Assembly: GCA_947184155.2 (NCBI GenBank)
Contig: CAMXCT020003746.1
Location: forward strand, 239,501-303,500
Length of the DNA stretch: 64,000 nt
Source of the DNA: Cladocopium goreaui
Taxonomy: Eukaryota > Sar > Dinophyceae > Suessiales > Symbiodiniaceae
Direction of reading: 5' to 3'
Positions 1-64,000 of this stretch are shown here, in pieces (position 1 is the stretch's first letter; each line of letters opens with the position of its first letter). Below the pieces are notes generated by a model that did not search any database, was not told where the DNA came from, and saw only the letters and a list, made by a program, of their open reading frames with translations. A program made the translations under genes and the position numbers.

Positions 1-1359
1 ACCGGCGAACACATTTTTGGGGATTCTTCTGGGGATCCCCAATAGCTGGATGGTCTATTTCATGGAAAACACGTCTATGACCGCCTTGTGCTTGTGGTTG
101 TGCATGTGTTTCCCACACCTCGGCACATCTGCCATTGGCAGATCTCGGAAACTGTCTCATCAAACCAGCCAAACATGTTTTTTTTTCATCATTCAAAAAT
201 TATTGGACTTGGGTCATATGACAATTAAAGAGATCTTAGTGATTGTAGAAGAATATATTTTTTTTTTGCGGTCCAGGTCTGCCACCGGTCTGCCACATAT
301 CTGAGAATTATATCATCACTAAACATTTAAAATGTCAATGTAGAAGTTTTACCACAGTTGACCAATGAATAATGGACTTGGGTTTATCATGGTTTTATCT
401 GAAAATCACGGAAAACAACACAACTCCAATCATCAATTAGTCATCTCCATCTGGTGGGTATACTCAGGTGACGCTGCGATACCAGGCTTCGTTTGTTGGC
501 CTATAACCCCCACTAAAAATATCCATGAACTAGTGCGATATATCTAGGATAAATCCTAGTTAACCGTTAAACAAAAAAAACAAAACAAGTTAGATGCTTA
601 ATGGCTCATCTCACAGATCCAAAGGAATTATATTTTTTGGTTTTGTTAGTGGGGTAAGTACGGTGATCATCCACGCCCAAAAAAACTGGGGTCAACTCAG
701 CTACTCTAAAGCCACAATGGCCGACAAGGGTTGTGGCCCAACTAACAGGTATTGTTATGGGCTTACAAATCATGATATATAACCAACTAATCAGCTAGTT
801 TTAGGAGTTTCATTCCATTTGTAACTATGAAAAAGAATTGGTTGGGCCATAACCATAACTATGATTAATGGTTACTCTTATTTTTTAGATGGATGCAACA
901 AAACAATAGATGGATGATTTGCATACTGCCTATTGGATTCCTTATTGCTTTATTTTTTTAAAACTGTTGGACCAGAACTGCACCATAGACCTGAGATTTC
1001 ACGATGTCAAAGACCTACGCAGCAGCATTAGTTGAGATATGACCCCTATGGCAGTGGAACTGTGCTAAGAAAATAAGTGCTTGAGGAAATCCAAAGCGTG
1101 TAGGTAAATCAACTATAATAGTGGGATATGTACTCTTAAATAAGTGGATATGTACTATAAATATCACTATAGTGGAGTGGATATGTACTCTTAATAAGTT
1201 GGGATATCCACCCACAAGTGGAACTGTGCTCCAAGTACTTAGAAGTTGATTCATATCCCCCCTGAAAAAAATACACTTATGACTGCCGTAAACCCTAGCG
1301 ATAGCAGTTGTCAACCACCTTGTAGTTGTTGTCCGTCTCTGGTCCCTTTGCTTGGGCCC
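1..1359. other. Intergenic or intronic stretch, one family B element
   Basis: No exon could be supported here. The stretch holds a family B element at 733-854 and a local degenerate duplication at about 1050-1245 in which AGTGGAACTGTGCT and GGATATGTACTCTTAA recur two or three times. A GC-richer patch at 60-165 could hide a short exon, but neither strand shows convincing splice sites. Confidence 0.5.
733..854. mobile_element. Family B introner-like element
   Basis: Inverted ends are visible: TTGTGGCCCAACTAACAG at the left and GGTTGGGCCATAACC at the right. The interior has the usual B-family body (TTATGGGCTTACAAATCATG, then TAGGAGTTTCATTCC). It is older looking than most B copies, and no flanking exons are seen. 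Confidence 0.6.
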
Positions 1360-1660
1360 CTACATCATTTTGACCCCAGGCACCCCAAGGATTTTATATA
1401 ATGGTTTAATGGCTGTATCATCATGTCTTGCATGACAATTTGCAATGGGGGTGTTGAGGGCAGAATCTAAGTTCCAGCACGTCCATTCTTTGTGCTGACA
1501 AGTTTCCAGAATTACTTTCAACACGTATCGTTTTGAATTACCCTCTGGTAAACCAACATAACTATAGAAAATCACCAGTGTGTAGGTAAATCAACTATTA
1601 TTAGTAGTGTTTATCCAATAGCTATGTTTGTTTACCAGATGGTATACACTCTAAAACCCT
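1360..1660 (-). CDS. Two-exon 3' end of an unrecognised gene, split by a family D introner
   Basis: Minus-strand exons 1660-1636 (25 nt) and 1544-1360 are both open and join in frame when 1635-1545 is removed as a 91-bp GT-AG intron. The first exon follows the acceptor TTTTCAGTAG. The second ends at a TAG stop at 1362-1360. After splicing the last stretch reads RYVLKVILETCQHKEW and continues to GVPGVKMM. The intron is exactly a family D element: the donor CTG|GTAAAC and acceptor TTTACCAG|AGGGT lie inside its inverted repeats. The protein is not recognised, and its N-terminal part must lie at higher coordinates or outside the window. Confidence 0.6.
1540..1643. mobile_element. Family D introner acting as an intron
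   Basis: Inverted ends ACCCTCTGGTAAAC and GTTTACCAGATGGT flank a body related to the other D copies. It supplies both splice sites of the minus-strand intron 1635-1545. No clear target-site duplication remains. Confidence 0.75.
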
Positions 1661-2118
1661 CTACTGAAAAGCCCTCACTAGATCTTCACCAAGAGACCCT
1701 TGACAATGTTCACAGAAGGCTTCTTGTCCCCTGCCAGAAGGTCCGGTAGCTCTTTAGGTGGGGAGCATACAGTCTTGATACAGTCTTTCCTATATTCTGT
1801 ATAATTGTATACATCTATTCTATGTAATGCTACCGACCCACATATATATAATACATAAATAGATAATACATATAACTACAGAAACACTGAGCTGGTGTAA
1901 TCACCGAAATTTGTGAGAACCACAATCACCATGATCACCGGACTAAAGGTTTACTAACAATAATCGGATGTTTCATGGGATGGGTAGGGTCGACAATTAT
2001 GTTCATTTATTGTTCATTTAGCACCCTCCGATAAACTAAAAAAGCTATTGAAATCGCCCATTTATAGATTATTTACCTATTAAACATTGTGATTTTCAAT
2101 CGCTATGTCAAATGCCCA

Positions 2119-2240
2119 GGGGGTAAACTAAAGATGGCTGAAACGTGCGGCCATCTGGGGATGATTCCCCCGATAACATCCTAACCATCATTCCAGTGAC
2201 GTGTCGACGTGAGGTCATGGTCAAATTCATCCAGATTCTT
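2119..2240. mobile_element. Family H element, diverged
   Basis: It shows the H-family core: a segment with TGCGGCCATCTGGGGATGATTCC, then AACCATCATTCCAGTGACG and GTGAGGTCATGG. The GGGTAAA start is present and the right end is decayed. Confidence 0.5.
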
Positions 2241-2998
2241 ACCCCACCTATATCAGCATTTTATGGTTTAAGTCTAATTCACATGAATATATATATATAT
2301 ATTAATGTCGGTCTCTGATTCGTAGCTAGGTTCGCTATTGTGGCATTTTTTACAAATTATTCTGAAACCCACGTATTGTTTGGAGGGAACACGTTTGTGG
2401 CAAAAAAAAAATGGGAGAGCTTTTTTTAGAAAAACAACCTGTAATACTACAAGTACTACAAGTACTGCAAGTACCACAAGTTCATCGGCAAAAAACAGTT
2501 TTAATTAGATTTCAATTGTAGCCAATTGAAATCCTTAGTTAAGTGAGGATTTGTTTTTCTCTTGGGAAGATTTTTTTTGACTTTCCACGTTAAAGAGAGT
2601 CCAGATATTGTTTGGGGGTGGGCCTCACACTAATCAGGAACCAACATTAGGTATGTATATATATATAAATATATATATATATTCGTGTGTACCATTATTA
2701 TTGTTAGTAGTATCATTATCGTTGTTATTACTAGTATTAGTATAAGTATCATTTATTATATGTATATACATTATCCCGTAAACAAATCTCGATTCACCCC
2801 CATTAAGCCATGATCTCCCCGTCGTTCAGATGGATTGCCAATGACCTACTGGTTGATTTCCAGCCCTCAACATCTTCGTCAGTTCATCCTCCCAGATTAC
2901 GAAATAACCCGCTAAGCTAGTGGGATATGAGAGTGGTATATGAGATACCTCCAGAATTGAGGAACATCTGGGCAATTTGTTATCTACAATGCGGCGAA

Positions 2999-3189
2999 TG
3001 CGGGGCCCGCTTGTTACAAGTTGGTTTATGACCCCATCTAACTATAGTTATAGCTACCATAATCCCTAGCCATCTTGTATGGTTAATAAACCCCATTAAT
3101 ATCCATTAACTATAGTTATATCTACCATAAACCATACTTAACCTACTTATAAACCAACATAGCTATCCAATCCTGGGTCCCACTTTGTA
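2999..3189. mobile_element. Family A element, long variant
   Basis: It starts TGCGGGGCCCGC and ends GGGTCCCACTTTGTAC. Inside it holds the A-family body with two diverged copies of the TATAGTTATAnCTACCATAA segment, so it may have an internal duplication. Confidence 0.55.
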
Positions 3190-3304
3190 CTGATACAATC
3201 AACCACCATCGAATTGGGGCAGATCCACACGATCCTAACCATCATCTGCCAGTTGAGGTCGTAGTCATATCCCACCAGCTTCGGCAGAGAATTGCTTACC
3301 ATTC

Positions 3305-3406
3305 CTGGTTGGTGGTTTTAACCATCTTGAAAAATATGAAAGTCAACGGGAAGTATGATCCCATATATAATGGAAAATAAAATTCATGATTGAAACCACC
3401 AACCAG
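3305..3406. mobile_element. Family C introner with 4-bp TSD ATTC
   Basis: Ends CTGGTTGGTGG and CCACCAACCAG are perfect inverted repeats. ATTC at 3301-3304 is repeated at 3407-3410, a clean target-site duplication. CTG|GTTGG and CCAACCAG could serve as splice sites. The neighbouring exon island begins about 70 bp downstream. Confidence 0.8.
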
Positions 3407-3479
3407 ATTCAGTGAACGCCCAGACCTTGTAACTGCCTTTGTTAGCTTTGTCTAGATTTGTGTTGGTCGGATTCCTTTT

Positions 3480-3605
3480 TTGTTGGTCAAATCGACCACC
3501 CCAAAGTGACCACACGACCGTTGCCACAGCCCTCCCACGAATGCCCCCTGAAAATGCCTCAAATGCCAAGGTCGAGAAGCCCTCAGGGATAGCTCTGAGA
3601 ACCAT
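3480..3605. CDS. Exon-like island, strand unresolved
   Basis: This GC-richer block stays open on both strands. Minus reads AIPEGFSTLAFEAFSGG, plus reads RPPQSDHTTVATALPRMPPE. Codon third positions do not separate the two, and no strong acceptor and donor pair was found. It is reported as a probable exon with uncertain strand and ends. Product not recognised. Confidence 0.35.
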
Positions 3606-3759
3606 CGATCATCTGAATTTGTGTTTCTTCTGGGTTTGTTTGGCAAGTGAATCTATAGTGTCTACAATCTGGGGCCCTAAACTACAATAACTAGGGTTTA
3701 TGGTAGCTATTTGCCTATAGTTAGATGGGGTTATAAAACTCTGGTATCCTGCTCAGACA

Positions 3760-4760
3760 AACCCAATGTTTGCTCCACATTGTAAGGAACTGTCCTTTAC
3801 ACTGAACTGACTTCATGTGGAAGCTGCACATGTTGAGGTCAAAATCACCTGTGGGATTGATCATATGAAAGCGATGTTTGTCTGGGGGTTCGGGCGTATG
3901 GCGGGGTGGTTTTGTATGTATATGTGTGTGTGTGCAAGTGTAACTATATATATATGCATAGATTTAAAGATATATAGGCATTTAGACATATAATTGTAGA
4001 TATAGGTACAAACACACACATATATATATATTTATTTATACAGATATGTAGATAAGAAATGTAGTAGATATACACATCAGTGGTTAAACCAAAAAAATGC
4101 AACACAAGTGCAATTTTCCTTTCTGTTCAAAAATCGGATTCTACTGAACGCATCCAAAAACCTGATGTTTGTATGGCTTTAAATACAGATTTTACATCCA
4201 CAGTCAATCTTTTTAAGCCAATGTATATATGTAAATATAAATACATACACACATTCATGTATATATATACATATATATATATATAATTATATATGCGTAA
4301 AAATATTTTTAAATGCACATATGTAAATGAAACAATTATATAGGAAAGAATTGGAGTCATTTCGGTGTATAAACATCATAGAATTCAGATATTGTATTAG
4401 TTTTTTAGTTATCATTATGGGATATTGAAATTTAGTTTATAACTGTTTAGGGCCTTGGTTATAAGTACCTATAACCCCATTTATGGAATATATAATCCTA
4501 TTTACAACCACATAAACCATAAATAATACCAGTATGGAACATGTAATCCTTATTATATACCATATTTATTGGCCTTTTTTGTGGCCTATTTAATCATATT
4601 GGAAATATACCAGGTATAATCTTGTCAATAATGATTATATTATAGGCCATTTGTATTATTGACCATAAATGTGATCATCTTTAATTATACCAGTTCATAT
4701 TATCCTATTTAATCATATTGGTCAGCTATGACTGGATATATCTATTTAGTATAATTTGGC
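3760..4760. other. AT-rich stretch without visible genes
   Basis: It contains GT and AT microsatellites (about 3915-4060 and 4225-4310) and a degenerate family B-like body at 4440-4640 (TTATAAGTACCTATAACCCC, CCATTTATGGAATATATAAT). No exon was recognised. Confidence 0.5.
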
Positions 4761-4766
4761 CACCCT

Positions 4767-4888
4767 ACAATGTGGGGCCCGCTAGTTATGTTTGTTGGTT
4801 TATACGAACTATAGTTATCATTACCATGAACCCTATAGTTATTGTAGTTATAAACCAGTTTAGCTATCTAACGGGGGCCCCACTTTGT
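4767..4888. mobile_element. Family A element
   Basis: Inverted ends ACAATGTGGGGCCC and GGGGCCCCACTTTGT enclose the typical body (TTTGTTGGTTTATA, then TAAACCAGTTTAGC). It is a complete copy. No flanking exons are recognised, so whether it is spliced is unknown. Confidence 0.7.
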
Positions 4889-5012
4889 ACCCAGTTACTA
4901 ATTCCATCTAATTCCCATATGCTCCATGTAGGGAATCTAATACCAATAGGCAGCCCAAAGAATCACCAGTCATTTTTCGGAACACATCCTATATCATATT
5001 GAAATCAATGGC

Positions 5013-5138
5013 CTATTTAATGGGTTCAATTTGGTCGAAGGCTGTCAAGTGGCGAATCCCGTGCGTCGTCCACGCGGAAGCCCTGCATGGGATCGTGGGA
5101 TTCAACAAATGACATCGAGTCGAGATGTTTTTGACCAT
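5013..5138 (-). CDS. Probable terminal exon, unrecognised
   Basis: The minus frame reads NPTIPCRASAWTTHGIRHLT and then AFDQIEPIK before a TAG stop at 5015-5013, with many G or C third positions in its last 28 codons. An ATG at 5138 would give a 41-residue product beginning MVKNISTRCHLL. No acceptor AG lies close upstream, so either this is a start or the exon boundary is missed. Product unknown. Confidence 0.4.
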   Translation of the reverse strand: MVKNISTRCHLLNPTIPCRASAWTTHGIRHLTAFDQIEPIK

Positions 5139-5139
5139 A

Positions 5140-6002
5140 GAAATTTGGATGGTATGGTTATAGATATGTATGGTATATAAGCATAGTATGGCATATCTAG
5201 ATATGGTATATGATATGTAGATATATACATGATTTGGTTTTGAAAACATAATGATGTAGATATATGGTTATAAAAATGCTTCTACATAAATATGGACCGA
5301 TACATACACCTACATATATATATATTATACAAACATGATCATATATTTATTCATATATATATATATATGATAGATATACTTGACGGGATCATTGTCGTAA
5401 AACCATCTCCCGTTTGGGATTCATATGATGTGGCCATGCCGTGGTACCATGATAAATTGATCTCCATCAGTTGGGATATGGGAACATGATATGCCTCGGA
5501 TAAAGGGTGATTCATAGGCTTAAATGGGGCTCTAAGCAACACACATAGGTAATACAACCATAAAATGTAAATCTAGTTGAGTGATTCTGATTGTATGTGA
5601 TTATGATTTTCTAGAGGAATTGCAGCCAACTTCAGAACACTGTCGACAAAGATCTTTCAAGGTTGTGAACTGTGAACAAAATCAGGCGCATAAAAAAATA
5701 ACAAACAGGTGGCTGGCATGGTTTTTCTTTCAACTTCTTTCATGTTATTGACAACAGGAATGACTGTAGTGACTGTTGGACAGCTGTGGATTACTACACC
5801 TTGGGCTGGTTCATGGGCCTAAAAAGTGATGATCTGCTTCTAAGCTTCAGGAAACATCTTTCCCCTTAATTGGACAGTCCTGGCGTAGTAGCCCGGGGTT
5901 CACATTATCAGTTGTCCAGTTCAACATGCTACAGGGCTACAATTACAGTGCAGCGGATCACTGGTGATTCCAAGAAAATACTCTGGATGAACCTCCACGT
6001 GT
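5140..6002. other. Stretch with microsatellites, no supported exon
   Basis: AT repeats occupy about 5160-5370. A GC-richer part at 5880-5990 has no decisive reading frame or splice pair. Nothing else is recognised. Confidence 0.4.
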
Positions 6003-6104
6003 TCAGTTGGGGATGGGCCAACGCCTTCCCAAGGTCTTGAACAATACAAATCCATGCACATGTGGCGCTTCTGCCACAGATCCAGTGATATTGAAGCCCA
6101 CGAA
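6003..6104 (-). CDS. Terminal exon of an unrecognised gene
   Basis: After the acceptor AACAAACCACCAG the minus strand stays in one frame for 33 codons and ends at TGA (6005-6003). The product starts FVGFNITGSVAEAPHVHG and ends GRRWPIPN. The exon begins in phase 0. Codon third positions are GC-rich, unlike the surroundings. The opposite strand also has a shorter open frame that runs into the B element at 6139, so the strand is probable but not certain. Product not recognised. Confidence 0.5.
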   Translation of the reverse strand, partial: FVGFNITGSVAEAPHVHGFVLFKTLGRRWPIPN

Positions 6105-6138
6105 CTGGTGGTTTGTTGGAGAAATATGCAGGACCGTA

Positions 6139-6252
6139 CAGTTATGGCCCTTAACAGCTATAAATGGAATTATCACTCCTTTAACTAAAGTTATATACGA
6201 GCATATCATTATAAACCCAAAAATATATCTGTTAGTTGAGCCATAACTGCAG
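6139..6252. mobile_element. Family B introner
   Basis: Ends CAGTTATGGCCC and GAGCCATAACTGCAG are inverted repeats. On the plus strand TACA|GTTATGG and AACTGCAG|CAT could act as donor and acceptor (intron 6141-6252). Confidence 0.7.
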
Positions 6253-6547
6253 CATATATTTTTGAATACCATGAGAGCCCCGCTACTGATATCGTTGGTG
6301 ACTTGCCTCCAAGTCATATCAGCCACGTGGACTTGCAGTTGTTCCAGAAACTCTCTTTAAAGATTGGTTGATGTCTGAGCCCTTCCGCCACCATAAAACA
6401 ATATCAAATATGATATGTGTTATCCCCATGACCCTAAAATAACAAATCCAAGGACCTAAAACCAGCGCTTTTAAGTGGGAGCATGAGGGTTCCTGAAACA
6501 TGATCCCCACATCCCCAACAGCATCACTGGTGCACAACGGTCCGCAC

Positions 6548-6673
6548 GTTGTGTCGGCGCCTGAAGGTAATCGTTCAACCGGGCGATGCCACTCTTAAGG
6601 TTGGCCACGTTTTGAAGCAGCAGGTCATCCTAGGATCCGTTGCTGCTGGGAATCCAGCTGTGCATCGAAACAG
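6548..6673 (-). pseudogene. Coiled-coil exon with a probable 1-nt frameshift
   Basis: From the acceptor ACCATAG the minus strand reads CFDAQLDSQQQRIL. After a one-base offset at CTAGGATG it continues DDLLLQNVANLKSGIARLND and YLQAPTQ. Both halves share GC-rich codon use and together make a convincing heptad-type helix, which suggests a single exon with one extra G rather than two genes. An alternative is that the second half starts at its own acceptor CCTAG|GAT. A donor AAC|GTGCGG lies at 6548. The protein is not recognised beyond its likely coiled-coil nature. Confidence 0.5.
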
Positions 6674-6679
6674 CTATGG

Positions 6680-7330
6680 TTTACCCAGAAAACACCAGCT
6701 TTAACATGGAGGCTTAAAATGGTTTCAGCAGCCAAAAATGAGACTTTGCCAACATGTGTTGTCGTCACAGATGTAATTCTCCTCCTATGTTTCTTTGTTG
6801 TGTGTCAATGATAGAATAATTTTAGGGGTGCACTTGATAAAGGAAATCACCACAGTCTCCCACACTGCATCAGCTACTGCAACAGAGACCATTGTATAAA
6901 TCGCAATCCACGTTGATTGAGATTGAGTGCATGCATGTATATGCTAAGAAAAGCGGCTGCCCAAATAGAGGTTTCTTAACATCTTGGTAATCCTAAATCA
7001 TCCATTTTGCCAAGATTTTCCAGTATAAATTATAAACCTTCCAGCTATTGGGGTACCCCATGTGTGGAAACCCCCGAAGACAGTGCGGATGAGATCATAG
7101 AAAAGATTGACAGCCAGAAAAGTGGACTGTTTTTGAGGCATCAAGATCATCAAGTCAATCAATTTCTCCCAATTTGCGTTGCTTCTGTCAGCTCCATGTT
7201 CATGTTGATATTCCTATAGTTGTTTCAAACATGCATTGATTGTTGACTATCTGAGTTGGTATTACTTCTATGCTCATCTTTACCCCCTAGCAATCGAGCA
7301 TGGCAATGGACAATCCAACTCTTTATAGAT
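6680..7330. other. Gene-free stretch
   Basis: No exon is supported. A 70-codon plus-strand ORF at 7007-7219 has AT-rich codon use and no good acceptor, so I treat it as chance. Confidence 0.4.
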
Positions 7331-7332
7331 CC

Positions 7333-7442
7333 GGGTAAATTATAATATTTCACTAACCTGAATTAAGGCCATTTGGGGATGATTCCCCTTGTGAACCATT
7401 ATTCCCAGTGAGGTCGCAGTGAGGTCGTTACAATTTACCCAG
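7333..7442. mobile_element. Family H introner
   Basis: GGGTAAATTATAA at the left and TTACAATTTACCC at the right are inverted repeats. Read as an intron it would run G|GTAAAT to TTACCCAG (7335-7442). It holds the H core GCCATTTGGGGATGATTCCCC and GTGAGGTCGTTA. Confidence 0.7.
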
Positions 7443-7900
7443 GTAGATGATTTCCACACTTAAATGTCAATATACAGGGCAATTCCAAGCCAGCTGCGTT
7501 TCATTACCAAAGGCTAATAGGGACATTTCATGATATGTCCCGATTTTTTTTGATTTTCTGGATTAACATTTAACCAGATCTGACCAGTCATATCTACAAT
7601 ATATCTCATTTACTTCCGATTATATCCCACTTATATCCCTACTTAGTTGGTATGTTGGTCAAATCCCAATTTGTGTTGGTCAAATCCATTTTTTCGCGCA
7701 CTAAATTCGAATGGAAAATCCCCAATTTATGGTGTCAATCCCCACAAAGTAAACATTCTGAAACATGATCAACCATGATTATCCATTATTATCCAATATT
7801 AACCATTATCGACCACGCGCCCTGGCCTGAACTCTCGGACCACCACAGCTAGCCGCAGATCCTGTCCAATGTGGGGTTCCTGCTAAGTGCTCAAAGGCGC

Positions 7901-8140
7901 CTGTCCCCAACCCCATCTCGAATGCGTTTTGGACCAATATTCCGTCCACTCGCGCTGATTTTGGCTCCGAGAAGACTTGGATGTCGGCTGAGTTTCCTCA
8001 GTTGCCTTGGGATGTTCACTAGGCTGAGCTGTGGATTTCTCAGCAGCTTTGGAACGCCTAAGGCGAAACGGGAAGAAAACCTCACAGATCGGATGGCCAA
8101 TGACACTCCCACGACCTGTGGTACAGCAGGTTGCAGGCCT
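7901..8140 (-). CDS. Internal exon, 80 codons, unrecognised
   Basis: A strong acceptor TATTCTTCCAG|AGG opens an 80-codon minus-strand exon in phase 0. It ends at GGACAG|GCGCC, which would be an AG|GC donor of the kind dinoflagellates use. The product starts RPATCCTTGRGSVIGHPICE, then turns Ser, Gln and Lys rich (RSKAAEKSTAQPSEHPKATE), and ends SRWGWGQ. The polar middle looks disordered. No domain is recognised. The exon stands alone: no partner exon was found within about 1 kb. Confidence 0.65.
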
Positions 8141-8850
8141 CTGGAAGAATACCGCGATAAATGATGGATGGGATATCGATGAGTTGTTACAACTGGATAA
8201 AACCAAATTTTGAACTAATTCCCATGTCCCAATGTTATCGTCTTACTTGTGCCATGAATATCCCATGGTTATCCATTGATGGATCTTATTATATATACGT
8301 GAATATAAGTATCATCATTATCCAATTGCTATCCTAATCCGCCAAAACATCAACCTCGGATTGATGCACCAGTCTTAATCATTACTAACCTCTATTAACC
8401 GTCATAAAAATGTATAAACTATTATTAACCAATATTAACCATGATTACCCATTCTGAAGCGATTACTAACCAGTCTTAACAATCCTTAACAATGTTGACC
8501 CACTATTAAGCCATCGTTAATTGAACTCATTACTACACCATTATTTGGAGGTTCTCTGAAATAGGGGTAACCCTAAGTCATCCATTCAAAAAAAAGATGT
8601 TCCATAATAAACCATCCATTTTGGTGTATATTAACACACAAATTGTATATTAAATGTTCCCAATGGGGAGGACAAAAGGTGGTTTAACCATCTATATGTT
8701 GCATGTAGCGAGCCAAAACCATTATCAAACCAAAACCATTGTTAATGGAGCATTGCTCAAAATTCCTCTGTCATTCCATTTTACTGGTTGGTTTATAGGG
8801 GAACTGGATTTTTCGAATCCCCAATCTTTCTTGGGCAGTATAATCCCCTA
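8141..8850. other. Low-complexity stretch rich in TTAACCATTA motifs
   Basis: Between about 8370 and 8530 the motif TTAACC/ATTAACCAT recurs irregularly. No exon or complete element was seen. A plus-strand ORF at 8654-8875 runs into the B element and looks accidental. Confidence 0.4.
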
Positions 8851-8974
8851 CAGTCATGGCCCTCAACAGTTTTAAATGGATTTATAATTCCTATAAGTAA
8901 GATACGAAGGTTATATAATATTATATATCATTATAAGCCCATAAAAATAACCGTTAGTTGGGCTATAACTGCAG
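8851..8974. mobile_element. Family B introner
   Basis: Ends CAGTCATGGCCC and GGGCTATAACTGCAG. The plus-strand exon at 9005 lies 30 bp beyond its right end, so it belongs to the intron that precedes that exon. Confidence 0.7.
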
Positions 8975-9004
8975 GGTTTTGCAACACTCGTCAACTCATT
9001 ACAG

Positions 9005-9087
9005 ATGGGAAAGTCCCCCCGCCAGCGCAAAGCCGAGTTGCGCAGAGAGAGCTGACTTCAGAAGCCTCGCTCAGCGACGTGGCGTGA
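9005..9087 (+). CDS. Terminal exon, unrecognised
   Basis: Acceptor CAACTCATTACAG opens a frame GKVPPPAQSRVAQRELTSEA ending SLSDVA at TGA (9085-9087), with strongly GC-rich third positions. A second frame from the ATG at 9005 (MGKSPRQRKAELRRES) is also open, so the exact frame is not certain. The exon lies just downstream of a family B introner. Product unknown. Confidence 0.5.
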
Positions 9088-9142
9088 TGGGTACAAGGGG
9101 GAATTCACAAAACGATCAATGGCCATTGCAGGAAACTAAATT

Positions 9143-9245
9143 GGAGGTACCTAACATATATATATATATAAAAGGCCTATGGAAGGGCTATGCAAGGGGA
9201 TATGATATACCCCCAAAATATGGTCTTATATGGTACAGTACCTCC
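9143..9245. mobile_element. Family G element
   Basis: GGAGGTACCTAAC at the left and GTACAGTACCTCC at the right are inverted. The extended flank ATTTTAGGATCC matches, in reverse, the left flank of the G copy at 55269, so the true inverted repeat is longer than GGAGGTAC. Confidence 0.6.
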
Positions 9246-9249
9246 ATTT

Positions 9250-10930
9250 TAGGATCCGGGAATTTCCAAAACGATAGCTAACTTGACTTATAACATAGTT
9301 GGCTAGCTGTGGTTGACAATGGTTAATGGGTTTTGTAAGTCAATGTGGTTTTAATCTAGTTTTGCTATGGTTATAAGGTTAGCTAGGGTTTATGAAAATT
9401 GTGACTAGATACAACCTACAACTGTTACAACCAGTGAATATACCATAGATTATCCATTATCAACCTCATAGTTAACCATTATCCACTGTAACATTTAAAA
9501 GAACTGCAGTAAATGAAATTAAATGGGTACTATTAACTACCTCAACTGTAGTCATAGTTAACCACTACCATCCATTTTCAACTATACTTAACCATTACTA
9601 TCCCTGATTAACCATTACCATCCTAACTAACAGTTACACACGGAATTACAACTCCTAAAACTCTGGTTATATCTCATTATACATCAGACCATACAAATAG
9701 CTGTTAGTTGGGCCATAGCTGCAATCATCACAATGAAAATCACCATTGACCATCATTAACCATCATAAACCACTGTTAAGGGCCATACTTTTCGATAACT
9801 GATTGAAATGGGGCTGTTGCCCCACATCATCCAAGTCATGGATGACCATTAGAGCCCCAACAAAAACGGGTTGGTTACAAAGTGGGGCCCCCGTTAGATA
9901 GCGTTCAGCTGGGCCAAATAACTACAATAACTAAGGTTTATTGTAGTTGTAATGAACTATTTAGATCGGCTTAAAAATCAATAAACATAACTAGCAGGCT
10001 CCATATTGTAATGAGAAAATAAGGCGTTTTTCACTGTGGATAATCTACTTCCAGTCACTGGATGATCCAAACAACAAGAAGTTACGAGGGCATCCGGGTC
10101 TCTCAATGTCAAAAGGGATTAATTATCTACAAACGGCCCATGTGCCATAAACGTATCAAAAGGGTATCTGATGAGATCAAATTTATCAACATGTTTACAG
10201 ATTTATCAACTATCAACCAACGACAATATTAACACATTTGATGAGACATGAAAGATATTCTAGGATATTTGTCTCATATTTTAAAATGAGATATATTTGA
10301 GACAAATAAATATCATAGAATGTCGATTTGAAAATTATGAGATGAAACAACATTCTAGCCTGCATCAAACCTTTCGTAATTAATTCAACCAAAGAACTCA
10401 ATGTCGGTTGATACCAGCTAAATCCACTGACCCAAATACATAGTAATTTTTGGATCATCCTCATCATCATCATCATCATCATCAATCTCCCATATGTTCC
10501 CATAGTTTCCCATATGTGTTTGATATTTATTGCCCCTATCAAAACTGGCCCAACACATTGAGGATCAACACCCCCATCTCCCTAAAATCCAACGGGTGTT
10601 TTTGGCCCAGAATACCTTAAAACCACCAGATTCAACTGGCTGGTTGATAGGATTTCCCGGCTCATGGATTCGAATGACCTCAAATTTGATCATGTAACCC
10701 CAGAACTAAATATCAACCAACGATTGTTTATCAGATTACCCTTATATCTGGTACCGTTCAACCCTCAGAAACAACTTTTAAAACTTGAAATAAAATCATC
10801 GAAAAAAAACGGTAAACAAGCGATATCAATATCAAAAACAACATGGAAGTACCATTCAACTAGGGCTTCAACTTGCTCATTTCCTTGGATTTTTAAGGGA
10901 TGTGCAACCAGTATCTGATATATCCAAGTT
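9250..10930. other. Gene-free stretch with low-complexity TTAACCAT repeats
   Basis: Degenerate TTAACCATTA runs fill about 9440-9790. A complete family A element lies at 9887-10009 and a CAT trinucleotide run at about 10458-10482. Minus ORF 10213-10542 and plus ORF 10664-10918 are AT-rich and lack splice or start context. Confidence 0.45.
9887..10009. mobile_element. Family A element
   Basis: Ends ACAAAGTGGGGCCCCC and GGCTCCATATTGT; typical A body with GTTTATTGTAGTTGTAATGA. Right inverted repeat partly decayed. Confidence 0.6.
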
Positions 10931-10940
10931 AAACAAGCCC

Positions 10941-11071
10941 ACAATGTGGGGCCCGCTAGTTATGTTTGCTGGTTTATAACCCCGTCAAACTAGTTCACTA
11001 TAACTACCACAAACCCACTTTATTGTAGATATTTGGCCCAACTTAGCTATCTAACGGGGGCCCCACTTTGT
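10941..11071. mobile_element. Family A element
   Basis: Near-perfect ends ACAATGTGGGGCCCGC and GGGGGCCCCACTTTGT. A family B element starts only 30 bp downstream. Confidence 0.7.
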
Positions 11072-11100
11072 AGCTGATGTATCCAACTGAAACAAACCCA

Positions 11101-11210
11101 CAGTTATGGCCCAACTAGCAGTTATTGGTATGGCCTTATAATGAGATATAATCTTTATTATAGGAGTTATGTCATTCCATTTAGAACTGTTGCTTGGGCT
11201 ATAGCTGCAG
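11101..11210. mobile_element. Family B introner upstream of an exon
   Basis: Ends CAGTTATGGCCCAACTAGC and TTGGGCTATAGCTGCAG. It ends 24 bp before the exon at 11235. Confidence 0.7.
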
Positions 11211-11234
11211 ATTTCTCAGGTTTCCCTCTTTCAG

Positions 11235-11353
11235 ACGGTCGGCATCGGAATCGGAACCCAGCCTCTGTGACGTCTTTGGGCAAGTCTAAGTGCACTTTGT
11301 ATCCCTGGATGGCTGCGCCTGAGTCGGCACGAAGGCTTGACGTAACACCATGA
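11235..11353 (+). CDS. Terminal exon, unrecognised
   Basis: Acceptor TTTCCCTCTTTCAG is followed by an open frame GRHRNRNPASVTSLGKSKCT then LYPWMAAPESARRLDVTP and a TGA at 11351-11353. The minus strand is also open over the same bases but lacks a donor next to the B element, so plus is preferred. Product not recognised. Confidence 0.5.
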
Positions 11354-12111
11354 CTTAGATACACATATATATATAATATATAGTTTATTTTGTACATATA
11401 TATATATATTGTAAACATATATGTGTATATACTATGAATTATATATATATACATGTCAATAATTATGAATGTATATATATAATATGTAGTATATATATAT
11501 ACATACATAATTATGTATAAGTATATGTAAACAATCTAATTGTGTATATATATATATATATTGCAAGTCTTAAAGCTCGAAAACGACATGAAAGTAGTTC
11601 ATTAGTTCATTACTATTTAAGGAAGTTTAAAATGTGCTTGCCTTTTGAGGGGTTGCATTTAGCATTATAATCATATCATCCAACCCAAATGTCAAGTTCT
11701 GCATGATGCACGAATAGGCGGGATTTCAAGATGCAGACCTGTTTGCTCAAGAAACCAACCATTTTTCTGTTTTGCATTTCCAGCAAATGGCAGGCTACAG
11801 CTCAGCAACTCGCCGAGTAAGGATATATGGACATACTTATATGATTATCAAACAAAGTCTGTATAGCGTACATGATAGGGGGGCCAGTCATAAGTTTGTT
11901 TATAAGCCCTAATCTCTCTAGTTGTTTTCCCCCACGAGATTGGAGTTACTTGCCCCAACTTAGCAAACATACATGAGCTATAAATACGATAAATATCTAT
12001 CAATTATAAATCCCATTTAATCCCAGTTTTCTTGGTTCAATCCTATATAGTATCTACACAGAACAACTTAATTTAGCTATAGATATCGCTAGACGTGCGT
12101 TACTAGCACAG

Positions 12112-12218
12112 CCCTTTCGGTGCAGCCGTGCCGTGCCAAGGGTGCGCCAGCTGGGATGCTCTGGGTCTTCGGGCGATGTTTCAGAGACAGACCGCGCAAG
12201 CCACTAAGCCACCACCAG
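12112..12218 (+). CDS. Internal exon, unrecognised
   Basis: It is flanked by acceptor TTACTAGCACAG and a consensus donor CACCAG|GTAAAG. Two frames are open: one begins PFGAAVPCQGCASWDALGLR, the other LSVQPCRAKGAPAGMLWVFG. Base composition is clearly richer in G and C than the flanks. The splice sites make the exon likely, while the frame is unresolved. Confidence 0.55.
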
Positions 12219-12319
12219 GTAAAGAAAACGGCCTTTGGTGGGATCATACCTCGGCACAGGGGCTCAAATGTGAGCTAAAGTTTGAAAGCACTTGGCAACG
12301 ATCAATAGATTAACCATTA

Positions 12320-12430
12320 CAGTTGTGGCCCTTAACAGTTGTAGTTATAAATATATATATATATAATGATATGTAACCTGAGCTGTGAAGTTCTAATTCC
12401 ATTTATAGCTGTTAAGGGCCATAACTGTAG
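12320..12430. mobile_element. Family B element
   Basis: Ends CAGTTGTGGCCCTTAACAG and CTGTTAAGGGCCATAACTG are good inverted repeats of about 19 bp; AG follows immediately (CTGTAG). The centre has an AT dinucleotide run. Confidence 0.7.
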
Positions 12431-12585
12431 AGTAGATATATCTAATATCTAATATCTACATTGGGTTACAAACCAAGTGATAACTATAGGATACATCGGC
12501 AAGTCAATGGACTGGCACTGGTTGAAGTGAAAATCTCAATCAGAAATCATATAGTTTTTTGTTTTCCCATTGCACTTCCTGAAAG

Positions 12586-12658
12586 CTTTCGCTTGATCCA
12601 AGTCGGGGGTAGAGGGGCAACGGCAAGGAAGGCAGTAATCACTGATGTTGGCAGATGA
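12586..12658 (+). CDS. Possible terminal exon
   Basis: Acceptor TTCCTGAAAG opens FRLIQVGGRGATARKAVITD then VGR and TGA at 12656-12658, with GC-rich third positions. Short and unrecognised; the minus strand is also partly open. Confidence 0.35.
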
Positions 12659-13439
12659 TTTACACTGCAGTAAATTAACTACACAATATATTATATGGAA
12701 AACAACCATGGAATTCCAAAAGAAGACAATCTACAAATAGTTGATGTTTATGGATATTCCATATCATTCCATATCTATCTTTATTTACTGGAGAGTAGAT
12801 TCGCAAACAAAGTCTGGAATGAAAGTTATTATGTTCCACTGTAAAATGAAGCGACACAACTATGAGAAGGCTGCAACATCAAAACAACTGACACTGGCGC
12901 AGCAATGAACTGAGCTTTTTGGCGTCATCATCCATTTGGCACCTTCGCTTTTGAAAAAAACGGACAGTAAACTAGGATAATCCTATTTCTCCATGGTATT
13001 GACGTATTTTTAGATACATGTATTTTCCTAGTTGACTTTCCGTTTTTTCCAGGAAATGTATCCCATGTAGATGTAGGTAAACTAATAACATCTACTAACT
13101 TTTATGTAGGCGCTACTATTTTTAATCCTATTTCTTGGATTGAAGATGTATCAAACTCATTAAAGCCACCATCCCAAGCTAGTGGCTATATCCTCCAATT
13201 CATAGTAATCAACTCCCCAGATATTTCATGGCAGATCCTCATTTCTGGTGGTTGAATCATGATTCCTTGCTGCAAAAAATCAATCTTTGTTTTACCCTCT
13301 AACTAACAGTTCGCTATTAGAAATGGCCATGGAAATAGTTGATTCACCCATTAATAGCATGGTGGATCTTTCCATAGTTTTTGGTATGTTTACCAGGGGG
13401 TACAGCTAAATCCTCATTTCTGGTGGTTGTAACCACCAT

Positions 13440-13625
13440 GATTTGTTGGAAAACTGGAACAGCCAAGGCGAAAATGCCAGGTCTCCCACTCGCGAACCCA
13501 CGGACCCAGCTAGGGGCCAGACCCACTTCCGCAGTTCCATACCATTGGTAGGTGCGATAGGCCTAGGCAAAAAGGGCGAGCCCTCAGGAGCCCTTGAGCG
13601 GAGCCGTCTTGGAGAAGTTTTTTCC
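13440..13625. CDS. Exon-like island, strand unresolved
   Basis: The GC-rich block is open in one frame on each strand: minus RRLRSRAPEGSPFLPRPIAP followed by MELRKWVWPLAGSVGSRVGD, plus EPTDPARGQTHFRSSIPLVG. Neither strand shows a strong donor. It is almost certainly exonic, but strand and ends are open. Product not recognised. Confidence 0.4.
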
Positions 13626-14173
13626 GTAAAAACAACGAAGATATTCCACTTGGGATTTAACCGAAAACTGGAGGCTAATGGTTGATTTATCTGACATGTT
13701 TTTTTCATGAAACGAAAAAGGAATTTAACATCCCCGCTTGGTGCACCTCTCCACCCGGAGCCAAGGTTTCCGCCAGAAAACGAGCTGAATCCCTAGTAAC
13801 CAAGGTTCATGTAACCAGGGGCTGAAAAGGGGTACCTTACATACACAACATTTTCAGATTATTTTTAAGATAAAGGCCGTCCCAACGGGTAAAACTTAGG
13901 TCCCAACATACCAGCAAAAAAATGCATGGCTTCAAACATTTCCCCAGAAACCATTAAAAAAAAAGACGAACAAATTGCGTCGGTGTTTTTTCCGCGACCA
14001 AAACCAGAAACCGAATCTGGTTCCAAAAGAATGTTCCCAAAACACGGGCTCAACAAAAAATGCTTTTCAAATCCTCCGAAATATCCTAAATAGTGATTTG
14101 ATATATTTGCTTTTTTTCCAGAGAATAAATACCAGCAAAAAATGTGGTTTCAAAAGCTTGAATGCATTTTTTT

Positions 14174-14575
14174 CTATCGAGATGCTGCCCGGACATTGCT
14201 CATGCGAACGATCTCGGCATGGATCGTTTTCCTATATTGCTCCTTGTTTCTGATTTTGCCGTGCTTGGTCGAAAAGTAGCTGGCTGCCCGCTCGAGGATT
14301 TCGGTCCACCGCAGGCCTGTGTAAGTCTGACCTGCTTTCGGGTTCTTGAGCTTGACATGACAACCCCGTCTACGATCGGAACTCCTGTTCCACGATGAAC
14401 CTCAAGTAGCCGCTGCATTTCTTGTCGGATCACTGCGTCGCCCTTCTTGAATCGATCGAAGTCGCGTCGAAGCGCAGCAATGAGCTTCTTGCCTCTGCTT
14501 TCCTCAGCACTTTTCTCAGGAGGAATCAACTTCCTGCCCTCATCTACCACCCTGGATCCTAGGTTTTCACTCCGT
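14174..14575 (-). pseudogene. Basic protein C-terminal exon with an internal frame break
   Basis: Acceptor TTTCTGCAG at 14576 opens RSENLGSRVVDEGRKLIPPE, then KSAEESRGKKLIAALRRDFD, RFKKGDAVIRQEMQRLLEVH and RGTGVPIVDG. A second frame then takes over: KNPKAGQTYTGLRWTEILER and AASYFSTKHGKIRNKEQYRK, ending VRAASR at TAG (14176-14174). Both halves have the same codon bias. The offset could be a 2-nt or 14-nt insertion (GTTGTCATGTCAAG would restore the frame if absent), an assembly error or true decay. Lysine and arginine rich, helical looking, no family recognised. Confidence 0.55.
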
Positions 14576-14719
14576 CTGCAGAAACCGGAACATAGATCCT
14601 AAATATCCATATTTAACTAAAGGATTTTAACATATTTAACTAAATACATGGTGGCTCATCCCGCGGATCGTACGTAGGTTAGTTCACCCTAGTTTTTCTG
14701 TTGTGGATTCATTTACTTG

Positions 14720-14824
14720 CTGGTTGGTGGTTTCAACCCCTCTGAGAAAAAAAAATATTAGTCAGTTGGGATGATTATTCCCAACTGAAAAAAAACAACA
14801 TTAATGTTCCAAACCACCAACCAG
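14720..14824. mobile_element. Family C introner
   Basis: Perfect ends CTGGTTGGTGGTTT and AAACCACCAACCAG. Possible TSD CTT(G/T) at 14716 and 14825, one mismatch. Confidence 0.75.
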
Positions 14825-14888
14825 CTTTGTCATACGTATCCCTCTAACAAAAGCAGGGACACAAACTACTGAAGATTCGTGGGATGAG

Positions 14889-15166
14889 CGAAGATATATC
14901 GAACTAGTTCGCGGGGTGAAACTAAATCAGCAAACATACAATGTGGGGCCCCCTAGTTATGTTTGTTGGTCTATGACCCCATCTAACTATAGTTATAACA
15001 TGTTATAACTACCATAAACCCTGGTTATTGTGGTTAGAAACCAACTTAGCTAACTATGGGGCCCCACATTGCAACTGCAGGGCACCAACTGAATCGAAGA
15101 GGGGCCGCCTATCGGCTCCCAAACTGGCATTCAAGTAGCCACAGAGGCCACAGAATCAGTGGATAA
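14889..15166 (+). CDS. Two exons joined in frame across a family A introner
   Basis: Exon 14889-14942 (reading RTSSRGETKSANIQ) and exon 15081-15166 (HQLNRRGAAYRLPNWHSSSH then RGHRISG, TAA stop at 15164-15166) are open. They join in frame if 14943-15080 is removed with donor CAAT|GTGGGG and acceptor AACTGCAG|GG. The intron is the family A element. The upstream boundary at GATGAG|CG is a guess. The product is unrecognised, basic and Ser/His rich at its end. Confidence 0.5.
14938..15080. mobile_element. Family A introner acting as an intron
   Basis: Ends ACAATGTGGGGCCCC and GGGGCCCCACATTGC are inverted repeats. The donor GT is inside the left repeat, and the acceptor CTGCAG lies 9 bp outside the right one. 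Confidence 0.7.
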
Positions 15167-15531
15167 TCGACGAAGGGGAGTTGGATCATGATGTAAATCC
15201 AAGAAGAAAGTATCACCAATCTTCAGAGAACTGGGTGGTGTAAACCATCCCAAAAATTCGTGAATTATTGAATATTCTTGGCTTTACCACATTGCTAACA
15301 TTTGAAAACGAGTACATCTTCCGAGATGTGGAGTGAGGTTCCTCAGGTGGCTATAGAAGGCACCTTTTTCGGCAGCCACTTGGCAGTTCACGGGATTAAC
15401 TCTTGGTAAATACCATACAAGAGGTATCCCTATTACAAGAGGTATGATATAGGGATGACATACGGGGTCATTGAGTGTCAATGCGTTCATCAATATCAAC
15501 ATATTATATATATACAATTAAATGGAATAGT

Positions 15532-15652
15532 ACACTTATGGCCATTGATTAGTTATAACTGGTTATTTCAATGGGATTATATATATATACATTCTATAAA
15601 TGGGGTGACTTGTTAGTACTTATAACTGGTATAACTCGGGCCACAACTGTAG
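15532..15652. mobile_element. Family B element, variant with CCATTTATAGAATG body
   Basis: Left end CACTTATGGCCATTG and right end CGGGCCACAACTGTAG. The body matches the B subtype seen at 23855, 29665 and 42004. Confidence 0.6.
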
Positions 15653-15846
15653 TAGAGATGAAGAATTGCTGGATTTCTCTAGGTTTCCACTGGGATCATC
15701 CAAGCTATGTAAACAGGAAGGGGCCCCAGTTCGTTCGCAAAGTTCACTAGGGTTTATAGGGGATAGTTAAGTTGGTTTATAACTACAATAGCTATGGTTT
15801 ATGGTAGATATAACTATAATATACTATAGTCAGATGGGTTTATAGG

Positions 15847-15954
15847 CCCATATGCGAACCATGGTGCTGGTATATTTGCCTACAAAACTGGGTGATTTTG
15901 TTCGGGCAAGGGCAAATGTTGGAACATATTCCAGCACCATGGTTCGCATATGGG
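15847..15954. mobile_element. Family F introner-like element
   Basis: CCCATATGCGAACCATGG and CCATGGTTCGCATATGGG are perfect inverted ends, extended inward by TGCTGG and CCAGCA. CTG|GTATATTTG and ATATTCCAG|CACC would be good splice sites (intron 15870-15934). A second copy lies at 48941. Confidence 0.75.
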
Positions 15955-16194
15955 AGGGGATATGATTATACCCTATGAATCCAAAAACTGTCTGAGAAGG
16001 TACTTAACCCCCTAAATCATACCCCAGTCGTACTTCCTAAGAAGGTACTTGGATCCATAGGAATAGTATACTATAGTGAGATGGGTTTATAAGCCAACTT
16101 ATAGATAGGGGGACTCCTGAAGACAGGTCCCCCAAATTATCTTCTATAGTCACGTCCATAGTCACATCAAACTTAATACCCAACTCGCCTCTAG

Positions 16195-16314
16195 TCAATA
16201 AGTTAAGTTAGTTTATAAGTTCAATCACTTGGGTTTATGGTAGTTACATCTACAGTTACTATGGTTTATAAACCAAATATAAACCAACTTACAACTGGGG
16301 GGGCACCACCTTGT
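16195..16314. mobile_element. Family A element, GGTGGTGCC subtype
   Basis: The right end GGGGGGGCACCACCTTGT is intact and the left end is decayed. The body carries GGTTTATGGTAGTTACATC and TATAAACCAACTTACAAC. Confidence 0.5.
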
Positions 16315-17126
16315 AATATCCAACTAGTCCGTAGTCGTAAACCAACTTACCCAAAAAGGCCACCTTGTAATGAACATCTCAAAACACAAGCCAAACAAAA
16401 GTGCCAATCTTATATAGATACCTCTGCCAAACAAAACTTAATTTTGAGCTGGATATGTGGTGCATATTATATATATATATATTGTATATATGAAAAAAAT
16501 AAATAAACAAATATATATATATAGCGAAGCTTGAAGTATCTAGATGAATCATAAGGATCCGCCAACCTGAAATACTTGGCCATTGGGATAGCTAGCCTTT
16601 TTCTCTTCCCAGCGTTTCAAGTTACGACGGCCATTGATGGCGTTATGATTTACCCGGATGATCAGTCCCGTTATGAGTGATTACAATGGCATTCAAATGG
16701 GATTTAAAGGTGAATTAATGGTTTAACATCCTTTAAATAGGTTATGAATTAAAATGGATTGGTTTAATAATGGGTTAACAATGGGGTTTAACATCCTTTA
16801 AATTGATTGGTTTAACAATGGGTCAACCATGGGATGATCATCGGCCGCTTTTTTTTGTCATCCTTACCCCCTCATTTTTGAAGTTTAAGTCCCAGATGTT
16901 CATGCTTAAATCAAACAAACCACAGTTTCGTAGTTTAGCCCCCCCGTTCTATTTCATAAAATCCATATGGCTATGAGTCAAAACCCTGGTACCCGGATGG
17001 TACCCTAAGTTGGTTTATGGATGTTTATTCCCCCAAAACATGGTAATACTATAGGTTTTGACCCATCCCCATATGTACAAATAGCAAATCACAGCATTCG
17101 TAGTTTAGCCCCCAATTCTGTTTTAC

Positions 17127-17552
17127 CGAGAAGTAGCAAATTCCTCCTCTTCAACTGAACCATTAAACATAACCCTGTCCCATCTCACTATTCTAGTTGG
17201 TTGATAGGATTCCCTAATATGGGCAAACCCAATGGCCGAGTAGTATAACTCCTTGCAATAACCAATCAACAATCTTTCAGCCACTATATCCCCATACTGT
17301 GGATGGAAGAGATCCTGCACCAGTTGGTAATTATTGGAAACTATGAAGCGCTACAAATAAATACAAATAATGGGACTGTTAAACCATTTACCCATCTACC
17401 AACTGGTGCAGGACTTCTTCCATCCACAGTAAGTTCAATAGTTTCACCCTCAATGAAACCCCTATTGATGGTTGCACAGCAAGCCCCCTTGAGGCCGTTG
17501 CAGAGACGGCGATGAAAATCAGGACGATAAACAGCAGCACCAAACCACCAAT
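17127..17552 (-). CDS. Two exons interrupted by a family E introner
   Basis: Exon 17552-17428 follows acceptor GCTGTGCCTCAG, and exon 17296-17127 ends at donor TCTCG|GTAAAAC. Removing 17427-17297 (GTGGATGG to ATCCACAG) joins them in a frame open for about 97 codons: WWFGAAVYRPDFHRRLCNGL, then GFIEGETIELT, then YGDIVAERLLIGYCKELYYS and NGSVEEEEFATS. An alternative frame in the first exon (IGGLVLLFIVLIFIAV) would be a membrane segment but stops four codons after the junction. The protein is not recognised. Confidence 0.55.
17297..17429. mobile_element. Family E introner
   Basis: CTGTGGATGGAAGA and TCTTCCATCCACAG are inverted ends. A second inverted pair, CCTGCACCAGTTGGTA, lies just inside. Donor and acceptor of the minus-strand intron fall in the terminal repeats. 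Related copies lie at 42970 and 48471. Confidence 0.75.
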
Positions 17553-17769
17553 CTGAGGCACAGCGCAGCAGGGTGAAGATATCTTGGAGTAAAAATACAA
17601 AAACTGTGGGAAACCCACTATAGATGGAGGTGCCAGGTGGGTCCCTCAAGATAGCTCAGTTGGGCCACATAAGTACAATTTCACTAGGGTTTATGGCATA
17701 TGGTAGTTATAGCTAGTTAGATGGGGTTATAAAACAATTTATAACATGTGGGATTTTCAGGATCTTAAT

Positions 17770-17871
17770 GGAGGTACGTTAGTACCATATTCTTGGCCAT
17801 ATTTTGTGGGAATATTCCCTGAAATTAAGCCCTCAAAAATAGGCCTTATAAATGGTCATTGAACGGAGGTG
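17770..17871. mobile_element. Family G element, right end decayed
   Basis: The left end is GGAGGTACGTTAGTACC. The body (GGCCATATTTTGTGGGAATA, CCCTCAAAAATAGGCCTTAT) is nearly identical to the G copy at 55269. The right end reads GAACGGAGGTG instead of GTACCTCC. Confidence 0.6.
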
Positions 17872-18391
17872 TCATGCATTTTTCCATGATGTATGGTAGT
17901 AATCAGTATCTGGCCTCTGGTAATGTGACAGTTTCCATGCTGACATGGTTGCCCCCCTTCATTTCCCATGATTTAGTGACCTCGCACTAGGATCAATCTG
18001 AATTATACAGATTGTACTCCCACTATCTCCCTTTATATTCTATGATACCACTAATGTTGATTAAACCCCCATGACTTTGTTAGTGACATCCAGCTTTTCA
18101 GAACCCACTGGATCAATTTTTCACCATTCATCCGCAGTTCCGAGAGTTAAACCCACCATTTTTTAGGGTGAAATTCGTCATCACAAGCGTTCAGTTGAGA
18201 TATAAGTGGCTTTTCAGTATGATCTATCGTATATATATATATATAACATGATATAAAAATATAGTTAATGGGGGTTATCAACCAATTTACAACTGCGGGG
18301 GGGAAGTAGCTGAAATCTGTCATAACTACAAGTTGACGTTTGGGTTGATGCTAGTTATAAACTATAGTTAGGTGTGGTTATAAACCAACTT

Positions 18392-18606
18392 ACCCGCTGG
18401 TTATTTGTTACATAGCCATGGTATAGATGGCCCATAGAAACATAGAAATAGATGGTTTACCTTTGAATAGCATGGTGAGTTTCCAAGGTGAGCTTAACAT
18501 AGCCATGGAAAATGGCCCATTTATAGATGGTTTACCTATTGAACATGGTGATTTTCCAGAGAAAAATGTTGGTTTTCCATGGCTATGTAACAAATAACCA
18601 GATGGT
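18392..18606. mobile_element. Long family D element nested in a family A remnant
   Basis: Ends ACCCGCTGGTTATTTGTTAC and GTAACAAATAACCAGATGGT give long inverted repeats (TTATTTGTTACATAGCCATG and its complement). At 215 bp it is twice the usual D length and has a second D-like palindrome inside. It splits an A-family sequence, since ATAAACCAACTTAC on the left continues with AACTATCTTGGGGGCCCC on the right. Confidence 0.65.
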
Positions 18607-18669
18607 AACTATCTTGGGGGCCCCAGATTGCAGGAACTGATCCGAACGTCGACCCCCGTTCGGGTTTAC

Positions 18670-18751
18670 CGTTGGCCAAAGAAACTCCCAGCGCCGCCAT
18701 GCGAAACCACTCCGGGTCGCTCCAACAGACGATCTCAGTGACACGATCAGA
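18670..18751 (-). CDS. Internal exon, unrecognised
   Basis: Acceptor CATGACAG and donor AACG|GTAAAC bound 82 nt that read SDRVTEIVCWSDPEWFRMAA then LGVSLAN in phase 0, with GC-rich third positions. Flanks are AT-rich. The decayed end of a family A element abuts its downstream side. Product not recognised. Confidence 0.6.
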
Positions 18752-18903
18752 CTGTCATGGTCAATATGGGGATGGTCGATATGGGGATGGGTCAAAACCC
18801 TGGTACCTAGTGAACCCCAAAATAGCTGGTAAATTGATGTTCATTCCCCTAAAAATGGTATTAATAGGTATTGATTCATACCCATATCATTATCATTATA
18901 GTT

Positions 18904-19034
18904 ACAAGGTGGTGCCCCAGTTCGTTAGCTAAGTTGGTTTATAGCTCCCATTTCACTATGGTTTATGGCAGATATAACGGACTAGTTAATGTGGTTTATA
19001 AACCAACAAACATAACTGGGGGGCCTCACAATGT
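18904..19034. mobile_element. Family A element, GGTGGTGCC subtype
   Basis: Ends ACAAGGTGGTGCCCCAGTT and AACTGGGGGGCCTCACAATGT. The complete body includes GCTAAGTTGGTTTATAGC. It overlaps two short AT-rich ORFs that I reject. Confidence 0.65.
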
Positions 19035-19436
19035 CCATTACAGTACATTACATGGTCAATTCAGAACATATCATTTTCATATCATGGTCAATGTCATTAT
19101 CAGTGGATTTACCCATTGAAAATGGTGGATTTACCCATTGAAAATTGCATATTTATAGTGGATTTGCCCATTAAAAATGGTGATTTTCCATAGTTTTTTC
19201 TATGTTTACCAGAGGGTATTCGACTCAAAGACTATTGGTCAATATGTTAAATTACCAGAGGGTATATGGAATTGGCATAAGAATGAAAACGTATGGTGAT
19301 AAAAATGGGATATAATTGGCATAAAAATGGGATATCATTATCATTATAGTTACGGAATATCCTTAAAATATCATAGGAATTATGGATGTTCATCCACCCA
19401 AAAATGGATAAACATGGTATATTTATAATAAATTAT

Positions 19437-19548
19437 CTGGTTGGTGGTATACCTACCCCTCTGAAAAATGATGGAGTTCGTCAGTAGGGATGATGATGTT
19501 CCCAATATATGGAAAGTCATAAAATTCATGTTCCAAACCACCAACCAG
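19437..19548. mobile_element. Family C introner with TSD ATTAT
   Basis: Ends CTGGTTGGTGGTAT and AAACCACCAACCAG. ATTAT precedes at 19432-19436 and follows at 19549-19553. Confidence 0.8.
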
Positions 19549-20740
19549 ATTATCATATATTATCATTGTAGTTATTTCAGTACTATAGTAATCCTATAAC
19601 TATCCATGACATTATGATGATTCATTATGATACCATTATGATAACTATAAGATGGATTTGCTTGAGGAACCACCAAAAAAGAAACATAGTCATGACATAG
19701 TCCCTATAGACTCCCAAGTAGTGGATTTCCTTTGGAGAAAATAAACAATCATCTTCAGCAAACCCAAGTGATATCAAATGCCCAGATGCAAAGTGTTCAA
19801 AACCCCTGTTGGTTGATGATTATAGGGGATTAGTGTCATTGGATTATATGGATTTGGGATTATAGCAACTAATGGAGTATATGGATTGTACTATATACAT
19901 ATATTGACTATTATATATATACAAACATATGAATTACTATGGATTGTACCAATCAATATATTGGGGTGATCATCATCCACCACGGGAGCAGTGACCCTGA
20001 TTGAGCAGATTTAGAGGGAATTTTGCCAATAAAATAGGATGTTTCACAGCCAAAAAGGGTGATATCAAGGAACCTGTGAATTGCGATTTCTTTCACAAGT
20101 TATACAAAAATGACATATACAAAGACAATATAGCTCAATAGGTTTATATAACTATATATATAATTATATATAATTATATATAATTATATATAATTATATA
20201 TATATATATGTCTTTCATCCTACAACTATACAAGGACATATAAACCTATTGAAAGCTTGACGTGAACCTCCCTACACTTGTGGTTTGCAGCAGGAAAAAC
20301 ATCATGCCACTTTTCCTTCTGAGAGGAACTCTGTTGGCTACCCAAAACTGACACATTCAGTTCATTCGGTTTCTGGCTGGCTAAACCTCAAAGTCGAGTT
20401 GGCTCAACATGTTAACACCATTAATTCCACTGAATTCCCATGTGTCTCCATTCTGATATCCATCTCTTTCCATTTCATTCCCGTCTATTCCATGTGTTTT
20501 TCCATTTCTGGATGTTCAAAACATGGTTGTCCAATGGGTTTTCAGTATTTTTCCCTGGGTTTTCCATGTTTTTCCCACCGTTTTGGCTGCCACCCCACGC
20601 CGCTTACGTCAGCCGCGCGCCGTTCGCCGTTACGCCAAGGCACCCCTCGGTCGAGGTCCCAGACCCAGTCGTTGGCACCGCTGCGGACGCAGTCGAAGAC
20701 CATGGAGGCGGTCAAGAGACAGAAAGGTGACAAATACCTG

Positions 20741-20910
20741 CAGTGATGGCCCAACTAACAGTTCTTTTAATGCCGGTTGGTGTACCTACCCCTCTGAAAA
20801 ATATGAGTTCGTCAGTTGGGATGATGATGTTCCCAATATATGGAAAGTCATAAAATTCATGTTCCAAACCACCAACCAGAATGGGTTTATAGTGATTCAT
20901 GACCTTGGAA
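20741..20910. mobile_element. Family B introner split by a family C introner
   Basis: The right end (minus view) GGGCCATCACTGCAG supplies the acceptor of the ASCH-gene intron. B sequence is continuous across the inserted C copy: CAGTTCTTTTAATG then ATGGGTTTATAGTGATTCAT. Confidence 0.65.
20773..20879. mobile_element. Family C introner nested in family B, TSD AATG
   Basis: Ends CCGGTTGGTGGTG and AAACCACCAACCAG. AATG at 20769-20772 is repeated at 20880-20883, showing insertion into the pre-existing B element. Confidence 0.8.
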
Positions 20911-21163
20911 TGTTGAGGAAAATTGGGGATTTCGTGATTCTGCCAAAGGATTTGTTCGAGGGTGATCTCTCCATACAATTTGCCATGCAGTGCCGCTGAT
21001 GGCAATTGCGATTTTTCCTCTCTTTGAGGTCGATGATCCTCTGATCTCCCAAGTCTTCTCACCATTCAACAACTTCAATGCCCACTTCTCCTTGACGATC
21101 AAAGCGCTCTTAGGCTCCGACATGGGCGCAAACCATCCAAAATTCTCTTGAAACCAGAAATTC

Positions 21164-21315
21164 GTAGGTAGTAGGTAGTAGGTAGTAGGTAGTAGGTAGT
21201 AGGTAGTAGGTAGTAGGTAGTAGGTAGTAGGTAGTAGTTAGTAGTTAGTAGTTAGTAGTTAGTAGTTAGTAGTTAGTAGTTAGTAGTTAGTAGTTAGTAG
21301 TTAGTAGTTAGTAGT

Positions 21316-21360
<45 letters not shown>

Positions 21361-21439
21361 GTAGTAGGTAGTAGGTAGTAGTAGTAGTAGGTAGTAGGTA
21401 GTAGGTAGTAGTAGTAGTAGTTAGTAGTAGCAGCAGCAT

Positions 21440-21477
<38 letters not shown>

Positions 21478-22940
21478 CAGTAGTAGTAGCAGTAGTAGTA
21501 GTAGTAGATAGTAGTAGGTAGTAGTAGGTAGTTAGTAGTAGGTAGTTAGTAGTAGGTAGTTAGTAGTAGGTAGTTAGTAGTAGGTAGTTAGTAGTAGGTA
21601 GTTAGTAGTAGGTAGTAGGTAGTAGGTAGTAGGTAGTAGGTAGTAGGTAGTAGGTAGTAGGTAGTAGGTAGTAGGTAGTAGGTAGTAGGTAGTAGGTAGT
21701 AGGTAGTAGGTAGTAGGTAGTAGGTAGTAGGTAGTAGGTAGTAGGTAGTAGGTAGTAGGTAGTAGGTAGTAGGTAGTAGGTAGTAGGTAGTAGGTAGGGT
21801 AGTAGGTAGTAGGTAGTAGGTGGTAGGTAGTAGGTGGTAGGTGGTAGGTGGTAGGTGGTAGGTGGTAGGTGGTAGGTGGTAGGTGGTAGGTGGTAGGTGG
21901 TAGCTAGTAGCTAGTAGCTAGTAGCTAGTAGCTAGTAGCTAGTAGCTAGTAGCTAGTAGCTAGTAGCTAGTAGCTAGTAGCTGGGAGTTGGGAGTTGGGA
22001 GTTGGGAGTTGGGAGTTGGGAGTTGGGAGTTGGTAGTTGGTAGTTGGTAGTTGGTAGTTGGTAGTTGGTAGTACGTAGTACGTAGTACGTAGTACGTAGT
22101 AAGGAGTAAGGAGTAAGTAGTAAGCAGTAAGCAGTAAGCAGTAAGCAGTAAGCAGTAAGCAGTAAGCAGTAAGCAGTAAGCAGTAAGCAGTAAGCAGTAA
22201 GCAGTAAGCAGTAAGTAGTAAGTAGTAAGTAGTAAGTAGTAAGTAGTAAGTAGTACGTAGTACGTAGTACGTAGTACGTAGTAAGTAGTAAGTAGTAAGT
22301 AGTAAGTAGTAAGTAGTAAGTAGTAAGTAGTAAGTAGTAAGTAGTAAGTAGTAAGTAGTAAGTAGTACGTAGTAAGTAGTAAGTAGTAAGTAGTAAGTAG
22401 TAAGTAGTACGTAGTAAGTAGAAGGAAGTAAGTAGTAAGTAGTAGGTAGTAAGTAGTAAGTAGTAAGTAGTAAGTAGTAAGTAGTAAGTAGTAAGTAGTT
22501 AGTAGTAAGTAGTAAGAAGTAAGTAGTTAGTAGTTAGTAGTTAGTAGTTAGTAGTTAGTAGTTAGTAGGTAGTAGGTAGTAGCTAGTAGCTAGTAGCTAG
22601 TAGCTAGTAGCTAGTAGCTAGTAGCTAGTAGCTAGTAGCTAGTAGTTAGTAGTTAGTAGTTAGTAGTTAGTAGTTAGTAGTTAGTAGCTAGTAGCTAGTA
22701 GCTAGTAGCTAGTAGCTAGTAGCTAGTAGCTAGTAGTTAGTAGTTAGTAGTTAGTAGTTAGTAGTTAGTAGTTAGTAGTTAGTAGTCAGTAGTCAGTAGT
22801 TAGTAGTTAGTAGTTAGTAGTTAGTAGTTAGTAGTTAGTAGTTGTAGTAGTTGTAGTAGTTGTAGTAGTAGTAGTAGCAGTAGTAGCAGTAGTAGCAGTA
22901 GCAGTAGTAGTAGTACTAGTACTAGTACTAGTACTAGTAC

Positions 22941-23000
<60 letters not shown>

Positions 23001-23039
23001 TAGTAGTAGTAGCAGCAGCAGCAGTAGTAGTAGTGGTAG
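21164..23039. repeat. 1.9-kb TAGTAGN heptamer satellite with trinucleotide ends
   Basis: The array is built of 7-bp units, in order of appearance mainly TAGTAGG, TAGTAGT, TAGTAGC, GGGAGTT, TAGTTGG, GTAGTAC, GTAAGCA and GTAAGTA, with interspersed TAG and CAG trinucleotide runs near 21320-21510 and 22845-23035. Variants form homogeneous blocks that change stepwise, as expected from local expansion of single-base variants. It stays open as poly-Thr on the minus strand, which is not evidence for a gene. Confidence 0.95.
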
Positions 23040-23745
23040 AGGATTTCATTGGCAAATTGCGAATTCATAGTTCATTTTAGAACTGACTTATCTGATGTAC
23101 CTGCAGAATGTTGGGGGAAAACGGAGCATTCAGAAAAAAGGTGACCCAACTAGCGAAAATGGTGATTTTGCTATGGATTTCTGACATGTCTAGTAAATTT
23201 ATCAGACTGTTGGGATTGAACATTGGGAATGTTAGGGGTATAAAGGGCAAGCATGTTGTTGGTTTTTCTATAGGATTCTCATAGAATGCAATCATATGAT
23301 AGCATATCATGCAGATTTTTGGGAAACATGAAGACTTCTTCAGCAAAGATGGTGAATTATAAAACTCAGATCTGATTTATCTGATTTACCAGCATATGTT
23401 TGGGGAAACCATCCAAGATGGTGGAAAAGTATGGAACAGTTGCAGTTAACCGAAAAAAAATAAGGAGGAACATGAGGATTTAACCAATAGATATGGGAAT
23501 TGAATTATCAGATTTGGGGCAAGCAGAGGGATTGGACTAGCAACAATGAGGATTTTATGGATCTGTCTATAACATATATAATGGTTGATTTATCAGATTT
23601 GGGGGGGATTGACCATTGGGGATTTTCGGGCTATAAAGCCAAGGGATGGCATATGGGTAATTAGATATAGATGCCCTGCTACAAAAAGAATATTCCGACA
23701 TAAAAATGGAGGACATACTGTGCAAACAAACAAATTAAAACAGGG
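23040..23745. other. Gene-free stretch
   Basis: AT-rich, with diffuse similarity among phrases such as TTATCAGATTTGGGG and TTTATCAGACTGTTGGG. A minus-strand ORF at 23077-23346 has AT-rich codons and no splice context. Confidence 0.4.
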
Positions 23746-23750
23746 ATGAC

Positions 23751-23966
23751 CGACCCTCTGGTAATCAAACATGGCGCGCTGTTTTTAATCCCTCATGTCA
23801 AGTTCTGTTTTTCCCATTAAACCACATTAAAGCCACATTTTCACAGGATTTTCACAGTTATGGCCCTTTACCAGTTATAAGTACTAACAAGTCATCCCAT
23901 TTATAGAATGTATAATCCCATAGAAATACCCACTTTAATAACTAATAGCCATGGCCATTTCACTGC
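23751..23966. repeat. Composite repeat: D-like half end plus family B element
   Basis: It starts ACCCTCTGGTAATCAAACAT, a D-type end with no right partner, runs through about 100 bp (CCTCATGTCAAGTTCTG, CACATTAAAGCCACATTT) and ends in a family B element at 23855-23966. The same composite recurs at 29551-29776. Confidence 0.7.
23855..23966. mobile_element. Family B introner
   Basis: The left end is CAGTTATGGCCCTTTACCAG. The right end has the mutated TIR GGCCATTTCACTGC, which still offers a minus-strand donor GCA|GTGAAATGG next to the exon at 24062-23964. Confidence 0.65.
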
Positions 23967-24062
23967 AATTGCCATGCTTGACACCAAGGAGTTCACTGAT
24001 GGTTTTTAGGTTGAACGGTTGAACGGTGGTGGACTCCTGGGGATAGCCCGCCTTCGGATAAC
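23964..24062 (-). CDS. Internal exon between two introners
   Basis: Acceptor AACTTCACTAG (the end of a family A copy) and donor TTGCA|GTGAAATGG (the start of a family B copy) bound 99 nt reading YPKAGYPQESTTVQPFNLKT then ISELLGVKHGNC. Both splice sites come from introner ends, which is the pattern expected if the two introns were gained by insertion. Product not recognised. Confidence 0.6.
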
Positions 24063-24104
24063 CTAGTGAAGTTGGTGCCCCATACTTAGATCAGCTGGTT
24101 TTTA

Positions 24105-24210
24105 CTGGTTGGTGGTGCAATAACCATCTTGAAAAATGAGTTCGTCAATGGGAAGGATGACATCCCATATATTATAGAAAATAAAATTAATGTTTGAAGC
24201 CACCAACCAG
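24105..24210. mobile_element. Family C introner nested in family A
   Basis: Ends CTGGTTGGTGGTGC and AAGCCACCAACCAG. Flanks TTTA and TATA are only weakly alike, so no firm TSD. Confidence 0.75.
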
Positions 24211-24258
24211 TATAACTATAGGCTATAGGTGGATTCTATGGTTTCTGGTAGATATATC

Positions 24259-24375
24259 TGGGTAAACCAAATCATATTTCACCTGAATCTTGCGGCCATA
24301 AAAGGAGATGATTTCCCTTACTAACCACCATTCCCAGTGAGGGAAAACAGTGAGGTCGTTATGATATACCCATTA
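24259..24375. mobile_element. Family H element nested in family A
   Basis: GGGTAAACCAAATCATATTT at the left and GTCGTTATGATATACCC at the right. The H core CTGAATCTTGCGGCCAT is present. Confidence 0.6.
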
Positions 24376-24615
24376 TGATATACCCAGATATATCGAACTA
24401 GTTGCTGGATGTCAATTGGCTTTATAAACCAACAAACATAACGAGGCACCTCCTAACCATGGGATAGCAAAAAAACAAAAGAACTGAGTACTGACCATGG
24501 GTTTTGCAACAAAGAACACATTTACATACATACTATGTATGTGCATTTTTTTGCATTTATGAAACTACAGTCACAAACAGGCGGCTTTCTCACTTCAACC
24601 TGCAACCTGCCAGGC

Positions 24616-25499
24616 CTACCAAAGGCTACGGAGGCCGAGACGCAGCATGAACGCTCCCGAGACCATCAGCCCGATGCGTAAGCAGCGCTTCTTGTCGCGC
24701 TGGCGGAAGTAGACGAAGAGCACACAGCTAAGGTACCTGGGACCATGATGGACTGCGGTTGAACCCATGGATAGCGTTTTCTGGGAATTTCGCGAAAGAA
24801 AATGTTGGTTTTCAATGGGAGCACAATGGAATTCAATATAGTGGAAAGTATAGTGGAAATTTGGATTGATATGCCTACGGCTGATAACCGATGTTTACAG
24901 GTTACACAGCCTGGAACAGCCACCAATAGTGCACACTTGTTTTGCTTGAGACATAATGGTAAGTTGAATATACATGACTACATGCTGCCTATTTACCGGG
25001 GAGTATACGGAGTAATAACTTTAATACCCTGTAAAAACACCCCCCGTTTCCCGTGGCTGCTTGGCAGCGAAGGGAAAATGGAGCCTGTAGCCGGTCGCCG
25101 CCGCAAGACCCAAGTGTCGCTATTGGTGGCTGTTCCAGGCCGTGTAACCTGTAAACATAGGTTATCAGCCGTAGGACATCCCGCTCACCTGGATGCGGAA
25201 TCTTCTCATGGTGGAATTCTTGAAATTCTTGACCACCATCAGCACTTCTTCACGTAGGTGAGGGAAACATCCTTGCAGATGGCGGACAAGTGCTTTGAAA
25301 GTCCATCGAAAGATCTGACCGTCGGATTTCTGGCGATGGTCGACTGTGGAAAAGGCGGTGTCCTCGCAAGTAGTCTGACATCGAATGCGAGATCGCACTG
25401 AGTCTGCCATGATCCACTCTGCGATCTGGGACCCCTGCCATATTGCCAGGTTCAATCCAGACGAGATCTTGGGCGGAAGTGAACTTGGAAGATGTTTCG
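24616..25499 (-). CDS. 3' half of a gene: one long internal exon and a membrane-type terminal exon
   Basis: Exon 25499-25189 lies between acceptor AAAATCCCAG and consensus donor CATCCAG|GTGAGC. It reads KHLPSSLPPKISSGLNLAIW, IAEWIMADSVRSRIRCQTTC, then KALVRHLQGCFPHLREEVLM and NSTMRRFRIQ. The last exon 24727-24616 follows acceptor CCTTAG and reads CVLFVYFRQRDKKRCLRIGL then MVSGAFMLRLGLRSLW before TAG (24618-24616), with a possible membrane helix. Phases do not match directly, so a middle exon is needed. A GC-rich segment at 25119-25070 inside element L (RHLGLAAATGYRLHFPFAAK) is a candidate. The protein is not recognised. Confidence 0.6.
24874..25175. mobile_element. Element L with 56-bp inverted repeats
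   Basis: CCTACGGCTGATAACC at 24874 and its complement ending at 25175 begin 56-bp arms that differ at only two positions. The arms flank about 190 bp that include a GC-rich, exon-like segment. It lies in the intron between the two exons of the gene at 25499-24616. It may be one element, or two opposed copies around a small exon. Confidence 0.65.
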
Positions 25500-25971
25500 C
25501 TGGGATTTTTACTGGCATGATGGAAATTATGCCATTATGAATGGACAAGGGAGATAAAGGGACTCTTAAGTAGCAGAACTTCCGGTTTAAATGTGTTTGA
25601 ATCAGATTAGAATGATTAGAATGGAATTGCAATGGATTTAATCATAGGGGTATACAAAGATGTATATAAAATGGACCTCAGTCACAGTTTCTTGCACAAT
25701 GCTCACCGTTTGGATTCATCCGTTCAGACAGCCGTTCCGTGCCGTGGAAAATGTGTTGCAAATTAGGGGGGTAGGCAATCAAGAAAGAGGAATGAATCCT
25801 AATCATTCTATTGTTTTAATCAAAAAAACAAACAACAATACACATACATACATGAATATATCTATAATTCTATAACAATACTGATAGGTGATGGATTTTG
25901 GTGAATCTATGTGGAACCATAAGCTGCACGGTTGAGACATGCAAGGGTTCCCAGAAATCAGGATGGTACCA

Positions 25972-26088
25972 GGTGGTGCCGCAATCTGTTAGCTAAGTTG
26001 GTGTAGTTTAGGGCAACTACATCTGCAGTGAATGGGGGTTGACAAACCAACTTAGACAGTAAAATCATCAAACATTTGGGGTCCCCTG
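25972..26088. mobile_element. Family A element, GGTGGTGCC subtype
   Basis: Left end ACCAGGTGGTGCCGCAATC, body GTTAGCTAAGTTGGTGTAG, right end ACATTTGGGGTCCCC. Partly decayed. Confidence 0.5.
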
Positions 26089-26702
26089 GGCCTCAATTTT
26101 TTGCCCATAGCAATATGATGATTACTGTTGATTGTATAAATAACATTAAATAACCATATGCGACTTAAATTACCAACCTGCCACAGAATTCTCATAAACA
26201 TCTCATAAGAATCACATCAAGTCCCTGTGAACAGCACACGATTCCGCAAATGTACCCTAAAAGGCCTAAAAGCCCTAAAAGCACCATAAAGTCCTATAAA
26301 TGTCCATAGAATATCAGAAAATCACATGAAATCCTGTAAAATGCCATAACAATCCATAACACAAAACTACCCTTAAATTCCTTGGAAACCAATCCCATCA
26401 AAGTTCCCAAACTTTTTCTTGGGCTTGGTGAAAAGAAACCCTCGAACTGAGGGTCCCTGCAGGGCCAGGGGAGCCGCAAAGATCAAATACCAGCGACCTT
26501 CAGAACCAATGGGCCTCGGCTTGGAGGATTGGAGTTTTTTGGAATGTCGGATGGGGTCTTTATGCTTTATTTTGAGAGTATAGTCGTGTTCTGTTGTGTT
26601 TGTTATTTTATGCTATTTTTGAAGATATTTTATGGCAATTTACATGCATTTACTTTGGGATTGCACATGGATTTACCCTCCTGATTTTGGTTTCTTAACC
26701 AG

Positions 26703-26755
26703 TTATGATCCGCAGCCTGATCCGTAGGAAGTGGCGAGCCATGAAGGCTGAGTAG
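26703..26755 (+). CDS. Small terminal exon
   Basis: Acceptor TTTCTTAACCAG opens MIRSLIRRKWRAMKAE and TAG at 26753-26755. Third positions are GC-rich. A family A introner follows in what would be the 3' untranslated region. Product not recognised. Confidence 0.45.
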
Positions 26756-26800
26756 GTTATGTCCCTGGTTTTGTAAGCGGTGAAAAACTGCCAGGGCGAC

Positions 26801-26926
26801 TACAAGGTGGTGCCCCCAAGATAGCTAAGTTAGTTTATAACTCTAATAATTAGGACTTATGGTAGATATATCTATAGTTAATGGGATTATAAACCAACTT
26901 ATACCTTGGGGGGCACCACCTTGTAG
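26801..26926. mobile_element. Family A introner with 18-bp perfect ends
   Basis: TACAAGGTGGTGCCCCC and GGGGGGCACCACCTTGTA are near-perfect inverted ends. Spliced as AAG|GTGGTG to TTGTAG|GG it would be the intron 26807-26926. Confidence 0.75.
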
Positions 26927-27333
26927 GGTGTGTTTGTAGGTGATGTCCCACTGTAAACATGCTTTTGTCGTGGTATGTCTTTTGATCCACTTCTAACTAG
27001 GGTGAACAAACCTACATACCTACGATTCGTTTCTAGTTCGCCACTAGTTAAACATCCCCGTTTACTTCATCAAAAACCATTGAGCATAGATAAATCAACG
27101 GTTCATGTTCATCCACTTGGTTGTTAAATCCCAAGTAGTGGAATAGGATGGAGTAGGAGTGGCATATTGTTTTGGGCCTTGCGGAAGACATACCATCCTA
27201 CAACCCCATGAAAATATGTATATCTAGTTTATGCCTGCGGACCGAAAACCGTGCTCGTAAAACGCACGTTTTTGGGGTGGGGTGGGGGGGGGGGGCATGT
27301 CAACGTTCCTTGTACTTCGTACATTATAGTGTG

Positions 27334-27479
27334 CTACGCTGCTGAGATCTTTGGGATCGTTGCTACGTTACTGGTTACTACGCTGCTACTACGCTGCCGA
27401 GATCTCTGGGATCGTTGCTACGTTACGTGTTACTACGCTGCTGAGATCTTTGGGATCGTTGCTACGTTACTTGTTACTA
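27334..27479. repeat. Minisatellite with three GAGATCTTTGGGATCG units
   Basis: GAGATCT(T/C)TGGGATCGTT followed by GCTACGTTAC recurs at 27343, 27399 and 27443. The first unit is longer by 12 bp (TACTACGCTGCT). Confidence 0.85.
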
Positions 27480-27734
27480 AGAAAAACAAAAAACGCGCCT
27501 CAATTTTTCCAGGTTTTCAAATCATCAAATCAGCACGGCACTTTGGTAAAATCACCATTTTTGGACACAATGTGCACGCCGATGAGCACGGTTTCTGGTC
27601 CTGCGGGTAGTTTATGTAGATATAAAAACTATAATTAAAACATAGTATATCCAGTTTAATATTTATCTATGCATTCTATAGTTGATAGTTCATATCAAGA
27701 ATGAGTTACAGTACTAGGGTCAAAAAAACAAAAA

Positions 27735-27911
27735 GGTGGTGCTCCATACTTAGTCAAGTTGGTAAACATAATCAAACATTGCTGAATTCTATGGTTTATA
27801 GGTGATCTATCTATACTTATAAGGTGGGTTATAAACCAACAAACATCACTGTTCAATAGCTTTTTGTATGTTTACCAGAGGGTAGCCAACTTGGGAGCCC
27901 CACATCGTAGA
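27735..27911. mobile_element. Family A element containing half a family D element
   Basis: It opens AAGGTGGTGCTCCATACTTAG and closes TTGGGAGCCCCACATCGTAG. Between them lies a D right half (CAATAGCTTTTTGTATGTTT, ACCAGAGGGT). Confidence 0.55.
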
Positions 27912-27931
27912 ACACCTATGATTTGACCATG

Positions 27932-28034
27932 ACTTACTGGTGCTTAGTAGGGAATGGATAGGAATGGGGGAATGGGATGATTATTGATAGTGATTATGGA
28001 TCATTCCCTCATTCCCTGCTAAGCACCAGTAAGT
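27932..28034. mobile_element. Element M, introner-like
   Basis: ACTTACTGGTGCTTAGTAGG and CCTGCTAAGCACCAGTAAGT are inverted ends. CTG|GTGCTTAG and AGCACCAG|T would be splice sites (27940-28029). It is the only copy seen here. Confidence 0.7.
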
Positions 28035-28563
28035 TCCACCATGAAATTGAGAATCCTTATGTTGGCCAGTAGAATTGCAGAGTAATGCTGGTATCACCAT
28101 CCCCCCATGTGAGTACATAACCGAACTTTTGAGAATCGTTGGTGACATATCCCGTTTGTTTCCCATATGATCAAAAAGTAATATATATATATATATATGA
28201 TGAAAGTATAATTTCTGGGTTACATATACATACCTAGAAAACCATAAAGACACAATTTTCTGTCCGTACGGGTTTGGACATTTTTTTTTGTCCATTACGT
28301 GTTTTTTCCAAATACGGCCATGTCCGGCTGCAAACCCTCTACTTACAGGTTAATTTAGTTAATAGTTTTCCTGAACTCTTGGATTTGTCGGACTGGTTCC
28401 GACAGTATGAGTGTCTCCTCTAGAGACAGTATTTGGGGCAGTATGTTGACATTTGCTTACTGTTTTTTTTCAACATGATGTTGAAAAAATACTGGTATTT
28501 TATGGGTACATCCAAATTTGGTGGGAGATATGGCAATATTTGTGGCCAGATTTGGGTGCCCGA

Positions 28564-29095
28564 TCACGACTCCCAATTTGCTCCACTTTGGACTGAAATT
28601 CCTCTTTTGGAAACTGTCGGAGGATGTCCGAACACGGTGTTGTCAAAGGACTTGAACAACCCTTCACAATCAAAAACCAAAATACGCAATTGAACAAAAA
28701 AAATGTCCGTTACGGGTAAAACCCATAATGCCGGAAATCGCATTTGGCCTGGCTCCACAAGCTGTACGGTATGGAGTCGATGCTGCATCTGTGTAGCAGA
28801 CAGCACGGTCTGAGATGTCGGCATGGCCTGGCAATGGTTTCCATGGTGGCACCTGGATGATGAAGTCTGGCAAAGATGGGCAGCCCCCTCGAAGCATGGG
28901 TCGCAGAGGGCGAAAACCCTCAGCTATCTTCTGTGCCACTGTACATTGTAACATCAGTGCCGGCAATGTATCGTTGCGGCTGTATAGAGCCACCGATTTG
29001 TTGATGGCTGACCTGTGATGTCCTTGCAATTGCCTCTGTTCCAAACGAAGCTGAAGCTGCTGAGCCCAACACCGTGGTCTTGCATGAGTGGGTAC
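28564..29095 (-). CDS. Two exons of a possible RNase H-like retroelement protein
   Basis: Exon 29095-28723 follows acceptor TCTACTAG and reads CWAQQLQLRLEQRQLQGHHR, SVALYSRNDTLPALMLQCTV, FRPLRPMLRGGCPSLPDFII and AVCYTDAASTPYRTACGARP. The exon is open for 124 codons with clear coding bias. With a donor ATGG|GTTTTAC and acceptor CGACAG it joins in phase to 28613-28564 (SKRGISVQSGANWES, TGA). The YTDAA motif followed by strand-like segments recalls the first catalytic Asp of RNase H domains in retroelements, but the later acidic residues are not seen, so this is tentative. A second frame at 28667-28500 (SDILRQFPKEEFQSKVEQIG) is an alternative end. Confidence 0.5.
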
Positions 29096-29124
29096 CTAGT
29101 AGATGGAAGTCCTCAGGCTTGGCA

Positions 29125-29160
29125 TCCGTAGCCATTTTGGCTCAAGCCTTTTGGCTCAAG
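29125..29160 (+). other. Double dinoflagellate spliced-leader relic
   Basis: The 22 bases from 29125 (TCCGTAGCC...GGCTCAAG) match the DinoSL sequence exactly. They are followed at 29147-29160 by CCTTTTGGCTCAAG, the 3' part of a second SL missing one A. This order, full SL then partial SL, is the known signature of an mRNA that was reverse transcribed, integrated, transcribed and trans-spliced again before another round of copying. No donor site follows, so it is not an SL RNA gene. Confidence 0.9.
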
Positions 29161-29174
29161 CCTTGACAAAAAAA

Positions 29175-29488
29175 ATGTCCATACGGTTTTCCAGGTACAT
29201 ATACCATGATAGTTAGGACATCTCTCAATGATTACCCTCTGGTAAACTAACAGATCTATGGGAAATCACCATTTTAATGGGAAAACTCATTATAAATGGC
29301 CATTTTCCATAGCTTTTTCTATGTTTTCCAGGCCGGGTAATGGTGATGAGATCCATCAGACCATGGCACGAATCTCTCCAAGAGACGCCACGCAGGAAGG
29401 TCTCAGAGATTCGGCGCTACTCACCAGCAGCAGCCCGAAGTTTAAGGCTTCCTCTGCAAGGTGCCCCGTGCCCAGCCGTGACCCGTGG
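29175..29488 (+). CDS. Gene derived from an SL-bearing retroposed mRNA, since split by an introner
   Basis: Fifteen bases after the SL relic an ATG opens MSIRFS, which reaches donor TTCCAG|GTACAT at 29194. The acceptor TGTTTTCCAG at 29331 opens exon 2 in the matching phase: PGNGDEIHQTMARISPRDAT, QEGLRDSALLTSSSPKFKAS and CPVPSRDPW up to a possible donor TGG|GTACGT at 29488. The intron contains a family D element whose end provides the acceptor. The exact 3' end is uncertain, and the frame stays open further. The minus strand is also open over exon 2, but the SL relic, start codon and phase agreement favour plus. Product not recognised. Confidence 0.6.
29234..29338. mobile_element. Family D introner inside the SL-relic gene
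   Basis: Left end ACCCTCTGGTAAAC; right end TTTTCCAGGCCGGGT, changed from the usual ACCAGAGGGT. It supplies the acceptor of intron 29195-29331. Confidence 0.7.
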
Positions 29489-29550
29489 GTACGTTGGTGG
29501 TCAGAAGCACAGGGCACGTTGATCCAGAATAGTATAGGTAGAAGTATCCA

Positions 29551-29776
29551 GAATATATACCGACCCTCTGGTAATCAAACATGGCGTGCTGTTGTTAATC
29601 CCTCATGTCAAGTTTTGTGTTTCCCATTAAAGTACATTAAAGCCACATTTCTACACGATTTTCACAGTTATGGCCCGAGTTATACCAGTTATAAGTACTA
29701 AGAAGTCACCCCATTTATAGAATGTATATAATCCCATAGAAATCCCACTTATAACTAATAAATGGCCATAACTGCA
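29551..29776. repeat. Second copy of the D-end plus family B composite
   Basis: ACCCTCTGGTAATCAAACAT, then CCTCATGTCAAGTTTTG, CATTAAAGCCACATTT and a family B copy at 29665-29776. It matches 23751-23966 along its whole length with point differences. Confidence 0.7.
29665..29776. mobile_element. Family B introner
   Basis: Ends CAGTTATGGCCCGAG and AATGGCCATAACTGCAG; body with CCATTTATAGAATGTATA. Confidence 0.7.
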
Positions 29777-30064
29777 GAAACCCCAGTTGACCAAGTTATC
29801 AACTTTGCTTTAGTGGCACCACAATGGAGGAAACCTTGATCATCCTGAAGAATGCTAAACCAACTTTTTGCTGTGGGATGGACAAGCCATCCTGCTTGTC
29901 AATTGGGATTCCGATAAGGTATCTGTACCTATGAAACACTCAAATAATGGGACTATAGTAGGATAAATCATCTACCAACTGGCGTAGGATTACTTCCGCC
30001 CACAATATGAAGAAAACCCGGACCGGCAAAGCTGTTTCATCATTGATGATGGCACAAAACATAG

Positions 30065-30401
30065 GACATAGGGATAGGGAACTTCCATAAAGTACATGCT
30101 ACTTATTGTTCTATAAGTAAGTACCATCTGGTAATTTAACATAGCTATGGAAAATCACCATTTTTAATGGGTAAATCCACTATAAATGGCCATTTTCAAT
30201 AGCTTTTTGTATGTTTACCAGAGGGTACTACTTGTGGATACCTATGGAACTTATAGCTGCAGTTTCATGGGAAGAAATGCTCCCGGGGCTCCACCTCCAT
30301 CGGATTCATGCTGTGAGCAGAAGATCTTCAGTTCTTTTCTGGATCATTTCGTAAAGAAAAACATGGATTGTCCATGTGGTATTGTAAAAGTTGGAGAATA
30401 A
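30065..30401 (+). CDS. Two-exon gene 3' end with a 91-bp family D introner
   Basis: Exon 30065-30130 follows acceptor AAAACATAG and reads DIGIGNFHKVHATYCSISKY HL up to CTG|GTAATTT. The intron 30131-30221 ends TTTACCAG, and exon 30222-30401 continues in phase 0 as RVLLVDTYGTYSCSFMGRNA, PGAPPPSDSCCEQKIFSSFL and KKNMDCPCGIVKVGE to TAA. Both junctions are codon boundaries. The C-terminal part is Cys-rich (a CC pair, then CPC), which could bind metal, but no family is recognised. The upstream E-type fragment near 29965-30010 lies in the preceding intron. Confidence 0.65.
30123..30226. mobile_element. Family D introner acting as an intron
   Basis: Ends ACCATCTGGTAATTTAAC and GTTTACCAGAGGGT; the spliced interval 30131-30221 is 91 bp, the same as the D intron at 1545-1635. 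Confidence 0.8.
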
Positions 30402-30763
30402 ATATAATAGTATCAGTATATATATATTGTATATAATAATATATGCATTAAGATGCCCACATCACTTCAGCAAGGACACCCCAACTTATGTTCGTTGGCT
30501 TAGTTACACACATCTACTATCGATAAATATCCATGAACTTGCCGGCAAATAACATAGGCAAATTAAGCAACAAAAACCTATCAAACTTGGGGGTTGCATA
30601 TCACAAGTTGGATGGTGGCATATGACTTGGAGGATCATTCCACTTGGAAGCTAGTCAATAACCCTAGCTAGTAAATCCCCGGTTCGCGATATATGGGTCA
30701 CTATGGCTACTAACCAGTTACATCTGGTAGGAGGATCCTCCGAGTAGTACCTTGTGCTGAGTT

Positions 30764-30875
30764 ACCCTCTGGTTATTTAACATAGCCATGGAAAATCCCC
30801 TAATAAATGGAGGTTTTAATGGGAAAATCATCATAAATGGTGATTTTCCATGGCTATGTTAAATAACCAGAGGGT
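30764..30875. mobile_element. Family D element with long perfect ends
   Basis: ACCCTCTGGTTATTTAACAT and ATGTTAAATAACCAGAGGGT are perfect inverted repeats that continue with AGCCATGGAAAATC, so the copy can fold into a long hairpin. Flanking frames were not resolved. Confidence 0.75.
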
Positions 30876-31180
30876 AATAGTTATGTTGATCCCACTACAT
30901 CACAAATTCCGTTGCTTTTTCGCCCCATGGCCCGAATTCCGTTGCTAACAAGTCCATCATCCAGTGATTGACCCATTGCATTCTCACGTGGAAAAATCCA
31001 CATTTGATAGTTAACTCTTCCATTTCTGTTGGTTAAATCTGCTTTTTGATGGTCAAATCAATCAAACCAACTCTAAATCGTCATAGTTTCCCCATATTGT
31101 TTGATGCTATCATTTGTTGTGGGTGATCATATCCTCATTTTATAATAATATAATATCATCAGTTCGGTAACCTCTTCCAG

Positions 31181-31453
31181 GCCCACAACCCCGGACCCGA
31201 CCTTAAACCTCTCGGGCCAACTATGGTAGCCAATATTGGCCAAGAGGAAAAATATCTGGCGATGGCCAAGGGGCTGAAGGGTGGCCGGAATTCCAGTATT
31301 TTCAAGGAATGTAATGTGGGAAACAACCATGTGGGGGATGGTTTACAGAACCCATTTATGGTGATTGTGGGGCTGCAGAACTGCCCCTGTGCTGAAAAGG
31401 CCAAACACATGATGAGATTTGCAGAGGATTTAATGACACTTAAAGGCACATAG
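31181..31453 (+). CDS. Terminal exon of 90 codons, unrecognised
   Basis: Acceptor AACCTCTTCCAG opens phase 0: AHNPGPDLKPLGPTMVANIG, QEEKYLAMAKGLKGGRNSSI, VGNNHVGDGLQNPFMVIVGL, QNCPCAEKAKHMMRFAEDLM and TLKGT, TAG at 31451-31453. Third positions are clearly GC-rich, while the following 500 bp is AT-rich. This is the longest clean single exon in the window apart from the repeat regions. There are a CPC pair and several glycines, but no family is recognised. Confidence 0.7.
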   Translation, partial: AHNPGPDLKPLGPTMVANIGQEEKYLAMAKGLKGGRNSSIFKECNVGNNHVGDGLQNPFMVIVGLQNCPCAEKAKHMMRFAEDLMTLKGT

Positions 31454-31499
31454 TGGGGATATACATTATTATTATTACTAGTGTTATTATTAGTATCAT

Positions 31500-32640
31500 T
31501 ATTATAACAATAAAACACATATTCCTATCATGGAAATTTCATGGAAAGTAAATGGGACATGTTGTTGGAATATAAGGACATTTTCCAAGCGACACTATCT
31601 AAATCAGATCCAACAATTTATGTGCTGTTGATTCGATGAATGCTAGATGTTGATGGGATTAAAAGGATGTCATGGGGATATACCAACAATAAACATATCT
31701 TGCGGATAATACATGGGATATGGATAATTATGGATAAAGTAACATATTCTTCTGGTGTATAATTACAAACAGTTGCATATTACCTACAGTGTCAAGTACC
31801 ACAAATAAACAGTTGCATATTACTACCTACGTTTAGCTGTTGGAGTTATAACATGCTATAACTGTTGTCTGCAGTTGAACGTGTTTATAAACCAACTTGC
31901 AACCGGCGCACGTATTTGACTTTCATGCTTGCATCAAGTGTTTAGACCCGCAAAGCAGGGATAACGACCAGCGACTGGGTAAGTCCCATGGTGGTTCGGG
32001 GTTTCACAACATTTCGAAAACAAATATATATATATATGTGAATTGGGGATCATCATCCTATTAGGAAAAAACATAACATACCCTTACATACATATATATA
32101 TATATATTCTAACTTTGGTGTCTCCAAATTCTAACTGTCGCACTCAGGAATTCATGTTGTGGTCAATCCTGTTTCTTAGCATGTCTCGATAACAAAAAAT
32201 ACACAAACCTAAAATGAACCCCCCATCTAACTATAGTTATAACTACCATAAACCCTATTTATTGTAGTTATAAAGCAACTTAGCTATCTTGGGGGCTCCA
32301 CATTGTAGGATTGTTAACCATACATCCACCACCATCCACAGGTAATTATCCAATTGGGCCAGAGTTCTTGTTGTGATTTGTTTCTCGCTCTTAAGTCGTT
32401 GTGGTCGCAGTTACTGTACAAAAACGACAGTATATCCCTGCACGTTTTGCCTGGTTGGCGGGGATATCCGTTATTTTGCCTGGTTGCCTGCCAGGTTGTG
32501 CTCTTTGCCTGGTTAACTTTAAAAAAAACGGCAACATTACCTGGATATCAATCTTTGGCTTGGATTTGTTGGTATTCGCAAAAAGGATCTAAGCCAGGTG
32601 GTTTCTCCATGATAATCCTATGAATCATCTCCATTGATCT
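31500..32640. other. Gene-free stretch with A-family remnants
   Basis: AT-rich with microsatellites near 32025 and 32090, and truncated family A sequence at 32218-32318 ending GGGGGCTCCACATTGTAG. A plus-strand ORF at 32354-32623 reads LPGWRGYPLFCLVACQVVLF, built on the repeated word TTGCCTGGTTG, and is doubtful. Confidence 0.4.
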
Positions 32641-32648
32641 CCCAAAAA

Positions 32649-32785
32649 TGTGGGGCCAGATATAAGCTGGTTTATAATATCTTATAACCCCATCTAACTA
32701 TAGTTATAAGTTATATCTATACCATATAAACCCCTTGTTATTGTAGTTATTGAATGTTTCTTGGCTATCGTAAAACGGGCGGCCC
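32649..32785. mobile_element. Family A element, decayed
   Basis: Left end ATGTGGGGCCAGATATAAGC; body CCATCTAACTATAGTTATAA; right end TCGTAAAACGGGCGGCCCG. Confidence 0.45.
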
Positions 32786-32827
32786 GTTTGAAAAAATCCC
32801 TAAGATTTCCGCAGTTCCCTAAGATCG

Positions 32828-32906
32828 CTAAAGCTGCTCCGCCTGAAGATTGTTGAAGATGATGTTCACCACAGGTTGCAAATCAGCCTCGCTCCAAGCG
32901 GCTCGG
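32828..32906 (-). CDS. Terminal exon, unrecognised
   Basis: A pyrimidine-rich acceptor TTTTTTCCCCCCAG opens RAAWSEADLQPVVNIIFNNL then QAEQL and TAG at 32830-32828. Coding bias is strong. The helix-like end could be a short C-terminal tail. Partner exons not found. Confidence 0.65.
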
Positions 32907-33044
32907 CTGGGGGGAAAAAAAAACACAACCTTCAGCTGAGTTCTTCAAGAAAAGGGGTACCCTCTGGTAAACTTACAAAAAAACTGGGATTTTATGGTGA
33001 TTTAATGGGATTTTATGGTGGTTTACTGGGATCTAATGGGATTT

Positions 33045-33148
33045 ACCTCTGGTAAATTAATATGTTGCTATGGAAAATCACCATTTTCAATGGGTAATTC
33101 CACTATAAATGGGCCATGTTCAATAGCTATGTTAAATTACCAGAGGGT
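33045..33148. mobile_element. Family D element
   Basis: Ends ACCTCTGGTAAATTAA and TTAAATTACCAGAGGGT. A partial D end (ACCCTCTGGTAAACTTAC) lies 87 bp upstream at 32959. Confidence 0.7.
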
Positions 33149-33856
33149 ACATGAAATTGCAATCATGTTTTCTGTGTGTAAAAAAATCCTGGTTGAGTCA
33201 CCATTGCCAACATCTAGAAACATATTATTCATTCCTGTTTACAATTAATTGTTTACCAGAAAACCCCTATGTGGGGAGAAAACCCATATGGCTTTGTCCA
33301 GCACAAGGATGGCCGAGGATGCGTTAACTGATTAGTTGTGATGGTATACCCCGTATAATCAATGCTTCGAATGGCTTTGTGTGTTTTCTGTGTTTGTTTT
33401 TAGTGTAAAATCTTATATATCTAGTAAATGACCATCCAAAAAGTCGTTGGATCACTTTTTTGGAGCATCATCCCACGAGTCGTAACTGATTAAGAAGATA
33501 TGTAAAGACATGATCGATTTGTAATGAAACTCACATTGAAACTTGGACGTGCTATACATCTGTACTTATTCAGATCCGTGGAATGATCCTTGGACGAACA
33601 GCATCTTTCATGGGCCACCCACTCCGTGTCCTTCGATTACCCCATGTCCTTTGATCACTCGATCCATCTTGTTTGTTAATATGAACCGATGAATGTCTTA
33701 CATATCAAATCTTGACCAAACCCCAATCTGTACTCATGGCCAATCCTGCCTTCAAAAGACAAATTTTGAGCTGCTCTGTACATACTCCCTTTGATAGGAA
33801 CAAAAACTAGGATAACTAGACATCGGAGGTTGACCCAGTGAAGTATTAACACATAC

Positions 33857-34029
33857 CCACCCCTTTTTTGTCCACCCCACATCTTGCATCATCTTCCCGT
33901 GCCAGGCAGCTCCCTGAGTAATGCGTCGCATCGGAGAGTGATAGACGCATTTGAAGTGCTGCAACGCTCGACGCGTATACTTCCACACCTGGCGTGCAGT
34001 ATCATGCGGAGGGTGAGAGTAGACTTGGC
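33857..34029 (-). CDS. Internal exon, 57 codons, unrecognised
   Basis: Acceptor CCTGGCGTAG and donor GGGTGG|GTATGTG bound a frame reading QVYSHPPHDTARQVWKYTRR, ALQHFKCVYHSPMRRITQGA and AWHGKMMQDVGWTKKGW. Third positions are GC-rich in the first two thirds. The product is basic with several His and Trp residues. No family is recognised. Confidence 0.65.
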
Positions 34030-35440
34030 CTACGCCAGGGATATATGAAGCACATCCAGATGGAGGTAATCAGCAAGATCATGTGGAGAAATAGTGTAAA
34101 AACTATAGATAGCATACACAGATGAGATAATACAACTATGCACATCAATTATATATATAATGTATATATATATGTGTATATATATATATGTGTATATGTA
34201 TCTATATGTATATATATATAATTTATTAATTATGTATATAATATATCTATATATATATATATATATATACATGAATTTGTCTTCGTCTGCGGGTGGAAAA
34301 GTGATACCCGCACAGCGGCCACAACGTATATATTACAATACACATGATCATATTATATCATCCTGATTACTGTTACAAGCACATGGGGTGAAAGGCACTC
34401 AAGAGCACACCGGATACTAACGGTTGATTCTAGGACACCTAAACTTTCTGGAGCTCCTTTGCAAAAAGTTCCCTATGCATGCCCATGCACGGGCAAGGCT
34501 GGTATCATTGGGTGAAAAAATGGAACTAACTATGGTAATCTATTTGTTGCATTTGTTGCAACAACCTGCAAGAAGACTGGTAGGCTTTTTCATGTTGAGT
34601 TCATCGCAATTCTCTACAAATTCTTTACAAAGAGGGATCACAAGAATCCGTTAAAACAGCTTGTTTTCAGGTGTCACCCAACAGCAAAATGCGGTGCCTC
34701 CCTCAGTTATAAGTTGGTGTATATACATGTACAAACCATATCAACTATAGATATACCTACTATAATTCCTAGTCAACCCAGTTATAAACCAACATAGCTA
34801 TCCTAAATCAGCTATAAAACCCATTAAATCACTATTGTTCCTGGCTAAATCACTATGTTCCTATGGTTTCCTCATGGTTTCCCATGGTTTTCCCGTGGTT
34901 TTCCTATGGTTTCGTAAACGTTAACGAGGTAGATGTCACTGCCCTGGCCGCACCTTGTCGTGATACAACGACATATCCACCTCTGGATCAACGTCAATAA
35001 ATGGTGAATAACTTTATTAGGATTTTATTAGGATTTGATCTATATAACTAGGCTAGCCACAACAAAGGCATTGTTTATCATCTAATATCCCAATAAAGTA
35101 GCTTAGGCATGCTTAGGCTAGATAACCCTGGTATAACATGGTATAACCATCAACTAGGGATATTAACTGATCTAACTATGGCATACCACCAGCGATAACA
35201 TCGGTCGGTTACAGCGATAACATCGGTCGGTTATCGCCAACAACGGGATCCTCCAGGTCGATGTGCTGAATGACAGTGTGCTCCGAAAAAAACTAAGGCA
35301 TTAAAACATAACAGTTATATATAAATGGAACTATATCTTCAAAATCCTATAACTTAGGTTATTATTATAATATAATATAAATATAATATATATATATATA
35401 TTGTATCACTATAAGCCCATAGAAATTAGTTGGGCCATTT
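34030..35440. other. Gene-free stretch with AT satellites and A remnants
   Basis: TATATATG microsatellites fill 34145-34275. Decayed family A sequence lies at 34690-34805 (GCGGTGCCTCCCTCAGTTAT). GATAACATCGGTCGGTTA is tandemly repeated at 35196-35233. A plus ORF at 34424-34654 lacks splice support. Confidence 0.4.
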
Positions 35441-35444
35441 TTGC

Positions 35445-35556
35445 TGTATCTTTCAACTTTCGACGGCAAATGTGAGCAATGCGAGCAAAATCACGTAGTG
35501 ATTTTGCGGTATCACGAGTGCATAAGATATAAACCACTATTGGCTGCCAATAGTGC
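35445..35556 (-). CDS. Internal exon ending at an AG-like GC donor inside a B element
   Basis: Acceptor TTTCACTTCCAG opens HYWQPIVVYILCTRDTAKSL then RDFARIAHICRRKLKDT. It ends at ACA|GCAAAAATGGCC, which is a family B start in which the usual ACA|GTTATGGCC carries GC instead of GT, an accepted dinoflagellate donor. Basic helical product, not recognised. The B element to its left (35300-35444) is broken by AT repeats. Confidence 0.55.
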
Positions 35557-35750
35557 CTGGAAGTGAAACAGCTACTGCCTGTGACGCACTGGAGTCTACT
35601 AGACTTTTTTGGCCCAACTAACAATTCTAAACGGACATGACGGACATGTTTAACTCCTATGAATGAGGCTACATTTAAAAATATCACTAACTATATTAAA
35701 TCGTTATAAGCCCATAAACAATAGCTATTGGTGGAACCAACGAACTCGAT

Positions 35751-35879
35751 CCATCTGGTTGGTGGTTGAGCCTACCCCTCTGGTTATTTAAGGTAGCGAA
35801 CTGGAAAATCACCATGCTTTTAATAGGTAAACCATCTATTTCTATGGTTTGTATGGGTTCATAGTGATATATGACCTTA
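35751..35879. mobile_element. Truncated C element fused to a truncated D element
   Basis: CTGGTTGGTGGTTGAGCC runs straight into ACCCCTCTGGTTATTTAAGG, a D end. Neither has its right end. A complete C copy follows at 35880. Confidence 0.5.
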
Positions 35880-35993
35880 CTGGTTGGTGGTTGAGCCAAC
35901 CCCTCTGAAAAATATGAGTAAGTCAGTTGGGATTATAAAATCCCCAACTGAATGGAAAGTCATAAAATTCCATGGTTCCAAACCACCAACCAG
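35880..35993. mobile_element. Family C introner
   Basis: Ends CTGGTTGGTGGTTG and AAACCACCAACCAG. Its right end lies 4 bp from the stop codon of the minus-strand frame at 35997. Confidence 0.75.
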
Positions 35994-35996
35994 ACA

Positions 35997-36230
35997 TCAT
36001 CCGATTTTAGGATGATTCTCTCGAATCAAGAAATAGTCTTTGGTGAACTCATGCTGACGTTGAGAACTTGTGAAAACACCACATGAATTGTTGGTAATAA
36101 TTGCCTCCATCTTTGGTCTAATGATGTCTAATGTCTCCATTAGGGTGTCTAAAAATTGGATATACCATACACCCTCAAATATCAAAATGGCAATTCGTCG
36201 GGAAACCATGACTGGATAACTAGGGCTCAT
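35997..36230 (-). CDS. 77-codon frame, likely terminal exon
   Basis: It opens MSPSYPVMVSRRIAILIFEG and continues VWYIQFLDTLMETLDIIRPK, MEAIITNNSCGVFTSSQRQH and EFTKDYFLIRENHPKIG to TGA at 35999-35997. Codon bias is moderate. The amino-acid pattern (hydrophobic strand, then charged helix) looks like real protein. Its true 5' boundary may be an acceptor rather than the ATG. Not recognised. Confidence 0.5.
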   Translation of the reverse strand: MSPSYPVMVSRRIAILIFEGVWYIQFLDTLMETLDIIRPKMEAIITNNSCGVFTSSQRQHEFTKDYFLIRENHPKIG

Positions 36231-36538
36231 ATACTGTACAACTGGGGCTTTGGACGTTTTTTTTCGCCCTGTTTGATGGTTTAATCCTCATGTCTGCTGG
36301 TAACATCCAATGTTTGTTGGTAACATCATGGTGTTGGATAGATAAATCATATGTGTTATCATGTGTTCATGGATAAATCACCAGATGTTCAGGAAAATAA
36401 CACATGTTTGATGGTAAAATCCCCATGTTGATGCCAAATTCCTTACATGTGTCATGCTCAAATCCCCATTTTTGGTGGTAAACACCATCCATCCATCTTG
36501 GTCCAGTTTCCCTCAACGCCAAGTCACATATTCGGCAG

Positions 36539-36630
36539 AGACAAGCTGTCGCCGCGCCACATAGCGCTTGAGGCAGCAGTGGAAAAGACCAAAGCACAGC
36601 TTTGGTGGAGCTACGCCTGCGGATTCAAAA
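36539..36630 (+). CDS. Possible internal exon
   Basis: Acceptor ATATTCGGCAG opens DKLSPRHIALEAAVEKTKAQ then LWWSYACGFKK with GC-rich third positions. The minus strand is also open (QALCGAATACLCRICDLALR). The donor is not resolved. Plus is preferred because plus-strand exons follow at 37210. Confidence 0.4.
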
Positions 36631-36651
36631 AATCTGTTCATGGTACAGGAT

Positions 36652-36866
36652 GGGGCCACAGTTTGTTAGCGTTCAGTTGGTGCAAATAACTATGATACTA
36701 ATAATAATTGTAGTTAGATGGGATTATAATAATTATGATACTAATAATTTCAACTAATAATGATCATAATAATGTATAATAACTATGTTATAACAATAGT
36801 TTATGATACTAATAGTTGTATTTAGATGGGATTATAAACCAACTTCTGGGGGGCAGCATCCTGCAT
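36652..36866. mobile_element. Family A element, enlarged
   Basis: Left GGGGCCACAGTTTGTTAGCG, right ACTTCTGGGGGGCAGCATCC. The middle is expanded by repeats of ATAATAATTATGATACTA. Confidence 0.5.
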
Positions 36867-37130
36867 ATACCATGAACAAATGGTGATTTTACCATATGGT
36901 TCTTTCTGGAATGGGGTATCCCCAAAATCCATGGCTTTCTCATCATCTTTTACAATCTGGAAATAGCCAAGTTGGGGATATGTGTCATGGTCAAAACGAT
37001 ATATGTCAATGTGGTCTGCTCGTACATCTCTCATATTGGAAGCCTCAAAAATGGTACCTAAATCCCTACGAACGGATTGATGACCATCCCCTAATATGCG
37101 CAACTTGCCGAAGTGTTGACGATGGCACAT
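36861..37130 (-). CDS. Exon related to the exon at 46308-46479
   Basis: The frame reads MCHRQHFGKLRILGDGHQSV, RRDLGTIFEASNMRDVRADH, IDIYRFDHDTYPQLGYFQIV and KDDEKAMDFGDTPFQKEPYG, ending SWYMQ. The segment KDDEKAMDFGDTPFQK resembles EDDAKPLNFWGTPFFDK in the minus-strand exon at 46308-46479, so the two are probably paralogous. It ends at ATGCAG|GATGC, the start of a family A element, which would make an AG|GA donor. The 5' end may be an acceptor downstream of the ATG. Function not recognised. Confidence 0.55.
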
Positions 37131-37209
37131 ATATAATTATCGACTTAACGCACCACGGAATTGAGTCATGGCAGGGCTTAAGCTAGGCATACCACTCACA
37201 GCATCACAG

Positions 37210-37286
37210 AAAAACGCAAAGTCAGTACCTCGCGACTGGCACCGCTGCTACGTGTGATGTCTACGACGCCGACACCGGCGACAACT
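37210..37286 (+). CDS. Internal exon, unrecognised
   Basis: Acceptor AGCATCACAG and donor ACAACT|GTAAAC bound 77 nt reading KTQSQYLATGTAATCDVYDA DTGDN with very C-rich third positions. An acidic, Asp-rich end. Alternative acceptor CAAAG eight codons later cannot be excluded. Confidence 0.55.
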
Positions 37287-37598
37287 GTAAACATCTAGCC
37301 CAAATGGATGACTTAACCAACCACAACAGAGGTGTAACCAGCCAAAATTGGTGATGTACTTTACAAGACATTTGAAGCTAAGGGTACCAGCTCAAATGGT
37401 GGTAAGAAGCCATCATTGATTGAGATTAAGCCAGCCCAAGTCAGAATGTTACTATCTTTCCCAACAAAATGGGAATTTCAACCTTCTGGTAAACATACAA
37501 AAAGCTATTGAACAATGCCATTTAGTTCGTTTTCCAGTTTGCAACATGTTTCAACCAACAACAGGGACTCCAGGATCAAACATGGTGTGGTGAACCAG

Positions 37599-37793
37599 CA
37601 AAACTAGCAATCCAATGTGGTTACCCTCTGGTAAACTAACATGTTGCTATGGAAAATCACAATCTTTTTGTAGGTAAATCAACTATTATTTCTATGGGCC
37701 ATATTCAATAGCTATGTAACAAATTACCAGAGGGTATGTGGTTATGTGACCTAAGAAGTACTGGATCTGAAGCAACAATGGGACCAATACAGG
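37599..37793 (+). CDS. Two short exons joined in frame across a family D introner with TSD
   Basis: Exon 37599-37630 (after GTGAACCAG) reads KTSNPMWLPS. Exon 37731-37793 reads GMWLCDLRSTGSEATMGPIQ to donor ACAGG|GTAAATG. Removing 37631-37730 (CTG|GTAAAC to TTACCAG|AGGGT) keeps the frame. Because the D copy is flanked by an 8-bp duplication, the spliced mRNA carries 21 extra bases relative to the empty site, an in-frame gain of seven codons seen as the MWLPSEGMWL echo. Product not recognised. Confidence 0.5.
37623..37735. mobile_element. Family D introner with 8-bp TSD ATGTGGTT
   Basis: Element ACCCTCTGGTAAAC to TTACCAGAGGGT. ATGTGGTT occupies 37615-37622 and again 37736-37743. Confidence 0.8.
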
Positions 37794-38496
37794 GTAAATG
37801 TGTGTGTGTCTCTTCCATATCAATAAACTGGGATTTTCATGATCCTGGCCCCTTTGAAACTGCAAATACCTGCCACGCCGAGGATGTTGTAGATGATATC
37901 ATTCCGGATTTCAATGTGTTACTCAATCTATATCTGTACAGATACAATGTCTAGATTGTCTTTCTTATATCCCGTTATATTCCAGTAAATTCCATCATAT
38001 CACCATTACGTCCCATATATCCATACTCTTACCTATCCAAAGGAATGTATATCCCGAAAATATTCGTAGAAGTTCGGGTATATTCTAATACGACACCATT
38101 TGTATCCACTAGAAATCCATAGTCTATTCCTATCCAGAGATTAATAAACTCGAATTGTCTTATAAGTCTTATCAACTGGTTCATATCCTCTAGACTCTAT
38201 ACAGATCCTATCACCTTTACCGATGTGGTAAAGCCACAGTACCATCCCAGTAACGAACCCTTCGGGGACGTGTTTCAATCATCCCAAATAGGTTGTTCAT
38301 ACCTGGGGGTGCAGTTCCACTTGTAAGTGCAAAAAAATAACCATAATGTATCATAATGTATCATAATATCCACTTGAAACAAATCCCTATGGTTATACTT
38401 GTGGATCCCTTAGGGATATATCTTGATATAAGTTAAACATAGATACTGTGCATGATATGTCCCCAACTTATGGCTACTACCATGGTGATATCATAG

Positions 38497-38632
38497 GCAC
38501 CACAATCCCTGCGACACATTCGCAGCGCCTTTGGCAGGGTCCAAGGCCACTCGAGCCTTCCACGATAAGAAGGGGAAGAAAAAGCCAAACCTTGCGGAAG
38601 GCAGAATTCTTCGCAAAATGCTGCTTGTTTAA
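38497..38632 (+). CDS. Terminal exon, unrecognised
   Basis: Acceptor GATATCATAG opens HHNPCDTFAAPLAGSKATRA then FHDKKGKKKPNLAEGRILRK MLLV and TAA at 38630-38632, in a clearly coding frame. The lysine-rich middle (KKGKKKP) could be a nuclear or nucleolar signal. No family is recognised. Confidence 0.6.
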
Positions 38633-38698
38633 AAAAAATACTTTACTTCGTGTATCCCCACCATGACATGTCAGGACATGTCAGGACGTATATTTGGA

Positions 38699-39448
38699 CA
38701 AATCTTGAATATATTCTGACATTCTATCTGACATATATTCTGGCATTCTATCTGGCAATCTATCTGACATATATTCTGACATTCCACCTGGCATTCTATC
38801 TGGCATTCTATCTGGCATTCTATCTGGCATTCTATCTGGCATTCTATCTGGCATTCTATCTAGCATTCTATCTGACATTCTATCTGGCTTTCTATCTGGC
38901 ATATGTTCTGACATTCTATCTGGCATTCTATCTGGCATTCTATTTGTCATTCTATCTGGCATTCTATTTGTCATTCTATCTGGCATTCTATCTGGCATTC
39001 TTTCTGGCATTCTATCTGGCATTCTTTCTGACATATATTCTGACATTCTATCTGGCATTCTATCTGGCATTCTATTTGTCATTCTATCTGGCATTCTATC
39101 TGGCATTCTATCTGACATATATTCTGACATTCTATCTGGCATTCTATCTGGCATTCTATCTGGCATTCTTTCTGGCATTCTATCTGGCATTCTTTCTGAC
39201 ATATATTCTGACATTCTATCTGGCATTCTATCTGGCATTCTATCTGGCATTCTATCTGGCATTCTATCTGGCATTCTATCTGACATTCTATCTGGCATTC
39301 TTTCTGTCATTCTATCTGGCATTCTATCTGGCATTCTATCTGGCATTCTATCTGGCATTCTATCTGGGCATTCTATCTGGCATTTTATCTGGCATTCTTT
39401 CTGGCATTCTATCTGGTATTCTTTCTGACATTCTTTCTGACATTCTAT
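38699..39448. repeat. 12-bp minisatellite CATTCTATCTGG, about 60 copies
   Basis: The unit CATTCTATCTGG repeats almost without break, with variants CATTCTTTCTGG, CATTCTATTTGT and a recurring longer unit ACATATATTCTG. Because 12 is a multiple of three it leaves FYLA repeats open on plus (ORF 38650-39540) and MPDR repeats open on minus (ORF 39844-38681). Neither has splice or start support beyond the repeat, so I call no gene. Confidence 0.95.
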
Positions 39449-39740
39449 GGTCGTGGTTGAGGTCCGGCAGGGAACACTGGGCGTGGATGGTCGTGGTTGA
39501 GGTCCGGCAGGGAACACTTGGCATGGATACTCGCAGATGAGGTCCGGCAGGGAACACTGGGCGTGGCTGGTCGTGGTTGAGGTCCGGCAGGGAACACTGG
39601 GCGTGGCTGGTCGTGGTTGAGGTCCGGCAGGGAACACTGGGCGTGGATGGTCGTGGTTGAGGTCCGGCAGGGAACACTGGGCGTGGATGGTCGTGGTTGA
39701 GGTCCGACAGCGAACACTGTGGATCGCGAGTCGCAGTTGA
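39448..39740. repeat. 40-bp minisatellite, seven to eight copies
   Basis: The unit starting TCGTGGTTGAGGTCCGGCAG and ending in GGGCGTGGATGG recurs every 40 bp at 39451, 39491, 39531, 39571, 39611, 39651 and 39691, with a decayed copy at 39731. It is GC-rich and directly abuts the 12-bp array. Confidence 0.95.
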
Positions 39741-39830
39741 GCAGGAGGACGAGGAGGACAACGAGAGGAGGAGGAGGAGGAGAGGAGGACGAGGCAGGAG
39801 GAGGAGGAGAAGGAGGAGGAGGCAACTGAC
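39741..39830. repeat. GAG/AGG purine tract
   Basis: Imperfect GAGGAGGACGAGG repeats follow the 40-bp array; one strand is almost pure purine. Confidence 0.85.
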
Positions 39831-39834
39831 ATAA

Positions 39835-40845
39835 AATCTAACAACCCTCACCTGGCAGGTGGGGAAAAACAGTTTCACATGTGGGTTTATGATCATGAAA
39901 TATCATATGGTTTATGTTATATGGTAAAACAAACTGATTATATATATAAATATGCCATATTAACTGTTATACAATGTTACGAACTACTATTTATGATAAT
40001 GAACTATAATGAACTATATATATATATATTATACTTGCAAACATAACTGGAGGAGGGGCACAACCCTGTGGTGACTTAACATGACTTAGCCATGAAAACT
40101 GGGAAGTGAACCAATGGGATTCACTATTAAGATTGGGGGTCGTAGGATTTCCATGTTTAATGTGTATATGATATGTGATATAAAGCGCCAAGAGTGATTG
40201 TTTTATGTTGATTTATGTTCACATATCTAAGAATCGAAATATGCACTATACAACCCCAGTTACAGTGGAAACCAACCAACTTAGCTAACAAAGTGGGGAA
40301 ACTTGAGACATTCAATCAGCTAATCCTTAGGGGTTAATAGACTGAGTTGACCATCAAAATACCATCAAATTTCGCAGCAAATTTCAAATCAGTTGCAAGT
40401 CTTGCCGAACAGATTCATTAGAGACACCTCCCATGTTTTCAGGAACCATCTGGCTGAAGTATGATGATTCACTAACCTGAAAATCGTCTCATAAATCAGA
40501 TGCAGTTTTGGCGAAATACCAGTTATAAGTAATAACAAGTCACCCCATTTATAGAATGTATAATCCCATAGAAATACCCACTTATAACTAATAGCCATGG
40601 CCATAAATCATATGACAATTTGGGAATGATTCCCCAATCCAATTCCCATCATTCCGGTGACGGACAGAGAAGTGAAGTCATCAGAATTCATCCAAACGTG
40701 ATCCTAGCTATGGACATAACCAGATTGAAAGCATGGTATGGGAATTCCATGCCTGTGGGGCCCCAAACATATGTTGAAACGCCATATGTTTGACTCGTTT
40801 GCAATTTTGTCAGGAGGAATTCTCAGAAACGATGTCATATTACAA
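39835..40845. other. Gene-free stretch
   Basis: AT repeats, decayed family A sequence near 40240-40305 (AACCAACCAACTTAGC), a truncated B copy at 40495-40606 and an H remnant at 40607-40705. No exon is supported. Confidence 0.4.
40495..40606. mobile_element. Family B element with decayed left end
   Basis: Body CCAGTTATAAGTAATAACAA, CACCCCATTTATAGAATGTA and right end GCCATGGCCATAAATC. Confidence 0.55.
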
Positions 40846-40847
40846 AA

Positions 40848-41170
40848 ATGTCCTGGATGGTGTGGGCAAGCCAATCTTTACATGTCACCAGTGTGAAACT
40901 ATGTCATTTATTGGGGTATGATGACTCCTTGGATAGACTCTTTGGCTTTGCGCAAAAAAAGTTACACATACCCCAAAAAACGGTGTCTGATCATCATTGT
41001 TACTTCAAAATTGTTATATGGGGTATATTGCAGTTAAGGGCAAACCAATTTCATGTAGCGTCGGTTCTACCATGTCCAGTTAGATCCCAGTTTTATCCCA
41101 TTATATCTCCATGGCATCCTCATATAATATATATATATGTTATCCTATCTAAAAGCATGTATCATTATAA
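40848..41170 (+). CDS. Open frame, possible exon
   Basis: MSWMVWASQSLHVTSVKLCH, LLGYDDSLDRLFGFAQKKLH then IPQKTVSDHHCYFKIV reads protein-like for about 56 codons, after which the frame runs into AT repeats and a family C copy. No splice site pair was fixed. Not recognised. Confidence 0.35.
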
Positions 41171-41171
41171 T

Positions 41172-41268
41172 CTGGTTGGTGGTTTCAACCCCTCTGAAAA
41201 ATATCAGTCAGTTGGGAATATTCTTCCCAATATATGGAAAAATAAAAATGTTCCAAACCACCAACCGG
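41172..41268. mobile_element. Family C introner with TSD TAAT
   Basis: Ends CTGGTTGGTGGTTT and AAACCACCAACCGG. TAAT at 41168-41171 repeats at 41269-41272. A family B copy begins 6 bp later. Confidence 0.8.
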
Positions 41269-41274
41269 TAATTA

Positions 41275-41375
41275 CAGTTATGGTCATTTACCAGTTATAA
41301 CTGGTTATAAATGGGATTATACATTCTATAAATGGGGTTATAAGTACTTATAACTGATAAATGACCATAACTGCA
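41275..41375. mobile_element. Family B element
   Basis: Ends CAGTTATGGTCATTTACCAG and CTGATAAATGACCATAACTG are about 20-bp inverted repeats. Confidence 0.75.
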
Positions 41376-41416
41376 TGGTATCATTTAAACTTCCCCTTTC
41401 TTCGATCTTCACTCGT

Positions 41417-42277
41417 TCACTCGAACAGTCGTCCGAGGTGCAATACGACAAAAGTGACCGCGCTGTAGATCATTCCAAAGAGGAAAACCTGTAGCTATGG
41501 TCCCCAGCAAAGTGGGAATTCAGCGATATAGGATTTTGCATGATTTTACCAAGGAAAAACTAAGGTTCAAAATGACTAATTGGAATTTAACCAACAAAAT
41601 GGTGGTATAATCGGATGTACTGGGTTTTTTGATGGGGATGAAACCACTAATATCAGAAATAGACGTTGCAACTGCTTGGCAGAAAAAAGGATCTAATCGT
41701 CAAGAAATAGAAATATAGGGCAGTTGAAGCCCGAAAAAAAAGAGTCATAAATGGTTTTCCAAGTTATAAATGGCGCTGTAGCTGACTTATAAATGGTAAA
41801 GGGCTATAATATATGTTTTAAAATACTTGATGGCTCATCCCACGAATCCTAAGTGGCTTATATCCCTGGTTTTCAATGGGATATTTCTAGGGATAATCTA
41901 CAACCATCCGTGGCGACCTAGGATTTGATGCTTTATCGTCCTTCCCGTGGTTTAGTGAGGCCGTTCAGGAAGTACATACCTCATTTTCAGACTCACATCT
42001 ATACAGTTATGGCCCGAGTTATACCAGTTATAAGTACAAACAAGTCACCCCATTTATATATAGAATGTATAATCCCATAGAAATACCTACTTATAACTAA
42101 TAGCCATGGCCATAACTGTCAAACCAAAGGACAGAAGGGTTAAACAGAAGACCCAAAATGGCACCACGTGTCACTACGTGTCTTTCGTTACTAGACATCC
42201 GTGTTAGTAGCTTCACAAGTTTCGGCACGTTTCGGCATGTCAAATGAGAAATAGATTTCAGGCTTGCTCCAAACACC
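41417..42277 (-). CDS. Multi-exon 3' end with micro-exons and a B introner, membrane-type tail
   Basis: Exon 42277-42117 follows acceptor CCTCTTGTACCAG and reads VFGASLKSISHLTCRNVPKL, VKLLTRMSSNERHVVTRGAI and LGLLFNPSVLWFD up to ACA|GTTATGG. Removing the family B intron 42116-41999 (acceptor CTGTATAG) joins it in phase to a 19-nt exon 41998-41980 (VSLKM), which ends at a consensus donor ATGAG|GTATGT. The last exon 41488-41417 (VFLFGMIYSAVTFVVLHLGR LFE, TGA) encodes a membrane helix. A 13-nt micro-exon at 41917-41905 between CCTAG and GTTGTAG would link the phases. The micro-exons are inference. Product not recognised. Confidence 0.55.
42004..42118. mobile_element. Family B introner acting as an intron
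   Basis: CAGTTATGGCCCGAGTTATA and TAGCCATGGCCATAACTG are its ends. On the minus strand it is the intron 42116-41999. Confidence 0.75.
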
Positions 42278-42341
42278 CTGGTACAAGAGGGGTAAGTTAG
42301 TATATGTAGAGGCAAACAAAAAATATTTACCCCCCCTGCGA

Positions 42342-42475
42342 TATGAATGTGGGACCCGCTAGTTATAAGTTGGTTTATAACCCCATCAAACTAGTTCGTT
42401 ATAACTACCATGAACCCAATTTATTGTAGTTATATGGCCCAACTGAACGCTATCAAGCGGGGGCCCCGCTTTGTG
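42342..42475. mobile_element. Family A element
   Basis: Ends GAATGTGGGACCCGCTAG and GCGGGGGCCCCGCTTTGT. Body with GTTATAACTACCATGAACCC. Confidence 0.65.
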
Positions 42476-42535
42476 GTATTTCTATGGCTGCAAATCGCTC
42501 AGGTCATCTCCAAATATACGACCAGTGCATCTATA

Positions 42536-42657
42536 CAGTTTTGGCCCGAAATGCCAGTTATAAGTACTTATAACCCCATTTATAGAATTATAGACTGTAT
42601 AATACCATATAGAAATACCCACTTATAACTTATAACTAGTAAATGGCCCTAACTGTA
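42536..42657. mobile_element. Family B element
   Basis: Ends CAGTTTTGGCCCGAAATG and AAATGGCCCTAACTGTAG. Confidence 0.65.
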
Positions 42658-42729
42658 GGATCTGCATTGTTTCTTTCCAATACAAAACATTATCTGAACA
42701 GAAAAGCTCTTTGTTAACAAATCTTTCAG

Positions 42730-42962
42730 GAATTCATGGTGGTGTGGTGTCCCAACAGATGTTGGTGCTCCAGTGGCTTTTCCCATGTTTTCCCTTGAGA
42801 TTATTTTGGACCAAACATTTGGGACACTCCCATAGAGGAGTGCCAGCCCGGAACGATACCGATGTTGATTGGTTGTTACAGGGGATTACTTGGTTTCATG
42901 GGATTATGATCACAAATTCCCCTAGTAGGGACATCCATGAACCAACCAGTATAATGGGATAG
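42730..42962 (+). CDS. Terminal exon, 77 codons, unrecognised
   Basis: Acceptor AACAAATCTTTCAG opens IHGGVVSQQMLVLQWLFPCF, PLRLFWTKHLGHSHRGVPAR, NDTDVDWLLQGITWFHGIMI and NSPSRDIHEPTSIMG before TAG at 42960-42962. The frame is open without interruption and the composition is protein-like. A family E copy starts 7 bp after the stop. Function not recognised. Confidence 0.5.
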
Positions 42963-42969
42963 GGCTATG

Positions 42970-43052
42970 GTGGATGGTTGCGAAATCCTGCACCCACTAT
43001 TTAAAAGCTTTCAACCATCCAAGGTGGTGCAGGATTTCGCAACCATCCACAG
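42970..43052. mobile_element. Family E introner, short copy
   Basis: GTGGATGGTTGCGAAATCCT at the left and AGGATTTCGCAACCATCCAC at the right. Inner segment ACCCACTATTTAAAAGC. The sequence beyond its right end (GTACGTTCAATG) resembles that beyond the E copy at 17297 (GTAAGTTCAATA). Confidence 0.7.
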
Positions 43053-43057
43053 TACGT

Positions 43058-43288
43058 TCAATGACTCAATTGAGATAACAACCTGCGCATGTTGGCATCT
43101 CGGCCTTGCCATGTCGACAACATCATCCCACTAGCGTTTTTGGGGAATGTCACTGGTTGGTGGTTGAGCCAACCCCTCTGAAAAATGATGGAGTTCGTCA
43201 GTTGGGATGATGACATTCCCAACTGAATGGAAAAATAAAACATGTTCCAAACCACCAACCAGGTAACTATAGTGGATTGTTGAGGCAT
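43058..43288 (-). CDS. Open frame reading through a family C element
   Basis: The frame starts MPQQSTIVTW, passes through the C element (43262-43153) without a stop, and ends VTFPKNASGMMLSTWQGRDA then NMRRLLSQLSH and TGA at 43060-43058. The downstream part has clear coding bias. The two flanks do not share a phase if the C copy is spliced at its own GT and AG, so either another splice pair is used or the element has become coding. Not recognised. Confidence 0.4.
   Translation of the reverse strand: MPQQSTIVTWLVVWNMFYFSIQLGMSSSQLTNSIIFQRGWLNHQPVTFPKNASGMMLSTWQGRDANMRRLLSQLSH
43153..43262. mobile_element. Family C introner
   Basis: Ends CTGGTTGGTGGTTG and AACCACCAACCAG. Flanks GTCA and GTAA differ at one base. 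Confidence 0.75.
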
Positions 43289-44000
43289 AGACCAACTTAT
43301 AACATTATAATTATAAGATCTTAGCCCACCTTCCAGTGAACATCACTGTTCTTCTTGGATAGACAAACATGAGCTGCATCTGCCTATGAGTAGACACACA
43401 AAACGCGGTTTATTCCGGTGGTTCTCTTCTCCTGAAGAGAGGGTTCCAGCTGTTGTACTGTACTGGTGTAGTGATGTATATAATCCAAGAGGCTAACTAT
43501 AGATATGTCTACCATAAACCAACCATACTTAACCTACTGTAGTTACAAACCAACTTAGCTATCCAGGGGGGGCCAAAATGTACCACAAATCCCGGGTTAA
43601 TGTTCACATTTTGTGACACCAAGAGACCCAAGATTCACACTCATTGCAGGTGCCTCAGCGTCCCAAAACGACGAGGATTTCACCTATGAAAAATCCCTTG
43701 CTACTCGGTGGTATTGACTGGGGCTCCTAGAAACTTTAGCCTCAGAATTCCAAACTTTTTAATCTGGTTGGTGGTTTTAACCTACCATTGGTTGGTAATT
43801 TACTGTTAATATATGATTAATATATATATATATGGTTATGATGATGGTTAATGATGGCTAATAATCATCTGACTGGTGGTTTTTCGCCAACCCGTCTGAA
43901 AGATGGTGGAGTTCGGACATGTTGGGATGATGACATTCCCAACTGAATGGAAAGTCATGAAATTAATGTTCCAAACCACCAAACAGTTTTAATGGTGTTT

Positions 44001-44102
44001 ACCCTCTGGTAATTTAACATAGCTATTGAACATGGCCATTTATAGTGAATATTCCCATTAAAACTGGTGGTTTTCCATAGTTATGTTAGTTTACCAGAGG
44101 GT
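44001..44102. mobile_element. Family D element
   Basis: Ends ACCCTCTGGTAATTTAAC and GTTAGTTTACCAGAGGGT. It starts 15 bp after a diverged family C copy (43873-43986). Confidence 0.7.
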
Positions 44103-44398
44103 ATTTTTCATTTTCCAGTCGTGAAATCCCCATTTCCACTGTAGAACGTTCCATGGCGGAAATCTGTTAAAAAACGCCATGGAGAGATGGACAGTTCTCA
44201 GGCGGCCAATGCAGGCATCGTTGCGGGAATGTCAATGCCCATGGCTTCACAATCCGAACTTTTGATGATGAAATATGCTGAAATATCAATGAAATCATAT
44301 CAAGATAAGACATATGAAGTTTATATGAAAACATAATTGCTGAAATATCCAAGAAATCACATCAAAAGTTATATAATTCCCAATATCTTGAAGATAAT

Positions 44399-44523
44399 TC
44401 AACTTCCAATCGCCATGATCTCCAATCCCAGCCGTGGCATCGCCGTCAAGTCGCTTTCTTCTAGATCAGGATAAAACTGATCCATGCAGGTCTCACAGCG
44501 CGTCCTCAAGGAAAGAGCCCTCT
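44399..44523 (-). CDS. Terminal exon, unrecognised
   Basis: Acceptor GCTGTACCTAG opens RALSLRTRCETCMDQFYPDL, EESDLTAMPRLGLEIMAIGS and TGA at 44401-44399. Third positions are strongly GC-rich. The frame also extends upstream (TIIAHLLYLE) so the acceptor could lie 20-30 bp further. A CxxC pair (CETC) is present. The acidic end and that motif do not identify a family. Confidence 0.65.
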
Positions 44524-44557
44524 CTAGGTACAGCAAATGGGCAATGATTGTTCTTAG

Positions 44558-44641
44558 AATGATATAACCTTAGTTATGAATGATATAACCTTAGTTATGA
44601 ATGATACAACCTTAGTTATGAATGATATAACCTTAGTTATA
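44558..44641. repeat. 21-bp tandem repeat, four copies
   Basis: AATGATATAACCTTAGTTATG repeats four times with one or two base changes. A family D copy follows at 44669. Confidence 0.9.
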
Positions 44642-44668
44642 GGAGTTATAAGTCTATTCATATCTGTT

Positions 44669-44775
44669 ACCCTCTGGTAAACGTTTACATAACTATGGAA
44701 CACCACCATTTGTAATGGGTAAATCAACTATGTCTATGGCCATTTTCCATAGCTATTTTGACATAACCAGAGGGT
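44669..44775. mobile_element. Family D element
   Basis: Ends ACCCTCTGGTAAACGTTTAC and GACATAACCAGAGGGT. Confidence 0.7.
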
Positions 44776-44957
44776 AAGGTCCATAAGTCTATGGGATATA
44801 GATGGCACAGAGCCAAACTGTAGGATTCCCTGATGACAAGTGATTTACTCATCAAAGATAAGGATTTTGCAACTGAACAATGGGGCCACCTATAAATGGA
44901 GCATACCCCAGGTGTCCTTTAATGGGAAAATTATGATAACACATGATTCGGGGGCAT

Positions 44958-45438
44958 CTAATTTTGAAACATACCTGCAATGTGGGGCCCCCGTTTGATA
45001 GCTAAATTGGTTTATAACTAGGTTAAGTATATGGTTTCTGGTATATATATATATCTATGGTTAATGGGGTTTATATATTAAAAAAAAAAAAAACTTACAA
45101 CTAGGGGGCCCCACATTGTGTATAGGTACTGTAAGGGTCAAGTGCCTCAAAAATGGTCTGGTCAATAAACAACATCACAAAATCTGCGGTGCCCAGGGCC
45201 TTTAAATTTGATCCTGCTGAGTGGAACAGAAGTCCAAATCCTTCTCCTGGTTGGTGACGACTCAAGCCATAAAAAAAGCAAAGCTTAGACCTACAGCTGG
45301 AAATGAGAACTGCCTGGGGGTAGGGTTCTTGCGCCATTCCACCTTGGTGCATAGCATTTCCAGTGGAGGTAAGTCTTCGATCAGGATTGGTTCAGAGATG
45401 TCTGCAGGTGCAGTGGTTGTAGGTTTCAGCTTAGGCAT
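44958..45438 (-). CDS. Small three-exon gene with a family A introner
   Basis: Exon 1 (45438-45291) starts MPKLKPTTTAPADISEPILI, EDLPPLEMLCTKVEWRKNPT and ends SFPAV at donor CTGTAG|GTCTAAG. Exon 2 (45216-45115) follows acceptor TTCCACTCAG: GSNLKALGTADFVMLFIDQT, IFEALDPYSTYTQ. Exon 3 (44974-44958) adds MFQN and TAG. All phases agree, giving about 88 residues. The second intron (45114-44975) is exactly a family A element, GTGGGGCC to CATTGCAG. The protein is not recognised. It has a proline-rich start and a hydrophobic middle. A second start or further exons cannot be excluded. Confidence 0.65.
44975..45114. mobile_element. Family A introner acting as an intron
   Basis: GCAATGTGGGGCCCCC and GGGGGCCCCACATTGT are its ends. 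The 140-bp interval is bounded by minus-strand GT and AG and separates two in-phase exons. Confidence 0.8.
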
Positions 45439-45509
45439 TGCGGCATAGGTTTATGTTCTGTTTCACTGTTTCATTCCATTGAAATAGCTGGAGTTGTATA
45501 TATATATAT

Positions 45510-45620
45510 GGGTAAATTATAACGACCTCACTGTTCTCCATCACTGGAATCATGGTGAGTAAGGAAAATCATTCCCAAATGGCCTTAATTCAGGCTAGTG
45601 AAATATTTTAATTATGACCC
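45510..45620. mobile_element. Family H element, reverse orientation
   Basis: GGGTAAATTATAACGACCTC at the left, TTCAGGCTAGTGAAATATTT then TAATTATGACCC at the right, i.e. the complement of the copies at 7333 and 62988. Confidence 0.7.
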
Positions 45621-46173
45621 CATGTAGAACAGAGAAAGTTGATTTTAGCAGAAAAACAGAAACCCAATCAAACACAGAATCACAAAAAAAAACAACCCGA
45701 CAGGAAAAGTCACCAGAAAAAGCAAAAAAAACAACCGGAAAAAAACTGCATTTTCCTGAGTTTGTGTTTCTTGTTTTTCTTGTTGGCGTGTCGTTTTCTT
45801 TTTTGGTTTGCTCTGTTTTTTTTTTCTCCTAGGAAACCCTATATTCTCTGTGCTGCTGGGGTCTTAATATAATATTTACCCTATATATATAATATTACAT
45901 ATAAATATGTCTAAAATAAAGATAACTAAGTTGGTTTTTGTTGGTTTTTCTTTGTTTATAGCTACAATAACTAGGGTTTATGGTACATTATATAAAATAT
46001 ATCATATCATGTTACATCCACCTCGATCCGGGAACAAACAAGGGGATGGTGGTCACTGGTGGTCAAAGCTACCCGGGAGGGCGGCACCCCGCGGGGGAGT
46101 TAATTTTCATTAAAAATGATGACCAAACACTGTAAATACTGATGTTTTATGAACATGTGCATGTGTTCCAACT

Positions 46174-46292
46174 ACCTTCTGGTTATTCAACATAGCTATG
46201 GAACATGGAAAATGATTCTAGATGACTTATGTATGATGATTTACCTATTAAAGCTGGTGATGTTCCAGTTCGCAACCCGTTAATCAGAGGGT
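46174..46292. mobile_element. Family D element, diverged
   Basis: Left ACCTTCTGGTTATTCAAC, right GTTAATCAGAGGGT; body AACATAGCTATGGAACATGG. Confidence 0.6.
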
Positions 46293-46307
46293 AAAGCTAA
46301 AAGAACA

Positions 46308-46479
46308 TTAAAAGCACCCAATTGCATTGCCCTTGTCAAAAAATGGAGTACCCCAAAAATTTAATGGTTTTGCATCATCTTCCCCTTTCGAAATTGGCGA
46401 ATTGGGGCGCCGGGCACATTTTGGACAACACACATTATCGACACTTTCAACGTGCAGGTATAAGTGGAGTTTCCGGAAC
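46308..46479 (-). CDS. Exon related to the exon at 36861-37130
   Basis: Acceptor GACCTTCTAG opens FRKLHLYLHVESVDNVCCPK, CARRPNSPISKGEDDAKPLN and FWGTPFFDKGNAIGCF to TAA at 46310-46308. Two cysteine pairs (CCPKC) suggest possible metal binding. The segment GEDDAKPLNFWGTPFFDK resembles KDDEKAMDFGDTPFQK at 36.9 kb. A plus-strand frame with donor GTGCAG|GTATAAG is also open, but the paralogy supports minus. Confidence 0.55.
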
Positions 46480-46683
46480 CTAGAAGGTCTGCTTGAAACG
46501 AAGCAGTGTTCCCAAGCAATACAATAAAATAATATCCGAACAATCAAATATTCAATTAAGTCGAGTTGAATTTGATAAAAATTGATATGAGACATCACAT
46601 GATCATCTCAACCAACAACAAAAAAAAACTAGCAACCAAATTATCCAACACATCCCAAATCATGGTCATCATGCTATCATCAC

Positions 46684-46777
46684 CCTTCAACCCGGTCCTC
46701 GGATTGTATCCTCGTCGGCAGGTGTTATTCCCCAAGCATCCTGGTATTCCGCCCACGGTGCCACGGGGCAGACCCTT
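46684..46777 (-). CDS. Internal exon, Gly and Pro rich
   Basis: Acceptor TTCTGTACCAG and donor GAAGG|GTGATG bound KGLPRGTVGGIPGCLGNNTC RRGYNPRTGLK. It lies 200 bp upstream of the minus-strand exon at 46479, but the phases do not match, so a further exon or a different donor is needed. Plus is also open over the same bases. Not recognised. Confidence 0.45.
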
Positions 46778-46903
46778 CTGGTACAGAAATGGCCGAGATA
46801 GGGAGGCAACCAACAAAGAGAATAGACAATCACTGGTGGATTTCCATGGCTATTTTAGTTGAAGTTGGTTAAATCGCCCCATTAACACCCATTTTATAGT
46901 TCA

Positions 46904-47006
46904 CTGGTTGGTGGTTTCTACCATCTGAAAAAATTTGAGTTCGTCAAAGGGAAGGATTATCCATTCATATTATGGAAAATAAAAGATGTTTGAAACCACC
47001 AAGCAG
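46904..47006. mobile_element. Family C introner
   Basis: Ends CTGGTTGGTGGTTT and AAACCACCAAGCAG; body of the GTCAAAGGGAAGGATTATCC subtype shared with 3305, 24105 and 60751. Confidence 0.7.
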
Positions 47007-47194
47007 ATCTGAACTGGATATGTCCAAAAAGAAATGGTTCTGTTCAAATATATTTTTCCGATGAATTTTACCCAAACCTCCGCAACATGTTTGATTATGC
47101 TCACATATGATGTATTGTGTTTATATCAAACTTGTTTGAGTTCTCCCTGAATCAAGGTTTTTTCCAAAAATTGGAGATATATTGCAGTATATTA

Positions 47195-47313
47195 CAGTTA
47201 TGGCCCTTAACAGTTATAAGTTATAAATAGAATTATAATTCCTATAACTCAGGTTATAAATCATGAAATAAGTCCATACAAAGAACTATTAGTTGGGCCA
47301 TAGCCATAACTGT
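47195..47313. mobile_element. Family B element
   Basis: Ends CAGTTATGGCCCTTAACAG and TTAGTTGGGCCATAGCCATA. Confidence 0.7.
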
Positions 47314-47442
47314 AAAATGCGAAAAAACGTGGTGCAATGGACGCCATGGCATGGTTGATTTTGGGATGGACCAGTCGACACACATGTGGATTTTGACCAT
47401 GGACCGGGTCTACATCTTTCCACAATCTATGTACAATAGGAG

Positions 47443-47543
47443 ACCCTCTGGTAATTTAACATAGCTATTGAATATGGCCCATTTGTAGTTGATTTTCCCA
47501 CTAAAATGGTGATTTTCAATAGCTATGTGGCTTACCAAAGGGT
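47443..47543. mobile_element. Family D element
   Basis: Ends ACCCTCTGGTAATTTAAC and TGGCTTACCAAAGGGT. Confidence 0.65.
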
Positions 47544-47760
47544 AAGTGAACCTTTTTCATCAACAAGGAAACCTCGACATTGTCATTTTTTTCAGTCAAA
47601 TTCAAGATCCAAACAATCGAGCTAGGCTAGGCAGGCTAGGTAGCTCATGTTCCCTGTTCGAACTGTAAACTGTGGGATGTGGTTTAAAGCGCCAACTTCA
47701 AAATATGCGCACATCTGCAACAAACATGATGAAAAGTCCAATCACCTGTTGTTGAGTGTG

Positions 47761-47910
47761 GATGCAAATCCTTGAGCTCATTGAAAACCCTGCTGACTAC
47801 ATAGTGCGACTCCCAAGAGTACATAGTCTGTGCATTGAGTTTGAATCATTGGTTATATTTACCTCTTGCAAACTGGCAATGAGGATCCAAGCACCACTTA
47901 AAAACAATTT
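47761..47910 (+). CDS. Open frame, probable exon
   Basis: MQILELIENPADYIVRLPRV then HSLCIEFESLVIFTSCKLAM RIQAPLKN reads protein-like from the ATG at 47761. Beyond about 47910 the frame enters AT-rich sequence. Ends are not fixed, and no family is recognised. Confidence 0.4.
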
Positions 47911-48153
47911 AGACATCCCCATGATATCCCTATTATATCATTATATTATACATATTATATCATATATCCCATTGTACCATCATTTTTTGTTGGTTGAGTG
48001 CCAATTTTTGAAAACTAAATCCATCATCCAGTGATTATCCCATTCACATATCCACTATATTGATCCTTATGTTTGGTAGTTCAATCATGTTCAATTCCAA
48101 TTTTGAAAACAATTTTGCTTGGTGAATCCCTATGATCCCTATGTTTGGTAGTT

Positions 48154-48267
48154 ACCCTCTGGTAAACATATAAAAAACACCTATGATGGAAAATCACCAT
48201 TTCCAATGGGAACATCAACGAACTAAATGGCCATTGTCAAAAGCTTTTTGTATGTTTACCAGAGGGT
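48154..48267. mobile_element. Family D element
   Basis: Ends ACCCTCTGGTAAACATATAA and TTTTTGTATGTTTACCAGAG GGT. The flanks AGTT and AACT extend the inverted repeat. Confidence 0.7.
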
Positions 48268-48377
48268 AACTAACTAATATCCCCCAAAAAAGGGCATAGC
48301 AACACTTAGTGACTCAGGTCGTTTTTTTCAAAAGCTAAGCGTTTGTTTACCGGGTACTTCGATCCCCATTTTTCCAG

Positions 48378-48470
48378 GGATCAGCCGCCCTAAAACCGCC
48401 TCCCATCATACACTGTACCGGCACTTCGTTGGCCAGGAGCCACCAGCCTATGGCGAGGGATTTCAAAGTT
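48378..48470 (+). CDS. Internal exon running into a damaged E element
   Basis: Acceptor CCCATTTTTCCAG opens ISRPKTASHHTLYRHFVGQE then PPAYGEGFQS, C-rich at third positions. The next bases are a family E start in which the usual ACT|GTGG donor has become ACTATGG, and the frame continues YYGWLRNPAPWMVE through it. Minus is open too (FEIPRHRLVAPGQRSAGTVY). Not recognised. Confidence 0.45.
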
Positions 48471-48636
48471 ACTATGGATGGCTGCGAAATCCTGCACCTT
48501 GGATGGTTGAAATCCTACAAAGAATGGGGATAAACCACCTAAAATCAACAACAATTCCTTAAACTAAACAATAATCAAATTTAATAAAACCACTTTTTCA
48601 TAATATCAACAGAAGTTTCAAGGATTTAAACACCAG

Positions 48637-48763
48637 CTTTAAATGATTTGTTCAATGGGCTTGTTAAAAAACATCCGCCGAAATCTTCGAGACTCGCTGG
48701 CGTCGGATTTTGGGCGTTGATCGCAGGTCTTGGCCCCTCACCAATGTGGAGGGCCTTGTTACG
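48637..48763 (+). CDS. Internal exon, unrecognised
   Basis: Acceptor TTTAAACACCAG opens LNDLFNGLVKKHPPKSSRLA then GVGFWALIAGLGPSPMWRAL L to donor TTACG|GTACCA. The middle is hydrophobic. A second open frame (SAEIFETRWRRILGVDRRSW) has better third-position bias but no acceptor. The exon is likely, and the frame is moderately certain. Confidence 0.45.
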
Positions 48764-48764
48764 G

Positions 48765-48935
48765 TACCATATTAACCCATGGTATTAACCCATATAAGGT
48801 ACCATTATTAACCATATTAACCATTATTATTAACCATTATTAACATGTTTTTTCTTAACCCATATTAACCATTATATTAACCATATATGGTACCATGGTA
48901 TATTCAGCCCATCATCAAACCATCCATCATCATCA
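48765..48935. repeat. Low-complexity TTAACCAT cluster
   Basis: Irregular repeats of ATTAACCATTA and GGTACCAT, similar to those at 8370-8530 and 9440-9790. Confidence 0.6.
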
Positions 48936-48940
48936 GATAT

Positions 48941-49044
48941 AACCCATATGCGAACCATGGTGCTGGTATATTTACCTACAAAACTGGGTGATTTTGTTCG
49001 GGCAAATGTTGGTAAATATTCCAGCACCATGGAGCATATGGGTT
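48941..49044. mobile_element. Family F introner-like element
   Basis: AACCCATATGCGAACCATGG and CCATGGAGCATATGGGTT. The centre TACAAAACTGGGTGATTTTG is identical to the copy at 15847. Confidence 0.75.
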
Positions 49045-49138
49045 AGCCAATTGTTTTCAGAATGCTGTGGGTATGGCATATCGCAGGGTCCTCATGACCT
49101 TTGTCTCACTTTCTCCACCGTCCTGCTCCTGCTGAAGC

Positions 49139-49388
49139 ATGCTGAACCATGCACGCCAACGTAGGTGTCCATGTCACCCTCTGCAGTTATGGCCCAACTA
49201 CAGTAACAGTTGTAAATGGACTTATAGTAATATATATAACCAACTAGTTATAGGAGTTATGTCATTCCATTTAAGGCGCTTAAGGGCTATAACTGTGGGA
49301 TGCAGTGGAAATCGGTTGAAAGTCCTCGGACCGGGGCTTCCGGTGCTGCTTTGCAACGAGGCGAAATATGATGGTTTTGTCCCAGGAC
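49139..49388 (+). CDS. Gene start: two exons joined in frame across a family B introner
   Basis: An ATG at 49139 opens MLNHARQRRCPCHPL and reaches CTGCA|GTTATGG at 49185. Acceptor GTGGGATGCAG at 49305 opens exon 2 in the matching phase: GNRLKVLGPGLPVLLCNEAK then YDGFVPG to a likely donor GGAC|GTGAGC at 49388. The frame could instead run on (REPHSSRGIIKG) into AT repeats. The 120-bp intron 49186-49305 is a complete family B element. An in-frame TGA two codons before the ATG supports the start. The protein is not recognised. Confidence 0.6.
49184..49305. mobile_element. Family B introner acting as an intron
   Basis: CAGTTATGGCCCAACTAC and AAGGGCTATAACTGTGGGATG CAG; removal restores the reading frame of the surrounding exons. 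Confidence 0.8.
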
Positions 49389-49912
49389 GTGAGCCTCATA
49401 GCTCCAGAGGGATCATCAAAGGATTATATATGGATTTACAAAGGATTATATATGGATTTAGATGATTTTATATGGATTTATATGGTATAAAATGATTTAT
49501 AATGGATTTATATGGTATAAAATTATTTATAATTTATAAAACACAAACTACCAGCTATAAAATATTTGTCAGTTTTGACACTTTGCAGTTGAATGACTCG
49601 ATAGCCGTGCAGAGGACCCGCGACTAGCTTGTCTATTTGAGTCAGTTGGGATCATCATTCCCAATATATGGAAACATAAAAAAAAGGTTCCAAACCACCA
49701 ACCAGAAACCGTCCGTACAAATGACTGGCCGCTGAAAACAAATTAGGTTTACATGATTCCAATGATAAAAAAATATGTGTGTTCTTTCATGTCACCACTT
49801 TTGTTGGTACATGTTCCCAAAAGTGTCGGGTGTTGTTGATAAAAAAGGATGGATGCTGGCATTATTCAATCATGATGATCCAACCAATGAAAGAAATCCT
49901 GCAAATGTCATA

Positions 49913-50071
49913 CATTGTGGGGCCCCCGAACGTTGTAAGTTTGTTTATAAACCCCATTATCTATGTATATATATATATATCTATAGATATATCATGATAT
50001 CTCTACCATAAAACATGCTTAACCTAGGCAAATAAACCAACTTAGCTATCAAACGGGGGCCCGACAGTGTA
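49913..50071. mobile_element. Family A element with AT insertion
   Basis: Ends ACATTGTGGGGCCCCCG and CGGGGGCCCGACAGTGT; an AT microsatellite sits in the middle. Confidence 0.65.
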
Positions 50072-50498
50072 TAACCTGACTTTCATAGCCCATCACCACG
50101 CCCCACGTGAATGGGCCAAGGGATTCGTAAACTGGTTTCTTGAAGGGGTTTCACATGGTAATACAACAGACCCAATACACCCAAAGAATCCCAACGACAT
50201 ATCTGTTGGGCCAGGGACATGAAAGATTCCCCATCCTCCATTCATATTATTTTATGAATCTGGCTGAATCATAAAAGTTCACCAACCCAAAAATGGCTGG
50301 AACTTGCGGCCATTACTGAGGTAGTTCGCTACTATGGGGGGTAAATTGGGTAAATATGAGGGAACATTACCAATTTACCAACCAAAAGTGGCTCTCATTT
50401 ACCTATAAAGGGTTGGAGCACCCCAGACTCAATGGTATTTAACCAACATTAACCAACTTCTTTTATGATTAAAGAACATATTATCTGGGCAGCAAATT

Positions 50499-50600
50499 AT
50501 CCTCTGGTAAACTAAAATAACTATGGAAAGTCACCATTTTTCATGGGACAATTCACTATAAATGGTGATTTTCCATAGTTATGTTAAATTACCAGAGGGT
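50499..50600. mobile_element. Family D element
   Basis: TATCCTCTGGTAAACTAAAA and TTAAATTACCAGAGGGTA. A family H copy follows at about 50610-50740. Confidence 0.65.
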
Positions 50601-50934
50601 ATAATAATTCAATAACCTGAAATAAGGCCACAGCACTTGTTTGGGACTCCCAGCCTCAGGCCATTTGGGGAATGATTCCCCTAACATAAACTATGATTCC
50701 AGGGCTCGGGAGAACAGGGTTCGGCCGTTATAATTTGCCAGATTTATGGAATGTACAATCCCACTCATAACGAGTTAGTTACACCATTTATAATTGGTAA
50801 ATTGCCATAATTGCATTACGTCCCAGATATTCTATGAACTATTAACCATTATCTTAACAATATATTAACCGTTATATTGACAAGATATTAACCAACATTA
50901 ACCAACTATATCGTGATTAAAGAACATATATAAC

Positions 50935-51027
50935 CCACGATTTCATCCCCAGCCTGGTTCCGCCACGGGCGGGGCAAGGCCACCAGCACAGCTGGCGCCC
51001 ACAGGGCAAGAAACACACGAAGATAAC
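50935..51027 (-). CDS. Internal exon with a membrane-type segment
   Basis: Acceptor TGGTGCGTTCCAG opens YLRVFLALWAPAVLVALPRP then WRNQAGDEIV to donor GTGG|GTTATA. The first 18 residues look like a membrane helix. Third positions are GC-rich. No partner exon was found and no family is recognised. Confidence 0.55.
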
Positions 51028-51129
51028 CTGGAACGCACCAGGTGAGGATTGGATGGGATCTTGATGTGAATTGATTGGATGTACATGATGTAAATCATGA
51101 AATGGTATTAAATCAAATATTAAACCCCA

Positions 51130-52140
51130 TTCACATGTCATGTAAATATTAAATATCTGATTTAATGTAAATGGTATTTCATTTAGATTTAAATGAGATT
51201 TAATGGGATTTGATAATAGTTGAATGGTATTTCATTAGGATTTAATACAATGTAGGGCCCCCGTTTGATAGCTAAATTGATTTATAACTAGGTTAAGTAT
51301 ATGGTTTCTGGTAGATATCTATATCTATATATATATATATAGTTTAATAGGGTTTATAAACCAACTTACAGCTAGGGGGGCCCACATTGTAAGATTTCAT
51401 GGGATTTCATTGGATTTGATCGGATTTTACTGTGATTTTAATGGGATCTTGATGGGATTTGATCGGATTTAATTTGTATTTCGTTGGGATTTAGTAAGAT
51501 TTCATCGGTTTTGATCGGATTTTCATGGGATTTTAGTGGGGCTTTCTGGGATTTGTTGGATTTTTATTAGTGGCATTTGACCGGATAGAAATGGTAATTC
51601 ATTGAGATTTAATCAAATTTCATGGGTTTTCACGGGGTTCAATAAGGTTTCATTGGGTTTAATGGGATTTGATCGGATGCTAATGGGATTTTAATGGGAC
51701 TTCATGGGACACATCAGGGATATACTAGCAATGCTAGGACATAAAAATCAACTATAATGAGAACAGGTAGAGAATGGGAATATGAATTCAAATGGACTTA
51801 AGGATTTCATAATATAGTAAATCAGTCAATAAACTGGATAATGACTGGGATAATAATGGTATCATAATGAAATTATTATATAGAATAAGAATTAACAGGG
51901 ATAGCACTCCCAAATGGGATAATACATGGGATAATAATTCCATAACAACGAAGAAATAATGGTGTTTAATGGGATAAGAAATGGGATCGCAAATGGGAAC
52001 ATAAACTGTATTAACCTTTGGTTTATAAACCCTATTAAATTTGGTTTATAAACCCTATTAACTATATAAAGATAGTAAATTTGGTTCATAAACCTCTGGA
52101 AATCTAAACTCTTTGGCATCAGATCAACTTCAAGGCACCA
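51130..52140. other. Gene-free stretch of degenerate ATGGGATTT repeats around a family A element
   Basis: From 51135 to 51245 and 51400 to 51720 words such as GGGATTTGATCGGATTTAAT and TTTCATGGGATTT recur irregularly. A family A element (51247-51390) has landed within them. GGTTTATAAACCCTATTAA repeats at 52018-52060. Confidence 0.6.
51247..51390. mobile_element. Family A element
   Basis: Ends ACAATGTAGGGCCCCCG and GGGGGGCCCACATTGT. Nearly the same body as 44975-45114, including GGTTAAGTATATGGTTTCTG. Confidence 0.75.
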
Positions 52141-52143
52141 CAG

Positions 52144-52368
52144 CTATGGATCTGCATCTTCGGCGGGAGCACTACCCTTGGCTCCCTTGGCTTCGGGGCC
52201 CGGTACAAACGCGTTGTCCTTGTTGAGGTGGATGAATACCCGGTTTGAAGGCCATGGGGCAGTGGCACTGGCTTTTGCAGCACGTTGTTCAACCAGGGTA
52301 GATGTTGCAGTAATGTGTCTGTGCCGCATAAGCCTCTGTGCATGACAGCTTGGACCCTTTTGGTCCAT
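52144..52368 (-). CDS. 74-residue frame, likely first or last exon
   Basis: It opens MDQKGPSCHAQRLMRHRHIT and continues ATSTLVEQRAAKASATAPWP, SNRVFIHLNKDNAFVPGPEA, KGAKGSAPAEDADP to TAG at 52146-52144. Third positions are GC-rich from about residue 8 on. The Ala, Pro and Asp rich end looks disordered. The 5' limit could be an acceptor rather than the ATG. No family recognised. Confidence 0.6.
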   Translation of the reverse strand: MDQKGPSCHAQRLMRHRHITATSTLVEQRAAKASATAPWPSNRVFIHLNKDNAFVPGPEAKGAKGSAPAEDADP

Positions 52369-52480
52369 TGGTTTCCAGCAATGATGTTTGGGATCCCGCG
52401 TTGAAAACTACAATATTTTTGTGCAAAAATTCATATTCTCAGTCTCCTACATCACAAAAACCATCAGCACTCTTTGTTTC

Positions 52481-52663
52481 TCAGAAGCACCATTCTTGTG
52501 GTCGGTAAAAAAACCGGTTAGCCCATCCCATTATTCTTGCTTGGATTTGCTTAAACACCTCCCAAAACAAAACATGTTCCTTTAATCGATTCCCCAAGTA
52601 ATGTGGGTAAAACAATAATAAACCATGCCCCAAATCACCATAAATAGGTGGTATCTTTACCAT
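52481..52663 (-). CDS. 60-residue frame, likely exon
   Basis: MVKIPPIYGDLGHGLLLFYP, HYLGNRLKEHVLFWEVFKQI and QARIMGWANRFFYRPQEWCF end at TGA 52483-52481. The sequence is protein-like, though codon use is AT-richer than in other exons. It lies upstream of the frame at 52368 on the same strand and could belong to the same gene. Not recognised. Confidence 0.45.
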   Translation of the reverse strand: MVKIPPIYGDLGHGLLLFYPHYLGNRLKEHVLFWEVFKQIQARIMGWANRFFYRPQEWCF

Positions 52664-52852
52664 TCCCAGTCATGGCTGGTTTATGGCACTGTTTTACCCA
52701 CATCAGTGGGATTTCCCATTGGGAAAATATTTGAACATAAGCCAAAAATCATCGGCTCAGCAAATCAAGATTCAAGTACGTTCCCGCTTCAAGAGGATGA
52801 CCCTCCGGTCATCAAACGTGGCAACTGAACATCCGCCATGTGTAGGTGAATT

Positions 52853-53023
52853 AGCCTCTGGTAAACATACAAAAAACTATGGAAAATCACAATTTTTAAT
52901 GGGTAAATCAACTATTTCTATGGCAATTTTCCATATAAATCTCCATTTCCCCATGGTTTTTCCATGGTTTTCCAGAGGGTATACCCCATCGGGCCAAATA
53001 GCTATGTTAAATTACCAGAGGGT
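52853..53023. mobile_element. Family D element plus an extra D right half
   Basis: AGCCTCTGGTAAACATAC to GGTTTTCCAGAGGGT (52980) is one copy. TAGCTATGTTAAATTACCAG AGGGT to 53023 is a second right half. Confidence 0.6.
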
Positions 53024-53139
53024 ACCCACAAAAAAACGCCTACATTTGCAGTGGATTGTCCATTGCCACGATTGCATTTTAGGTGAACCATATTCAGCCT
53101 AAAACTACAAGAGGATAAACCATAGTCAACCGTATTAAA

Positions 53140-53239
53140 CTGGTTGGTGGTATACCTACCCCTGAAAATTATGAAAGTCAGTTGGGATGATTGTTCCCAG
53201 TATCTGGGAAAATCAAACATGTTCCGAACCACCAACCAG
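53140..53239. mobile_element. Family C introner next to an exon
   Basis: Ends CTGGTTGGTGGTAT and GAACCACCAACCAG. The exon at 53240 starts at its acceptor. Confidence 0.75.
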
Positions 53240-53359
53240 AGAGATGTTTCAGCCACAGAGAGATGTTTTGCTGCCAGGGCACTGGTGATTGGCGGAATGG
53301 GCAGCCTTACATTTGCTTGCCATCAAAAATTGGGATTTCACCAAAAAACATGGTGGTAG
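53240..53359 (+). CDS. Exon starting exactly at a family C element
   Basis: Directly after CCAACCAG a frame opens: RDVSATERCFAARALVIGGM GSLTFACHQKLGFHQKTWW and TAG at 53357-53359. The first 30 codons have good third-position bias and a glycine-rich hydrophobic run (ALVIGGMGSLTF). A second frame (CFSHREMFCCQGTGDWRNGQ) is also open. The preceding bases contain a stop in the matching phase, so the upstream exon is not identified. Confidence 0.4.
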   Translation, partial: RDVSATERCFAARALVIGGMGSLTFACHQKLGFHQKTWW

Positions 53360-53867
53360 GATGGATATATATAATAGGGATAACTTACTATATAATGATC
53401 GTTGGGTGGACTTGGATGTGTTTTCACCACAAACCAGGGGATATGCCCTGAAGAACTGTGGTTTCATATGGTAAAGCAAATCACGTAGATCCACCAGGAC
53501 GTAGATCCGAGAAAAATGACCCAAACAGCTGAAGAAATATGGGTTTGTCACAAAAGTGCCTGTACAATGGGGATATGATGGGTATACATATATATAAATT
53601 ATAATATATATATATAATTATAATAATGCAATATAATAAAGTAACATCATATTTAGGTCAGGTTGGTAACATAAGAAATATCACTACCAATGGCCATTCA
53701 CCAGCCCTATGTGTTGGCCAAGTCCCTATTGTTTGGGGGCGTCGATTCCCGGGCACCCGTCGATTCCCATGATGCTCTCCCTCTATGGCCCAAATAAAGC
53801 ATACAGCTGAATGACATCTGTCAACTCGGAATATATATTCCGCAAAGTTCAGCTTGTTCCTGAAACT

Positions 53868-53953
53868 TGTATACCTGATATATACCCATTGTATACCCAT
53901 CATATACCCATTGTATACCTGATATATACCCATTGTATACCCATCATATACCC
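53868..53953. repeat. 44-bp tandem duplication of TATACCC words
   Basis: TTGTATACCTGATATATACC then CATTGTATACCCATCATATA occurs twice in tandem. Confidence 0.9.
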
Positions 53954-54272
53954 AAGCTAATCAATTCAGGATTGAATGGTCCTGAAGCTCACTTCTCGTC
54001 CATCAACTACATGGTATCGGATGTTCTGGTCCAAGTACAGAAACCAGCTTCCGTATTCACAAGGGAATAGGGATTGAAGTTGAAAGTTCGTTCCATCTCC
54101 AGTTATGGTCATTTATTAAAATTTTCAACTTAACTAATTTTTATGGCCATAATCAAATGGTGTTCCAGGAAATACTCCCGAGAGTTTATGGCGTTCCAGC
54201 TCCATCTCCGGTTAGGGGCCATATTTTTCTTCGGCAAGGTGGCACATTGGGACAAGTTGGTTGAATGCCTTG

Positions 54273-54380
54273 CAGTGATGGCCCAACTAACAGTTATACA
54301 TGGAATAACTCCTATAACTAGTTGGTTATCTATCATGAAATACAGACATTTATAACAGTTAAGGGCCACAACTGTGTCAG
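54273..54380. mobile_element. Family B introner
   Basis: CAGTGATGGCCCAACTAACAG and CTGTTAAGGGCC-type end AAGGGCCACAACTGTGTCAG. GCA|GTGATGG and GTGTCAG|GTAAC are usable splice sites. Confidence 0.7.
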
Positions 54381-54882
54381 GTAACATGTAATCTGTTCCG
54401 AACACAAAAGGTTCAGCAGCATTAGTGTCACAACATAGATACCAACTCGTTGTTTCAAGTATCACATCTGTATGTTGGTAGATGGAACGGAATCCACCAA
54501 TGATGTTAAATAACCAATTGGAACAGAAAAGGCGAGGTCACCGACTATTGACCAATATTGGCAAATCAACATATTGACACTGGGTGTCCCCATGTGCTGA
54601 AATAGATGGACCAACCAATGGAGAATCCCATATTAACCAGTTTCCTGATTGTCTGAGGTGGATTGACCATTCAATGGGGGCAATGATTCACAATTGTTGA
54701 TGAAGACATAATCCATTATATATATTTTTGAAAAATATATGATACATGCATAAAACGAAACCATTGTTCATAGCTTATATCTAGTCTATTTATATTGCGT
54801 ATATAAAGAAACCATTCCCTTATGTGGGGTTTGCTGGAAAGTAACCGCTGCATTGCTGTGCATTGCTGCATGGGGAATCAAC

Positions 54883-54983
54883 CAAAAGAAAGTAATCGTT
54901 GCACATCCAAGCAACTTCACCCTGACGTATTCGCTCCAAGATCTCTAACTCAACGACCCTTTCAGCCAACGGGACGAAACGTC
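54883..54983 (-). CDS. Internal exon, unrecognised
   Basis: Acceptor TTTCAACGCCAG opens RFVPLAERVVELEILERIRQ then GEVAWMCNDYFLL to donor TTTTG|GTTGAT, ending on a codon boundary. Strong coding look: an amphipathic helix (RVVELEILERIRQ). An AT-rich downstream frame continues but is not needed. No family is recognised. Confidence 0.6.
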
Positions 54984-55010
54984 CTGGCGTTGAAACATCA
55001 TGGATACAAT

Positions 55011-55115
55011 ACAAGGTGGATTATAACTAGGCAAACTATGTTTTTGTGGGAAATATTATATCTATAATTTATGGCGTTTATAAAACAACTTATAACTAGG
55101 GGGCCAACATTGTAG
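55011..55115. mobile_element. Family A element
   Basis: ACAAGGTGGATTATAACTAG and CTAGGGGGCCAACATTGT. Confidence 0.6.
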
Positions 55116-55268
55116 TGATCAATAGCAGGATAACTATGGATAATCGGAATCTAACATCAACCATCACGAGTATATAATGGGGATATCAACGGGTTCACCA
55201 TCCGGTAGTCAAACATTGCTGGCTGGGAAATCCAGTATAAATCAATGGGAATTCCAGGATCCTAAAAT

Positions 55269-55360
55269 GGAGGTACTGTACCATATAAGGCCATATTTTG
55301 TGGGGATATTCCCTGAAATTAAGCCCTCAAAAATAGGCCTTATGTATGGTAGGTACCTCC
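55269..55360. mobile_element. Family G element
   Basis: GGAGGTACTGTACC and GGTAGGTACCTCC. The left flank GGATCCTAAAAT is the complement of the right flank of the copy at 9143. Confidence 0.7.
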
Positions 55361-55691
55361 AATAAATCGCTTCCTGGGATGGCCAGTGAATGGACCATGA
55401 AGGTTTCTTGAGTTTCTTGCTGGGAAAATCATCTATAAATGAGAATGTTCCAGCCGTCCACGTTGCCTTAACCAATGAACAATTGGGACTTAACCAACAA
55501 AATACGGGATGGGATATATATTGGATATATATAACATGGGATTATCCTCTGGTAAAAAAATAACATACCTTTTTAAAGACTATTGTAATATTGTCCATTT
55601 ATATGATATTCCTCTGAAAATAGTAATGTATGATAGCTGTTCTTAATGATCAAGATAGTATTTCAATTTCAAGAGGGGCACCAAAATATGT

Positions 55692-55804
55692 ACCCTCTGG
55701 TAATTTGTTACAGTTCGCTATTGAAGCCATGGCCAATAGAAATAGTTGATTTCTCTACTGAACATGGTGATTTTCCATAGTTTTTTGTATGTTTACCAGA
55801 GGGT
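55692..55804. mobile_element. Family D element
   Basis: ACCCTCTGGTAATTTGTTAC and TTTTTGTATGTTTACCAGAG GGT; the flanks ATATGT and AACATAT extend the inverted repeat. Confidence 0.7.
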
Positions 55805-55928
55805 AACATATGATGTTTGATGTTGCATCCATCATGTGAGGTAGATGATAGACAGCTCTAGCGTTCTTCCGTTCCGAAAAGGTCGGTTGGCTAATGGATT
55901 GCCAGGGCTTATAATGACCAATAAGAGC

Positions 55929-56046
55929 AGGTGGTGCCCCATACTTAGCTAAGTTGGTTTATAACCAGGTAAACTGTGGTTTATGGTAAATATATCTACA
56001 GTTAAACTTACGACCCACTTACGACTGGGGGAGCACCGCCTTGTAT
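55929..56046. mobile_element. Family A element, GGTGGTGCC subtype
   Basis: GCAGGTGGTGCCCCATACTT and CTGGGGGAGCACCGCCTTGT. Confidence 0.65.
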
Positions 56047-56282
56047 AACTGACAGAGAAATCAATTAAATAATCAGGGACTGCACCATATATAAACATAT
56101 TGTTGATGCATATGTTTTGCATATCTGTGTATATATATATAGAGATGCCGTATGTACACGGCAGGCACCTCCAAAATTTAATGCCTGAGATGAACATTGA
56201 TATGTGTTGGTATATGTTCAACCATGTTGCTGTAGATCTATGTTATACACATGAAATAAAATAAAATAAACCTAGTTACGTA

Positions 56283-56389
56283 CAGTTATGGCCCGACTAA
56301 CAGTTATAAATGGAATTATGACTCCTATATCTATGGTTAAATATATTCTGAAATAACCCAAAAATAAACTGTTAGTTGGGCAATAACTG
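56283..56389. mobile_element. Family B introner
   Basis: CAGTTATGGCCCGACTAACAG and CTGTTAGTTGGGCAATAACTG, about 21-bp inverted ends. It supplies the minus-strand donor of the exon 56527-56388. Confidence 0.75.
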
Positions 56390-56527
56390 TAACCAAGTTT
56401 GCTATCCTTTGGGCCATCGAATGAATCGCCGTGGAGGCAGACCATCGCCTGGTAGACAGCTGCAGTCCAACGCAGAGGGAGTGGCGTTTTGGTAGGTGGT
56501 GCGACCGCTAGGGCACGCTTCGCATGC
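56388..56527 (-). CDS. Internal exon ending in a family B introner
   Basis: Acceptor TTTGGCGGGGCCAG opens HAKRALAVAPPTKTPLPLRW, TAAVYQAMVCLHGDSFDGPK and DSKLGY to TACA|GTTATTG, the start of the B element at 56283-56389. GC-rich third positions. The frame also extends upstream (RFVFFGGAR) so an earlier acceptor is possible. Not recognised. Confidence 0.6.
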
Positions 56528-56639
56528 CTGGCCCCGCCAAAAAAAACGAACCTTGGGCTATGGAAATTTGGCCATTGATCATTGATGGATGATTTACCAA
56601 ACATGATAGTAGTCATGGATTATTCAAACAATTACCACA

Positions 56640-57580
56640 GGTTTCGGCGTTTCATGGGTCAATTTTTAACCCTCAATATCACATAAACATCCGAGATACG
56701 CCCCATAATCATCCCAATGGAACAAACACTATGGTCAGTTGTGGTGTCTCGCTGTTTACAGGATGTGAAATGGGTTCCTTCTTAATGTTTCGTGCGGGCT
56801 CCAGTAACAGAACTGGAACATGGGGTGTTTTTTTCTCCAATCTTAACCCAGTGTTGTTGTTGATGTGTTGTTGATGAACATGCAATATTTTTTGTAACCA
56901 TCATACGTCATCATTAATCAAAAAAGGTTGTCGATCATCTCATGTACTTAAGTTTTGGAAAATGTTGATCGCCATTGTTGGTAGGATACCACCCCTTCCG
57001 ATCAACATGTACGGCCATCGTCACAACATGACCCTGCACAGTATTTTTGAACCATACATGGTGGCGCAAATGGGGTTATTAATGGGTATAACCATGATTG
57101 AAAAAAGCATGGGACATAGTTCATAACCCCAATAACTATGGTAACATATCACATATCCACTTATAGATGGAACTACATCCCGAAGTACTGTTGTAATGCA
57201 CGTGAAAGTCCTTTTATTCTGCACACGAAAAAATTGAAAATAAATCAACACATGTCAATCCGTATCGTTCAACCATCTGAATGTGGGGGATACATTGAAG
57301 TTCCCCGATTTGGGTTTTGACTAGGGTACCACGACACATACCTGTCACCAGCAAATTGTTTGGTTGTGTGCAAACCTTGGAGGGGTAAACCATGATAAAA
57401 CTGTAATGAACCAGGTTTCATTGATAAAGGACATTCAATGTGCAATCGTACATGCAAATAAACATGTGTATAATGCACACATGTAAATTGTATGTATAAT
57501 ATGTATGAGTATATATGAATGTTCAAAAAATGCAAAGCATGATTTCGATAAAATATATGATAAAATTTCATGTGAAATTT
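56640..57580. other. Gene-free stretch
   Basis: AT-rich. Minus ORFs at 57021-57251 and 57269-57697 have AT-rich codons and cover the opposite strand of the plus-strand frame at 57583. No element with intact ends was seen. Confidence 0.4.
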
Positions 57581-57582
57581 GA

Positions 57583-57816
57583 ATGGTGTTACTCTGGGCC
57601 CTTTGGACCCGTCAAAAGGGAGAATCAGAATTGACCAAGCTGCAGTGCTGCCAGGGCTGTATGAAAAACTCGCTTTGGCACAACCAAGGCATTGCAAGAA
57701 AGGTCCTGAAGAAACTCTTGGCCGATCACTTGTTGGCTACGTGGATCTTATATGATCTTATCATCCTTCATTATTATTCCTCTATGTGCCAATTAAATGG
57801 TTGTAACCAGCAATAA
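57583..57816 (+). CDS. Open frame with coding bias, probable exon
   Basis: MVLLWALWTRQKGESELTKL, QCCQGCMKNSLWHNQGIARK and VLKKLLADHLLATWILYDLI read well up to about 57765, after which codons become AT-rich. A second plus frame (GPLDPSKGRIRIDQAAVLPG) is open over the same part with weaker bias. Possible donor GAAAG|GTCCTG. Exon likely, frame moderately certain, product unknown. Confidence 0.4.
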   Translation: MVLLWALWTRQKGESELTKLQCCQGCMKNSLWHNQGIARKVLKKLLADHLLATWILYDLIILHYYSSMCQLNGCNQQ

Positions 57817-57936
57817 TGTGCATTATGATGGTTATTCCCTATGATTTTTTTTGGCAATCCATCAGTATGGCGTTTTCTCACCAGGGGCGCTGGAATGATA
57901 AGAAATCATGGGGATATCTTGGGGATAATAGAACCC

Positions 57937-58094
57937 ACAATGTGGTGCCCCAAAGATAGCAAAGTTAGTTTATAAATTCAATAAGATAGCAAAATTAGTC
58001 TATAAATTCGATAACTTTGGTTTATGATAGTTATAACTCTAGTTTTCATGGGGTTTATAGGCCAACAAACATAACTGGGTTCACCACCTTGCAG
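57937..58094. mobile_element. Family A element with an internal 30-bp tandem duplication
   Basis: ACAATGTGGTGCCCCAAAG and GGTTCACCACCTTGCAG. AAGATAGCAAAGTTAGTTTA and the following bases are repeated in tandem (57954-58014). Confidence 0.7.
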
Positions 58095-58325
58095 AAAAAT
58101 GATGACCAACAGTACTGGACTGATGGTGGAGTACTAGGGATGTAAGGATGTACATATAAGGAGCGAGAGAGATATGGAATCCTAAAAATGATATAACATC
58201 AATGCTGCTTCACAAAAAACTATACTGATAATGATAAAACGGATATAGTGGATTACAACTGGCAAATTTGTTATGAAATAAACAACAAAAAACAAACCGG
58301 TTCTCTTGACAAAAACCGCGCGTGT

Positions 58326-59022
58326 TCAGTTGGAGTATGCCCTGACGTCCGGTTCGTTGACTTTTATCCCTTTTTTGCTGTAGCCATTCCCACTGGCCCA
58401 AAAACGTAAAGCCGCCATGGGTTTACTCTCCAAGTTCAAACCTTTGAGCGTCCTGACACCGGTGTAAACCATCCGGGCTGGCATTGGACGCACGCGTCTG
58501 TGCGGGTGCTCTGACGCTGCGAGCCCGCAACACCTGGGGTGCGGCGCCTGGAAAAGTCAGAATAATGGGCAAATCAAGGGAAAAACCTTAAAACAACCAT
58601 TTGGGAAAACAACTATCATCGAGATCTCATAAATTTCTTTTCTGAGCGGTGAACGTTTTTGCGCACTAGCCACAGGTTTCCTGCCCCGCCGCAACGGTGT
58701 AGAGCGAAGTTTCTTGTCTTCAAAACGCGTCCCTGAAAACCAGCCCCTTTCAACTAAAAAGTGTCTCGGAAAACAACGTCCCCATGCATCTCCTTTCTGA
58801 AAAAGTGCGCTCAACCAAGCAGGCGGAGCCTTTTTTTGGAAAAGCCCGTCAAAGAGACGGGGAACGTTTTCGCGTTGCCTGTCTGGTCACTGCTTACATA
58901 TACCTCCACTTTCGACAGCCGTCAGCTTCAGTAAGATGGGCAATCCGAGCTTGAATCTTGCGCACCGCTCTCTTAGTAAGTTCCAGTCTTCGAGCACGTC
59001 GATCTTTGCTTGATGTGGCCAT
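58326..59022 (-). CDS. Gene with clear first and last exons, basic protein, unrecognised
   Basis: The ATG at 59022 opens MATSSKDRRARRLELTKRAV and RKIQARIAHLTEADGCRKW to a consensus donor GTGGAG|GTATAT at 58904. The last exon 58547-58326, after CTGACTTTTCCAG, reads APHPRCCGLAASEHPHRRVR, MVYTGVRTLKGLNLESKPMA and ALRFWASGNGYSKKGIKVNE PDVRAYSN to TGA, 74 codons in phase 0. Between them, acceptors CTTTTTCAG (58796) and GGTTTTCAG (58722) and the frame GRVLKTRNFALHRCGGAGNL WLVRKN suggest one or two middle exons, but exact ends are open. All parts are Arg and Lys rich, as in nucleic-acid binding or ribosomal-type proteins. I do not recognise the family. Confidence 0.65.
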
Positions 59023-59053
59023 ATCTTACTTCAAGTCAAACATGGGTGAGACA

Positions 59054-59176
59054 CCCAATGGCTTAGCAAAGTTGCTTTTTAATTGAGTTGTCTATAGGGT
59101 TATGGCAGATATCTGTTTACTGGGCATTTTAAATCCTTTCAAAACCACCAAACAAAACTAGGAGGCACCACATTGA
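59054..59176. mobile_element. Family A element, decayed, followed by A and B remnants
   Basis: GGCTTAGCAAAGTTGC to AAACTAGGAGGCACCACATT. A second A remnant (59265-59373) and a B remnant (59373-59440) follow directly. Confidence 0.5.
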
Positions 59177-59559
59177 ACTATATCTGGTCAGGTTTTAGTG
59201 GTTCCTGCAGGGATAAAAGTCATTTATGGGTTTTCAAGGGGGATCTAATGGTATTTACTTGGTTAACAGTTGGTTGTAACCCCATCAAACTAGTTCGTTA
59301 TAACTACCATAAACCCTAGTGAAATTGTAGTTATAAAAACAACTTAGCTATCAAACGAGGGACCCACATTGTAACAGTTATAAATGGAATTATAATTCCT
59401 ATAACAGAGGTTATATATCATTATAAACTCCTAGAACTATATAAGGGGATCTAATGGTATTTACTTTGATTTACCAACCATGTCTGGGTGGAATGCCGGC
59501 ATTCCTCCAGTGATCCAAGGAAGGCCGCCGACGCGACTGTGGGCTACCAGCCGAAGACC

Positions 59560-59890
59560 CAGTGAGATTTAGGAAATATAATGGTGACAATACCAGTTTT
59601 ATAGTAATAGTTGTAATAATCACAAATTAAATATATAACAATATGTAAAATAATGGTAATAAAAATAGTTATAATAACATTGATAATAATGGTGGTAAAA
59701 AAAGTTAGCTATAATAATAGCTAAAATGAGAGATACATTAATATTAATGATTATTATAGAATAGTTACAACAATAGATATAATAACAATTATAATGACAG
59801 CTAAGAACAAAGTTACAACGATAGTTATGATAATAGTTATAAACATAGTCATAAGTGTTCAACAGGTTAAAAAAAATATAGCACATAGCA
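59560..59890. repeat. AT-rich low-complexity block
   Basis: Irregular ATAATAGTTATAATAAC and related words. Minus ORF 59620-59886 (Tyr, Asn, Ile rich) is a by-product. Confidence 0.75.
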
Positions 59891-59959
59891 TTATATAGAA
59901 TTGAATTGTGTCATAACTATAATTGTTTATGGTACAGCGCCCAATCATCGTTATCAAAG

Positions 59960-60077
59960 CTGGTTGGTGGTATACCTACCCCTCTGAAAAATATGGGTTT
60001 GTCAGTTGGGGGGACTGATGATGACATTCCTAATTTATGGAAAGTCAAAAAAAAACATGTTCCAAACCACCGACCAG
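59960..60077. mobile_element. Family C introner with TSD AAAG
   Basis: CTGGTTGGTGGTAT and AAACCACCGACCAG; AAAG at 59956-59959 and 60078-60081 (AAAGC if the next base is counted). Confidence 0.8.
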
Positions 60078-60093
60078 AAAGCTATAAAGATAC

Positions 60094-60357
60094 TTATTCA
60101 ACAATGGTGTCCAATCCAACTCTGGATAATAGTTCACTGATGGGAAACACTGCTGTTTTCGCAGAGTTACCCCTACTGAAAACCATCATTCCAATGACGT
60201 CGCAGTGAGGTCGATATAGTGTACTGTATCCAAAATACTGCAAGTCCTGTACATCAACATTGCTACAAACAAATTCCTGCCGCTGAAAATGTTGGATAGA
60301 CGTGAAAAGCAGGTGCTGTTTTTTGAACCATCCCATTAGCCGACCAGTCGGGCTCAT
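60094..60357 (-). CDS. 87-residue frame, doubtful
   Basis: MSPTGRLMGWFKKQHLLFTS, IQHFQRQEFVCSNVDVQDLQ and later NSAKTAVFPISELLSRVGLD to TAA at 60096-60094. Part of it overlaps the right end of a family H element (TCATTCCAATGACGTCGCAG TGAGG), which lowers confidence that the whole frame is coding. Confidence 0.35.
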   Translation of the reverse strand: MSPTGRLMGWFKKQHLLFTSIQHFQRQEFVCSNVDVQDLQYFGYSTLYRPHCDVIGMMVFSRGNSAKTAVFPISELLSRVGLDTIVE

Positions 60358-60609
60358 GTTACATCATCCCATTCCTAGGGGTTTAGCAAATTTCAACAAT
60401 ATTTCAAACACCTCTGTTGGGGATGGTTTATGGAATTGCATTTGCCACAAAAAGCTTGGTAAAATGAACGGACAACAGAATGACATCGGAGACTGGGAAA
60501 GAAGAACCTCAACTAGATTGCTGTCAACCCTTCAAAGTAACCAAACTATGCTGCAATTTGTTTCGGTCCCAACAACAGTAGCCCTTTTCCAAGTCTTGTA
60601 TAACTCCGT

Positions 60610-60876
60610 TTGCAACTTGAAACAACGATAGAAGCAAGTAGATATATCAGTCAAAGGCGATATTCAATAGGAAATCATAGCTCAAGGTCCAAAATTTCGA
60701 CCATTGCTTTTTTGTTTGAAGACAAAACCTCTCCGACCAACATTCGACAACTGGCTGGTGGTGCAATAGCCATCTTGAAAAATATGACTTCGTCAATGGG
60801 AAGGATTATCCCATATATTCATTATGTAGAATAAAGAACGTTTGAAACCACCAACCAGACAACATCGATTTATTAG
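60610..60876 (+). CDS. Exon pair across a family C introner with a GC donor
   Basis: The frame ASRYISQRRYSIGNHSSRSK, ISTIAFLFEDKTSPTNIRQL reaches the C element at CTG|GCTGG. Using that GC donor and the acceptor CCAACCAG, the sequence continues TTSIY and TAG (60874-60876) in phase. The 5' end at an ATG at 60610 is provisional. Not recognised. Confidence 0.45.
60751..60858. mobile_element. Family C introner with TSD ACAA
   Basis: CTGGCTGGTGGTGC and AAACCACCAACCAG. ACAA at 60747-60750 repeats at 60859-60862 (ACAAC with the next base). Confidence 0.8.
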
Positions 60877-60949
60877 TGTCATTTGCTACGGGTGGTCGTA
60901 AATAGACTGCGAGGCTGCGCGGACATATCAAGCCCCCGGAGCTGCGCTA

Positions 60950-61060
60950 CAAGGTGGTGCTCTCCCAGTTGTAACTTGATAAACCCCATTGACTATAGAT
61001 ATATCATGATATACCTACAATACACCATAGTCAACCTACTTACAAGCCAGCAAAGCGCAG
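60950..61060. mobile_element. Half of a family A element
   Basis: It starts ACAAGGTGGTGCTCTCCCAG and runs through TATAGATATATCATGATATA; the right end is lost at about 61060. Confidence 0.5.
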
Positions 61061-62760
61061 CGATATGATTCGATAGTTTAAAACACCATTTCTTGACCAT
61101 ACCACCTGCTGTTTGAAGTTTGGATCCTTTTACTGTCAAAGCAAAAACAAACATTGAGGGTAACCATACCAAAATCCGCTGTTTGGATTAATTGATTTGC
61201 TTTGTTTGACTGGTTCGTGGTTGAGCCGTCCCTGAAAAATATGATCGTCTGTTTGGAAAAGGATGAAGATAAGACATGATTGATACCATGAGCCAGTTCA
61301 GGCAAACCAAGCAAAAGCAATCTCAATTTGCGTATTTTGGACTGGGATTACCTCATCAATGATCACGTGTATAACCACACACAACACTATATCACGTCCC
61401 TAGCTTCAAAGCACAGCGCAGTGGTTGCACGATGATGACATTGTTTGAGCCGTTTGGCTTGTGAGTATATTATTGCCGATGTGATGATGAGAAGAAGCAG
61501 GAGTTGCGGTACATATGGGATGTTCCCACTCGTGTAGATACAGCAGCCCGGAAATAGATAGAAACATGAGAAGCCAGATATGAACTAGATATCATCTATA
61601 ACAACCTGGAAATATCTATTTTTGGTGGTTTCTATCACCAAAAAACATGTGGCATTGCTACCCAGACTAAGCATCTTGGTGGATACAACTCATCACACGT
61701 AGCAATGTAGTATGGGTTGAGCGATGGTGTTTGCGACTTAAAGCAATATTCATGTAGATTCACCAACAATCAATATGAAAAGCGATATTTTGATGGTATA
61801 AATGATGGTATTTTTGATGGTTTAAGTTAAAGATAGTTTATGTGATTTTCACACGATTTTAGCGTTAAAGCAATATCTTTATGGTATGTTTCTTCCACGC
61901 AAAAAAAACTTAAATGATGGTGTGATATGTGATGAACTCGCAAACACCAACGTGAATGGCTACAATTCGTCTAGTTTCAATGTGGTGTTCCCCAGCTATA
62001 AATTGGTGTATCAACCCCATTAACTACACGTATATCCACCTTAAGCCCTATGAGTTATACACAAACTTAGCTAACAAACTGGGGCACCACCTCGTAGTTG
62101 GGTTAAATATCCATTCTTCCCCCAGATCTGTTGGTTAAATCCCCGTTCTTGATGGTTAAACCAGGGTTTTTTTTCTGGTCCAAGACACAATTCTTCAGAT
62201 ACACCTCATGCGAAGACCAGTTTGCCGCAATTGCCTTGCAGTCCTGGAGGTTAAATCATGGAAAATGAGGATTTTTAACCCATACAAAATGGGCATTAGC
62301 TTTGTCGGTTGGTCGGATTTATGCTAGGTAACTTTGTTCATTTGCCTCGGCTAACGATTAGATGTATGATGTGTATATGTATATAACTATATATTAAATT
62401 ACATGTATATATATGATAGTATATATATATGATATTATTATATATGATATTATTTATAACATTATGTATGTATAACATTATATATAACATTATTTGTTTT
62501 TTAAAACACATACAATGTACATATAACATTAAAGACAAAACATTATATATGTAACATTGTGAATATATATATAAAACATTACATATACATATACCATTAT
62601 GTATGTATATGTATATATATATTATCATATATTATCTATAGTTGGATGGTTTTAAAAACTAACATACCATAACTGGGGGAACCCTTCCTGCATTGAGTTT
62701 ACATTGATTTTTTATCGGCCAAAGGAGTCATTATTTTTTAAAGCATGCAGCTAAGATATA
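61061..62760. other. Mostly gene-free stretch
   Basis: It contains a diverged C copy at about 61208-61300 (GACTGGTTCGTGGTTG), a family A copy (61979-62097) and a long AT-rich ATAACATTATAT block (62340-62635). A short plus-strand frame before the A copy, ELANTNVNGYNSSSFN ending at CAAT|GTGGTG (61981), may be an exon. Confidence 0.45.
61979..62097. mobile_element. Family A element
   Basis: AATGTGGTGTTCCCCAGC and CTGGGGCACCACCTCGTAG. Confidence 0.65.
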
Positions 62761-62764
62761 CATA

Positions 62765-62855
62765 CTGGTTGGTGGTTTCAATCCCTCTGAAAAAATAGTC
62801 AGTTGGAATTATTATTCCCAATATATGGAAAAAAATGTTCCAAACCACCAACCAG
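62765..62855. mobile_element. Family C introner with TSD CATA
   Basis: CTGGTTGGTGGTTT and AAACCACCAACCAG, the shortest C copy (91 bp). CATA at 62761-62764 repeats at 62856-62859. Confidence 0.8.
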
Positions 62856-62987
62856 CATAGTATTCTTTCAAAACAAGATTTAGCCATGGATAGAATGGGT
62901 TTCTCCCTATTTTTTCCAGTCCAAATGACTTACAGTATAAACGGTCGATATTCCATACCTATGTTGATTCACTGCTAGGAGATATCT

Positions 62988-63100
62988 GGGAAATTTTAAT
63001 AGTTCACTAGCCTGAATCTTGCGGCCATTTGGGGATGATTTCCCATTATTAACCATGATTCCAGGGCTCGGGAGAACAGTGAGGTCGTTATAATTTACCC
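62988..63100. mobile_element. Family H element
   Basis: GGGAAATTTTAATAGTTCAC and GTGAGGTCGTTATAATTTAC CC. A family C copy is inserted at its right edge. Confidence 0.7.
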
Positions 63101-63101
63101 T

Positions 63102-63199
63102 CTGATTGGTGGTTTCAACCCCTCTGAAAAATATTAGTCAGTTGGAATTACTATTCCCAATATATGGAAAAATACAAATTGTTCCAAACCACCAACCAG
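63102..63199. mobile_element. Family C introner with TSD CCCT
   Basis: CTGATTGGTGGTTT and AAACCACCAACCAG. CCCT at 63098-63101 repeats at 63200-63203. It supplies the acceptor of the exon at 63200. Confidence 0.8.
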
Positions 63200-63387
63200 C
63201 CCTGATCTATGCTATTGAGAATGGTGTTTTTTTCACCAGCCAAAATGGGAACAGACTCGGGGTTGGGTGTGGCTCTGGGAAATTCCCTGCATCTTTCCGA
63301 TTGGTAGGGGATATAGGGGATGATCTCACTGGAGATTTAACCATCAACCATGGGGGTTTAACCCTATTACCATGGGTTGGTTTGTAA
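63200..63387 (+). CDS. Terminal exon starting at a family C element
   Basis: After CCAACCAG the frame reads LIYAIENGVFFTSQNGNRLG, VGCGSGKFPASFRLVGDIGD, DLTGDLTINHGGLTLLPWVG L and TAA at 63385-63387. The pattern of alternating hydrophobic and polar residues with glycines looks like beta structure. Codon bias is moderate. The C element would be its preceding intron. Function not recognised. Confidence 0.5.
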
Positions 63388-63497
63388 GTTTGTAAACATA
63401 GTAAAAACAAAAGGAAAAACAATTTCCTTCCCCCCACTGAATCTAATTTACCATATACAGATACAGTATATCAGTATTAGGTCGGAGCAACCCTGTA

Positions 63498-63600
63498 CAG
63501 TTATGGCCATTTAGCAGTTATAAGTACTGACAAAATTTTATAAAATGTATAATCCTATTTATAACCAACTATACAGTAATTCAAAAATGACCATAACTGT
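63498..63600. mobile_element. Family B element
   Basis: CAGTTATGGCCATTTAGCAG and AAAATGACCATAACTG. Confidence 0.7.
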
Positions 63601-63627
63601 GTCATTTCAGGAAAAAAAGGATTCATC

Positions 63628-63720
63628 CTAACATCTTGCGGTAACGACTTGACAAAGTAACTTCTGCATCCAAGCGTTTGGGCGTTTTGAAACCATGGCC
63701 ATGTGTTTGGGATCCTCCAT
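63628..63720 (-). CDS. Short frame, possible first exon
   Basis: MEDPKHMAMVSKRPNAWMQK then LLCQVVTARC and TAG at 63630-63628. A second minus frame (FVKSLPQDVRMNPFFPEMTQ) is open over the same bases. Either could be an exon ending in the B element. Weak. Confidence 0.3.
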   Translation of the reverse strand: MEDPKHMAMVSKRPNAWMQKLLCQVVTARC

Positions 63721-64000
63721 GTTGCAAATGAAAAGCACACACAAATCTATTGATTTTGGGATCGGTCAAAACCTGTTATCCTACATTGGATAATCATCAG
63801 TTGTGGTTTAGAGGGACTATATTTGAACGAAAAAATCTCTAATGATGTTAACATATGTTTATAATCAGGTAAACTTGGATGGAACAATGAAACATCTACT
63901 TTTTTGATACCAATTTGGGACACCTGCTGAATAACATTGATAAACAAGACCCATATATATCTGACAAATGTGAAACATAATGAGCCATTGTATGGCAAAA

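Follow-up and report, generated by a model that had tools for sequence, protein, structure and literature searches.

Introners of Symbiodinium microadriaticum are described as elements with terminal inverted repeats (TIRs) and a 4-bp target-site duplication (TSD), the 3' splice site being located in the element and the 5' splice site derived from the TSD (Gozashti et al. 2022, PMC9860276). A rule in which the TSD supplies the donor and the element tip the acceptor is thus already published for Symbiodinium introners. According to the same source, introners favour lowly expressed genes; the genes sampled here are conserved. In Polarella glacialis, 12,253 recent introner introns are reported, with 15 families that each comprise 100 introns or more (Roy et al. 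2023, as cited in PMC11453091), and the introner elements of Amoebophrya are reported to display inverted repeats of 8-20 nt, with direct repeats of 3-5 nt at the intron ends (Farhat et al. 2021, PMC7789003).

In this work, we analysed a window of 64,000 nucleotides of Cladocopium goreaui DNA, and introns mapped at other loci of the genome. The window belongs to a dinoflagellate genome, as it contains an exact DinoSL at 29126..29146 (+), with a truncated copy immediately after it at 29147-29160 (for the DinoSL sequence, see PMC6050394, PMC6616646). With stop codons masked, Pfam scans covering about 56% of the six-frame residues of the window (overlaps counted; positions 1-5,400 and several other frames, among others, lay outside) revealed no family above the cut-off; the tRNA and Rfam scans, PDB sequence searches with two window stretches, and two scans of public contigs using the family ends as patterns gave no matches. 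For a putative gene at 45,450-44,410 (-), a single similar ORF was found among public sequences (P0010), and its own genome yielded no further copy, making the gene unusable as a splice test. The family B element at 44978..45118 adjoins a donor-like CAG/GTATGT of a putative gene. An open frame at 25,200-25,545 (-) was dropped, its sole relative being weak (P0009, E 0.0013). Jointly with the account of introns and family D given below, we regard the window with considerable confidence as a MITE-dense, apparently gene-poor dinoflagellate locus.

Repeat families of the window

Short two-ended elements are spread from about position 730 to 63,600. The pair search recovered 62 two-ended pairs (A 16, B 13, C 17, D 16), as compared with about 1.5 in shuffled sequence (means of 20 shuffled windows: A 0.15, B 0, C 1.3 with a maximum of 5, D 0), in agreement with the initial annotation, which had described the window as crowded with many short elements in families. 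Smaller families contribute roughly ten more elements, namely E, F, G (1), H (1), I (2) and a GGGTAAATTATAA family; a stricter pair search gave E 0, F 1, H 1 and I 2, and family E displays a single end near 48470 besides two inverted-repeat copies. Elements of families A, B and C are listed below, with strand where it was recorded.

1541..1642, family C, TIR CCCTCTGGTAAAC, TA flanks
18393..18605, family C, TA flanks
30124..30225, family C, TA flanks
30765..30874, family C, TA flanks
37624..37734, family C, TA flanks
44002..44101, family C, TA flanks
44670..44774, family C, TA flanks
48155..48266, family C, TA flanks
50500..50599, family C, TA flanks
55693..55803, family C, TA flanks
6139..6249, family A, TIR CAGTTATGGCCC, TA/CA flanks
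29665..29774, family A, CA flanks
42004..42118, family A, from the pair search
56283..56389, family A, TA flanks
63498..63599, family A, last element of the span initially annotated
4768..4887, family B, TIR CAATGTGGGGCCC, TA flanks
14939..15071, family B, from the pair search
26803..26923, family B, TA flanks
44978..45118, minus strand, family B, CA on both sides on minus

MITEs of the Stowaway and Tc1-mariner types are about 100-130 nt long, with terminal inverted repeats and TA flanks. Families A, B and C resemble them in size, terminal inverted repeats and TA flanks. TA adjoins the left end of 25 and the right end of 27 of the 29 family C copies; a 2-bp flank match was found in 10 of 16 family A copies (4.07 expected) and, more weakly, in 9 of 15 family B copies (6.2 expected). 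The three families are short, TIR-bounded and associated with a TA duplication, B less clearly so, and C is also of high copy number, its exact 15-mers occurring 29,779 times genome-wide as compared with 5 in the reversed control. Judged by these ends and flanks, the three families appear to be MITEs of the TA type, putatively Tc1/mariner or Stowaway-like miniature inverted-repeat transposons.

Family D is a second kind of element, with CTGG...CCAG tips and the combination of TSD and terminal inverted repeats found in DNA transposons. Among families A to D it is the only one with a 4-bp duplication, exact in 8 of 24 copies (0.48 expected), and its exact two-ended copies number 7,577 genome-wide, with none in the control. 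Its elements are as follows.

3305..3406, minus strand, family D, exact 4-bp TSD (GAAT on minus)
14720..14824, family D, TIR CTGGTTGGTGG
19437..19548, family D, 5-base flank duplicate ATTAT
20773..20879, family D, TSD AATG, adjoining a frame-broken ASCH-domain gene copy; it ends CCGG on that gene's strand and so has no AG
24105..24210, family D, from the pair search
35880..35993, family D, from the pair search
41172..41268, family D, TSD TAAT
43153..43262, plus strand, family D, GTCA/GTAA at the TSD position (matching in 3 of 4 bases), the second D copy to have a G donor
59960..60077, family D, TSD AAAG
60751..60858, family D, TSD ACAA
62765..62855, family D, TSD CATA
63102..63199, family D, TSD CCCT

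The minor families are represented by the following elements.

17295..17431, family E, inverted repeat, the only E copy of three with ACCAG
42970..43050, family E, inverted repeat with neither CTGGT nor ACCAG
15847..15954, family F, from the pair search
48940..49045, family F, inverted repeat
24874..25175, family G, 302 nt in total with a 56-nt inverted repeat
27932..28034, family H, ACTTACTGGTGCTTAG

Splice words in the repeat ends

According to the initial annotation, the word CTGGT or a similar one, with its complement ACCAG at the other end, recurs in several unrelated families, which would have converged on this solution. Across the 12 repeat ends compared, two of which are B variants, the word was found in four (C, D, F and H), and in family E, ACCAG was present in one of three copies. 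This count exceeded all 3000 shuffles if the word is taken as fixed beforehand; with the word left free, some 5-mer common to at least four ends appeared in 6.7% of shuffles, and convergence is not established. Further, GT and CT (the latter giving AG on the other arm) occur together in all 12 arms compared, a combination also found in 22% of random 12-mers and 60% of random 25-mers.

A GT...AG pair is in place at the proposed positions in 29 of 34 element-orientations of C, 24 of 32 of D, 8 of 32 of A and 7 of 26 of B. Splicing at these words would leave 7 nt of family D and 13 nt (+1 frame) of family C in the transcript, both frameshifts. For family B the leftover is 3 nt, in frame, when a G follows the TSD, and B is accordingly disfavoured only by the intron sample described below. 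Copies had also been placed between in-phase exons; the open frames across 68 predicted junctions averaged 175 nt, as compared with 201 nt at random cuts, and both arms were open for at least 60 nt at 28% of junctions and 33% of random cuts, so that this placement was not borne out.

Introns of other genes and the readings they favour

Protein homology was used to map introns at 27 loci of conserved genes, all distinct from the window. From 282 introns called, 192 were kept, the other 90 being removed before counting for lying near protein ends or beside exons shorter than 24 nt. The aligner imposed GT, GC or GA donors and an AG acceptor, other intron ends being invisible to it; the donors comprised 83 GC, 72 GT and 37 GA.

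These introns carry a signature just downstream of the donor. CTTGG starts 4 nt after the donor in 24 of the 192, as compared with 0.16 at internal G[TCA] control sites, and the shorter words CTTG (39 vs 1.1) and CTGG (6 vs 0.9) are likewise enriched at +4. At the 3' end the signature is weaker: CCAAG was found in 15 introns (3.5 at internal AG control sites), CAAG in 24 (13.3) and CCAG in 23 (15.2) under the AG-matched control. End-to-end inverted repeats whose left arm begins after four bases numbered 10 at 7/10 matches as compared with 3.2 (other offsets 0-2), and 4 as compared with 2.5 at 8/12 matches; exact 4-bp duplicates across all introns were modestly enriched (7 vs 3.95). The genome thus carries introner-type introns, with their signature at +5, and the initial view of transposon-like families in a dinoflagellate holds in this respect.

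Across the 63.6 kb of the 192 introns, a D 11-mer occurs once, exactly at +4, in an intron of locus L047 (minus strand, 2152-2305) with a GCAG donor; this intron thus begins with a D tip, but its right end is lost together with any right-hand GCAG. Another intron reads GAGA-CTGGTTG...CAACCAG-GAGA, with an exact 4-bp duplicate, and has only its outer 7 nt in common with family D. Among the called introns that the filter removed, two contain a D element, neither at +4; one D element in a removed intron abuts an intron boundary.

That one terminal-repeat word provides donor and acceptor in both orientations, making most elements introns, is consistent with the GT...AG pairs of C and D and with the excess of CTGGT as a word fixed beforehand, and it has a precedent in Aureococcus, whose introners carry both splice sites and lengthen the transcript by 12 bp (PMC9860276). 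The mapped introns argue against it: none of the 192, a limited sample from conserved genes, has an exon ending CTG before GT, uses a repeat-internal GT as donor, or displays a boundary, whether donor or acceptor, from C, or any from A or B, and ACCAG ends three introns, one of them with the D-like end CCAACCAG. With the frame-breaking leftovers and the junction frames no longer than random, we consider this reading very improbable, and splicing of the window elements at repeat words is not supported, either in mechanism or in extent. A reading in which all families are plain MITEs, the D-like intron starts being chance insertions into old introns, is in line with the gene loci, where 14 of 16 elements lie inside called introns, not one extends across its whole intron, and the A, B and C copies are mostly passengers within longer introns. 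It also agrees with the density of C and D, which in the window exceeds both that of the genome and that of the gene loci, and with the scarcity of G donors in D duplications (2 of 32 orientations). Against it stand the position of the single D 11-mer, exactly 4 nt from its donor, and the TSD length and CTNG tip common to D and the intron signature; as a complete account it appears unlikely.

In the explanation that we find most convincing, and regard as probable, TA-flanked MITEs make up families A, B and C, some introns of this genome follow the TSD rule, and D has the corresponding layout and could be an intron if the first base of its TSD is G. Under this rule, the 4-bp duplication would supply the donor with its first bases (GT, GC or GA), the element would begin at +5 with CT[T/G]G, and its final AG would serve as acceptor; removal of one TSD plus the element would restore the exon and, by arithmetic, TSD and element would be excised exactly. 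Families A, B and C are barred from supplying a G donor because their flanks are of the TA type. Most D copies of the window would be plain insertions that do not qualify: of the two orientations with a usable G[TCA] donor neither joins long frames, and the sole candidate combining an exact TSD, a tip that matches at 8/10 positions or better, and such a donor, at 3305..3406, joins frames of 41 and 37 nt. We infer that RNA splicing may remove some D copies, and that the CTTGG-tipped elements would form one superfamily with D. That this superfamily gives rise to new introns as well as to plain MITEs, the fate being set mainly by a G-starting 4-bp target in a transcribed exon, is a tentative proposal that we hold somewhat less likely than its opposite; if true, nature would have run an experiment on the birth of introns, and this locus would display its non-intron half.

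Comparison with described introners

Transposons that bear splice words and transposons that truly make introns are alike in raw sequence, and are told apart here. Since the genome seems to hold both kinds, with thousands of copies each of D and C, the proposed intron-making rule (a 4-bp duplicate that starts with G, together with an AG at the element's end) could be tested by comparing D copies with G-starting and with other TSDs in transcribed exons. The introner layout described for S. microadriaticum (PMC9860276) matches both the signature of the mapped introns and the layout of family D; the likeness concerns the layout, and the D copies of the window mostly have no G-starting TSD. As in the reports on P. 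glacialis (PMC11453091), many introner families may be found in one dinoflagellate genome; unlike the introners of that species and of other dinoflagellates, A, B and C of the window are known as repeats, not as introns. Amoebophrya introns are described as mostly non-canonical with highly variable ends (PMC7789003), and such ends would be invisible to the aligner used here. Lastly, the presence of both splice sites within the Aureococcus element resembles the arrangement initially proposed for this window; however, the 12 bp added there keep the frame, whereas the leftovers of 7 and 13 nt calculated for D and C do not (PMC9860276).

Inverted-repeat elements and their setting

The window (contig C3746, 239,501-303,500) belongs to an assembly of 1,165,616,438 bases in 6,202 contigs and has a G+C content of 39.4%; 13,780 of its bases were covered in a self-comparison, some tandem arrays among them. 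A crowd of short inverted-repeat elements had been described in the initial annotation, and this was borne out: an end search recovered 62 two-ended elements of families A, B, C and D (mean of 1.45 in 20 shuffles), and 61 12-base inverted repeats at most 500 nt apart were found (mean 2.6, maximum 8, in 20 shuffles). Genome-wide, exact C ends occurred at 25.5 per Mb, compared with 109 per Mb in the window (n=7) and none in the 131 kb of gene loci; for exact D pairs the genome-wide figure was 6.5 per Mb, with 3 pairs in the window and 1 in the gene loci. The window is element-rich, and it also holds a single element of family G:

24874-25175: family G element, 302 nt, with a 56-nt inverted repeat (96% complementary)

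Flanks were counted on copies pooled from the window and other loci of the genome. Family C was bordered by TA on the left in 25/29 and on the right in 27/29 copies, and flanking dinucleotides matched in 10/16 copies of family A (4.07 expected) and, weakly, in 9/15 of family B (6.2 expected). An exact 4-base duplication was found in 8/24 pooled copies of family D, against 0.48 expected, and in 7/16 window copies alone, against 0.07. On these counts, the best assignment for families A, B and C is to TA-type MITEs, and for family D to a different kind of element.

An exact 21-base dinoflagellate spliced leader, the sequence of which is given in PMC6050394 and PMC6616646, lies at 29,126-29,146 (0 expected, 100 shuffles), directly followed by a truncated second copy, the pair spanning 29126-29160. 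Such an arrangement is described as a mark of retroposition in PMC6050394, and the pair would point to retroposition of a trans-spliced mRNA. The leader identifies the window as dinoflagellate DNA. Three adjacent tandem arrays (12-, 40- and 3-base units) occupy 38715-39822.

One gene copy in the window is broken in frame:

about 21,120-20,883, minus strand: ASCH-domain gene copy, frame-broken match

Its match is divided between two frames near query residue 45, a region that many other genomic ASCH copies read in one frame throughout. The copy also has relatives among public sequences. A D element with duplication AATG follows the copy and ends in CCGG on the gene's strand, so that it lacks an acceptor AG. 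Adjoining the copy is a G-skewed 7-base tandem repeat (GTAGGTA, ~1.8 kb, 21164-23009). Near-equal-score ASCH matches within open frames as long as 3,380 codons were seen on several contigs of the assembly, G000 (C5923, C143, C735, C2286 and others), and may represent a multi-copy mobile element. On contig C1 (at least 6.1 Mb) of the same assembly, several matches to conserved genes fall within long open frames, and the contig may be a bacterial chromosome within the assembly.

Proposed splicing at words inside the terminal repeats

It had been proposed that CTGGT in a terminal repeat, with ACCAG at the other end, supplies both GT and AG, allowing splicing in either orientation. Splicing at these words failed three tests, namely leftover arithmetic, junction frames and mapped introns. 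Given a 4-base duplication, removal of family D from CTG/GT to CCAG/ (slashes marking cuts) would leave 7 bases, and given a TA duplication, removal of family C from CCCTCTG/GT to CCAG/AGGG would leave 13, both being frameshifts; family B would leave 3 where G follows the duplication and is not excluded by this arithmetic. Open frames across 68 predicted GT...AG junctions averaged 175 nt versus 201 nt for random cuts, and reconstructed empty sites averaged 234 versus 255.

For the third test, PP1-like, DEAD-box and p97/AAA genes were located in the genome, and their regions were subjected to spliced protein alignment, in which the aligner imposed GT, GC or GA as donor and AG as acceptor; 282 introns were called and 192, from 27 loci, passed the filters, constituting a sample of conserved genes. 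Among these 192, none had an exon-final CTG before a GT donor, none had a C, A or B boundary, and 3 ended in ACCAG, one of them CCAACCAG. Sixteen window-family elements were present in the gene loci, 2 outside any called intron and 14 within called introns (10 of the 14 filter-passing); none of the 14 matched its intron end to end, and one, in an unfiltered intron, abuts one boundary.

The suggested convergence of unrelated ends on one splice word was likewise not established. CTGGT is present in 4 of the 12 repeat ends compared, which 0/3000 shuffles reach if the word is named beforehand; some 5-mer common to four ends arises in 6.7% of shuffles, and an arm that holds GT as well as CT often arises by chance.

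At 44410-45450 (minus strand), a putative multi-exon gene has a B element just before a donor-like CAG/GTATGT; speculatively, removal of B from CAAT/GTGGGG to CAG/ would put the next donor at the junction. A similar public ORF, P0010, once translated, continues into an insertion that appears to be the same one.

Signature of mapped introns and the position of family D

CTTGG stood 4 nt past the donor in 24/192 mapped introns, where a control of random internal G[TCA] sites gave 0.16 (CTTG, 39 versus 1.1; CTGG, 6 versus 0.9), and in 59 versus 3.4 at a match of at least 4/5. At the 3' end, CCAAG was found in 15/192, where a control of random internal AG sites gave 3.5; the excesses of CAAG (24 versus 13.3) and CCAG (23 versus 15.2) were weak. 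Inverted repeats between intron ends, the left arm starting after four bases, numbered 10 versus 3.2 at 7/10 match (0-2 at other offsets) and only 4 versus 2.5 at 8/12; exact duplicates numbered 7 versus 3.95 (4-base) and 28 versus 15.4 (3-base). The last exon base was G in 13/45 introns with offset-4 CTTG or CTGG, versus 80/147 of the others, as expected if a ready-made AG is unnecessary. This signature fits a donor derived from a 4-base duplication and an acceptor derived from the element.

Family D, with tips CTGG...CCAG and a 4-base duplication, conforms to this layout. One PP1-like intron (locus L047, minus 2152-2305) begins GCAG, followed by CTGGTTGGTGGTTTCAACC, the D tip, which is the sole D 11-mer among the 192 introns (63.6 kb); two further D elements sit in filter-failed introns, neither at +4. 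A second intron of that PP1-like gene has the sequence GAGA-CTGGTTG...CAACCAG-GAGA, its tips D-like and its interior different. In the window, G[TCA] starts the duplication in 2/32 D orientations, neither of which joins long frames. Since the layout fits and one intron carries a D tip, but only these 2/32 orientations offer such a start, family D is probably able to act as an introner, and its window copies mostly would not do so.

Relation to published introners

Introners in dinoflagellates have already been published (PMC7789003, PMC10666404, PMC11453091), and from one to 43 families per genome, with diverse splice-site recruitment, are reported in PMC9860276. The donors of the 192 introns (GC 83, GT 72, GA 37) agree with the share of GC/GA-AG introns, 25-74%, given for Symbiodiniaceae in PMC11453091, and the mapped-intron signature fits the introner layout described for Symbiodinium microadriaticum in PMC9860276, where a 4-base duplication provides the donor and the element the acceptor.
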